DNA from: Arenibacter latericius DSM 15913
Lineage (GTDB): Bacteria; Bacteroidota; Bacteroidia; Flavobacteriales; Flavobacteriaceae
Reading direction: 5' to 3'
Assembly: GCF_000424985.1 (NCBI RefSeq)
Contig: NZ_AUKX01000043.1
Span: 1-42,544, forward strand
Length of the DNA: 42,544 nt
Position numbers and translations under genes: made by a program. This document shows positions 1-42,544 of the stretch, in pieces. The notes under the pieces are model-generated. The model was given only the letters and a program-made list of their open reading frames with translations. It ran no database searches and was not told the origin of the DNA. Every line of letters starts with the position of its first letter. Within the stretch, counting starts at the first letter, position 1.

Positions 1-3000
1 CATCTGGATCAGTAGCAGTTATCTGTAAGGAAACTACATCACCCTCAGAATTATTTTGTACACCTGGACTAGTAACCACAGGGGCCTGATTAGCTGGAGC
101 ATTGACAGTGATGGTAATTGTAGCTGTATTAGTAAGGTTCCCATCGGTAACTGTTAACTCTACCTCATAAATTCCAGCTGTTTCAAAAATATGTGTAGGA
201 TCTGCGGTTGTATTTAAAGCTGTACCGTCTTTAAAATCCCATTCATATCCAGTTATACCACCATCATCGGTAGAATTACTTCCTGTAAAGTCTACAGTTA
301 AAGGTGCATCACCCGAAATAACATTTGCTTCTGCTACAGCAACAGGAGCCTGATTTCCAATTTCGCCAATATTCCACACAAATTGCGCAGTAGTAGACTC
401 AGACGGTTCACAATTATCGGACACAGTAACCTCAACGTTATAAGGACTATTATCTGCTGCCCCATTAGATTCCTGTACTGATTCTGGAGCGGCCATCAAT
501 TGAGCAGTGGTATAATTTTGATCTACCTTATGCAAGGTCGCTCGATCAATTAAATGCCCTTCAGACCTTGAGGATATTTCCATAGTATATTCCCCAGGGT
601 TATCGAATTGAACAAAAACATATTGCAATTCATTATCACTGGTTTGCGTATCCCAATTCCAAGCTATTGTATTGGTATATACCTTAAACCAGCCCCCTGA
701 AGTAGCACCATTAACTACTGGCGTTTTACCACTTCCTCCCGGATATTTTTTAGGCTCAACTCCTGTAGTAGCTCCTGAACTAAAAAAGTCATCCGCATCG
801 GGGAAGCGTAGCCAGGCATCATTATGTTCTGTATTAGGGTTAGAAGGTGCTATTGTACCTATCTTATTATGCCATTGGAATCTATACACACCTGGTGTTG
901 TTATATTTACTTTAGTCGTGATAGTTCCATTACCAGGAGTGTTAAAATTATCTACTTGATTATTTAGATATCCATTCCCCGTAAATCCTGTCTCGGAAGT
1001 TTCTTCTGACCAATTAGCTCCAAAGATTAGGTTTTCCATTTCCATGACAACTAATCCGTTATTTTCTTGATAGATTCCACCTCCTAAACCGCTAGTGGAA
1101 ATAGTTCCGGAAATAAGCCCGGTATTAGGATCTATAGATAAACCTTCAGGTAATCCCGTTGCACTATAGGTTAACTCCGTACAACCACCTATAGCCTCTA
1201 TTTGTAAGGAAACAATATCTCCCTCCAAATTGTTTTGGGTACCTGGATCCGTAATTTCCGGAGCAATTAGTGTATTTGTTAAATTAACTATCAAGGACGA
1301 TTCTTTACCATAGTTAATGGTTAGTACAGCACTTCTATTAGTACCAGTCCCAGAGAGCGAAATCTCTATTGGGTGACTACTGTTTGGCTGCAGTAATTGA
1401 TTGGTTAAATTCCCTGACACGATACTGAAATCTGCAGCGTTAGGCCCAGTTATCTCCATTGAAGTTACTATAACCCCTACATTCCCATTCTGAATACTAA
1501 GGTCCATAGATTCTGTAGTTCCATCAGCAACCATCAAATTACTTAAAGCGTTTACATCACTAGCCACACTTGGAGCACCTACTGGGGCATCTTCCCCATA
1601 ATACTCCATATTCTTTTGATTTCCACCACCTTGCACCGGAGAACCTCCTAAAATAAATACTCCATTTCCAGATACAATGGCCTGTGTACCATGTCTAGGT
1701 GAGTTTAATCCAGGAAGAGCACTCCATGACTGAGAAACTGGGTCATATTCTTCCACAGTAGTCAGTGCAGGTCCAGCGGTCTCACTTTCTCCTCCTATTA
1801 CCATTAATTTATTATTATAGTTAACGGCAGAAGAGCCTCCTCTTGGAGTAGGTATATTTTGACCTGCAGGTAGGGTGCTCCAAGTTTGATTCGCAAAATC
1901 ATAAACATCAACCTCAGCTATTGTTGGTGCAAAAACTCCTCCTGCTCCACCAGATAAACGTCCACCAGAAACATACATTTTATCTCCGATCGTTACCGCA
2001 GCAAAGTGATCCCTAGCTCTAGGAGCATCAGCCAAAGGTGTCCATATACCTGTTGCTGGATCAAACTCATCAAAGTAGGGCACATAGCCACCGTCGTGTC
2101 CTTGTGTATTACCTGCCACTACATAAAACTTATTATTGTACATAACAAGTCCTGCTGATCCACGTCTCCTATTTGTTGGAATCTGCGGACCTTCTATCCA
2201 TTCTTCCTTAGCAGGATCAAATGCCCAAACATACTCTGCAGGGGCTTCTGCTGGGAAGGCATTATCTTTAAATGCTCCTATTACCCAAATTAACCCTTGG
2301 TATTCTGTAGCTTGGAAGTGGTTAAATTCAAACGGAGCAGAATTTACTAATGAGGTCCATGTGTTTGAGGTGTAGTCATAACTATCAATTGTTTTAGCAT
2401 TTTCCCTTCCACCCATTAAATAAAATTTATCTCCTGCTTGTACAAAGGAACTCTCGTGTCTTGCTGTGTAGTTCTCGTCTTCATTCTTGTTAATCCAAGT
2501 AGAAGCAATAGCCCATGAGAATACTTGACTAACTGGTGCAGAACCTGGTTTAGCAACAGTAACAACCACCTGGTGAATACCATTATTATTTGGCCCTCCA
2601 CTTGCAGCTGCCGCTGTAGTGGTACCACTAATTTCTCCAGTTGCAGAATCTATGCTAATACCGTCTGGTTGACCTGAGATAAAAAACGTATTGTTTTCAC
2701 TTGGGTTACCCCCTGTTGCAGAAGCTGTGAAGTTAACCACCTCATTAATATCCGTAGATTGGTTAGTAATAGTTGATAAATTTAAGGTTGGATTACTGGT
2801 ATCTACCTTAAATATCTCTATAGCATTTAATGTTGGGTTTTCAACTTTATGATTAAATAGAATATTCAATTCCCCATCGGTAAGCGTAACTGGGAAAGTA
2901 AGCATCCCTGCGGTTAAATGTCCAAATTCTGTTATTAAATCTAGATTTTCTTTTACCACTACCCCTTCCAACAAGACATCAAATACTCTTTCTCCAACCT

Positions 3001-6000
3001 CTTTAGTCCCTTCATAACTGTTCCCCATATAAAGATTAACCACATAATCTCCATTTTCTAAAGGAAACTTAAATTCCATTTCTGGAGCTGAAGGTGCATC
3101 ATAGCGTTCCCTTTTATAAATCTCATTAAAGATTGCGCTATCAATATAAGCCGGTACTGAACTATCCCTTTTATCAAAATTTAAATTAGAATTTATTGCA
3201 AAACCGGCGTTTACAGAGTATGTTCCTGAGGTAAAGGCTCCATTTTGATTGTTAAATTTCCAATCTGTCATGCTATCTGTTGCATTTACTTCATCACCTC
3301 CAACATTAACTCTGTAAATAGTTTCTTTAACGATAAACCATTGAAAAGATATAGTTACTGCATCATTGGTTAAACCATCACTATCATCTACCGTTATCGT
3401 CACAGTATAAGGACTATTTTCTTCTGCACCCAAGGCAACGGTACCACCGATCTGGCCATTGGAAGGTTCTATCACCAAACCTGGGGGAAGTCCTTCTGCA
3501 GAATAAGATTTATTGCCATCACCTCCATAAGCGGTAATGCCAACATCAGCCATCATTTGCTCTCCTTCAATAGACTGTTGATCTGCTAACGGATGTACGT
3601 ATATTGGTGTTTCCGAATTTGAAGCATATAATATTTCAATTCCATTCACCATAGGGTTTTCTTCAATACCGTGTATAAATGAGATATCTATAACACCGTT
3701 ATTAACGGGAACAATGTGACTAATAGTAGTCCCTATTTGATGACCATAAGTCCCTGATAGATCAATATTTTTCAATGCAGGATAAGTAAGCCCATTGATA
3801 GAAACATCAAAAATCCGCTCTCCTGGTTCGGAGGTTCCTTGCCAACCATTACCCATATAAAGTCTAACTTCATAGTTCCCTGGATCATTTACAGGAAAGG
3901 AATAGGTCATATTTGGTGTTCCAGGAGTACCATCCGCTCGTTCGGTATTAAATATTGCCCCTGGTACTGTGGATGGCACGTCTGGCCCACTATTTACAGG
4001 GAACGAATATGAATTATTAGTACCCGCCTCCACAAGATATTGTGATTGGTTAGAAGGTGTATCGGCTTCCCAAACAATACCTCCATCTACTGCAGCTATT
4101 TCTGGACCACCTGTATTTACCCTATACAAGGCTATAGGAGCATCTGTAACGGTAACAGTAAACGTCTGTTCTACAAAATTACCTTCCGTATCTGTTGCCC
4201 TTATAGTAATATCGGCTACCGTTGGGGTACTTGGATAAGACAAGTTTAATTCATGCCCGTTGATAGTTGCACCTACGTTAGGGTTTGTATTATTAGTTAC
4301 AGAATACGATAGATTAATTGCGTCATTATCATCATTGAAAAATGAATCTAATGCTATAATTTCATCGTTTGTATCTATCATCCTGCTTAAATCTGGAATA
4401 TCTTTAACTACAAATGGATTAGCATCTAAAACATTTAGAAAATCCCAAGTTCCTTGTAGTTCTACCCCTTGTGCATTAGACGTTCCCGTAATACCTACAG
4501 CTAAATCTATAGAAGGATCTTGTATAGCGTTTAACACTTTGCCTGATGCAGTGATAGTTCCCAATGTGGTACGCGATTGTTTACCTACTAAAGTATACTG
4601 GCATTCCACCTCGCCATTGGAAGGATCTACAACAAAATAGAATACAACTCCGTTTGGACGCATTTCTTCAGGAATAGGGAAGTTTATAGGAGTTTGGGGC
4701 ACATCGTTAATTTCTTGCAGTGCCGTAATTCCATTTTTGGTGATAACCATCTTAATATAGTCGCTCTGAAAACCATCTCCGATAAAAATTCCAAGTTCAC
4801 CATTTGGAGCACCTGTATGCCCATATAACTGTAAGGGATCATTAAAATTCCCAAACCCACTAACTACAGTAAACTTAGGCGTAGTCTGATTTACTTGAAC
4901 ACCATACTGAAATCCTTTTTCTTGATTATTAGACGTGCCATATGCCGTCCCTGAAGTCATGTTAACGGTAATTGCCCCAATCGCTCCACCCATAATATCA
5001 TTAGGATTAGGATCATTAGGATCATCTTTACGATCTATCCAATTTAACCAATTGGGATTAGGATCCCCGTTGTTCATTAATCCTGTAAAACCAAGCCCCA
5101 TATACCCTCCTAGATCGGTATCAGAGAAAAGTTCATTGATAATTGGAATTACAAAAGCATCGCTACCAGTTGTAAGGGGGTCCCCTAATTGAAAAGGATC
5201 CTCTGCATCTGGAATTCCATCACTATCGTCATCGGGATCATTAAGATCTGAAACATATGGCGGTCCAGCAGCTTTATCAAAATCACTAGGTTGCGATCCC
5301 CCATTACATGGATCGGTACCATTATCTACCTCATCTTGGTTAGTATATCCATCGTCGTCATAGTCGGCAAGAGGATCGTATCCTGGCTGTCCTGGCTGAA
5401 TACAATTCACCAGATCTGCAGGTTCTAACACCACTATTTTAGAGGTTACATTCTCATTTCCTCCATTACCCTTAAATAGTCCTACCCAAATAGTTCCAGG
5501 AAAAGGATCATTATCTCCATTAGCAGCCACTCCTAATGCATTCCCTCCTAAATTAGAAGCAAAACTTGGATTTAAGGCCAACTTACTTCCATCAGGGTTT
5601 AGTTCCAATCTACGTAACTGTTGAAAATTGGTACCTGCCAATAAATCACCCTGCATTGCGCCTCCAAAATTACTCGCTGTATATTCTGTAATACCATTGG
5701 TATTGGTCCCCCATATGGTAACTATATCATCGTCCGGTCCGTCAGGATTATCTATCCCAGGCCCTCTCCAATCCCCCTCTACAGGATTAGCCATAGAGAC
5801 AGGCACAGGAGGCCAGTTAGCGGGTAGTGCAATACTGGGATCGTCTGTTGATCCTGGCCTAGACATATCGGGATCATAAATTAATGTCCTAAAAACTGCA
5901 TCATCGTTACTAGTGGGATTTGGTGTCGTATATAATCCCGCACCTGCAGGGTTAGCCCTCACAGGGTTGGGATGACCACCGTAATAGCTACCAAATACAT

Positions 6001-7153
6001 AAGTTTGAATATCTGTAGTAATTAAATGCAGATGATCCTCGTTATTAATCAATTCACCTCCAGAGGGCGTACTACTTCCTGGCTCTCCTGGCACATAGTT
6101 ATTGGTTACGTCGCCCAATATCCCCTCGTTTTCGGGAAATCCACCCCATCCACCATTGGCGCCATTTTCCGTTACATAAACGGCTCCACTTTCCGTGATT
6201 ACTAAATCATAAGAGTTTCTATAACCAGGTGAAAATATTTGAACAGGACCTCCAGGAACTATCATAGCCTGGTTAAGTCCGTCATTACCCCCAAAGGGAT
6301 CATTGATATCTATACCATCATAATCTGGATGGTCTGGATCTTCAATCCCATTTACATTAGGACGAGTTGGATCGTCCAAAGTAGGTATATCATAAATATA
6401 ATTACGCCCGTTGTCATTAAAAATGGGCATGGCTTCCAAAGCAGTAAGATCTATAGATAAGATAGCAGCAGAAAGCGCATATTCTGTTAAATAGTTAAAA
6501 TTAATTGAGGGACTTCCAGCATTGGTATGTCCACCTTGTGCAACTATCAAGAAGTCAGAACCGTTTATTGTTACAAATTCTAACCCGTTAGTAGCATGAT
6601 TTTCTTCTGACCGCGGTAAACCTCTTACTATATCTACCACATCCCAAGAAGTCCCATTCCATGTAAACCTTGTAATAACCCCAGAATTAGTATCTAGACC
6701 AGTATCTCCAGCCCCACCATTAAAACCACCACCAATCCTAAAGTCACTAGAAGAAACATAAATAATGGGATTAGCAGCAGTCCCAGCAACCTCTATCCCC
6801 GTGGTTTGCCTGAGAGTAGAAGAATGTTCGGTACCGTCATCATTATGATTTTGAATTCCGTTAATACCAGTAATCACCTCGGTATCTAACACTTTATAAT
6901 CACCAGGGCCGTTACGGTCAATAGTCAACACTTTAATTGTTCCAGAATATTCTGCAAAATACAATCTACCGTCTGGACCCCACGTTAATGAAGTGGTTAC
7001 CATTGCATTTCCATTTCCATTGAAATCTAGATCACTCTGTATAAAATTGACCTCTGGCGTTTGTGCATTAACCGGGTTTAAGCCCATGGTAAACAACCAT
7101 AGGAGTGAAAAGAACGTTAAAAATGAAAGGGACTTGGAGTAATAATGTTTCAT
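1..7153 (-). CDS. Giant secreted malectin/Kelch/PKD multidomain protein, 3' end outside window
   Basis: The frame stays open from an ATG at 7153 to the window edge (2384 codons), so the C-terminus and any T9SS sorting domain are not visible. It begins with a signal peptide (hydrophobic residues about 8-30, ending near VNAQ). In order I see: a sorbosone-dehydrogenase-like beta-propeller (about 35-560); a calcium-binding thrombospondin type-3-like Asp-rich stretch (about 590-660); Ig/cadherin-like segments; two malectin-type carbohydrate-binding domains (about 1004-1176 and 1276-1446, each opening with YRVN and G and containing LYMGN); a putative-Ig stretch; Kelch repeats (about 1546-1851); further He_PIG-type Ig segments with the GLSIDPNTGLISG motif; and a PKD domain (about 2268-2351, YEWDFKDG). 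Family knowledge suggests a cell-surface or secreted glycan-binding protein. The propeller may be catalytic or structural; I cannot tell. It has its own promoter region carrying a motif shared with the beta-helix lipoproteins. Confidence 0.9.
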   Translation of the reverse strand, partial: MKHYYSKSLSFLTFFSLLWLFTMGLNPVNAQTPEVNFIQSDLDFNGNGNAMVTTSLTWGPDGRLYFAEYSGTIKVLTIDRNGPGDYKVLDTEVITGINGIQNHNDDGTEHSSTLRQTTGIEVAGTAANPIIYVSSSDFRIGGGFNGGAGDTGLDTNSGVITRFTWNGTSWDVVDIVRGLPRSEENHATNGLEFVTINGSDFLIVAQGGHTNAGSPSINFNYLTEYALSAAILSIDLTALEAMPIFNDNGRNYIYDIPTLDDPTRPNVNGIEDPDHPDYDGIDINDPFGGNDGLNQAMIVPGGPVQIFSPGYRNSYDLVITESGAVYVTENGANGGWGGFPENEGILGDVTNNYVPGEPGSSTPSGGELINNEDHLHLITTDIQTYVFGSYYGGHPNPVRANPAGAGLYTTPNPTSNDDAVFRTLIYDPDMSRPGSTDDPSIALPANWPPVPVSMANPVEGDWRGPGIDNPDGPDDDIVTIWGTNTNGITEYTASNFGGAMQGDLLAGTNFQQLRRLELNPDGSKLALNPSFASNLGGNALGVAANGDNDPFPGTIWVGLFKGNGGNENVTSKIVVLEPADLVNCIQPGQPGYDPLADYDDDGYTNQDEVDNGTDPCNGGSQPSDFDKAAGPPYVSDLNDPDDDSDGIPDAEDPFQLGDPLTTGSDAFVIPIINELFSDTDLGGYMGLGFTGLMNNGDPNPNWLNWIDRKDDPNDPNPNDIMGGAIGAITVNMTSGTAYGTSNNQEKGFQYGVQVNQTTPKFTVVSGFGNFNDPLQLYGHTGAPNGELGIFIGDGFQSDYIKMVITKNGITALQEINDVPQTPINFPIPEEMRPNGVVFYFVVDPSNGEVECQYTLVGKQSRTTLGTITASGKVLNAIQDPSIDLAVGITGTSNAQGVELQGTWDFLNVLDANPFVVKDIPDLSRMIDTNDEIIALDSFFNDDNDAINLSYSVTNNTNPNVGATINGHELNLSYPSTPTVADITIRATDTEGNFVEQTFTVTVTDAPIALYRVNTGGPEIAAVDGGIVWEADTPSNQSQYLVEAGTNNSYSFPVNSGPDVPSTVPGAIFNTERADGTPGTPNMTYSFPVNDPGNYEVRLYMGNGWQGTSEPGERIFDVSINGLTYPALKNIDLSGTYGHQIGTTISHIVPVNNGVIDISFIHGIEENPMVNGIEILYASNSETPIYVHPLADQQSIEGEQMMADVGITAYGGDGNKSYSAEGLPPGLVIEPSNGQIGGTVALGAEENSPYTVTITVDDSDGLTNDAVTISFQWFIVKETIYRVNVGGDEVNATDSMTDWKFNNQNGAFTSGTYSVNAGFAINSNLNFDKRDSSVPAYIDSAIFNEIYKRERYDAPSAPEMEFKFPLENGDYVVNLYMGNSYEGTKEVGERVFDVLLEGVVVKENLDLITEFGHLTAGMLTFPVTLTDGELNILFNHKVENPTLNAIEIFKVDTSNPTLNLSTITNQSTDINEVVNFTASATGGNPSENNTFFISGQPDGISIDSATGEISGTTTAAAASGGPNNNGIHQVVVTVAKPGSAPVSQVFSWAIASTWINKNEDENYTARHESSFVQAGDKFYLMGGRENAKTIDSYDYTSNTWTSLVNSAPFEFNHFQATEYQGLIWVIGAFKDNAFPAEAPAEYVWAFDPAKEEWIEGPQIPTNRRRGSAGLVMYNNKFYVVAGNTQGHDGGYVPYFDEFDPATGIWTPLADAPRARDHFAAVTIGDKMYVSGGRLSGGAGGVFAPTIAEVDVYDFANQTWSTLPAGQNIPTPRGGSSAVNYNNKLMVIGGESETAGPALTTVEEYDPVSQSWSALPGLNSPRHGTQAIVSGNGVFILGGSPVQGGGNQKNMEYYGEDAPVGAPSVASDVNALSNLMVADGTTESMDLSIQNGNVGVIVTSMEITGPNAADFSIVSGNLTNQLLQPNSSHPIEISLSGTGTNRSAVLTINYGKESSLIVNLTNTLIAPEITDPGTQNNLEGDIVSLQIEAIGGCTELTYSATGLPEGLSIDPNTGLISGTISTSGLGGGIYQENNGLVVMEMENLIFGANWSEETSETGFTGNGYLNNQVDNFNTPGNGTITTKVNITTPGVYRFQWHNKIGTIAPSNPNTEHNDAWLRFPDADDFFSSGATTGVEPKKYPGGSGKTPVVNGATSGGWFKVYTNTIAWNWDTQTSDNELQYVFVQFDNPGEYTMEISSRSEGHLIDRATLHKVDQNYTTAQLMAAPESVQESNGAADNSPYNVEVTVSDNCEPSESTTAQFVWNIGEIGNQAPVAVAEANVISGDAPLTVDFTGSNSTDDGGITGYEWDFKDGTALNTTADPTHIFETAGIYEVELTVTDGNLTNTATITITVNAPANQAPVVTSPGVQNNSEGDVVSLQITATDPD

Positions 7154-7367
7154 GTTCGCGCAATTATATAAAGTGTAATTTGTAATCCGATAATTAGGTA
7201 AGATATTATACCTGTGATAAACCTTTATCAAGGTATGGTCTCTAACAAAAATACCCCAATCTTACTCGTTAGAAAGAATACGGAATCTTATTCGTTTAAA
7301 CTCGATTGTTCATCGACCAAATACAAAATTGAAACCATTCCTAGAGAGATACCTTCACCCCTAATTA

Positions 7368-7375
7368 TCGATGAA
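7368..7375 (-). promoter_or_regulatory. TTCATCGA motif upstream of the giant surface protein
   Basis: Read on the minus strand the site is TTCATCGA within GCGATTTCATCGAT, the same core and orientation relative to the gene as the sites before the four beta-helix lipoproteins. It lies about 215 bases before the start codon, comparable to the roughly 210-305 bases at three of the lipoproteins. Only one clear copy is present, and no good -7 element sits at the same spacing; a GTATTTGG-like sequence about 50 bases downstream is the best candidate. Function is inferred from similarity only. Confidence 0.4.
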
Positions 7376-8021
7376 ATCGCTCAAGTTCAAAAATCATAGA
7401 TGAATGAAATTAAGAAGGAATTGTAGGACTTAAGAACCTTCTTCATGTAGGAGTATTTTTAATTCTTTATGATATAAAATAATAGCTACCACTCGCGTAT
7501 ATTGTAGGTAGTATTTGTTTGTCCTTGCTCAACTTATATCCTTTAAGCTTATCTGCAGGAGTTCTTAATGGTGAAAAGTAGCACTTAAAATTGAAGAGAA
7601 TAAACCGGATATGGTGTTCTAATTTCTCTTAATTATACATTAAAAAAAGAGTGAAATAACATCCTATACATGTACGTATCAAGTATGATTAGAGCTAGGA
7701 CATATCCTACACATAAATGGTTTTTATCTTACTAATACTCCCTATAATTATGACTTCATAAAACTAAAACACGAATAAGAAATTCAGATCAAACATAGCC
7801 ACAAATGAGAACCACAAGGCCCATTTAAAGCCATTCTAGCGAAGGGTAAAGTGTGTCTAGCGTAGTTGCGAAATACAATAAGTTTCTTAAGGAGAAACCA
7901 TCGCTGTGGTAAAAAAATGGATTAAAACAACTCATGAAAACCTTAATCAACTAAGTAAGAAGCACTAGAACCAAATTAAAAATAGGTCTGAAATCATTCT
8001 CATGTCACTTAAAAGGCAAGT

Positions 8022-8109
8022 AAAAAAAATCTCCTAATTTAATTTCTAATGCACGCTATTAAGCAAACTTGTAAGGTTTACAAACGCAACTAGACACCAA
8101 ATTAGGAGA
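8022..8109 (-). terminator. Hairpin with T8 tail downstream of wzc
   Basis: On the minus strand TCTCCTAATTT (8109-8099) pairs perfectly with AAATTAGGAGA (8040-8030) and is followed at once by eight Ts (8029-8022). The long intervening segment contains a second small stem, TTGTAA-ACC-TTACAA. The position, about 30 bases after the wzc stop, fits an intrinsic terminator for the four-gene minus-strand operon. Confidence 0.65.
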
Positions 8110-8138
8110 ATTACAAATAGATTTAAGCTAGTGCTACT

Positions 8139-10520
8139 TTAGAATCTCCACCATTTCTTATGATGTTTTCCATATCCATACCCATATTTACCTCCGTAGC
8201 CTAAATTTGCTTCTTTAACATAGTTAACTACAAATGCTAATCCTTTAATCTTACCATCTTGTTGTAATTTAATTGGGAACTGAATTGCCTTTTTCTCAGT
8301 AGTTCCTGCTCTAGAAACATAAATTAAGTGATCGGCGTAACCACTGATCAATAGGGTATCTGTTACCACCATTAGTGGAGCTGTGTCTACTATTACATAA
8401 TCATATTGTTCGGAAACATAATCAAAAAGTTCTTTTATCCGTTTACTTAGCAATAATTCTGCTGGGTTAGGTGGTATTCTACCAGAATAAATGACATCCA
8501 TAGAATCCTTAAATATTTCCAATGTACTAAGTATATCCTTTAATTCCACGGAATCATCATATAAATAGTCTGTAAGTCCCAAACCATTTTTTGCATTCTT
8601 TTGAGCTATTTTATTTGCACTACTGCCCGTAAAATATTCAAATAATTTAGGGTTACGCACATCTGCCCCTAACAAAAGAACTTTTTTATCTGTGCTCGCA
8701 ATAGTCATGGCTAAATTAGTAGAAAGAAAAGATTTCCCTTCCCCTGGTACACTAGAGGTAACAAAGACCACATTATTTTTCCCTCCGGAAGGACGATTGG
8801 TTTTAATAAGGTAATCTAAATTAGTCCTAATAATCCGCAACGATTCGGCTAGTACAGAGCGATCCTCCTTAACAATAACTTTTTCATCTTTATTTGTAAG
8901 TCGAGGTAATTCTCCCAATATCGGAACGTTCCTAGCAACCTTTTCCAGGCTATGCATATTATGTACCTTATTATCCAATAGGTTAGCCCCATAAATAATA
9001 GAAAATGGTATAAGTCCGCCAAGAATAAGAAATGCTAAATAAACAATATTTCTCTTAGGTGAAATTGGAAATGGACTAGGGTTATGGGCAAAATCTATAA
9101 CTTTGGATCTAGGTGCGGTTGAAGCTACTGCTATCTGAGCTTCTTCCCTTTTCTGCAGCAAGTAGAGGTACAATTGCTCTGTAGTTTGCTGTTGTCTTGT
9201 TATATCCCTTAAAGCCCTCTCATTTTTAGGTGAAGAATAAATTTTCCTATTAAAAGCAGCCTGCTGTCCACTTAATGAACTAACACGCATTCCTAAATTA
9301 TCTACCGTACTATTTAAACTAGCCTGCATATTGCTTTTTAAACCCATTATCTGTTGGTCTAAATTTACAATAACAGGGTTTTTTTCATTAGAACTTTTTA
9401 ACAATCTGTTTCGTTCTAAAACCAGTTCATTATACTTAGAAGTTATGCTGTTGATAGTAGGATCATTTAAGCCAATATTTCCAGGGAGCACCTCAAAGTT
9501 GTCTTGTTGCTCAACAACATCCTTCATAGAAGCGGCAATATTAAGTTGCGTTCTCATCGCAGAAAGCTCCTGTTGGTTAGCCACCCCAACATTTAAATTT
9601 ATGTTAGTTTCTGCTCCTATATCTGTTAAGCCTCTATCTGTTTTAAAGTCTTGTGCAGACTGATCAACAGAGGATAGACTCCCATAAATTTCTGCAATTC
9701 GGTCATCTATAAAGTTTGATGTTCTATCTGCAATTTCTCGTTTATCATCTATGGCATTTTTATTATAAATTTTAATAAGCTCATCAATAATGTGAACCGC
9801 TTTTTCCTTGATAGGATCTTTTAAGGAGATATTTAACACATTAGACATCTTCTCATGTGTAGAAATATTAATCCTATTCCTGTAAGACTGCGCCACCTCA
9901 TCCACAGGGTTAACCACCACCTTTAATTTGATGTTTTTAAAACGTTCAAAATCTTCAGTATTGGGGGTAACTACTAAATCCCCTATTGGCGTCGAAAAGT
10001 TTTTACCGAAAGCTATCGGTTGGGCTGGTTCATTTTCTTCTTGACTATACCCAAAAACAGTAGAGGATGAAAATTCTAGATAAAATGCAAAGCTAGCCTT
10101 ATTAATAATGGAGTCTGCCGCAATAAAATTCACTTTTACCGGAGGATTAGAATATAATTCCGTTTCTACTATTTTACCTTGAGCTATTACCCTTGTATTA
10201 AGTCCTAGTTTCTTTACAACTTCTATAAAATTAGATCTAGAATTAATTATTTCTATCTCATCTACTACAGCAGTATTAGACCCGGATAGCAACTCCAAAT
10301 CTTGAAACAACCCTAAACCTGCGCCAGAATTTTTCTCATCTAAAATTTGAATCTTAGCTTCTGCCACATACTCAGGCTTGGTATATCTAAGATAAACAAA
10401 GGCCATGCCCAGAGCAATAATTACAGCTATCACAAACCATTTCCAATGTTTGGTATACTGATTAACTATCTCTTTTAAATCCGGAGCGTCCGGAATATTT
10501 ATTTCAGTGTTAGAACTCAT
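8139..10520 (-). CDS. wzc: Wzc-type polysaccharide co-polymerase with BY-kinase domain
   Basis: Inner-membrane protein that controls chain length and export in Wzx/Wzy systems, with an autophosphorylating tyrosine kinase. At 793 aa it has the usual size for a fused co-polymerase/kinase. Seen: N-terminal membrane helix (about 26-47), Wzz-like domain, a long periplasmic helical part with GNVR-like sequence, a second membrane helix (about 505-530), then the kinase with Walker A SSVPGEGKS (589-597), Walker A' LLLGADVRNP (615-624), Walker B VIVDTAP (709-715) and a C-terminal tyrosine cluster (Y775, Y779, Y781, Y783) before a basic tail. The expected Asp of Walker A' is present (D620). It is the last gene of its operon, 33 bases after wza. 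The tyrosine tail suggests control by cyclic phosphorylation, as in other BY-kinases; no phosphatase gene (Wzb) is in the window. Confidence 0.95.
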   Translation of the reverse strand: MSSNTEINIPDAPDLKEIVNQYTKHWKWFVIAVIIALGMAFVYLRYTKPEYVAEAKIQILDEKNSGAGLGLFQDLELLSGSNTAVVDEIEIINSRSNFIEVVKKLGLNTRVIAQGKIVETELYSNPPVKVNFIAADSIINKASFAFYLEFSSSTVFGYSQEENEPAQPIAFGKNFSTPIGDLVVTPNTEDFERFKNIKLKVVVNPVDEVAQSYRNRINISTHEKMSNVLNISLKDPIKEKAVHIIDELIKIYNKNAIDDKREIADRTSNFIDDRIAEIYGSLSSVDQSAQDFKTDRGLTDIGAETNINLNVGVANQQELSAMRTQLNIAASMKDVVEQQDNFEVLPGNIGLNDPTINSITSKYNELVLERNRLLKSSNEKNPVIVNLDQQIMGLKSNMQASLNSTVDNLGMRVSSLSGQQAAFNRKIYSSPKNERALRDITRQQQTTEQLYLYLLQKREEAQIAVASTAPRSKVIDFAHNPSPFPISPKRNIVYLAFLILGGLIPFSIIYGANLLDNKVHNMHSLEKVARNVPILGELPRLTNKDEKVIVKEDRSVLAESLRIIRTNLDYLIKTNRPSGGKNNVVFVTSSVPGEGKSFLSTNLAMTIASTDKKVLLLGADVRNPKLFEYFTGSSANKIAQKNAKNGLGLTDYLYDDSVELKDILSTLEIFKDSMDVIYSGRIPPNPAELLLSKRIKELFDYVSEQYDYVIVDTAPLMVVTDTLLISGYADHLIYVSRAGTTEKKAIQFPIKLQQDGKIKGLAFVVNYVKEANLGYGGKYGYGYGKHHKKWWRF

Positions 10521-10553
10521 TTAAACAACAGGAATATAGTATTATTAAAATAT

Positions 10554-11324
10554 TTAATTTCTAATTAAAAGAATGGTAGAAGTAATTAATAGCGAAGCAA
10601 GAGACACCGCTATATTGGTCCTCATATCTAAACTTGAGGATGCTATAGCAGATTTATTGGGCTCTATATACACCACATCATTTTGGGTAAGGTAATAAAC
10701 AGGAGAATTCATGGCTTCTTTTTGAGTTAAATCTATCCGTGTATATACTTTAGTACCATCAAAATCACGAATCACCATTACGTTTTCTCTCATTCCTTTA
10801 ATGGTAAGGTCTCCGGCCAAACCAATAGCTTCTAGAACAGAGATACGCTCTCCATTCACAGGATAAGTGCCTGGTCTTGACACTTCTCCTAATACGGTAA
10901 CTTTAAAGTTCACTAAACGGATGTTAATTATTGGATCTTTTAAATAGTCGGTTAATTTGTCCGCTAATAGCATTCTTAACTCTTCTGGAGAAAGTCCGGC
11001 AATTTTCACTTTTCCTAATACAGGGAAATTTATGTTCCCGTCCTGATCAATTAGGTAATCTATTTGCTCTGCTCTAATACCTCCTTCAGAGGCTCCTCTA
11101 AATAAATTAAAAGGTGTACTTGCCTCTGGATCCAAAGTGGAAACATTAATCCTAACAAGGTCGTCTACCTTGAATTTTGGAGTGAAGCTATGTTTATTTA
11201 CTAGCGTTTCAAAATTACTTGCATCTTGAAAGTAAACTACTTTCTTCTTGGAGGAACAGGAAGATAAAAAAACAACGGATAGACATAGTACGCAGAATAT
11301 TGTACCAAAAGATCTTTTTTTCAT
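10554..11324 (-). CDS. wza: Wza-type outer-membrane polysaccharide export lipoprotein
   Basis: Forms the outer-membrane exit channel for the polymer together with Wzc. The 256-residue protein has a lipoprotein signal with the lipidated cysteine at position 23 (FLSSC). A Poly_export domain follows (about 48-140, with VDDLVRINVS), then an SLBB domain (from about 142, VTVLGEVSRPGTYPV). A C-terminal hydrophobic helix (about 234-253) is followed by IRN. The short size and the hydrophobic C-terminal helix are typical of Bacteroidota Wza proteins, which are smaller than the enterobacterial form. It lies between the dehydratase and wzc genes, in the same direction and with short gaps of 58 and 33 bases, as expected for a single operon. 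Confidence 0.95.
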   Translation of the reverse strand: MKKRSFGTIFCVLCLSVVFLSSCSSKKKVVYFQDASNFETLVNKHSFTPKFKVDDLVRINVSTLDPEASTPFNLFRGASEGGIRAEQIDYLIDQDGNINFPVLGKVKIAGLSPEELRMLLADKLTDYLKDPIINIRLVNFKVTVLGEVSRPGTYPVNGERISVLEAIGLAGDLTIKGMRENVMVIRDFDGTKVYTRIDLTQKEAMNSPVYYLTQNDVVYIEPNKSAIASSSLDMRTNIAVSLASLLITSTILLIRN

Positions 11325-11382
11325 ATAAGTGTATTTTAATTGGTAATTATTTTAAAATAAAAGGTATTCTCGTTAGTTAATT

Positions 11383-13320
11383 TTAGGAATGTAATAGCTT
11401 GGTTGAAGGTGATTTATTTTCTTTTCCGTCTTTTTTCTTCCTATCCAATTTACATAGTTCGGAATTACTGGATATGTACTCAGGAACAATCTCTTTCATA
11501 AGTACTACAATATTCTCATTATAGAACATATTGGCAACACAAAGCTCATTTATTTTAGCTCTTATCTCCTCATAATCAAATACTCTAGATTTACTTATCA
11601 TAATTTTCTTATGATAAGTAGGCATGGTATTCTCCCCATTAGCTAACAACTCCTCGTAGAGTTTTTCACCTGGTCTTAGCCCTGTTATTTTAATATCAAT
11701 ATCTTCGGGGTAGCGCAGTCCAGACAGTTTAATCATGTTTTTAGCCAAATTAAAGATCTTAACAGAGTCTCCCATATCAAAGATAAAGATCTCCCCTCCT
11801 TCTCCCATACCGCCTGCTTCCAATACCAATTGGGCTGCCTCTGGTATAGTCATAAAATAACGAGTAATATCTTTATGGGTTACAGTTAATGGACCTCCTT
11901 TTTCTATTTGTCTCTTAAACAAGGGGATTACAGAGCCGTTAGAACCTAAAACATTTCCAAAACGAGTAGTTATAAATTTGGTTTTGTTTTTTTGTTGCGC
12001 ACAACTGATATACATTTCAGAAATTCTCTTGGTAGCCCCCATAACATTGGTAGGGTTTACCGCCTTATCAGTAGAAATAAAAATAAACTTTTTTACATCA
12101 TTATCCAATGAAAGGTCTACTACCACCTTGGTACCCGCAACATTTATTTTTATAGCTTCATAAGCATTGTATTCCATCAAAGGGACGTGCTTATAGGCGG
12201 CGGCATGAAATACCATATCTGGACGGTATTCCTGGAACAAGGCAGACATCCTATTCTTATCTCTTATATCCCCTACGATATGTATAAAATTATGAAAACC
12301 ATTTTGGATCAACTCCTGTTGTAAGTCATAAAGCGCAGATTCTGCCTGATCTACAATAATTAGTGACTTATATTCATAATTGGCAATCTGTCTTACTAGC
12401 TCACTTCCAATGGAACCGGCCCCTCCAGTAACTAAAATCACTTGGTTTTTTAATTCCTTAGAAATTCTCTCGTTTACAATATTGATAGGCACCCTATCTA
12501 ATAAGTCTTCAATTTGGACTTGTTTTATCTGAGAGACCTTTAGCTCCCCATTAATCCATTTTTCAATTGGGGGCACTATTTTCACTTGTACTGGCAGATC
12601 TACTAAATCTCCTACTAAATTCCGAAGCCGATTGTGATCTATATTTTGTATAGAAAATATAATCTCTGTAATCTTATGGGTCTTAATAAAGTTTGCTGTT
12701 AACACATCAGGTCCATAAACCCTTACCCCATTAATATTTTTCCCCGCCTTTTCTCTATCATTATCTATATAACCTACTACCCTAGAGACACTTGCATAAT
12801 GACTGCTTAATGCATTTTGAGTAAGAATACCAGATTCACCAGCTCCGTATATCAAAACGTTTTTGGTAGATTTCATTTCCTTCATCAGGTTATAGTAAGC
12901 GGTTTTAAAAACGTATCTAGAAGCTGTAAGGGCTATAAAATTAAGCAAGCTATGAATAATGATTATAGAAATAGGAACAGTAAAATTGGTCATAAAATCC
13001 ACTTCCCTATTTACAATAATCATAAAGATGGTAATAATACTAGCAAGACAGATAGCATTAAATATATTATAGACATCCCTAACTCCCGTATGTCTCACCA
13101 CCCCTTTATAAGAACCAGTTATTAAAAACGCAACTAGTGTAAAAGTCACTATTACAGGTAACTGCAACTTCAACTTTTCGAAATCAAAATCTAAAGTAAG
13201 GTTAAACCTTACAAGATATGATAAGACGAAAGTTAATCCTGTCAGTATGAGGTCAATTGCCAAAACAATCCATTTTGAGCAATATTTAGGTGTTCTATTG
13301 GTTAGGTAGTTCTGTATCAT
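11383..13320 (-). CDS. PglF/CapD-type membrane nucleotide-sugar 4,6-dehydratase
   Basis: Likely converts UDP-GlcNAc to the 4-keto-6-deoxy sugar, the first step towards amino-dideoxy sugars such as bacillosamine or FucNAc derivatives. The 645 aa protein has four N-terminal membrane helices (about 15-135), a first nucleotide-binding-like domain (VLIYGAGESG, about 155-164), then the SDR catalytic domain with TGGAGSIG (298-305), the TDK triad region (417-419) and an MxxxK active site (M427, K431) in place of the classical YxxxK. These are the hallmarks of the PglF/WbpM/FlaA1-like family. Its start overlaps the stop of the upstream aminotransferase by four bases (ATGA), so the two are probably translationally coupled and act in sequence. 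The stereochemistry (4,6-dehydratase only or also C5 epimerase) cannot be read from the sequence. Confidence 0.92.
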   Translation of the reverse strand: MIQNYLTNRTPKYCSKWIVLAIDLILTGLTFVLSYLVRFNLTLDFDFEKLKLQLPVIVTFTLVAFLITGSYKGVVRHTGVRDVYNIFNAICLASIITIFMIIVNREVDFMTNFTVPISIIIIHSLLNFIALTASRYVFKTAYYNLMKEMKSTKNVLIYGAGESGILTQNALSSHYASVSRVVGYIDNDREKAGKNINGVRVYGPDVLTANFIKTHKITEIIFSIQNIDHNRLRNLVGDLVDLPVQVKIVPPIEKWINGELKVSQIKQVQIEDLLDRVPINIVNERISKELKNQVILVTGGAGSIGSELVRQIANYEYKSLIIVDQAESALYDLQQELIQNGFHNFIHIVGDIRDKNRMSALFQEYRPDMVFHAAAYKHVPLMEYNAYEAIKINVAGTKVVVDLSLDNDVKKFIFISTDKAVNPTNVMGATKRISEMYISCAQQKNKTKFITTRFGNVLGSNGSVIPLFKRQIEKGGPLTVTHKDITRYFMTIPEAAQLVLEAGGMGEGGEIFIFDMGDSVKIFNLAKNMIKLSGLRYPEDIDIKITGLRPGEKLYEELLANGENTMPTYHKKIMISKSRVFDYEEIRAKINELCVANMFYNENIVVLMKEIVPEYISSNSELCKLDRKKKDGKENKSPSTKLLHS

Positions 13321-14447
13321 ACGACCAATGTTTTTAAGATTACTTCAATAACTCGATCTAGATCATTCTTTATCAAGTTTGAACCACTAGGCAGACAAAG
13401 TCCCCTATTAAATAGATCCTCCGAAGTTCCATCCACAAATTGAGAGCAGCCCATAAAGACCGGCTGCAAATGCATCGGTTTCCATAAAGGCCTGGATTCT
13501 ATATTCTCTTCTAAGAGCGCTATTCTTATTTTTTCTCTAATCTCGTAGGAAGGAAGCAAAATGCAGCTTAACCATCTATTGGAATAGAAGCCAATTGGCT
13601 CCTCCAAGAATATGATCTCTGTTAGCCTCCCCAATTTTTCAACATAATAGTCAAAATTGCCTCTTCGCGCCTTAACACGTTCATTCACTACTTCCATCTG
13701 CCCTCTTCCAATACCAGCTAACACATTACTCATCCTATAATTGTAACCAACATGGGTATGTTGGTAATGTGGAGCTTCATCCCTTGCCTGTGTTGCCAAG
13801 AAAACCGCCTTCTTTTTTAATTCTATATTCTTTGTTACCAATGCTCCCCCACCAGAGGTGGTAATAATCTTATTCCCATTAAATGACAGAATCCCCAAAT
13901 CGCCAAGTCCTCCACAAGGCTTTTCCTTATAAGTGCTACCCAAAGCTTCTGCACTATCTTCTATAATTGGAATATTAAATTTTGCGGCAATTGCTGTTAT
14001 TTCAGATACCTTATAAGGCATACCATATAAATGCACTGCAATTATAGCCTTAGGTTTTTTTCCCTTTGCCAGTCCAGCAACGATTGCTTCTTCCAATAAT
14101 TTAGGGGAGATGTTCCAAGTTTCTCTTTCACTATCCACAAAAACGGGCCTCGCACCCAAATAAGTAATAGGATTAGCCGAGGCAGCAAATGTAAAACTCT
14201 GACAGATTACATCATCCCCAGCAACAACACCTACTAACTCTAAAGCCAAATGTATTGCTGCAGTACCCGAACTTAGAACGGCTACCTTTAGATCATTACC
14301 TAAGAAATTCTCAATAGACTTTTCAAAGGCATCTACATTGGGACCCAATGGTGCAATCCAATTAGATTGAAACGCCTCATTAACATACGTTTGTTCATTG
14401 CCGCCCATATGAGGGGAGGAAAGCCAAATTTTTGTATTAGTACTCAA
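13317..14447 (-). CDS. DegT/DnrJ/EryC1/StrS-family sugar aminotransferase (PglE-like)
   Basis: PLP enzyme that transfers an amino group to a 4-keto nucleotide sugar, presumably the product of the neighbouring dehydratase. At 376 aa it has the family length. Seen: SSGTAAIHLALE near residue 59 (PLP phosphate region), EDSAEALGS (163-171, with the Asp that contacts the pyridine nitrogen), and FNGNKIITTSGGG (189-201) with the Schiff-base lysine at K193. The start is TTG at 14447: an in-frame stop lies a short way upstream and there is no ATG before the conserved N-terminus KIWLSSPHMGGNE. It is the first gene of the four-gene minus-strand operon. The matching N-acetyltransferase (PglD) was not found nearby. 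Confidence 0.92.
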   Translation of the reverse strand: MSTNTKIWLSSPHMGGNEQTYVNEAFQSNWIAPLGPNVDAFEKSIENFLGNDLKVAVLSSGTAAIHLALELVGVVAGDDVICQSFTFAASANPITYLGARPVFVDSERETWNISPKLLEEAIVAGLAKGKKPKAIIAVHLYGMPYKVSEITAIAAKFNIPIIEDSAEALGSTYKEKPCGGLGDLGILSFNGNKIITTSGGGALVTKNIELKKKAVFLATQARDEAPHYQHTHVGYNYRMSNVLAGIGRGQMEVVNERVKARRGNFDYYVEKLGRLTEIIFLEEPIGFYSNRWLSCILLPSYEIREKIRIALLEENIESRPLWKPMHLQPVFMGCSQFVDGTSEDLFNRGLCLPSGSNLIKNDLDRVIEVILKTLVV

Positions 14448-14687
14448 TGCGTTTATCGTTATAGTTAGAGATTATAAAACTACATATACTTTTTATCGGG
14501 AAGGAATTATGCTAGAATCTTTCGTTTAAGATTGAATATTATCGATTAAATACTCCTCCCATTAAGTTTTATAATCTTTATCTAAAAAATTGAGCACTTC
14601 ACCTATAAATATACACTAGATGTCCTTAAATTCCCAAGTAATTTAAATTAATTTACAATCTTTGTGGGAAACATATAGGTAAAGAAA
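14448..14687. promoter_or_regulatory. Divergent promoter region between the minus operon and ugd
   Basis: This 240-base gap lies between two divergent units, so it must hold at least two promoters. On the plus strand AATCTTTG (14657-14664) resembles the TAnnTTTG -7 element with one mismatch, 24 bases before the ugd start, but I find no convincing TTG at -33. I could not pick a clear promoter for the aminotransferase. The shared TTCRTCGA direct repeat is not present in convincing form. Confidence 0.45.
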
Positions 14688-16085
14688 ATGAGAAAAATCA
14701 CCAAAATCTGTTGTATTGGCGCTGGGTATGTAGGCGGTCCTACGATGTCCGTAATTGCCAAACAATGTCCTGATATCCAGGTAACGGTTGTAGATATAAA
14801 CGAAGCAAGAATAGCGCAATGGAACGATTCTAATTTAGACAACTTACCAATCTACGAACCTGGATTGGCAGAGATTGTAGGTGCTACAAGAGGAAAAAAC
14901 CTATTCTTCTCTACTGAGGTAGATAAGGCCATTGATGAAGCCGAAATGATCTTTATCTCCGTGAATACACCTACTAAAACCTATGGAAAAGGTAAAGGGC
15001 AGGCTGCAGATCTAAAGTTCATTGAACTATGCGCGCGGAATATTGCACGCGTAGCAAAAGACGATAAAATTGTAGTAGAAAAGTCTACTCTTCCCGTACG
15101 AACCGCAAGTGCTATAAAAAGTATATTGGAAAACACCGGAAATGGAGTTGAATTTGAAATTCTATCTAATCCTGAATTCTTGGCGGAAGGAACGGCCATT
15201 GAAGATTTATTAAATGCCGATAGAGTACTTATAGGAGGTGATGAGACACCTTCTGGAAAAGAAGCAAAAAATATCCTAAGCGCAATTTATGAAAAATGGA
15301 TTCCCAAAGATCGTATTCTTCAGACCAACGTCTGGTCTTCAGAACTCTCTAAGCTAGTAGCTAATGCCTTCTTAGCCCAACGGGTATCCTCTATTAATTC
15401 TATTTCTGCACTTTGTGAAAAAACAGACGCTAATATAGCTGAAGTTTCTCGCGCCATTGGATACGATAGCAGAATAGGACCAAAATTCCTTAAATCTTCA
15501 GTAGGATTTGGTGGTAGTTGTTTCCAAAAGGATATCTTAAACCTAGTTTATATCGCTAGAAGTTATGGTCTGCAAGAAGTGGCAGATTATTGGGAGCAGG
15601 TAATTATAATGAACGACTATCAAAAAAAGCGGTTTGCCAATACCATTATCTCTTCATTATACAACACTGTATCCGGGAAAAAAATCATCTTTTATGGATG
15701 GGCTTTTAAAAAAGATACAAATGATACCCGGGAATCCGCTGCTATTTATGTTGCAGACGCATTATTAGACGAGAGAGCAGAAATTACCGTTTACGATCCC
15801 AAAGTCTCTAAAGAACAAATCTATGCCGATCTAGATTATTTAAATACTAGGTCCCCAGAAGATAATAGAAGGTTGCTTAAAGTTAGTAACGACCCTATTT
15901 CTATAACAAAAGATGCGCATGCCATTGCTATTTTAACGGAGTGGGACGAGTTTAAAACTTATGATTGGTCTCTAATCCATGAAAACATGTTGAAACCCGC
16001 CTTTATTTTTGATGGGAGAAGACTATTAAACAAGGAGAAGCTTACCGAAATGGGCTTTAAATATTATAAAATTGGGGAATCTTAA
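14688..16085 (+). CDS. ugd: UDP-glucose 6-dehydrogenase
   Basis: Oxidises UDP-glucose to UDP-glucuronate with two NAD+. The 465-residue protein resembles the eukaryote-type UGDH more than the short bacterial one. It has the nucleotide-binding motif GAGYVGGPT (11-19), VDIN (35-38), [12 protein letters not shown] (93-104), the substrate-binding [11 protein letters not shown] (161-171) and the catalytic cysteine C278 in [11 protein letters not shown]. The C-terminal UDP-binding domain is complete. It is followed 137 bases later by an epimerase that would use its product. A perfect 28-base palindrome spans the stop codon. Together the two genes predict glucuronic or galacturonic acid in the polymer. 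Confidence 0.95.
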
Positions 16086-16097
16086 GATTCCCCAATT
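16070..16097. terminator. Perfect 28-base palindrome over the ugd stop codon
   Basis: AATTGGGGAATCTT is followed directly by its exact reverse complement. As RNA it gives a stable hairpin with a TTAA loop that contains the UAA stop (16083-16085). There is no T-run after it on the plus strand (AAAACAT follows), so it is an atypical terminator, or an attenuator or processing site between ugd and the epimerase gene. Confidence 0.5.
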
Positions 16098-16222
16098 AAA
16101 ACATATACCAGATTTTCTAGATGCTGACGGCATAGAGCCCTTCCCTTCTAATAAGAATTAATTTAGGGAAAGGTTATGCTTCTGTTTGAAAATTTTCCGA
16201 CTTTTGTTAAAAATTTCATCTT

Positions 16223-17251
16223 TTGAAAATACTGGTTACTGGAAGTGCAGGATTTATAGGGTTTCATGTATCGCAATCTTTATTAAAAAGAGGACATGAA
16301 GTGGTTGGTATAGACAATATCAACTTGTACTACGACCCCTCCCTTAAATTTGCCCGCCTGCACGAACTAGGCATTAACAAAGAACAAGCATCTGCGCACA
16401 ACAATATTAGCCAAAGTAGTATTTACGGGGAACAATTTAAGTTTATACGTTTAGGAATAGAAGAAAAAGAAAATCTTTCCTCTGTTTTTGAAACTCAAAA
16501 ATTTGATAAGGTTTGTCATTTGGCGGCACAGGCAGGGGTCCGCTACAGTTTAGAAAACCCTAGCGCCTACATAGATTCTAACCTAGTAGGGTTTGCCAAC
16601 ATTTTAGAATGCTGTAGGAACCACGCTATTCAACACTTGGTTTATGCTAGTAGTTCCAGTGTTTATGGTTTAAACAAAAAAGTACCTTTCCAAGAAGAGG
16701 ATCAGGTAGACCAACCTATTAGTTTATATGCTGCAACAAAAAAGAGTAATGAACTAATGGCACATAGCTATAGCCATCTGTATAAAATTCCCTCTACTGG
16801 ACTTCGGTTTTTCACCGTATATGGACCATGGGGAAGACCAGATATGGCACTTTTCCTATTTACTGATGCCATTTCCAAAAAGCAGCCTATTAAGGTATTT
16901 AATAAAGGTGATATGCAAAGGGATTTCACCTATATTGACGACATAACCGAAGGGGTAATTAAGGTAATAGAGCAAAAGGAAGAGAAACGCATCAAGAAAA
17001 ACGAATATTATAAAATATATAATATAGGAAATAACAAGTCTGAGAAGCTTCTAGATTTCATAATGGAAATAGAAAAACACTTAGGTAAGAAGGCTATTAT
17101 GGAAATGCTGCCTATGCAGCCAGGAGATGTACAAAAAACTTGGGCTAATATTAATCAATTAATTCAGGATTACGGATACTCCCCTACTACCAACATTTCT
17201 GATGGAGTAAAATCTTTTGTTGAATGGTATAAGTCGTATTATAAGATATAA
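16223..17251 (+). CDS. UDP-glucuronate 4-epimerase-like SDR enzyme
   Basis: Probably interconverts UDP-glucuronate and UDP-galacturonate. The 342 aa extended SDR has GSAGFIG (7-13), the acidic IDNINLYYD segment after beta-2 typical of this subfamily, AAQAGVRYS (101-109), the serine run YASSSSVYG (141-149) and the catalytic Y169/K173 pair (YAATK). FFTVYGPWGRPDMA, about residues 197-210, is also characteristic of the CapI/UDP-GlcA epimerase group. The start is TTG at 16223, chosen because MKILVTG is the conserved N-terminus and no nearby in-frame ATG exists. Its position after ugd fits a two-step path from UDP-glucose. A related specificity, such as UDP-glucose 4-epimerase, is possible but less likely. 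Confidence 0.88.
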   Translation: MKILVTGSAGFIGFHVSQSLLKRGHEVVGIDNINLYYDPSLKFARLHELGINKEQASAHNNISQSSIYGEQFKFIRLGIEEKENLSSVFETQKFDKVCHLAAQAGVRYSLENPSAYIDSNLVGFANILECCRNHAIQHLVYASSSSVYGLNKKVPFQEEDQVDQPISLYAATKKSNELMAHSYSHLYKIPSTGLRFFTVYGPWGRPDMALFLFTDAISKKQPIKVFNKGDMQRDFTYIDDITEGVIKVIEQKEEKRIKKNEYYKIYNIGNNKSEKLLDFIMEIEKHLGKKAIMEMLPMQPGDVQKTWANINQLIQDYGYSPTTNISDGVKSFVEWYKSYYKI

Positions 17252-17306
17252 AGGAAGGTGGAGTTCCATACAAAGAAGTATCAAAAGTTCTATGCTAATT
17301 GCTAAT

Positions 17307-17335
17307 CTTTATGTGATCACAATTACAACATAAAG
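17307..17335 (+). terminator. Weak hairpin after the epimerase gene
   Basis: CTTTATGT pairs with ACATAAAG across a 13-base loop, 55 bases after the stop. The 5' part also contains the 10-base palindrome TGTGATCACA (17312-17321). There is no T-run after the stem, so terminator function is only a guess. Confidence 0.3.
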
Positions 17336-17779
17336 AATACTGAAAAATTTGAATCCATCACTGAAAACCTCGTTGACCTTTGAGGTCCACTACACCATTA
17401 TTTTTTTCAATTTCTGCACCTACTAATCACATTACAACTGATTGCTGTTAACATCGCCACGGATAAATAGGATTGAAGTTTTTATTATTCTTTTGATTAA
17501 GATATCAAGCTAGATTTGTATTGATCTACCAACCTTACCTCTGAAAGAGCATAAATTATTAGAAAGAGAGTGAGGGTAATCTTAAGTCAAGAAGACTTTT
17601 GAATAAAAAGAGTAACAAGAGAACCGTCTATATAAATCATACGTGTACCCTATCTGATGTGAAAGGTAACTATTATTACAATCTCTTAAGTTACCAAAAC
17701 CATATACATAATTCCTGAATATAGATACGAATTAAAAAGCGTATTAGACGTTTATTTTTAGGTAGATGAACAAATATCC

Positions 17780-17793
17780 GTGCATTTCGTCGA
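17780..17793 (+). promoter_or_regulatory. GTGCATTTCGTCGA motif upstream of lipoprotein 18091
   Basis: This exact 14-mer occurs also at 21249-21262 and 32194-32207, each time upstream of a beta-helix lipoprotein gene. A TACCTTG sequence (17836-17842) lies at nearly the distance seen for the -7 element in the other copies (about 49 instead of 47 bases), but the second direct repeat is not clear here. The gene starts about 300 bases further on. Confidence 0.55.
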
Positions 17794-18038
17794 TAAAACT
17801 CTTAAATTAAAGTTAAAACAGCAAGTGTAAACATCTACCTTGTAATTCCCTGCGTATAAAGTTTGTGTTCGTTCATTAACCGGTTTAAAAATTGAATTGA
17901 CTCAAAAACAAATAATAATTCATTTAACAATAGTATTAAAATGTAATACTTTACAAATCTGCGAGTAATATTGTTTAGGTTATAAGATGTATTTTATGGA
18001 ATAAACTTCAATAAAAACATTGCTAACAAATAATTATA

Positions 18039-18090
18039 TAATATTAGGCCGATTAAAACGTTTGAGTATTACCCACAATCTTAACTACTT
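18039..18090 (+). promoter_or_regulatory. Leader conserved with that of the gene at 32299
   Basis: From TAATATTAGG (18039-18048) to the start codon this stretch aligns almost without gaps with 32247-32298. Shared blocks are CCGATT-AAACGTT, CCCA-AATCTTAA and TACTTATGAC at the start. The two genes also share the same N-terminal module. In the 32299 copy the first bases form the presumed -7 element; here they are TAATATTAGG, a poorer match. Confidence 0.5.
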
Positions 18091-19668
18091 ATGACTTTTA
18101 GCCCCTCAAATCTCATTAAACTAACCCTTGTTAGTCTTGTCTTATGGTCTACTTTCTCCTGCAATAAGGATTCCGATATCTTAACGGATTATGTAGTAGA
18201 AAATCCAGAAGCCCTATTACCGAACGATATAGTAGCGACTTTACCTAACAGTCCTATTATAATTGATCCATTAGGTAAAGATACCGTTGAAAAACCAGAA
18301 AACGTTATCATCACCGAAGTTACCCCACCAACATTAGGTACTGCCATAGTTAATAATGACAATACCATTACCTACACCCCTGACGAGGATAAGAGCGGAA
18401 CAGATAAATTTGATTATACTGCTTCCGTTACTAACCCCGATAACTCAGTTACTACTGCCACTGGAAATGTTACTGTAAATATTGAAGAAGAGGAGGAGGA
18501 AGATGTAGTGGAAGACAAAACTCCAGAAGTTGATGATCCAAATCGGGTGAATTTCAGCAAATATGGCGCTGTAGGTGACGGTAATACAGATGACACCAAA
18601 GCTATACAAGCCGCATTGGATGCAGAAGAGTCTTTAGTAGCAGATGAAGGAGCTGTTTTTAGAATAACAGCCAGATTAGATATAGACAAATCAGGGGACC
18701 AAAACATAGATTGGAACGGATCTACTATAACCGTTACTTCAACTCTTTATCAAGCTATTGAAATAAAAAAGCCTTCAGGGAGAACAACTATGAGTGACTT
18801 AACCATTGACGGTGCAAAAAAATTAGCTGCCGGTATTTTTATAAAAACCGTGTCAGATTTTGACAACGTTGATGTTAAGTATTTATACTCCACTACACAA
18901 ACAACATGGGCATTCAGATACGAGGTGACCGATATACCCAACAGTCAAGGTGATTCTACCTTTAACGATTGTGATTGCTATGATGTTGAAAGCAAAAGTA
19001 ACGGAGTAATAGGAGATATTCCTGGACCTTCTAGATGTTTGATATTTAGATGGAAACATAGTGGATCTAGTCCTACAGTTACCTTTAACGGTGGTGTTTG
19101 GGATGGTGCGTGGGGAGATGATGGAGATATATTCCAACATGAGCAACTTGTTAGCAACATTTACAACTCAAGACTTATCTTTAACAACACGGTTATGAAG
19201 AACTTTAGCCGTAGGATTGTTAAGGGTACTGGAGGAGGTGTTACCTTTAAAAACGTGACATTTATTAGTCCTAGTAAATCAAATCCAAGGTTAGTAAGCA
19301 CTGTTCCTTCTTCTGGAATGGTTGCAATGGGGAACTTTATAAATTCTGAAGATGCTCATGGAACTATTTTTGATGGATGTACCTTTGACAACACCTTAGG
19401 ATATGATGGGCGCTTAGTAATCAACCGTCAAGATGGTATTATTGTTAAAAACTCCAACTTTATCAATGCAAGTGTAGCTTTCACAACAAGAGTTGGTGAT
19501 GTAGAAATTTGTAATAATACCTTTGATTCCAAAAGCAGCATATATGGTTATAACATTAATGATGCCACAGGATACACTGGAATGATTTCGATAGGCAATA
19601 ACAATAATGGATCAACTGGTTTTATAAGACTACCAGATGGCAAGTACAAAATGACAGACTGCCAATAA
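18091..19668 (+). CDS. Surface lipoprotein, Ig-like module plus beta-helix A (pectate-lyase-3-like)
   Basis: The 525 aa protein has a lipoprotein signal with Cys24 (TFSC) followed by NKDSD. This fits the Bacteroidota lipoprotein export signal, so it is probably exposed on the cell surface. Residues about 40-131 form an Ig-like domain (Big_9 type: NTITYTPDEDKSGTDKFDYT). An acidic linker (EEEEEED) leads into a right-handed parallel beta-helix from about 142 to the end, opening with NFSKYGAVGDGNTDDTKAIQ, the signature of the pectate_lyase_3/GH28-like superfamily. Members of that fold include lyases, hydrolases and epimerases; I cannot identify catalytic residues. The helix is about 95% identical to that of the next lipoprotein (20 differences in 384 aligned residues, counted by eye). 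The gene is monocistronic with its own terminator. A role in binding, trimming or editing the polymer made by this locus is inferred. Confidence 0.88.
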   Translation: MTFSPSNLIKLTLVSLVLWSTFSCNKDSDILTDYVVENPEALLPNDIVATLPNSPIIIDPLGKDTVEKPENVIITEVTPPTLGTAIVNNDNTITYTPDEDKSGTDKFDYTASVTNPDNSVTTATGNVTVNIEEEEEEDVVEDKTPEVDDPNRVNFSKYGAVGDGNTDDTKAIQAALDAEESLVADEGAVFRITARLDIDKSGDQNIDWNGSTITVTSTLYQAIEIKKPSGRTTMSDLTIDGAKKLAAGIFIKTVSDFDNVDVKYLYSTTQTTWAFRYEVTDIPNSQGDSTFNDCDCYDVESKSNGVIGDIPGPSRCLIFRWKHSGSSPTVTFNGGVWDGAWGDDGDIFQHEQLVSNIYNSRLIFNNTVMKNFSRRIVKGTGGGVTFKNVTFISPSKSNPRLVSTVPSSGMVAMGNFINSEDAHGTIFDGCTFDNTLGYDGRLVINRQDGIIVKNSNFINASVAFTTRVGDVEICNNTFDSKSSIYGYNINDATGYTGMISIGNNNNGSTGFIRLPDGKYKMTDCQ

Positions 19669-19739
19669 GAATCATAGTACATCCTTTACAAAATTTGTTA
19701 AGAACAAAAAGGTCGTCTAAAAAAATTAGACGACCTTTT
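18511..19739 (+). repeat. Duplicated unit, copy 1: beta-helix A plus terminator
   Basis: From the DKTPEVDD seam through the stop codon (1158 bases), and again at the terminator, the DNA matches 22087-23313 closely. Upstream of the seam the two genes encode unrelated domains. This marks a module-sized duplication or gene conversion. Confidence 0.8.
19707..19739 (+). terminator. Intrinsic terminator of lipoprotein 18091
   Basis: AAAAGGTCGTCTAA pairs perfectly with TTAGACGACCTTTT across a five-A loop, and T-rich sequence follows. The same hairpin follows the duplicate gene. Confidence 0.85.
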
Positions 19740-21233
19740 AATTTTCATAACTTTACTAATGTGAGCATCCCCATTCTGTAGGCACCAGTCATAACTTAAG
19801 AATTTTAGCTACTTGGATTCATTTCTATGTATTCTTCTGGAGTTATAATTACAAGGGAACTATGCAGTTTAAAGTAGTTATAGTCCACCCTCCAAACATC
19901 GATCTTTTATTACGTATCAGCCAAGGAAAAGAACCAATTGAATTCAAGGTTCCGTCCCTAAGAGACGCCAGAATATTTATTTAAAAGGGTTGTCGGTAGG
20001 TTTTCCTGGTCCTGATAAGATAAGCTTAGTACTATTTTTTTAGGCCCATTTGTATAATATTATGCTGATCACCTCACTTCTGTTTTCGACTTTAATACAC
20101 TTTCTTAGCTAGTCCTTCTAGAAAATAGCCGCTTATATGAACTAAAAGACATCTCTTGCCATAAGAGATGTCTCCATATGGACAGACAAACGTATACAAA
20201 TACGGCTAAATACTTAAGATTAAAACTATTGCATGTATATTTTAGTTGCAAAAAAAGATCTACACCATACCATTGGCCAAACCAGAACTGTTCCCGTCGG
20301 CAGGTTGTATTTATAGAGCAGAACAATTCACTTATAGACATTTGCCCTTGAAGTACAACTATTCCTCGGAAAAGACTCAATAAATCCACTTATGGTTATT
20401 CATAAAGTTCTCCTTCTTAGAAAAATAATTAATCGTCAAAATTCATATCGTCTCATTTTGGCGGCGATTTATTGTTGTTCCCTTTCACGTAATAACAAAA
20501 AAATGATCTTCTACAACTCATAAAGCATGCAGCAATACTAAATAGAAATGTTTTAACCTATCCTAATATTATCGATGATGCAGGTTTTTATGGTTGATAT
20601 AAAAACTTAGTTTAAGTACATCTTTTAGAATTTGCTAATCAATGCTTAGACCTGCAAACAATTTATTAAGTTGCAAATTCTCCCCCTCCAAATTCGTAAA
20701 TCTTCAAAGATCCGAAACACCTAGGCCTCCTGATTTCTAATTATAAGATCTACTCTCCCTGAAACCCATCTTGCGACAGACTTCTAAGTTAACTGTTTCC
20801 ATATCAACTTTTTTGATCGCAAATATGATTTGCAATTACGAATAATTCGAATGTTTGATAAGCATACAATCTTTTTATTTTTAAAATTTATTCGCTTAGA
20901 ATACTCTGAGTTATCTTCTTTAATGGGTGAATGTCAAATAAGTTTTATCCTAAAGATGGGGTTAATACTAGGCCTAAATATTTTAATTTATTTAAAATTT
21001 AGACCTTCCCTTTTCTAAAAGATCACCGTTTATTTTTCAATTTTTAATGTGAAAAAGTAAAAATAAACAGCTAATAAAAGCCTCCACAACTCACTTTTCA
21101 AAAACTTTACGTAAACACAAAACAAACATAACACGTAAACACCTACAAATCAAACAAGTAAAAGACACAAAGAAAGAAGTTTCTTGTTATAATATTGCCA
21201 AAAAATACTGAAAAACCTTAAACTTTCGTGTCG
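19740..21233. other. Gene-poor stretch of about 1.5 kb, possibly decayed sequence
   Basis: Both strands have only short open frames (for example 94 codons at 20105-20389 on the minus strand and 62 codons at 20830-21018 on the plus strand). None has recognisable domains, and the first is interrupted by a terminator-like hairpin. I see no RNA gene or insertion sequence ends that I can name. It may be remnant DNA from past rearrangement between the duplicated lipoprotein genes. Confidence 0.5.
20144..20172 (-). terminator. Orphan hairpin with T4 tail on the minus strand
   Basis: GACATCTCTT and AAGAGATGTC form a perfect 10-bp stem around a five-base loop. On the minus strand the stem is followed by TTTTAG, as in a short intrinsic terminator. 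No minus-strand gene is evident upstream, so it could end a small RNA or be a remnant. Confidence 0.35.
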
Positions 21234-21290
21234 TTCATCGAATGAAGTGTGCATTTCGTCGATGTTATGATTTTTTAAAATATCATTGCA
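21234..21290 (+). promoter_or_regulatory. Direct-repeat regulatory site and -7-like element of lipoprotein 21481
   Basis: TTCATCGA (21234-21241) and TTCGTCGA (21255-21262) are repeated with a 21-base period. A -7-like TATCATTGCA (21281-21290) starts 26 bases after the start of the second repeat. The second repeat is part of the 14-mer GTGCATTTCGTCGA. Period and position resemble direct-repeat sites of LytTR-type activators, but that is an inference; no regulator gene is in the window. The 5' leader would be about 190 bases. Confidence 0.6.
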
Positions 21291-21480
21291 CCTCGAAAAT
21301 AAAACAACCCTGAAGAGCAAATTATTTACTACTAATGAATATCAATTTTCAATGTTTTAGTCATGATTTTCTTAAGGGTAAAATAGTTGCTTATAACTGC
21401 TTTTATTCTTGAGAAATAAACACAATAAAATAGAGTGCAAATTCAATTATTAATTAATCAATTCAACAATTTTTCTTACT

Positions 21481-23244
21481 ATGAAATTTAATTTCCCCTC
21501 CCCCTTTAATGCAGCCTTAAGCTGTATCGTTCTTTTCTTATTTTTTTCCTGTAGTAATGATCTAGTAGATGAAACCGAAGATCTAAACGCAATTGAGTAT
21601 CAGGCCAAAACATCGCAGACGGTAACTCTAACACCTATAAATGATGCTTTTTTACAAGGTAGCAGAAGCTACAACACCTCAATTATACGTTTAGAAGAAT
21701 CAAAGCGTACAGGTTACCTAATGTTCGACCTAAGTAAAATTGAAGGAGAAATCACCTCAGCTAACCTAGAGTTTACTATAAGTTCTGATCCTGGTTATGG
21801 TACCATAGAGGCACATCTTGGAAATGGTTCAAATTGGACGGAAACCAACCTTTCCTCCAACAACAAGCCAAACCCTACCACTTTTTTAGGTAGTATTAAC
21901 AAAACGTACAAATTAGGGAGTACAGAAAAAATATCCCTAAAAGCAGAGTCGTTTAGTGCTGACAAAACAACACTTATTCTCTTCCACAAAAATGGAAACG
22001 ATTTGGCTTTTGCCTCCAGCAAGACCTCATCAGCCCCTAAGCTAACGGTTACATATATAAATTCTGCCTCCGAAAATATTACAGAGGAAGATAAAACTCC
22101 AGAAGTTGATGATTCAAATCGAGTAAATTTCAGCAAATATGGCGCTATAGGTGACGGTAAAGCAGATGACACCAAAGCCTTACAAGCAGCTTTGGATTCA
22201 GAAGAGTCTTTAGTAGCGGATCAAGGTGCTGTTTTTAGAATAACAGGCAGGCTAGATATAGACAAATCAGGAGACCAAAACATAGATTGGAACGGATCTA
22301 CTATAACAGTTACTTCAACACTTTATCAAGCTATTGAAATAAAAAAGCCATCAGGGAGAACAACTATGAGTGACTTAACCATTGACGGTGCTAAAAAATT
22401 GGCTGCCGGTATTTTTATAAAAACCGTGTCAGATTTTGACAACGTTGATGTTAAGTATTTATACTCCACTACACAAACAACATGGGCATTCAGGTACGAG
22501 GTGACCGATATCCCCAACAGTCAAGGTGATTCTACCTTTAACGATTGTGATTGCTATGATGTTGAAAGTAAAAGCAATGGCGTAATAGGAGATACTCCTG
22601 GACCTTCTAGATGTTTGATATTTAGATGGAAGCATAGTGGGTCTAGTCCTACAGTTACCTTTAACGGTGGTGTTTGGGATGGTGCATGGGGAGATGATGG
22701 AGATATATTCCAACATGAGCAACTTGTTAGCAACATTTACAACTCAAGACTTATCTTTAACAACACGGTTATGAAGAACTTTAGCCGTAGGATTGTTAAG
22801 GGTACTGGCGGTGGTGTTACCTTTAAAAACGTGACTTTTATAAGTCCTAGTAAATCTAATCCAAGGCTAATAAGTTCTGTCCCATCTTCTGGGATGGTTG
22901 CAATGGGGAACTTTATAAATTCTGAAGATGCCCATGGAACTATTTTCGATGGATGTACCTTTGACAACTCCTTAGGATATGATGGGCGCTTAGTAATTAA
23001 TCGTCAAGATGGTATTATTGTTAAAAACTCCAACTTTATCAATGCTAGTGTAGCATTCACAACAAGAGTTGGTGATGTAGAAATTTGTAATAATACCTTT
23101 AATTCCAAAAGTAGTATATACGGTTATAACATTAATAATGCTACGGGTTACACTGGAATGATTTCGATAGGTAAAAACAATAATGGATCATCTGGTTTTA
23201 TAAAACTACCAGATAGCAAGTACCAAATGATAGATTGCCAATAG
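21481..23244 (+). CDS. Surface lipoprotein, CBM96/DNRLRE-like module plus beta-helix A
   Basis: The 587 aa lipoprotein has lipid Cys24 (LFLFFSC) followed by SNDLVDETED, an acidic stretch that fits surface export. Residues about 44-192 form a DNRLRE/CBM96-like beta-sandwich (IIRLEESKRTGYLMFDLSKI, then ANLEFTIS); family knowledge links CBM96 to uronate-containing glycans such as alginate. After the seam EEDKTPEVDD (about 202-211) comes beta-helix A, nearly identical to that of the lipoprotein at 18091. The N-terminal module is instead shared with the lipoprotein at 29438. The gene has its own regulated promoter and terminator, so it appears to be transcribed alone. Ligand and catalysis are unknown; glycan binding is likely, lyase or epimerase activity possible. 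Confidence 0.88.
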   Translation: MKFNFPSPFNAALSCIVLFLFFSCSNDLVDETEDLNAIEYQAKTSQTVTLTPINDAFLQGSRSYNTSIIRLEESKRTGYLMFDLSKIEGEITSANLEFTISSDPGYGTIEAHLGNGSNWTETNLSSNNKPNPTTFLGSINKTYKLGSTEKISLKAESFSADKTTLILFHKNGNDLAFASSKTSSAPKLTVTYINSASENITEEDKTPEVDDSNRVNFSKYGAIGDGKADDTKALQAALDSEESLVADQGAVFRITGRLDIDKSGDQNIDWNGSTITVTSTLYQAIEIKKPSGRTTMSDLTIDGAKKLAAGIFIKTVSDFDNVDVKYLYSTTQTTWAFRYEVTDIPNSQGDSTFNDCDCYDVESKSNGVIGDTPGPSRCLIFRWKHSGSSPTVTFNGGVWDGAWGDDGDIFQHEQLVSNIYNSRLIFNNTVMKNFSRRIVKGTGGGVTFKNVTFISPSKSNPRLISSVPSSGMVAMGNFINSEDAHGTIFDGCTFDNSLGYDGRLVINRQDGIIVKNSNFINASVAFTTRVGDVEICNNTFNSKSSIYGYNINNATGYTGMISIGKNNNGSSGFIKLPDSKYQMIDCQ

Positions 23245-23313
23245 AAAACATAGAACATTCTTAGTTAAATTTGTAAAAATAAAGGTCGTCTAAAGATAAT
23301 TAGACGGCCTTTT
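22087..23313 (+). repeat. Duplicated unit, copy 2: beta-helix A plus terminator
   Basis: Second copy of the unit at 18511-19739. Both coding parts are 1158 bases long with no indel. Long runs are identical at DNA level, for example around 22440-22550 versus 18860-18970, so the duplication or last conversion event is fairly recent. Confidence 0.8.
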
Positions 23314-23870
23314 ACATTTTATATTTTCTTAACCTTAATTATTTAGTTACTCTCCAAAAATTATGATCCTTTCCCGGTATTATTTTTTTATATTTTCCTC
23401 CAAGTAATACCATTTATAGCTTTCTAATTCTCTAATATCTTGCCAAATCATTATTCCGTTTTAAGATAGCTTATTCAAGAGGTAATACATCCAACACCTT
23501 TTTTAATTTACATTACCTTATTGTCGACATCTCCAATAAGAAATGGGCATATATTCTTCAACTAATAAATAGTTGGATTTTAAATTATGATATCAAATTG
23601 ATCCTAACAAGCAAAAATCAATATTAATCTTCTTTTAAACCCTTCTAGATTACATAACCTTTACATCTATAAAAAATAATTTATATATTATATTAATCTA
23701 GAAGTGATATCGCCAACTTTTTATAAACAGAGTAAGGACAACCTCTAGAGAAGGATTTAATCGAGAAAAAGATGCTTTTCAACTTTTCTTCCCCTATATG
23801 TTATACCTTTTCTAATAATAACATCTTACTTTATATATACCTAAATAAAAATTAAAAAATATCAGCACTT
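23245..23870 (+). other. Intergenic region before the first assembly operon
   Basis: The 626-base AT-rich stretch contains the terminator at 23281-23313 and no credible gene. I found no perfect TTG-N17-TAnnTTTG promoter for the following wzx gene; TATACCTTTT near 23805 is a weak candidate. The TTCRTCGA repeat is absent. Confidence 0.5.
23281..23313 (+). terminator. Intrinsic terminator of lipoprotein 21481
   Basis: AAAGGTCGTCTAA pairs with TTAGACGGCCTTT (one G-U pair) around AGATAA. It is a close copy of the hairpin after the gene at 18091. Confidence 0.85.
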
Positions 23871-25175
23871 ATGTTGAGCATTCAAGAATTAAAAGTACGT
23901 CTAATAAGAAGTAAACTAGTAAATGATTCTTTTTGGGCAATTTTCGGGAATGTTATTGGGAAGGGACTGTCATTATTATCTGCCATAATCATAGCTAGAA
24001 TTTTAGGCAAGGATGTATATGGTGAGTTTGGAATCATTACAAGTACAATAGGTACTATATTAATTTTTTCAAACTTTGGTCTAAACTATACTTCCACAAA
24101 ATATATTGCAGAACATCAAATAGCTAAACCAGAATTACTTACTAAGATTATAAAAGCCTGCCAGAATTTAACTCTGATTTTCAGCGGAATATCGACAATT
24201 ACATTGTTTTTTTCAGCAGATTATGTTGCCGTTAGCCTACTTAATTCTCCAAAATTATCTTTTCCCCTGAGATTAGTAGCTATTAGCATACTCATAGGAT
24301 CTGTTTGCAGAACCCAAGAAGGTATTCTAGCGGGCTTCGGTAAATTTAAGGAATTGGCAAAAGTTAATACTGTAATCGGATTTGCCACATTTATTTTTGG
24401 GATAATACTAACATATTTTTACAAGCTTAATGGAGCCCTAATTGCATTAATTTTAATAAAAGCACTATATTTTGCCCTTCTAAGATACTATATATCTAGA
24501 TCCACTCCATCCGTGCCAACGCATCCAACTAATAAAATACCTTTAAAGGAAATTCTACAATTTTCCACCCCAATTGCATTACAGGAAGCATTTTACTCTA
24601 TTATCACCTATGCAACCGGATTATTATTAGTCCAATTATCTACGTATGGAGAAGTAGGGTTAAGTTCTGCTGCTGTTTATTGGAGTGCTTTAATATTATA
24701 TATACCCGGAATCTTAAGAAACGTAATTTTATCCCATCTCTCGGCAAATTTAAATAATAATAAGGCTCGTCTGAGAATATTAAGATTAATACTATTGTTT
24801 AATTTTGGCGTAACTTTACTTCTCTCATTAACAATATTCTTTCTCTCCGATTATATTGCTGCTACTTATGGAAATAACTTTTCTGGTTTAAGAGATGTTA
24901 TTAATATAGCCGTTTTCACAACTATTTTTACGAGTATGAGTAATGTTTACGCTCAAGCTTATATGTCAGAAAACAAAAACTGGCTTATGTTATTTTTCAG
25001 AATTATTAGGGACGGTTTAATATTCATAATTACATATACTTTATTAAAAGAAAACAATGGAGTTAACGGCGCATTATCCTTGGCTAAAAGTGCGCTATGG
25101 GCTAATATTCTGTTCTTACTATTAATGGGGCTTGTTTATGAATTAAAACTTAAAAATAAAACCAAAATATCATGA
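23871..25175 (+). CDS. wzx: Wzx-type polysaccharide flippase (first assembly operon)
   Basis: Integral membrane protein of 434 residues with about 12-14 hydrophobic helices spread over the whole length. It belongs to the oligosaccharide flippase part of the MOP superfamily (DSFWAIFGNVIGKGLSLLSA at the N-terminus, then ARILGKDVYGEFGI, about residues 42-55, a typical Wzx signature). It would move the lipid-linked repeat unit across the inner membrane. Its stop overlaps the start of the next gene by four bases (ATGA), so it is translationally coupled to the presumed polymerase. It is the first gene of a four-gene unit. A second, clearly different flippase gene lies at 34388. Confidence 0.92.
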   Translation: MLSIQELKVRLIRSKLVNDSFWAIFGNVIGKGLSLLSAIIIARILGKDVYGEFGIITSTIGTILIFSNFGLNYTSTKYIAEHQIAKPELLTKIIKACQNLTLIFSGISTITLFFSADYVAVSLLNSPKLSFPLRLVAISILIGSVCRTQEGILAGFGKFKELAKVNTVIGFATFIFGIILTYFYKLNGALIALILIKALYFALLRYYISRSTPSVPTHPTNKIPLKEILQFSTPIALQEAFYSIITYATGLLLVQLSTYGEVGLSSAAVYWSALILYIPGILRNVILSHLSANLNNNKARLRILRLILLFNFGVTLLLSLTIFFLSDYIAATYGNNFSGLRDVINIAVFTTIFTSMSNVYAQAYMSENKNWLMLFFRIIRDGLIFIITYTLLKENNGVNGALSLAKSALWANILFLLLMGLVYELKLKNKTKIS

Positions 25176-26344
25176 AGAAGCTTGTTTTCATAATTTCCTT
25201 TTTCTCCTATAGCGGTTATTATGCTGGACTAGCAATATTGTTCTCCCTAGGTTTAGGTGGAATGTCGAGGTTTTATTCTATACCATTAAGACTATTTCTT
25301 TTATTTGCGATGATCTATTTGATTAAAAATAATATTGACAATATTAAATTTAACAAATACTCTAAGATTATCCCACTATTTATTATATTTTGGTGCTATT
25401 ATTTTATAAAAATTCTCTACACTGAAAATATAGATTTAGACTTTACTCTTGGAAGGACTTGGCCAGAATATATTTTCTACTCATTGTCTTTTGTAATATT
25501 TCCTTTTATAACATTCACATTTTTATCTTTGGATAAGTTTCGGAAAGCAATTGTTAATGGGTTTATCATTTCTGGATTTGTTCTAGGAGTAATAGGAGTT
25601 TATTTATATGGTTCTTTACTAACTTCAGGAATTGGACGAATTAACCTTATAACTTATCAAACTGGGGAAGCTGTACTTAATCCTCTTTCTTTATCCTATT
25701 CTGGTGCACTAACCATTGTATTATGCATTTATAAATTAGTCATAGTAGGGAATCTAAAGAAGGCTGAAAAAATATTTTTAATAATAACAATTGGTTTGTC
25801 TTTTGCTCTATTTTTATTAGGTTCGTCAAGAGGTTCGATAGTAGCATTAGCCTTTACCTTACCTTTATTTATAGCTCATTCTCCAAGTGCTACTAAATTA
25901 AAATTAATTTTAATCTCGGTTATTTTAACTCCATTTATAATATGGGCAATCACTGCAAGTGGTAGTAACATATTTGACAGAGTATCCAATACCTCGAAAG
26001 ATGGTGGCGGTGGTAGAGACTACTTGTGGACAAATGCCTTATCACATTTTTTAGAATCTCCCATTTTTGGGGGTAGAATTGAGATTGGAGGTATCTATCC
26101 ACACAATTTAATAATAGAAATCCTTATGGCCACTGGAATAATTGGATCTCTAATTATACTCCCTATAATATTCAAAGGATTTATAATTGGATTCAGAAGA
26201 GTAAAAGAAAATAAGGAAAATATGTTTTTAGTTCTAATTCTAATTCAGGGATTCACACAACATTTTTTTTCAGGTAGCTTCGCCACAGCCACTTTAGTAT
26301 TCTTACCTTTAGGTATGGCATATAGCTCATATAGTAATCAATAA
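25172..26344 (+). CDS. wzy: Wzy-like O-antigen/polysaccharide polymerase (first assembly operon)
   Basis: Polytopic membrane protein of 390 residues, with about ten hydrophobic segments and a larger loop in the C-terminal half. The motif GGGGRDYLWTNAL...PHNLIIEILMATGIIG is typical of Wzy_C/O-antigen ligase family proteins, where the loop arginine and histidine serve polymerisation. Predicted to join repeat units in the periplasm. WaaL-type ligases share this architecture, but the position beside a flippase in a locus with Wza and Wzc favours a polymerase. Sequence conservation in this family is too low for me to predict linkage. Confidence 0.85.
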   Translation: MKKLVFIISFFSYSGYYAGLAILFSLGLGGMSRFYSIPLRLFLLFAMIYLIKNNIDNIKFNKYSKIIPLFIIFWCYYFIKILYTENIDLDFTLGRTWPEYIFYSLSFVIFPFITFTFLSLDKFRKAIVNGFIISGFVLGVIGVYLYGSLLTSGIGRINLITYQTGEAVLNPLSLSYSGALTIVLCIYKLVIVGNLKKAEKIFLIITIGLSFALFLLGSSRGSIVALAFTLPLFIAHSPSATKLKLILISVILTPFIIWAITASGSNIFDRVSNTSKDGGGGRDYLWTNALSHFLESPIFGGRIEIGGIYPHNLIIEILMATGIIGSLIILPIIFKGFIIGFRRVKENKENMFLVLILIQGFTQHFFSGSFATATLVFLPLGMAYSSYSNQ

Positions 26345-26375
26345 CCTTATTAAGCTTTAACCTTAAATCTCATTA

Positions 26376-27533
26376 ATGAAAAATATTTATATTATTACAA
26401 ATATAGCTTCACATTATAGGTCTTCATTATGGGAAAAGTTATTGAACAATAGAAAATATAATTTTAATTTTTTTTTCGGAAAAGACTTGGTGTTTGGAAT
26501 TAAAGAAATAAATTTTAATGATAAAAACATCAAATTTCGTCAGAGCCAAATCCATAAATTAACAAACGTTTATTTTAAAGATAAAATAATTATTTGGCAA
26601 AAAGGCATAATAAAAAAGTGTTTAACATCACAAGTAGATACTGCTATAATTCTTGGAGATTCATGGATTATTTCAAATTGGATTATTGCCATAATCTTAA
26701 GATTAAAAGGAGTGAAAGTGATATTTTGGAGTCATGGTATATATGGTAATGAACCTAAAATAAAAAAATGGATTAGAATATTGTTTTACAAACTAGCACA
26801 TGAACATTTGCTGTATGAGAGAAGAGGTAAACGACAAATGGTAATAAATGGATTTAAAGAATGTAAGTTACACGTCATCTTCAACTCCCTTAATTATGAG
26901 GCAAATCTAATGTATCGAAAGGCAGCCGAGAAGTTTTCAAAAACTGAAATTTACCCATTTTTTCCTACCCCAGAACTACCAACAATAATTTTTATTGGAA
27001 GACTAACAGAAGTTAAAAAATTAAATTATTTGATAGAGGCCGTTAACCAATTAAATATTCAAAAATACTTGGTAAATTTATTAATAATTGGGGAAGGTGG
27101 TCAACGGAAAAAATTAATAGGATTAGCGAAAGAGTACGGCATTGATAATCAATGTCATTTTTACGGTCCCTGTTATTCTGAGAAAATTTTATCAAGTTTA
27201 ATATCTACAGCTGATTTATGTGTTAGTCCCGGAAATGTAGGTCTAACGGGTATTCATAGTATGAGCTATGGCACCCCTGTTTTAACTCATAACAATTTTA
27301 TAAATCAAATGCCTGAAGTGGAAGCAATAATAGAAGGGAAAAATGGGTGTTTCTTTTCAGAAAATGATATATCCTCCATGGTTTCACAACTTATAAATTG
27401 GTTATTCTATAACAAACTGACTAGAGATGAAATAAGAAGTAACTGCTATAATATTATTGATAATTATTACAATCCTAATTATCAAGTAAAAGTAATTGAA
27501 AATATAATAGAGGATAAACAGCCATTTTTATAA
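26376..27533 (+). CDS. Glycosyltransferase, GT4-like
   Basis: The 385 aa GT-B-fold enzyme is presumed to add a sugar to the lipid-linked repeat unit at the cytoplasmic face. The N-terminal acceptor domain has HYRSSLWEKL, typical of this subgroup. The C-terminal donor domain has IIFIGRLTEVKKLNYLIEA (about 205-223), LLIIGEGGQRKKL and PGNVGLTGIHSMSYGTPV. In the last segment the first Glu of the usual E-x7-E motif is not present, which is seen in a known subset of GT4 enzymes. It lies 31 bases after wzy and 11 bases before the next transferase. Donor and acceptor sugars cannot be inferred. Confidence 0.88.
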   Translation: MKNIYIITNIASHYRSSLWEKLLNNRKYNFNFFFGKDLVFGIKEINFNDKNIKFRQSQIHKLTNVYFKDKIIIWQKGIIKKCLTSQVDTAIILGDSWIISNWIIAIILRLKGVKVIFWSHGIYGNEPKIKKWIRILFYKLAHEHLLYERRGKRQMVINGFKECKLHVIFNSLNYEANLMYRKAAEKFSKTEIYPFFPTPELPTIIFIGRLTEVKKLNYLIEAVNQLNIQKYLVNLLIIGEGGQRKKLIGLAKEYGIDNQCHFYGPCYSEKILSSLISTADLCVSPGNVGLTGIHSMSYGTPVLTHNNFINQMPEVEAIIEGKNGCFFSENDISSMVSQLINWLFYNKLTRDEIRSNCYNIIDNYYNPNYQVKVIENIIEDKQPFL

Positions 27534-27544
27534 AGCCAACATAA

Positions 27545-28783
27545 ATGATAAAATTACTACAAATTAATTCGGTGGTAAATACAGGATCTACAGGGAGAAT
27601 AGCTGAAGATATTGGTGAATATGTTATGTCCATGGGTTGGGAAAGCTATATAGCATATGGTAGATATGGTAATAAAAGTAATTCTAAACTAATTAGATTT
27701 GGCTCAAAATGTAGTAATTATAATCATGTATTGCTAACAAGGCTTTTTGATAAACATGGCTTTGGCTCTAAATCTGCAACTCAAAACTTAATTCAAAAAA
27801 TTGAGACTATAAATCCTGACATCATCCACCTTCATAACCTTCATGGCTACTACATAAATTTACAGGTTCTATTTAACTATCTGTCTACAAAAACCACCCC
27901 TGTAATTTGGACATTACATGACTGCTGGTCTTTTACAGGGCACTGTGTTCATTTCGAAAATATTCAATGTCTTAAATGGCAGGTATTATGTACTAAATGT
28001 CCACAAAAAAAATCGTATCCTAAATCCTTGTTATATGATAATTCTAATATAAATTATCTAATGAAAAAGGAATTATTTAATTCGGTGAAAAATTTAACTA
28101 TAGTTCCTGTCTCATATTGGCTACAAAATTTAGTGGAAAAATCATTTCTGAATAAAAAGAACATAAAAACCATACACAACGGAGTCGACACCAAGATATT
28201 TAATAATATTAAAAGTAAATCAGTTATTGACCTCTATAACCTTCAAGATAAATTTATTATTCTTGGGGTAGCTAATATATGGGGTAATGGGAAAGGATTA
28301 AATGATTTTATTAAACTCAGCAATTACACCAATAAGGACGAAATAATTGTTTTAATAGGCTTAAATAATAATCAAATAAAAAGTTTGCCTGATAATATTT
28401 TGGGAATCAAACAAACAGAAAGTGTGAGTGAGCTTTGTGATTTTTATTGTGCAGCAGATGTTTTTGTCAACCCCACTTATCAGGATAGTTTTGGCTTGGT
28501 CAATATTGAATCCCTTTCTTGCGGAACGCCAGTTATAACTTACCAAACAGGAGGAAGTCCAGAAACAATATCTGATGAAACTGGTATTGTTGTTGAGCAA
28601 GGAAATATTAAGGGCTTATTAAATGCAATAAGGCATATTAAGGATTTAACCAAAGAACACTATAGCGATGCTTGTATTCAAAGGGCACAAAAAGTGTTTG
28701 ATAAAAATTTAAAATATAAAGAGTACTTTGATCTATACAACGACTTGTTAAAAACAGTTGCAGAGGATAATACCCCAAACTAA
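27545..28783 (+). CDS. Glycosyltransferase, GT4-like (WcaC-related)
   Basis: The 412 aa GT-B enzyme has an N-terminus INSVVNTGSTGRIAEDIG (with the G-S-T-G-R loop), then HLHNLHGYYIN, WTLHDCWSFTGHCVHF and a Cys-rich segment (CLKWQVLCTKCP, about 145-156). These are typical of a group that includes the colanic acid transferase WcaC. The C-terminal donor site has NPTYQDSFGLVNIESLSCGTP, with Asp in place of the first Glu of E-x7-E. It is the last gene of the first assembly operon. The cysteines may form a structural metal site, as the spacing in relatives suggests. Sugar specificity is unknown. Confidence 0.88.
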   Translation: MIKLLQINSVVNTGSTGRIAEDIGEYVMSMGWESYIAYGRYGNKSNSKLIRFGSKCSNYNHVLLTRLFDKHGFGSKSATQNLIQKIETINPDIIHLHNLHGYYINLQVLFNYLSTKTTPVIWTLHDCWSFTGHCVHFENIQCLKWQVLCTKCPQKKSYPKSLLYDNSNINYLMKKELFNSVKNLTIVPVSYWLQNLVEKSFLNKKNIKTIHNGVDTKIFNNIKSKSVIDLYNLQDKFIILGVANIWGNGKGLNDFIKLSNYTNKDEIIVLIGLNNNQIKSLPDNILGIKQTESVSELCDFYCAADVFVNPTYQDSFGLVNIESLSCGTPVITYQTGGSPETISDETGIVVEQGNIKGLLNAIRHIKDLTKEHYSDACIQRAQKVFDKNLKYKEYFDLYNDLLKTVAEDNTPN

Positions 28784-29437
28784 AATCAAATTTAAAGAAC
28801 CTCCCTAGCTAATATTAAACCCTAATAATGCAAATCCAATTAATTACGGGGGATTTACCTTGCGTTTCTATTCTTAAAAAAGGCAAAACTAATAGCCATG
28901 TAATCTTAAAATTGTTTTCCTTAATCTTATCAAAAAATAATCAGACTTCTCCTCATCTATTCTATACAACAACATTTCTGCGTCTTCTTCTTATTGATTC
29001 CTGAAGAACTTTCTTAACCCTTTGCTAAATGGTAATAAAGCTCACTATTGATGAAGCTTCTACTATTTTTAAGTTCCAGGGATAACAAAAAATTAAGTAA
29101 AAACCTACATATAAACAAGATAAATATTACTGTATAAGATTTTTCTTGTTATTGAATTATTAAATAAAAACAACAAAACCTAAAGTTTAGGGTATTTCAT
29201 CGAAACAAAACCATATTTAATCGATGTAACTGGATTTTAAAATATCATTGCAACCCAAATTATAATAATCCCCTACCAACATTAAACTTGTATGCGGAAA
29301 TATATTTTCCAGAGTGACTTCTATGGTTTTAAGTCCTTAAAACGATCCACTTATGTAGATCCTAGTTATAACTAAAACAGAACAATTCAAATTCATAATA
29401 TATTCGTTAACTATTTTTTACTTCAAATTGCCTTACT
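28784..29437 (+). other. Intergenic region before the third beta-helix lipoprotein
   Basis: The 654-base AT-rich stretch has no credible gene and no clear terminator for the glycosyltransferase operon. The second half holds the regulatory site at 29196-29252. A block from CTTGTTAT (about 29143) to the -7 element resembles the region before the gene at 21481. Confidence 0.5.
29196..29252 (+). promoter_or_regulatory. Direct-repeat regulatory site and -7-like element of lipoprotein 29438
   Basis: TTCATCGA (29196-29203) and TTAATCGA (29217-29224) have a 21-base period. TATCATTGCA (29243-29252) starts 26 bases after the start of the second repeat, exactly as at 21234-21290. The run TTTTAAAATATCATTGCA is identical in both promoters. 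Confidence 0.6.
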
Positions 29438-31375
29438 ATGAAATTTCAAAATCACCCCTTAAGAGCTGCATTAAGCTGTATTTTCCTTTTCCTATTTTTT
29501 TCTTGTAGCAATGACTTACTAGATGAAACGGACAGTCTACAAGCTATACAATATCAAGCAAAGACCTCCCAAACCACCACATTAACTCCAATACAAGACG
29601 TTTATTTGCAAGGCAGTAGTAGGTATAACTCTTCTATAATTCGTCTAGAAGAAAATAACCGCACTGGCTACCTAATGTTCGATCTTAGTAAAATTGAAGG
29701 AGAAATCACCTCGGCCAACTTGGAATTTACTATTAGTTCGGACCCAGGTTATGGTACTATCGAAGTCTATCTGGGTAATACAACAGATTGGACAGAATCT
29801 AATCTTACCAGTCAAAATAAGCCTAATCCTGATGTTTTTTTAGGGAGCATTAATAAATCCTATCCTTTAGGAAGCAAAGAAAAGATCTCTCTAAAAGTAG
29901 AGTCGATTGACACTAAAAAAACATCCCTTATTCTTAAACATAAAAATGGGAACGACTTAGCATTATCCTCTAGAACTACATCTTCATCTCCAAAATTAAC
30001 CGTTACTTATAGCAGCTCATCAACTACTGCACCTGAAGCAAGTAAACCAGCTGCGCCTGTTGTCAAAGGGTACTATGTAACCGTAAATGGAAAAGCTACT
30101 AACAACGGATTATCCGAAAGCAACGCCTGGAGCTTAGAGCATGCATTTAAAGTAGCGAAAGCTGGAGATGTTGTTTACGTTAAGGCAGGGAATTATGGTT
30201 CTCTAAATTTAAGAGTGAATGGAAATGGAACCGCGAGTAACCCTATTAAGTTTATTGGTTATACTAGAACCCCAGGAGACCTAACAAGCAACCAAGGATC
30301 TACTTTTAAAAAGGGTGATAAGTTAAACCCTTTTGAAATGCCAATGATAAAAGGCTACTCTACAACCTCAGGCATTGGCTTAGATACAAGAGCGAGAAAC
30401 TATATTCATATCATTAACTTTCAGATTACCGATTATAAAATTGGTGTATTATCTACAGGCCATAATGCTTTGTTTAAAAATGTTATTGTAGCTAACAACG
30501 GAGAACAAAATCATAATAGAATCCAAGGTGGGAGAGGTTTCCAAATTTATGGCGACTATAACGTAATTGAAGATTGTGTTTCACTAAATTCTAATGGAGA
30601 AGGTATTAATCTTAAAGGAAGTAAAAATTCTAAGGTACTATATACCAGTGTATATTCATTAAACCAACTTAACCCTACCGGATATTACATAGCAGTAACT
30701 CACGGAGGCACTGAGAACATCATAGAAAACTGTGTTGTATACAGAGACATAAACGCAGATTTACATCAAGGACATGGATATGTTTTAAAAGATCTGGCTA
30801 CCAATAATATTATCCGAAATTCTGTTGCTCACAATACTGGTATAGAAGTTAACTTTTCAGGTGTTCATTCTAATACTTTCGAAAACATGAGTATCTATGG
30901 TAATTTTTCAACTAAAAGGAATCAATATACTTCATGTATAAGAATTGCAAATGGTGCACATGATAACACCTTTAGGAATATCAAAATTACCGATTCTAGG
31001 TATGCCATAAACTTTATAGACTATAATGATGGTTATGTAGGACCAGGTGGAGATAGAGATCAACAAGCTGGAGGTCATAATAATAAATTCATAAATTTGA
31101 CAGTTGATAAGGCTCAAAACATTATAGGTGCTACGTCAACTGTAGTTGGAGCAAAAGCAACTGTTAATAACAACTCGTTTACTAACTGTACGTTTAAGAA
31201 TATTACGGGCTCTCCCATATTTACCTATATGACTATGAATAACACAAAATTTAGCAACTGTGTTTTTCAAAATATTCCTAATAGGAATTTAATTGTTACT
31301 TATAAAGGAGGTAGGTTTAATTCATCATCATTTCTTTCCTCCACTTATTTAAATGTGGGATTCTCTCCCAAATAA
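29438..31375 (+). CDS. Surface lipoprotein, CBM96/DNRLRE-like module plus beta-helix B
   Basis: The 645 aa lipoprotein has lipid Cys23 (LFLFFSC) followed by SNDLLDETD. Residues about 42-191 are a DNRLRE/CBM96-like domain very similar to that of the protein at 21481 (shared TGYLMFDLSKIEGEITSAN). A Ser/Thr/Pro/Ala linker (192-210) leads into a right-handed beta-helix of a different type from 211: YYVTVNGKATNNGLSESNAW, then AGDVVYVKAGNYG, then many parallel-helix turns. Conserved blocks are LHQGHGYVLKD, TGIEVNFSGVHSNTFEN and DYNDGYVGPGGDRD. The opening resembles PL6/PL9-like and other parallel beta-helix polysaccharide enzymes, but I cannot assign a family. Conserved His, Asp and Glu residues in those blocks are candidates for an active site or metal site. 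Transcribed alone. Confidence 0.88.
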   Translation: MKFQNHPLRAALSCIFLFLFFSCSNDLLDETDSLQAIQYQAKTSQTTTLTPIQDVYLQGSSRYNSSIIRLEENNRTGYLMFDLSKIEGEITSANLEFTISSDPGYGTIEVYLGNTTDWTESNLTSQNKPNPDVFLGSINKSYPLGSKEKISLKVESIDTKKTSLILKHKNGNDLALSSRTTSSSPKLTVTYSSSSTTAPEASKPAAPVVKGYYVTVNGKATNNGLSESNAWSLEHAFKVAKAGDVVYVKAGNYGSLNLRVNGNGTASNPIKFIGYTRTPGDLTSNQGSTFKKGDKLNPFEMPMIKGYSTTSGIGLDTRARNYIHIINFQITDYKIGVLSTGHNALFKNVIVANNGEQNHNRIQGGRGFQIYGDYNVIEDCVSLNSNGEGINLKGSKNSKVLYTSVYSLNQLNPTGYYIAVTHGGTENIIENCVVYRDINADLHQGHGYVLKDLATNNIIRNSVAHNTGIEVNFSGVHSNTFENMSIYGNFSTKRNQYTSCIRIANGAHDNTFRNIKITDSRYAINFIDYNDGYVGPGGDRDQQAGGHNNKFINLTVDKAQNIIGATSTVVGAKATVNNNSFTNCTFKNITGSPIFTYMTMNNTKFSNCVFQNIPNRNLIVTYKGGRFNSSSFLSSTYLNVGFSPK

Positions 31376-32193
31376 GTTTAAGATTTAATTAAATTGTACT
31401 GATTTTCGGTATTTCTGCCTTATACATGCCCAATTTTACCGGTAAATAAGTAGGCGGAATACCGAAAAACTCAGTTTGTATCAATATCACGACTGAAATA
31501 TGCATATGAAAATTTTTATTTTTTAATAGGGATTTTGATAGCGGAAAATTACCTGTAAGCCAAGTCTTGTTAGAACATTCCGAAATCTTATTAAATATTT
31601 TATCAATAAAGCTTCTGCCCTATTAAACTTCATAATAAAAGCATCTGGCCCTTTATTTTTAGGTTTACAGACTTATAATTTTGATTTTTACCAATCCTAA
31701 TTAAGGTGATGTCTTACTCTTCACCTTCTAGCTTTTTCAACCTATTTATTAATTATTACATTATTCTATTTTCTGCTTAATAGGATGCCTTTACAAGTGG
31801 TAGTGTCATTGGTTATTGAAGACTATTATAATTGTCCAAAAAGGCCATGAAATTTAGAGTTTATATTTAGAATAAGTATACGACATATATCTTATATATT
31901 ATACTCCTAGGCTTGTTAAGGATAAAGTGACTCCTAAAACCTAGCAATAAAATGTGTATTACCTCTACCTTAATTATATAAGGATCAAAAATTGTATTTC
32001 TACCTTTTAATTTATACGAATCCTCTAACGCACTTAGGTATTATGTAAAAGCTATGGAAACCTATCTGCAAATCTTATGTATGTTAAAGGCAATGTTTAA
32101 TTCTATCTTTATAATAATTCTTATCATCTATTTTGTCAATTCTCTTAAATGTTGAAGCAATATAACTCCATATACCATTCTAAGTGTCAATTT
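31376..32193 (+). other. Intergenic region between the two helix-B lipoprotein genes
   Basis: AT-rich, with only a terminator near its start and no credible gene on either strand. The regulatory site of the next gene begins at 32194. Confidence 0.5.
31403..31468 (+). terminator. Large hairpin after lipoprotein 29438
   Basis: TTTTCGGTATT (31403-31413) pairs with AATACCGAAAA (31458-31468). The loop contains the 12-base palindrome TTTACCGGTAAA (31435-31446), giving a two-level structure 28 bases after the stop. The T-run after it is poor, so efficiency is uncertain. Confidence 0.55.
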
Positions 32194-32256
32194 GTGCATT
32201 TCGTCGAAAAAATTGGCATTTCATCAGATAATTTATAAAAAACAGATAATATTGCA
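32194..32256 (+). promoter_or_regulatory. Direct-repeat regulatory site and -7-like element of lipoprotein 32299
   Basis: The 14-mer GTGCATTTCGTCGA (32194-32207) is followed by GGCATTTCATCAG (32215-32227), a direct repeat with a 20-base period. TAATATTGCA (32247-32256) starts 47 bases after the start of the first TTCGTCGA core, the same distance as in the promoters at 21234 and 29196. The leader to the start codon is only about 40 bases. Confidence 0.6.
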
Positions 32257-32298
32257 CCGATTTAAACGTTATAGAATTTCCCAAAATCTTAATTACTT

Positions 32299-34050
32299 AT
32301 GACCCGTCACCCCCACCTACTTACAAAACTAGTCCTATTTAGTTTTGTTATACTCTTAGGTTATTCCTGTAACAAGGATTCCGATCTCTTAGCAGAATAT
32401 GTCGTGAATGACACAGATTCTCTAGTTCCTAATGATGTTGTAGTAACATTACTAAACAGCCCTATAGTAATAAACCCTCTAAGCAAGGCATCTATTAAAG
32501 ATCCTAAAAGTATACTTATAACCCATGTCACCCCACCAAAAATGGGTACCGCTATAGTTAATAGCGACAACACTATAACCTATACACCGGATGAAAACAA
32601 AAGCGGTACAGACGCTTTTGATTACTCAGCTACCGTTACAAAACCAGATAAGACCGTCTCAACTGAAACCGGTAATATTACAGTGAACGTTGCTGAAGCA
32701 GACAAAACCCCCACTCCTACTGAAACTGATACTGAGGCTAATATTTATTATGTTACCACCGAAGGTAAAAACTCTAATTCCGGAACCACAGAAGAAGATG
32801 GATGGAGTATTCAACATGCTTTTTCCACAGCACAAGCCGGTGATATAATTTATATAAAAGCTGGTAATTACGGAGCCTTAACCCTATCAGCATCTAATTC
32901 AGGAACAGCCGATAAACCTATAAAATTTATAGGATATACTACAAAGCCCAAGGATCTTGTAAGCAATGAAGGATCATCGTTTAAATATGGTGATAAAATA
33001 GATTCTAGTAAAATGCCACTCATTAAAGGAAAATCCTTTTTATCGGGTACAGGGCTAGATCTTAGACAAAGTCATATAGTAATCGAAAACCTTCAAATCT
33101 CAGATTATCTAATAGGTGTTAATACCAGAGGAAAACATACGGTTTTAAAAAACGTAATTGTAGCTAATAATGGTGAACAAAGAAATAACTCTGTTCAAGG
33201 TGGTAGAGGGTTTCACATTTACGGAGATTACACCACTATAAAGAATAGTTTTTCTTTAAATTCTAATGGAGAAGGCATTAATATTAAAGGTGCCAACCAT
33301 TGTATAATTTCTCACACGCAAGTTTATTCAGTTAATATAGCCAACCCTGGTGGGTATTATATTGCTATAACTCATGGAGGAAGCAATAATATTATTGATA
33401 ATTGTACTGTATATCGAGATAAGGATGCTAACCTACATCAAGGACATGGTTACGTATTAAAAGACATGGCAACCAACAATATCATAAGAAACTCAAAAGC
33501 GTATAATACAGGTATTGAAGTTAATTTTTCGGGAGTACATTCAAATACTTTTGAAAACATTAATATTTATGGAAATTTCTCTACCAACAAACTTCAATTT
33601 TCATCATGTATCAGAATAATCAATGGTGCTCATGATAATGTGTTTAAGGATATCTATATTGAGGATACACGTTATGCCTTTAACTTTCATGATTTTAACG
33701 ATGGTTATGTGGGGCCTGACGGAGATAGGGATGAATTAGCTGGTGGACATAATAATAAGTTCATTAATATAGAGGTTAACAAAGGTCAAAACATAATTGG
33801 TGCTACTTCACCAGTAGTAGGAACAAAAGCAACTTCTAAGAACAATACTTTTGTTGATTGTACTTTTAGAAATATTACCGGTTCTCCTATATTCAGCTAT
33901 ATGAATATGACTAATACAACTTTTACTGACTGCATATTCGAAAATATACCTAATACATCATTAATAGTCAGTTATAAAGGCGGAATATTTACTGCAAATT
34001 TTGAATCACCAACATTCAAAAATGTTAATTTCCCTGACCCCACAAAATAA
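32299..34050 (+). CDS. Surface lipoprotein, Ig-like module plus beta-helix B
   Basis: The 583 aa lipoprotein has lipid Cys24 (GYSC) followed by NKDSD, as in the protein at 18091. Residues about 42-131 are the same Ig-like module (NTITYTPDENKSGTDAFDYS), roughly 60% identical to that of 18091. After the seam ADKTPTPTETD comes beta-helix B (about 149-583), homologous to that of 29438 and conserved in the blocks LHQGHGYVLKD, TGIEVNFSGVHSNTFEN, FNDGYVGPDGDRD and AGGHNNKFIN. The two B helices have diverged far more than the two A helices. The gene is monocistronic and ends about 200 bases before a strong terminator. Probable surface glycan-binding or glycan-processing protein. Confidence 0.88.
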   Translation: MTRHPHLLTKLVLFSFVILLGYSCNKDSDLLAEYVVNDTDSLVPNDVVVTLLNSPIVINPLSKASIKDPKSILITHVTPPKMGTAIVNSDNTITYTPDENKSGTDAFDYSATVTKPDKTVSTETGNITVNVAEADKTPTPTETDTEANIYYVTTEGKNSNSGTTEEDGWSIQHAFSTAQAGDIIYIKAGNYGALTLSASNSGTADKPIKFIGYTTKPKDLVSNEGSSFKYGDKIDSSKMPLIKGKSFLSGTGLDLRQSHIVIENLQISDYLIGVNTRGKHTVLKNVIVANNGEQRNNSVQGGRGFHIYGDYTTIKNSFSLNSNGEGINIKGANHCIISHTQVYSVNIANPGGYYIAITHGGSNNIIDNCTVYRDKDANLHQGHGYVLKDMATNNIIRNSKAYNTGIEVNFSGVHSNTFENINIYGNFSTNKLQFSSCIRIINGAHDNVFKDIYIEDTRYAFNFHDFNDGYVGPDGDRDELAGGHNNKFINIEVNKGQNIIGATSPVVGTKATSKNNTFVDCTFRNITGSPIFSYMNMTNTTFTDCIFENIPNTSLIVSYKGGIFTANFESPTFKNVNFPDPTK

Positions 34051-34255
34051 AAAGATACCAGCATTCATTGATTTAAATGCATTAAGTTGTTGTTTATTCG
34101 ATACTATCATGCATGCTATTGGAGTAAAGGCCACTTTGTAGAACAAAATAAAAAGATTTCCAATTAGGGTAATACGCTTCAGCTCACCTTTTTTATCAAA
34201 GACAATATTTTAAAATTGTAAGCAATAATTTTTGAATTATTATTCCTAAAATGAC

Positions 34256-34282
34256 AAAACATCGACCCTTGGTCGATGTTTT
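34256..34282 (+). terminator. Strong intrinsic terminator
   Basis: AAAACATCGACC pairs perfectly with GGTCGATGTTTT around a CTT loop. It separates the lipoprotein gene from the second assembly operon. It contains CATCGA by chance of the stem and is not a copy of the regulatory repeat. Confidence 0.85.
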
Positions 34283-34305
34283 CATTATTTAGAAGTAATA
34301 ATTTA

Positions 34306-34333
34306 TTGCCTCCTATTTATTCGTATATATTTG
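34306..34333 (+). promoter_or_regulatory. Consensus Bacteroidota promoter for the second assembly operon
   Basis: TTG (34306-34308), 17 bases, then TATATTTG (34326-34333), an exact match to the TAnnTTTG -7 element. It lies 54 bases before the wzx start and directly after a terminator. The TTCRTCGA repeat is absent, so this operon looks constitutive or otherwise regulated. Confidence 0.75.
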
Positions 34334-34387
34334 ATTTATTACAAAACATAATATCAAAAAAGGCTTAGCATCATAGTACGTAACCTT

Positions 34388-35716
34388 ATGACGAAAATCA
34401 TTGATAAACTTGATACCTTAAGGAAGAATGCAGGTTTTAAAAAGTATTTAAAAAACACATCATGGCTTTTCGGGGGAAATTTAGTAAACATCTTCGCTTC
34501 GTTATTTGTAGGTGTTTGGGTAGCCAGATATTTAGGGCCTGAAAACTTAGGGATTCTTAGTTATGCTCAAAGCTTTACCGCTCTTTTTCTTGCATTTTCC
34601 ACATTAGGACTAACACGTATTTTAGCTAGAGATCTCGTTAAAGATCCAAATGATAAATATGTATTGTTGGGGACAAGTTTTATATTACAGACCATTGGCT
34701 CTATTATCCTAATGGCCTTATTATTGACTACTCTCTTTTTAACAAGCGACGATAAGTTTTTAAATAAGATTATCATTATCCTAGGATCGGTCACGTTTGT
34801 TCAAAGTTTCAGCGTAATTGATGTTTATTTTCAAAGTATTGTAAAAAGTAAATCAATGGTGTTAGTAGGGGTAATTTCCCTAATAATTTCCTCTTTGTTG
34901 AAAGTAATTCTTATCCTATTAGAGGCCCCCCTAATCCATTTTGTATATGTTACCGCAATAGATTCAATTACACTTGCTATAGGGCAAATTTATTTTTACA
35001 AAAAAAATAAGGAGTCAATTCTAAAATGGAGCTTCTCCCTATCTAAGGCAAAGCAATTATTACGTGATAGTTGGCCATTGATTTTAAGCACGATTATAGT
35101 GTCAATTTATATGAAGATAGATCAGGTTATGCTTAAGGAAATGATAAACAACCAAGCCGTTGGACAATATGCTGCCGCTGCAAGGTTAAGTGAATCTTGG
35201 TATTTTATCCCATCCATAATCTCAAGCTCGCTATTTCCAGCAATTGTCAATGCCAAGAAAATTAATGAAGACCTCTATTATGATAGAATTCAAAACCTAT
35301 ATGATTTAATGGTATGGTTATCTGTCGCCATTGCATTGCCTATGACTTTTTTAAGTAATTGGATTGTAAATCTACTTTATGGAAGTGAATATTATCAAGC
35401 GGGAACAGTATTAAGTATCCATATTTGGGCAGGAGTATTTGTGTTTCTAGGGGTCTCACGAGGAGGATGGATTATTAATGAAAACTTACAGCGTTTTTCT
35501 AGCTTATATTTAGGTATAGGAATGATAGCCAATGTAGTATTAAATTACATATTGATTCCTATTAATGGAGTTATAGGTGCTGCTATTGCTACTTTGGCAT
35601 CCCAATCTATTTCTGTATTATTTGCCCCATTTTTCTTTAAACAAACAAGAATATGTACTTATATGATGCTAAAATCATTGTTTTTTGTTTCCCTTTTTAA
35701 AAAAATAAAGTCATGA
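34388..35716 (+). CDS. wzx: Wzx-type polysaccharide flippase (second assembly operon)
   Basis: MOP-superfamily membrane protein of 442 residues with 12-14 hydrophobic helices. The N-terminus NTSWLFGGNLVNIFASLFVGVW followed by ARYLGPENLGILSYAQSF is a classical Wzx/RfbX signature. It is only distantly related to the flippase at 23871, so it is a separate system rather than a recent copy. First gene of a seven-gene unit; the stop overlaps the next start by four bases. Predicted to flip a second lipid-linked repeat unit, or the same unit with altered decoration. Confidence 0.92.
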   Translation: MTKIIDKLDTLRKNAGFKKYLKNTSWLFGGNLVNIFASLFVGVWVARYLGPENLGILSYAQSFTALFLAFSTLGLTRILARDLVKDPNDKYVLLGTSFILQTIGSIILMALLLTTLFLTSDDKFLNKIIIILGSVTFVQSFSVIDVYFQSIVKSKSMVLVGVISLIISSLLKVILILLEAPLIHFVYVTAIDSITLAIGQIYFYKKNKESILKWSFSLSKAKQLLRDSWPLILSTIIVSIYMKIDQVMLKEMINNQAVGQYAAAARLSESWYFIPSIISSSLFPAIVNAKKINEDLYYDRIQNLYDLMVWLSVAIALPMTFLSNWIVNLLYGSEYYQAGTVLSIHIWAGVFVFLGVSRGGWIINENLQRFSSLYLGIGMIANVVLNYILIPINGVIGAAIATLASQSISVLFAPFFFKQTRICTYMMLKSLFFVSLFKKIKS

Positions 35717-37086
35717 TTCCCCATATAAAACAATTAATATTAAAAGGTTTTTCTGAAAACCCTATATTTTTAAAACTTCATAACTTTCTATTAGCTAATA
35801 GGGACAATAAAATAACTGATAATATTAAATCGGAAATATTAGCTTTAGAGCAACTTTCTACAGAGCAGGTAAAAAGTCTTAATGAAAAAGAATTTAAAAA
35901 AATTCTAAGACACGCCTATACAACAACACCATATTACAAAACTTTATTTGACAAGTACAATATAGATACTACTAACTGGAGTAATTACCGTGAAATTCCA
36001 GTACTTAACAAATCAATAATAAAAGATCACGGAAAAGACCTTATCAGCTCCAATTACGACATAAAGTTCTTAGGTAAAAGATTTACAGGGGGAAGTACCG
36101 GCCAACCGATGGAGTTTTACACAGAAAAAAGAGGAGGTTTAAGGGATAATGCGCATCATTGGTATCTATATCATTTAATTGGTTATAAACCAGGTGAAAT
36201 TATACTTGGATTCTATGGCCGTCAGGTTTCTGAAAAATACACGGACAAAAATATATATTGGAACAAAACCATAGGTGATAATGTCTTTGGCGATTACGTT
36301 TTTTCTTTATTTTATCTAAACGATCAAACAGCACCATACTACGTAGAAAAAATAATAGCACTTAGGCCAACTATTTTGCGTGGATACCCTTCATTTCTAA
36401 ATTCGTTGGCTACATATATCCTATCTAACAATATTAGGTTAGTTTTAAATATTAAGGGAGTTGTACTTACGGCTGAGCTTTGCTCCGATATTCAACGAGA
36501 AAACATAGAACAAGCATTCGGATGTAAAGTATACTTAGAGTATGGACATAAAGAAATTAGTGTTTTCTGTCACTCAACAGCAACGAGTTACAAATACTTC
36601 TCTGCTCCTCTTTATTGTTATTTAGAGGTTTTAAACGACGATGGTACCGAAACCCCTATTGGGCAAGTAGGAAGAATAGTTACAACTGGATTCTGTAATT
36701 ATGGCATGCCTTTCATACGTTACGACACTGCCGACTTGGGAAGAGTGTCCTCTAGGAATGGAGGTGTCGTAACCCTAAGTGAAATAATGGGCCGCTCCCA
36801 AGATTACTTAATTGATAAGAATAATGAAAAGATTAATTTAATTGCAACTATTTATAGATATAAAATTGATGCATTTAAAAGAATAAAAAGATGGCAAATA
36901 AAACAAAATGTACCAGGGAAAATAGAGATTTTAATTATCCCTGATACACAATTTTCTAAAGATGATGAGCTGGAAATATTAAATACAGTAGAATTATTCA
37001 AGAAATTTATAGTGGAGTTCCATTATGTGGACGATATACCTAAATCCAAAATAGGGAAGCATCTTGCCGTGCTTCAAAATATTTAA
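35713..37086 (+). CDS. CapK/PaaK-like adenylate-forming enzyme
   Basis: The 457 aa protein resembles phenylacetate-CoA ligase and the capsule-locus protein CapK. The AMP-binding phosphate loop is RFTGGSTGQPMEFYT (123-137). Later motifs are LEYGHKE, GRIVTTGFCNYGMPFIRYDTAD and GRSQDYLIDKNNEKIN, all typical of the family. Members activate a carboxylic acid as an acyl-adenylate and often pass it to CoA. In a polysaccharide operon this may supply an unusual acyl or aminoacyl substituent, with one of the two acyltransferases here as a partner. The true substrate is unknown. It is translationally coupled to wzx by an ATGA overlap. Confidence 0.85.
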   Translation: MIPHIKQLILKGFSENPIFLKLHNFLLANRDNKITDNIKSEILALEQLSTEQVKSLNEKEFKKILRHAYTTTPYYKTLFDKYNIDTTNWSNYREIPVLNKSIIKDHGKDLISSNYDIKFLGKRFTGGSTGQPMEFYTEKRGGLRDNAHHWYLYHLIGYKPGEIILGFYGRQVSEKYTDKNIYWNKTIGDNVFGDYVFSLFYLNDQTAPYYVEKIIALRPTILRGYPSFLNSLATYILSNNIRLVLNIKGVVLTAELCSDIQRENIEQAFGCKVYLEYGHKEISVFCHSTATSYKYFSAPLYCYLEVLNDDGTETPIGQVGRIVTTGFCNYGMPFIRYDTADLGRVSSRNGGVVTLSEIMGRSQDYLIDKNNEKINLIATIYRYKIDAFKRIKRWQIKQNVPGKIEILIIPDTQFSKDDELEILNTVELFKKFIVEFHYVDDIPKSKIGKHLAVLQNI

Positions 37087-37207
37087 TAGAATGGAAGTCT
37101 ATTTTATTACTTCTATATAGGATAATCTAGCTTAATGAACTCGCTCTAGCACTATTACAATGCAAACCTAAAATCTCATTAGTTCGTTAAAGACTAATCA
37201 ATATAGA

Positions 37208-37921
37208 ATGACCGCCTTAAAATCAATCTTACTAAAATCTACATTTGTTATTAGAATTTCCCAATTCTATATACAACGTAAGTTAAAAAGAAATAAGAAT
37301 ATTAGTTTTGGTAAAAATGTATTCATTACTCTTTCAAACAAATATGAGGGTAACAATAAGCTAAATGATAATTGTTTACTGTCAGGTTCCAAGATTGGGT
37401 ATGGTTCTTACATAGGTTCAAATTGTAATATTACCAAAACTAAAATTGGAAGATTCACTTCAATTGGACCAAAAGTAAGCTGCATTTTTGGCAAGCATCC
37501 ATCAAATACCTTTGTGAGTACGCATCCCGCCTTCTTTTCTACTAGTAAGCAAGCTGGCTTTACTTATGTTAACCAACAATTATTTGAAGAGTTTGAAAAG
37601 CCAGTGGATGAAGATGGTAAATATTCAATTTCTATAGGCAATGATGTATGGATTGGGGAAGGTGTTTCAATCTTGGATGGAGTTTGTATTGGTGATGGTG
37701 CAATAGTTGCAGCCAATGCCTTAGTCGTTAAAGATGTACCTCCATACACCATCGTAGGAGGAGTACCTGCTAAACCAATAAAAAAACGATTTTCTAACGA
37801 TGAAATCGCCTTTTTACTAGAATTTAAATGGTGGGATAAAGATATAAGTTGGATTAAAGCAAATGCAGCCCAATTTATAGATATTACAAAATTTTATAAA
37901 AAATATAAAAATGAAAAGTAA
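37208..37921 (+). CDS. Left-handed beta-helix acyltransferase (CatB/WcaF type)
   Basis: The 237 aa hexapeptide-repeat transferase likely O- or N-acetylates a sugar of the repeat unit. Seen: repeats near IGYGSYIGSNCNITKTKIG (about 63-81), an active-site-like histidine region HPSNTFVSTHPAFF (97-110), and the terminal coil IGNDVWIGEGVSILDGVCIGDGAIVAANALV with VGGVPAKPIKKRF. This arrangement is typical of xenobiotic/antibiotic-type acetyltransferases used in polysaccharide loci. Size matches the family. It starts 121 bases after capK and its end overlaps the next gene by 11 bases. Confidence 0.88.
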   Translation: MTALKSILLKSTFVIRISQFYIQRKLKRNKNISFGKNVFITLSNKYEGNNKLNDNCLLSGSKIGYGSYIGSNCNITKTKIGRFTSIGPKVSCIFGKHPSNTFVSTHPAFFSTSKQAGFTYVNQQLFEEFEKPVDEDGKYSISIGNDVWIGEGVSILDGVCIGDGAIVAANALVVKDVPPYTIVGGVPAKPIKKRFSNDEIAFLLEFKWWDKDISWIKANAAQFIDITKFYKKYKNEK

Positions 37922-39068
37922 GTCATTACCCATAGTGGTTATAGCTTATAACAGACCAAGGTCCTTATTGCGCTTATTAGACTCGCTCTCAAAAGCTTAT
38001 TACCCCAATTCTAAGGTGCCATTGATAATAAGTATAGATCATTCAGACACCAATCAAGATGTTCTAAAAATAGCCAACGAATTTGACTGGCAATTTGGAA
38101 CAAAAACTGTTGTTTACTCAGAGGTTAACCTTGGCTTAAGACAACATGTTTTGCAATGTGGAAATTACGCTATTAAATATGGAAATGTTATTCTACTTGA
38201 AGACGATCTATATGTTTCCCCCTGTTTCTATGAGTATACTTTGCAGGCTTTAGAATTTTCTGAAGAGAAATCTTATATTGGAGGAATTTCTTTATACAAC
38301 CATCAATTTAATGTACATAAAGTAGTCCCTTTTACTGCTATTGAGGACGGTTTTGATAATTGGTATTTTCAGTTTGCATCTTCCTGGGGACAAGCATGGT
38401 CTAGAACTCATTGGGAAGATTTTTATAACTGGTATAAAAACAAAGATGTTCTAACTGCCAACACAGAAACTCCTAATAATGTTACCGCTTGGTCAGAAAA
38501 ATCATGGCTGAAGTACTACATTGTATACCTAATTGAAAAGAATAAGTTTTTTCTATACCCAAAGGTTTCATTATCTACGAACTTTAGTGATCAAGGTACT
38601 CATGCTGTTCAAGATAGCAATACCTATCAGGTGCCGTTATTGCAACACGCATCTAGGAGGTTTAACTTTAGTGAATTGGAAGAATCATATAGTACATATG
38701 ATGCCTTCTTCGAAAATTTAAAACTACATAAGTTCCTAGAAATAAATAAACACCAGCTATGTGTAGATTTAAATGGATACAGAACAGAATTTAATAAACG
38801 CTATATTCTTACCTCCCAAATACTGAATTATGAAGTTATTAGAACTTATGGGAAGTCCCTAAAGCCAATTGAAGCTAATATTATATCGAATATCCCAGGA
38901 AAGGAAATTTTCCTATATGATTCTAGCAAAGTGATGACAAATAACAGATCTTTAGATAAGACACAAGACATCTTCTATAATATTAAATACCTCTCTTATA
39001 GGGATGCGTTTTACCTTTTTGTAAGCATGACCAAAAAGAAATTATTTAATGCTATAAATAGAAAATAA
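37911..39068 (+). CDS. Glycosyltransferase, GT2-like (GT-A fold)
   Basis: The 385 aa protein starts with a GT-A nucleotide-binding region (PIVVIAYNRPRSLLRLLDSL, about 7-26), then IISIDHSD and LLEDDLYVSP (about 95-104), where EDD is the likely metal-binding DXD-type motif. A WGQAWSRTHWEDF segment (about 158-170) is seen in relatives of the GNT-I-like/GT2 group. It would add one sugar to the second repeat unit. The first codons overlap the end of the acyltransferase gene by 11 bases. No membrane segment is evident, so it is probably cytoplasmic or peripheral. Specificity is unknown. Confidence 0.82.
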   Translation: MKSKSLPIVVIAYNRPRSLLRLLDSLSKAYYPNSKVPLIISIDHSDTNQDVLKIANEFDWQFGTKTVVYSEVNLGLRQHVLQCGNYAIKYGNVILLEDDLYVSPCFYEYTLQALEFSEEKSYIGGISLYNHQFNVHKVVPFTAIEDGFDNWYFQFASSWGQAWSRTHWEDFYNWYKNKDVLTANTETPNNVTAWSEKSWLKYYIVYLIEKNKFFLYPKVSLSTNFSDQGTHAVQDSNTYQVPLLQHASRRFNFSELEESYSTYDAFFENLKLHKFLEINKHQLCVDLNGYRTEFNKRYILTSQILNYEVIRTYGKSLKPIEANIISNIPGKEIFLYDSSKVMTNNRSLDKTQDIFYNIKYLSYRDAFYLFVSMTKKKLFNAINRK

Positions 39069-39152
39069 TTAGTGCTAAGACTAGGGAATTATAATGCTAC
39101 TTTTTGATGGCTTTTAAACCTAGAATTAGTGTAAATAAGATAAGGAAAGAGC

Positions 39153-40340
39153 ATGAATTCAATTGTTAAATACATAGTAGATACAGGTATTTTAATAATT
39201 ATACTATTGGTTTTATATCTTTTAAATCCCTTTAACATGGGGTTTTTATTTGGGTACCTATTAATACCTGTTGTATTTTTAAAAAGTAATTTTATAAAGG
39301 AAAATTTAGATCTAGATTTTGTATTACTATTCCTCTTCTCTATTTTTTATGCTTTATTTTACTCGTTTAGTGCCGATCCTGCAGAAGGCAAACAGTTTAT
39401 TTTAATCTACTCCTTATCCCCTCCTACATTTTATTTAATAGGAAAATATTTAGTTAGAACAAAACCACCTACAAATACTATATTCTATATCTTATTTTTT
39501 ATTACTGCAATATTCTCTATCTCTGCGGTAATCTCCGTTTTCTTAAACTTTCAAGAAGGAGGATTCGCTCAATTGGATAGATCTATTCCCATGTTTTGGG
39601 ACGGAAGTCCTGTTTCTGCAACCATAATGGGCGGGTTTTTAACCTTTAATATGTGTATACCTGCTCTCTTAATAAGCACACAAGGAAAAAAAGGAATTGT
39701 CTTTAATGTTGGAACATTAATTTTGTTTATTTTGTCACTAATCTGCGTGCTTAGACTTGGTAGCAGAACACAATTGGGTATTTTTCTTATTACCACTGTC
39801 TTTGCTATACTATACATGTTACCTAGACAATCCATCAAAAAAAATGTATGGTTATTTGGACTACTCGCAGTAGTTATTGTCTTTTTAATACGCAACGTAT
39901 CATTTGATTTAAATGCAGATTGGCTAACTACATTTGCGGGAAGATTGAGTAGAGGAACTGGTGAATTGGCAAGTGGAGGTGGAAGAACAGAAAGATGGAT
40001 AAAATCTTTAGAATATATGGTATCCTATCCCTTGGGATGGGAGCAAAAAGAATTTGGTTACTCTCATAATTTGTGGCTTGATGTCCTACGAGTTTCAGGA
40101 ATTATTCCATTTATTATTTTAATTGTGTACTCAATTAGGTCATTTATTCAAATCAAAAGAACAGTTTTAATAAATAAAGAAAGTACCTATTTAAATACTC
40201 AGATTATAATCTATGCCATAGCGATGTTCCTACTTTTTATGATGGAACCAATATTTGAAGGTCTATTTTCTTTATTCGTTGTTTTTTGCATTTATAAAGG
40301 GATCATTAATAAACACTATAGCTCTATTAGCCAATGTTAA
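39153..40340 (+). CDS. wzy: Wzy-like polysaccharide polymerase (second assembly operon)
   Basis: Polytopic membrane protein of 395 residues with about ten hydrophobic helices. The periplasmic loop carries RLSRGTGELASGGGRTERW (about 261-280) and then GYSHNLWLDVLRVSGIIPFI, the R and SHN elements typical of Wzy/O-antigen polymerases. LRLGSRTQLGIFL (about 200-212) is another family motif. It starts 84 bases after the transferase gene and overlaps the next gene by seven bases. It is clearly different from the polymerase at 25172. Its presence gives the second operon a complete Wzx/Wzy set. Confidence 0.87.
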   Translation: MNSIVKYIVDTGILIIILLVLYLLNPFNMGFLFGYLLIPVVFLKSNFIKENLDLDFVLLFLFSIFYALFYSFSADPAEGKQFILIYSLSPPTFYLIGKYLVRTKPPTNTIFYILFFITAIFSISAVISVFLNFQEGGFAQLDRSIPMFWDGSPVSATIMGGFLTFNMCIPALLISTQGKKGIVFNVGTLILFILSLICVLRLGSRTQLGIFLITTVFAILYMLPRQSIKKNVWLFGLLAVVIVFLIRNVSFDLNADWLTTFAGRLSRGTGELASGGGRTERWIKSLEYMVSYPLGWEQKEFGYSHNLWLDVLRVSGIIPFIILIVYSIRSFIQIKRTVLINKESTYLNTQIIIYAIAMFLLFMMEPIFEGLFSLFVVFCIYKGIINKHYSSISQC

Positions 40341-41548
40341 AAATACTTTATATAAGCTCCCTTTGTTCAGAGAATACGCTCCAATATATTTATGACACCT
40401 CCATAAATAAACCCGAACAGGCTGCGCAAAAATTTCATAGGTTATTAGCGCAAGGTCTATCTATGCACGGAAGAAAATGCGAAGTTGAAACATTAAGCTC
40501 TCCTCCTGTAGTCCCAAACAACCATAACAGAAAACTTTGGCGATTACCTAATGAAACAATTAATACCTTAAAATACAATTACGTTCCGTTTATAAATCTT
40601 CCGTTTATTAAAAATATAGGTGTTTTTATATATACCTTTTTTAGAGTACTGTATTTAACATCATTCTTTAACAAAGGAAAAAAAACAATTATATGTGATG
40701 TATTAAACTTTACAGTCTCATTTTCCTCTTTATTAGCATCTAAGATTACTGGAGTGACTGCAATTGCTGTAGTAACCGATCTTCCTGGCTTAATGGTTAC
40801 AGAAAAGACCAATGATAATAGTAAAAAGTCTGTTTACACTACAATCCTCACAAGAATGATACAGGGTTTTGATAGGTATATATTGTTAACAGAACAAATG
40901 AACCCCATAGTTAACCCAAAAGGTAAACCTTATATAATAATGGAAGGCCTAGTAAATGTTGAGATGGAAAAGACGGAAAATAAACTTACTCATAAAAACA
41001 GATATAAAACCTTAATTTATGCTGGTGGATTATATGCTAAATATGGTGTGAAAAGCTTAATAGAGGCGTTTATGTTATTAGATAATGAGGAGATAGAATT
41101 ACATTTATACGGTGCGGGAGAATTGACTTCTGAAATGCACACCTACACCAACAAAGACCATAGAATTATATTTAAAGGTATGGTTCCCAACAAAATAGTA
41201 GTTCAAGATCAACTTACTGCCACCCTTTTACTAAATCCTCGCCCAACAAACGAAGAATTTACTAAGTTTTCTTTTCCATCAAAAAACATGGAATATATGG
41301 CTTCTGGGACCCCTATGATTACAACACTACTACCGGGAATGCCTAAAGAATATCATCCTTACGTTTATTTATTTGAAACGGAAAGTGTAATTGGAATGAA
41401 AAACACATTAAAAGAGGTTCTTAGTAAATCAGAAGATGAATTACACCGCTTTGGTCAAGAAGCAAAAACATTCGTCCTTTCCAATAAAAACAATTACATC
41501 CAAGCCAATAGAATTATAGATTTTATAAACACAAACAAACCCCTATAA
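40334..41548 (+). CDS. Glycosyltransferase, GT4-like
   Basis: The 404 aa GT-B enzyme has an N-terminus ILYISSLCSENTLQYI and a C-terminal donor domain with LIYAGGLYAKYGVKSLIEAF (about 231-250), LHLYGAGEL and LLLNPRPTNEEFTKFSFPSKNMEYMASGTP. The last segment, with FPSK-E-MASG, is characteristic of GT4/GT1-like transferases of polysaccharide loci; the E-x7-E pattern is altered. A hydrophobic patch around residues 88-105 may bind the membrane. It overlaps wzy by seven bases and is followed four bases later by the acyltransferase. Donor and acceptor cannot be predicted. Confidence 0.87.
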   Translation: MLKILYISSLCSENTLQYIYDTSINKPEQAAQKFHRLLAQGLSMHGRKCEVETLSSPPVVPNNHNRKLWRLPNETINTLKYNYVPFINLPFIKNIGVFIYTFFRVLYLTSFFNKGKKTIICDVLNFTVSFSSLLASKITGVTAIAVVTDLPGLMVTEKTNDNSKKSVYTTILTRMIQGFDRYILLTEQMNPIVNPKGKPYIIMEGLVNVEMEKTENKLTHKNRYKTLIYAGGLYAKYGVKSLIEAFMLLDNEEIELHLYGAGELTSEMHTYTNKDHRIIFKGMVPNKIVVQDQLTATLLLNPRPTNEEFTKFSFPSKNMEYMASGTPMITTLLPGMPKEYHPYVYLFETESVIGMKNTLKEVLSKSEDELHRFGQEAKTFVLSNKNNYIQANRIIDFINTNKPL

Positions 41549-41552
41549 ATTT

Positions 41553-42242
41553 ATGAGGAACAAGATAAAATCTTTAGTTAAAGACAATATGATTTTATTA
41601 AATCTTGCCTTGAGATTTCAAAGATTTACAAGTAAATTCAAAAGAGCAGTTTCAGGAAAAGGGAACAAAATTGATAATAATGGGGTCCTGTTAAATGTGA
41701 AATTTGACATTATTGGAAATCATAATAGTATACTTATTGAACATGGCGCTATATTGTCTGGCATAACTATTTTTATGAGAGGAGATAATCACCAGCTAAA
41801 AATTGGCAAAAATTGTCAGTTCAATGGTGGATCCATTTGGTTTGAAGATCATCATGGAACGCTTAAAATTGGAAAGAACACGACTATAGAATCTGCTCAT
41901 ATTGCAATCACTGAACCTAATAAAAGTATTGTTATTGGGGAAGATTGTATGTTTTCTAGCTACATTGAATTTAGAACGGGAGATTCACACAGTATATTGG
42001 ATAACAGCACTAGAGAACGCATTAATTATGCTCAAAACATCAAGGTTGGTAATCATGTTTGGATTGGAGCTCATTCCATTATACTAAAAGGTGTGGTATT
42101 AGGAAATAACTGCATTATAGGAACAAATTCTCTAGTAACCAGAGACATCCCGGACCATTCAATTGCTGCAGGAATTCCCGCAAAAATTGTAAAAAGCAAT
42201 ATTGACTGGAGTCGTGAACGGATTTACAAAGACATAAAATAG
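41553..42242 (+). CDS. Left-handed beta-helix acyltransferase (WcaF-like)
   Basis: The 229 aa hexapeptide transferase has irregular repeats from about residue 45, including KIGKNCQFNGGSIWFEDHHG, and a C-terminal coil VGNHVWIGAHSIILKGVVLG followed by NNCIIGTNSLVTRDIPDHSI and AAGIPAKIVK. It likely acetylates a sugar of the second repeat unit. The hydrophilic character and size fit maltose/WcaF-type O-acetyltransferases. It is the last gene of the operon, and an insertion sequence begins within about 150 bases, so the operon may once have been longer. Confidence 0.87.
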   Translation: MRNKIKSLVKDNMILLNLALRFQRFTSKFKRAVSGKGNKIDNNGVLLNVKFDIIGNHNSILIEHGAILSGITIFMRGDNHQLKIGKNCQFNGGSIWFEDHHGTLKIGKNTTIESAHIAITEPNKSIVIGEDCMFSSYIEFRTGDSHSILDNSTRERINYAQNIKVGNHVWIGAHSIILKGVVLGNNCIIGTNSLVTRDIPDHSIAAGIPAKIVKSNIDWSRERIYKDIK

Positions 42243-42285
42243 TCTTGTTATATACTCACTTGAACCTTACCATATATATCATGCT

Positions 42286-42544
42286 AACCGTCAGACTGCG
42301 CAACAACCTTACTTTTCTTAATAACTTTGTTGATTACCTTTAACCCATGGAGTCCATAACGTTCTGATATTGATTATCTTAATGATATGGATTTTATAAC
42401 AGGTTTTAATAGGGACCAATTGGTAATGATGGATTTCGAATCCTGCCTGAGCCCGGATTCCTGGGCACGGATCGTTGACATGTTCGTGGATATCCTCCCA
42501 ATGCAGGAGTTGGGGTTCAAGGATGTCCTTAATACAGAGGGAAG
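42286..42544 (+). mobile_element. Left part of an IS1182-like insertion sequence, cut by window edge
   Basis: The presence of an IS is supported by the transposase N-terminus at 42387. The left end is not certain: the sequence GACTGCGCAACAACCTT (42294-42310) looks like a possible terminal repeat, but the partner end is outside the window, so the boundary given is a guess. Confidence 0.5.
42387..42544 (+). CDS. IS1182-family transposase, N-terminal fragment at window edge
   Basis: Fifty-two codons are visible from ATG at 42387, continuing past the edge. The segment FNRDQLVMMDFESCL...WARIVDMFVDILPMQELGF matches the N-terminal pattern of IS1182/IS5-type transposases (Y/F-RDQ-L, then R-I-D-FVD-L--ELGF). 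Codon use is visibly more GC-rich than in all other genes here, which fits a recently acquired mobile element. Whether the full transposase is intact cannot be seen. Confidence 0.75.
   Translation, partial: MDFITGFNRDQLVMMDFESCLSPDSWARIVDMFVDILPMQELGFKDVLNTEG

Follow-up and report, generated by a model that had tools for sequence, protein, structure and literature searches.

Introduction

Cluster-encoded beta-helix enzymes are already known as single proteins, exemplified by WceF and RbmB. VexL, which we take to be the Vi capsule lyase of PDB entry 6fi2, is encoded with capsule genes and is periplasmic. The passages covered on WceF of Pantoea stewartii describe a right-handed beta-helix, encoded in an exopolysaccharide cluster, that acts on its own polymer, which it binds and clumps and cuts slowly (PMC7949094); those on RbmB of Vibrio cholerae describe a predicted beta-helix from the biofilm gene cluster, a lyase on its own polymer (PMC11637428). 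The CBM96 family was founded on an alginate binder, according to the part of the source covered (PMC9971899). The four lipoproteins described here (P1 to P4) share with WceF and RbmB that they are encoded in a polymer cluster; they lie in a 42,544-nt stretch of the marine bacterium Arenibacter latericius DSM 15913, analysed as a whole and called the window below. No description of such lipoprotein pairs was found in titles and abstract openings of mostly open-access literature.

Modules of the four lipoproteins

The preliminary description of the window proposed a 2x2 set of modules, and this was borne out by Pfam and blastp, with all four ORFs found where that description had put them: P1 combines Ig with helix A, P2 CBM96 with helix A, P3 CBM96 with helix B, and P4 Ig with helix B.

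18091..19668, + strand: P1, lipoprotein, Ig plus helix A, 525 aa (ORF; Big_9)
18223..18480, + strand: Ig (Big_9) module of P1, residues 45-130 (Pfam 42.5 bits, cut-off 23.6)
18547..19665, + strand: helix A of P1, beginning at residue 153 (DNA 94.0% identical to that of helix A in P2)
21481..23244, + strand: P2, lipoprotein, CBM96 plus helix A, 587 aa (ORF; CBM96)
21622..22053, + strand: CBM96 module of P2, residues 48-191 (Pfam 38.3 bits, cut-off 26)
22083..23320, + strand: tract of P2 common to P1 (18507-19745), with linker, helix A and ~77 nt beyond the stop (92.8% over 1241 columns)
29438..31375, + strand: P3, lipoprotein, CBM96 plus helix B, 645 aa (ORF; CBM96)
29651..30007, + strand: CBM96 match of P3, residues 72-190 (Pfam 38.6 bits, cut-off 26)
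30071..31372, + strand: helix B of P3, from residue 212 (homology to P4)
32299..34050, + strand: P4, lipoprotein, Ig plus helix B, 583 aa (ORF; Big_9; Beta_helix)
32431..32688, + strand: Ig (Big_9) module of P4, residues 45-130 (Pfam 35.4 bits, cut-off 23.6)
32746..34047, + strand: helix B of P4, from residue 150 (Beta_helix 35.6 bits; structure model)

Amino acid identities in blastp were 90% for helix A (P1/P2), 75% for CBM96 (P2/P3), 59% for helix B (P3/P4) and 58% for Ig (P1/P4). P1/P3 and P2/P4 gave no blastp match at E 1e-3, so that four of the six pairwise comparisons matched, as expected. Since the matches fell in exactly the four expected pairs, the shared parts are homologous modules. 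Convergent linkers or non-homologous N-terminal modules had been named beforehand as the contrary outcome; they were ruled out by the module alignment, in which entire modules align. Between P1 and P2 the DNA was still 78% identical over ~77 nt past the stop codon. The rest of the genome held, at E 1e-3, no extra module copy other than one weak Ig-type match (27%) on another contig. As noted earlier, P1, P2 and P4 contain DKTP and P3 does not, and in all four proteins a cysteine ends the signal peptide and is followed by acidic residues.

The surface export signal of Bacteroidetes is given, in the part of the source covered, as C-X-K-(D/E)2-X after the lipid cysteine (PMC5080379). The corresponding stretch reads C-N-K-D-S-D in P1 and P4 and C-S-N-D-L in P2 and P3, being acidic and not the exact export signal, with a partial match in P2 and P3. 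C-x-K-D-x-D occurred in at least 33 of 56 rows, a floor because the regular expression missed 13 of the 56 and misplaced one. The DNA pattern for C-x-K-D-x-D-[LIVMF]-[LIVMF] had three hits in the strain's own genome: P1, P4 and one antisense inside a helicase gene.

Fold and enzyme likeness of the helices

The Pfam searches suggested for the modules succeeded in part: Big_9 (P1, P4) and CBM96 (P2, P3) exceeded their cut-offs, whereas Pectate_lyase_3 (PF12708) stayed below its cut-off of 27 bits on helix A (23.0 and 18.5 bits). The CBM96 modules also matched PDB 7vbo (2e-4 and 5e-5). Helix B of P4 passed Beta_helix (PF13229, cut-off 25.9 bits) with 35.6 bits and that of P3 failed with 22.2 bits. 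Profile searches with helix B gave weak matches to PL9 and PL6 entries, and no curated PL6/PL9 cut-off was reached (PF22842, 13.9 bits vs. 25.2), Beta_helix alone being passed. With the P4 model, Foldseek retrieved PL6/PL9 entries at E ~1e-6 to 1e-5 and TM by target up to 0.63; the PL6/PL9 structures 6qps, 7o84, 1ru4 and 5olr, which were among the best fold matches, had 12-15% identity. Pfam Beta_helix (P4) and the P4 model both suggest a right-handed parallel beta-helix in helix B. Helix A is linked to enzymes by a cap-motif match alone, and no fold is claimed for it because the AlphaFold model of P2 had a mean pLDDT of 42.1. Helix C, carried by sister genomes, matched pectate lyase 9buj at 3e-56 and VexL at 1e-22. 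Sequence comparison revealed invariant charged residues in all three helix types, those of helix B being R233, H240, H243, K248 and E267.

Taken as non-catalytic receptors, the proteins would use a lyase-like fold merely to bind the strain's own polymer and keep it at the surface as a capsule, with Ig and CBM96 providing distance or a second sugar contact. A lipid anchor together with CBM96 suits polymer retention, helix A has no clear match among enzymes, and WceF, according to the passages covered, cuts slowly and also binds and clumps its polymer (PMC7949094); however, helix C is clearly pectate-lyase-like and the invariant charged residues are kept in all three helix types, and we regard pure binding as unlikely, though deserving of attention. 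On the best reading the helices belong to surface proteins that either bind the polymer of the cell itself or cut it, catalysis being a prediction.

Organization of the locus

All four genes lie in a polymer-synthesis locus, as had been proposed, but the notion of one polysaccharide locus holds only in part, as two Wzx-like and two Wzy-like genes are present (Pfam), as the Wzx/Wzy sets 23871/25172 and 34388/39153, with Wzy_C below the Pfam cut-off in the Wzy2 call.

8139..17251, both strands: shared core with Wzc-like, Wza-like, CapD-like and aminotransferase genes (-) and nucleotide sugar dehydrogenase and epimerase genes (+) (Pfam, NCBIfam)
23871..28783, + strand: first polymer cluster, Wzx1, Wzy1 and two glycosyltransferases (Pfam)
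34388..42242, + strand: second polymer cluster, Wzx2, CoA-ligase-like gene, two hexapeptide transferases, glycosyltransferases and Wzy2 (Pfam, NCBIfam)

Because there are two Wzx/Wzy-type clusters, each with one helix pair, the 2x2 set corresponds to two polymers times two anchors, and the strain seems to make two surface sugars. When seven intergenic gaps were translated in six frames, none matched the ORFs gathered in the analysis at E 0.01, and thus no pseudogenes of those ORFs were seen; no Rfam family reached gathering scores within the window.

The motif TT[CT][AG]TCGA was found upstream of all 29 such lipoprotein genes in the genus and of 21 out of 26 outside it, and in these loci six sugar dehydrogenase genes have it as well.

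17786..17793, + strand: motif TT[CT][AG]TCGA before P1 (-305)
21234..21262, + strand: two copies of the motif, 21 nt apart, before P2 (-247, -226)
29196..29203, + strand: motif before P3 (-242)
32200..32207, + strand: motif before P4 (-99)

The motif may be of LytTR type, a reading for which a literature search gave nothing direct. The genome-wide count of a strict extended motif (2 hits vs. 3 for the reversed control) was not above chance; both hits fall upstream of P3 and P4.

These data bear on the view that P1 to P4 are ordinary degradative lipoproteins for algal polymers, located here by chance. Their PL6, PL9, PL1-type and CBM96 relatives are indeed mostly degradative, and the alginate binder on which CBM96 was founded, as far as the source was covered (PMC9971899), agrees with such a role. 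Nevertheless, in the mapped loci of one genome after another the genes have polymer-synthesis genes around them, and they have their upstream motif in common with six sugar dehydrogenase genes, and a function directed at foreign polysaccharides appears very improbable.

Exchange of helices across the genus

Each of 18 same-genus genomes (Arenibacter, as we infer) encodes an Ig-type lipoprotein whose helix is of type A, B or C; 8 have a pair, 7 a single gene, and 3 are interrupted by contig ends. Each helix had been supposed to pair with two anchors; the window displays both combinations, with the limit that 7 of the 18 genomes have one gene only.

In the tree of N-terminal modules, single-Ig and double-Ig forms separated at 100/99, by type and not by genome; the anchor types are an old split and the anchors stay put. 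The helix trees were built without G011 and G016 (contig-end cuts) and without two A. certesii copies whose contigs begin inside helix A, and after removal of an assembly gap from G012_12875. Partner helices within a genome were sisters in 8 of 9 pairs, the exception being the B pair of G007. DNA identity within helix pairs reached 99.9% and rose at or near the linker seam. The helix A pair of the window was 94.1% identical in DNA vs. 83.5 and 81.6% to A. certesii, and flanking genes of the window and A. certesii were 81.5-85.4% identical. G012 carries helix A in both genes, its double-Ig anchor being 71% like that of G015, which bears helix C. Outside the genus, the partners in two of four pairs (G286, G146) were not each other's closest. 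Helices are exchanged between genes, and within pairs they change in concert up to a boundary close to the linker. The module swapping by recombination suggested earlier is supported by the split of the N-terminal modules, the sister helices and the rise of identity near the seam, and recurrent recombination of the modules beside wzx/wzy was found in related genomes.

Helix type and polymerase

Within the genus, helix A occurred with Wzy1 in 5 of 5 genomes, the Wzy1 search covering fetched stretches of at most ~40 kb, and helix B with Wzy2 in 4 of 5, G001 having helix B without Wzy2. In a family sample of 396 other genomes helix B and Wzy2 co-occurred in 10 (p 4e-11, no kinship control), helix B being found in 10 of 15 Wzy2 genomes across genera. 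Helix B was present in 21 genomes other than the strain's own, 16 of which were viewed in detail (G136, G218, G320, G330 and G385 were left out, as were second, weaker hits in G043, G146, G208, G247 and G269). Helix type and Wzy type are statistically linked, in the genus and, for helix B and Wzy2, in the family. A strict one-to-one tie between helix A and Wzy1 was true in the genus and broken in the family, where Wzy1 adjoined helix B in 3 of 4 loci.

Neutral homogenisation offers another account, in which tandem helices convert by chance and the link between helix and Wzy reflects co-transfer in one locus, with no need of polymer matching. Linkage by itself carries neighbours along, the 18 genus genomes are related and the p-values ignore kinship, and Wzy1 accompanies one helix or the other in loci outside the genus. 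On the other hand, helix and anchor of one gene change separately, and helix B still accompanies Wzy2 in other genera; we consider chance conversion improbable.

Discussion

We favour, with a probability of roughly 0.6, a joint reading in which paired lipoproteins, with a polymer-matched helix and two anchors, act at the surface on the cell's own polymer. The locus would make two exopolysaccharides, each with a Wzx/Wzy set of its own, and export both through a single core, and each cluster would include two outer-membrane lipoproteins presenting one polymer-matched beta-helix on an Ig spacer or on a CBM96 sugar-binding module. The helix, most likely a lyase-like enzyme of trimming or remodelling, would act at the cell surface on the exported, probably uronate-bearing polymer of the cell, and the two anchors may bring this one activity into two different settings. 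In a lineage that switches to another polymer, a matching helix would enter and gene conversion would copy it to the partner gene. The nucleotide sugar dehydrogenase of the core (NCBIfam) was counted in favour of this explanation.

More tentatively, Flavobacteriaceae may possess a family-wide cassette system, with old anchors, a shared cis-element, a swappable polymer-matched reader or enzyme domain and gene conversion between partners, in which self-specificity evolves and helix sequence predicts polymer type; we hold this to be possible rather than probable. Should each helix match its polymer, the type of polymer made by marine Bacteroidota could be read from the helix sequence, and lyases or binders specific to a polymer could be drawn from these proteins; the way in which capsule specificity evolves could then be tested on the near-identical tracts and on the domain swaps that nature provides.

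As regards known systems, the PL1-like beta-helix of VexL resembles helix C of the sister genomes and not helix A or B of the window, whereas PL6/PL9 lyases share the fold of the P4 model with low sequence likeness. The alginate-binding CBM96 (PF24517; 7vbo) is the same module as the N-terminus of P2 and P3, where it is carried by a predicted surface lipoprotein whose gene belongs to a polymer-synthesis locus. In contrast to P1 to P4, WceF is a trimer with a twin-arginine signal and no lipoprotein, encoded by a single gene, and the passages covered report neither paired anchors nor helix exchange (PMC7949094); RbmB, in the passages covered, is secreted, single and without anchor modules (PMC11637428). 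What is new with respect to WceF and RbmB is one helix borne on two anchors, exchanged as a cassette, kept alike within the pair and going with the polymerase.

Modules of the four lipoprotein genes and their locus

The preliminary description held four lipoproteins of the window to be the 2x2 combinations of two N-terminal modules (anchors) and two C-terminal beta-helices: P1 (Ig + helix A, 18091), P2 (CBM96 + helix A, 21481), P3 (CBM96 + helix B, 29438) and P4 (Ig + helix B, 32299). All four ORFs were found as described, and the set was borne out by blastp among the four proteins, which gave only the four expected module matches; the Big_9 and CBM96 modules passed their Pfam cut-offs. Helix A DNA was 92.8% identical over 1241 columns (18507-19745 vs. 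22083-23320), the remaining parts common to the window genes being about 69-72% identical. DKTP or a close variant followed the Ig module in 14 of the 18 single-Ig proteins of the genus (exact DKTP in 8) and, since DKTP was also seen in the CBM96 protein P2, the latter probably got its linker and helix A from an Ig + A gene. Downstream of P4 lay a terminator-like inverted repeat (34235-34303; 33 nt, loop of 3 nt, 79% complementary).

Minus-strand core genes of the locus encoded Wzz/AAA (Wzc-like), Poly_export (Wza-like) and CapD-like proteins and a DegT-type aminotransferase. The plus strand opened with a nucleotide sugar dehydrogenase that scored above the TIGR03026 cut-off, from which we infer that the polymer may contain uronate; an epimerase followed, with no NCBIfam equivalog at its cut-off. 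The helix A pair came next, with Wzx1, Wzy1 and two glycosyltransferases behind it, and then the helix B pair and the run from Wzx2 to Wzy2 with transferases. Wzy1 scored above the Wzy_C cut-off and below that of TIGR04370; the name Wzy2 rests on sub-threshold matches (Wzy_C, 28.9 bits vs. 31.7; TIGR04370, 17.7 vs. 40). The second polymer cluster also held a PaaK-like CoA ligase-type gene (35713-37086; every NCBIfam match below cut-off), and none was seen in the corresponding part of the Arenibacter certesii cluster.

Pairs and anchors in the genus

An Ig-type match was present in all 18 genomes of the genus, and the gene adjoined at least one core gene in 17 of the 18 maps; homologues of Wzc, Wza and CapD were all absent from the fetched stretch of G009. 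Helix A occurred in G000 (matching the window's genome), G002, G007 (A. certesii DSM 19833), G012 and G017, helix B in G000, G001, G005, G007 and G013, and a third type, helix C, in the ten remaining genomes, G011 and G016 showing only its start. At least one pair was found in eight genomes (G000, G003, G004, G006, G007, G009, G012, G015) and one gene in seven (G001, G002, G005, G010, G013, G014, G017); in G008, G011 and G016 the contig ended inside the lipoprotein gene. Six pairs (G003, G004, G006, G009, G012, G015) combined a single-Ig and a double-Ig anchor with the same helix. A. certesii carried complete Ig+A, Ig+B and CBM96+B genes, and two contigs began within helix A, running on to Wzx1 in one case and to Ig+B in the other, so that its helix A genes number two or three, with N-terminal sides cut by the contig starts; its Wzy2 cluster was on another contig. 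The end of the Ig+B/CBM96+B contig (L013:7061-7180) resembled a mobile element by eye, which would explain the break there.

The Ig module tree separated single-Ig (18 rows) from double-Ig (8 rows) anchors (100/99). The helix labels required six changes on the single-Ig tree, whose support was weak (stars on 3 of 15 branches). The clearest case was G012, whose genes both carry helix A and whose double-Ig anchor was 71% like that of G015, where the genes carry helix C.

Concerted change of paired helices

Within-pair helix DNA identity was 99.9% in G009, 99.3% in G006, 98.8% in G012, 94.0% in window A, 90.1% in G015, 82.9% in G003 (mosaic), 77.9% in G004, 72.5% in window B and 71.6% in G007 B. 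In G009 the similarity extended past the helix, at 98.6% over 73 nt upstream and at 100% over 275 nt or more downstream. Upstream beyond the seam, the linker between anchor and helix, no more than about 60% identity was left within 180 nt; the drop was abrupt in G009, G012 and window A, and gradual in G006 and G015. Across genomes, helix A proteins were 31-51% identical to the first alignment row (88% in A. certesii) and helix C proteins 27-50%, closer cases being G010/G014 (96%) and G005/G013 (84%). Pair members were sisters in 8 of 9 pairs in the helix trees, with starred support in G003, G004, G006, G015 and window B, 94/93 in window A and 77/77 in G012, the G009 copies being identical; the G007 B pair was not (82/87 against). 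The helices of P1 and P2 were 94.1% identical to each other and 83.5 and 81.6% to A. certesii, five flanking genes were 81.5-85.4% identical between the two species, and two A. certesii copies were 100% identical over 1116 nt. This indicated that homogenisation occurred separately in the two species.

Outside the genus, the 22 mapped helix A or B genes carried CBM96 (6), Ig (8) or neither (8). Among four pairs (family-sample numbering), G228 showed the same pattern (helix 85%, N-terminal parts differing) and G395 was a whole-gene pair (52%), and the genus pattern was not repeated in those of G286 and G146.

Helix type and polymerase type

In the fetched stretches of the genus, the Wzy1 family was confined to the helix A genomes and present in all five of them (hypergeometric P = 1.2e-4, kinship uncontrolled). 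Whole-genome searches placed Wzy2 in 4 of 18 genomes (G000, G005, G007, G013), each of them a helix B genome; G001 had helix B and no Wzy2. In a family sample of 397 genomes, numbered separately, the 396 other than our own (at least G003 and G015 being of the same genus) included 4 with Wzy1, 3 with helix A, 21 with helix B and 15 with Wzy2. Helix B and Wzy2 occurred together in 10 genomes, each time on the same contig and 1.6 to 16.4 kb apart (P = 4e-11, kinship uncontrolled). A helix lay near Wzy1 in all four non-own loci: helix A in G357, helix B in G043, G228 and G392; the latter three argue against a one-to-one tie of helix A and Wzy1.

Five genomes had Wzy2 without helix B. In G245 (L104:6155-8197) and G199 (L105:9689-11791), large lipoproteins, mutually alike by eye, occupied the same position in the Wzy2 locus, as did another lipoprotein in G239 (L107:10501-11985); the C-terminal parts of these three gave no Pfam family and no PDB match of note. 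G119 had a CBM96 lipoprotein about 12 kb from Wzy2, and in G167 Wzy2 was split in two pieces.

A shared upstream motif

About 200 nt 5' of the start codon were conserved throughout the genus, including TT[CT][AG]TCGA, often near -176 and -98. Its positions in the window were:

17786 (-305), + strand, upstream of P1
21234 (-247) and 21255 (-226), + strand, upstream of P2
29196 (-242), + strand, upstream of P3
32200 (-99), + strand, upstream of P4

Among genes preceded by 300 nt or more of sequence, the motif lay within 350 nt upstream of 29/29 lipoprotein genes of the genus vs. 22/438 other ORFs, a contrast biased because the motif was derived from those same sequences; the 22 included six sugar dehydrogenases and a duplicate entry for a lipoprotein gene already in the count. 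An independent count in other genera gave 21/26 vs. 19/365, two of the 19 being lipoproteins of this kind off the list (G199, G119). CBM96 genes, whose N-terminal modules are unrelated to Ig, shared the motif. Since it precedes all four window genes and nearly all their relatives within and beyond the genus, it may be a regulatory site of lipoproteins in exopolysaccharide loci. Its 21-nt spacing in P2 and G003_12214 resembles that of LytTR sites. The same 8-mer occurred at 7309 (+) and 7368 (-), in the gap separating the Wzc-like gene from a large malectin/Kelch-like protein encoded on the minus strand (2-7231); this protein may therefore be under the same control.

Predicted activity and known systems

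Helix C matched the pectate lyase 9buj (3e-56), presumably PL1, and VexL (1e-22), a Vi capsule lyase. Helix B gave weak profile matches to PL9 and PL6 entries; its model (mean pLDDT 73.9, built from six sequences) had 39 PDB fold matches at E up to 0.001, with alginate, PL6 and PL9 lyases at the top; ranking below them were, among others, a GH28 enzyme and a C5-epimerase. Helix A had no more than a cap motif in common with beta-glucanase, polygalacturonase and C5-epimerase entries. Invariant charged residues, numbered by the first row of each alignment, were D29, D30, K89, D171, D206, R236, R237 and K240 in helix A (9 sequences) and K47, D79, R233, H240, H243, K248 and E267 in helix B (14 sequences), and included R18, R99, D132, D141 and R187 in helix C (7 sequences); such conservation would favour catalysis.

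Alongside the modules, pairing, concerted change, Wzy link and common motif observed here, we propose that the polymer would exit via the Wza-like channel and meet the lipoproteins at the cell surface, where the helix may cut, trim or hold it, two anchors placing one activity in two contexts. In no fewer than 33 of the 56 lipoproteins the signal peptide was followed by C-x-K-D-x-D, which is close but not identical to the published export signal C-X-K-(D/E)2-X (PMC5080379). No description of the paired, anchored, cassette-like form was found in the literature searched. Single beta-helix proteins of such clusters acting on the cell's own polymer are known already, namely WceF (PMC7949094) and RbmB (PMC11637428).
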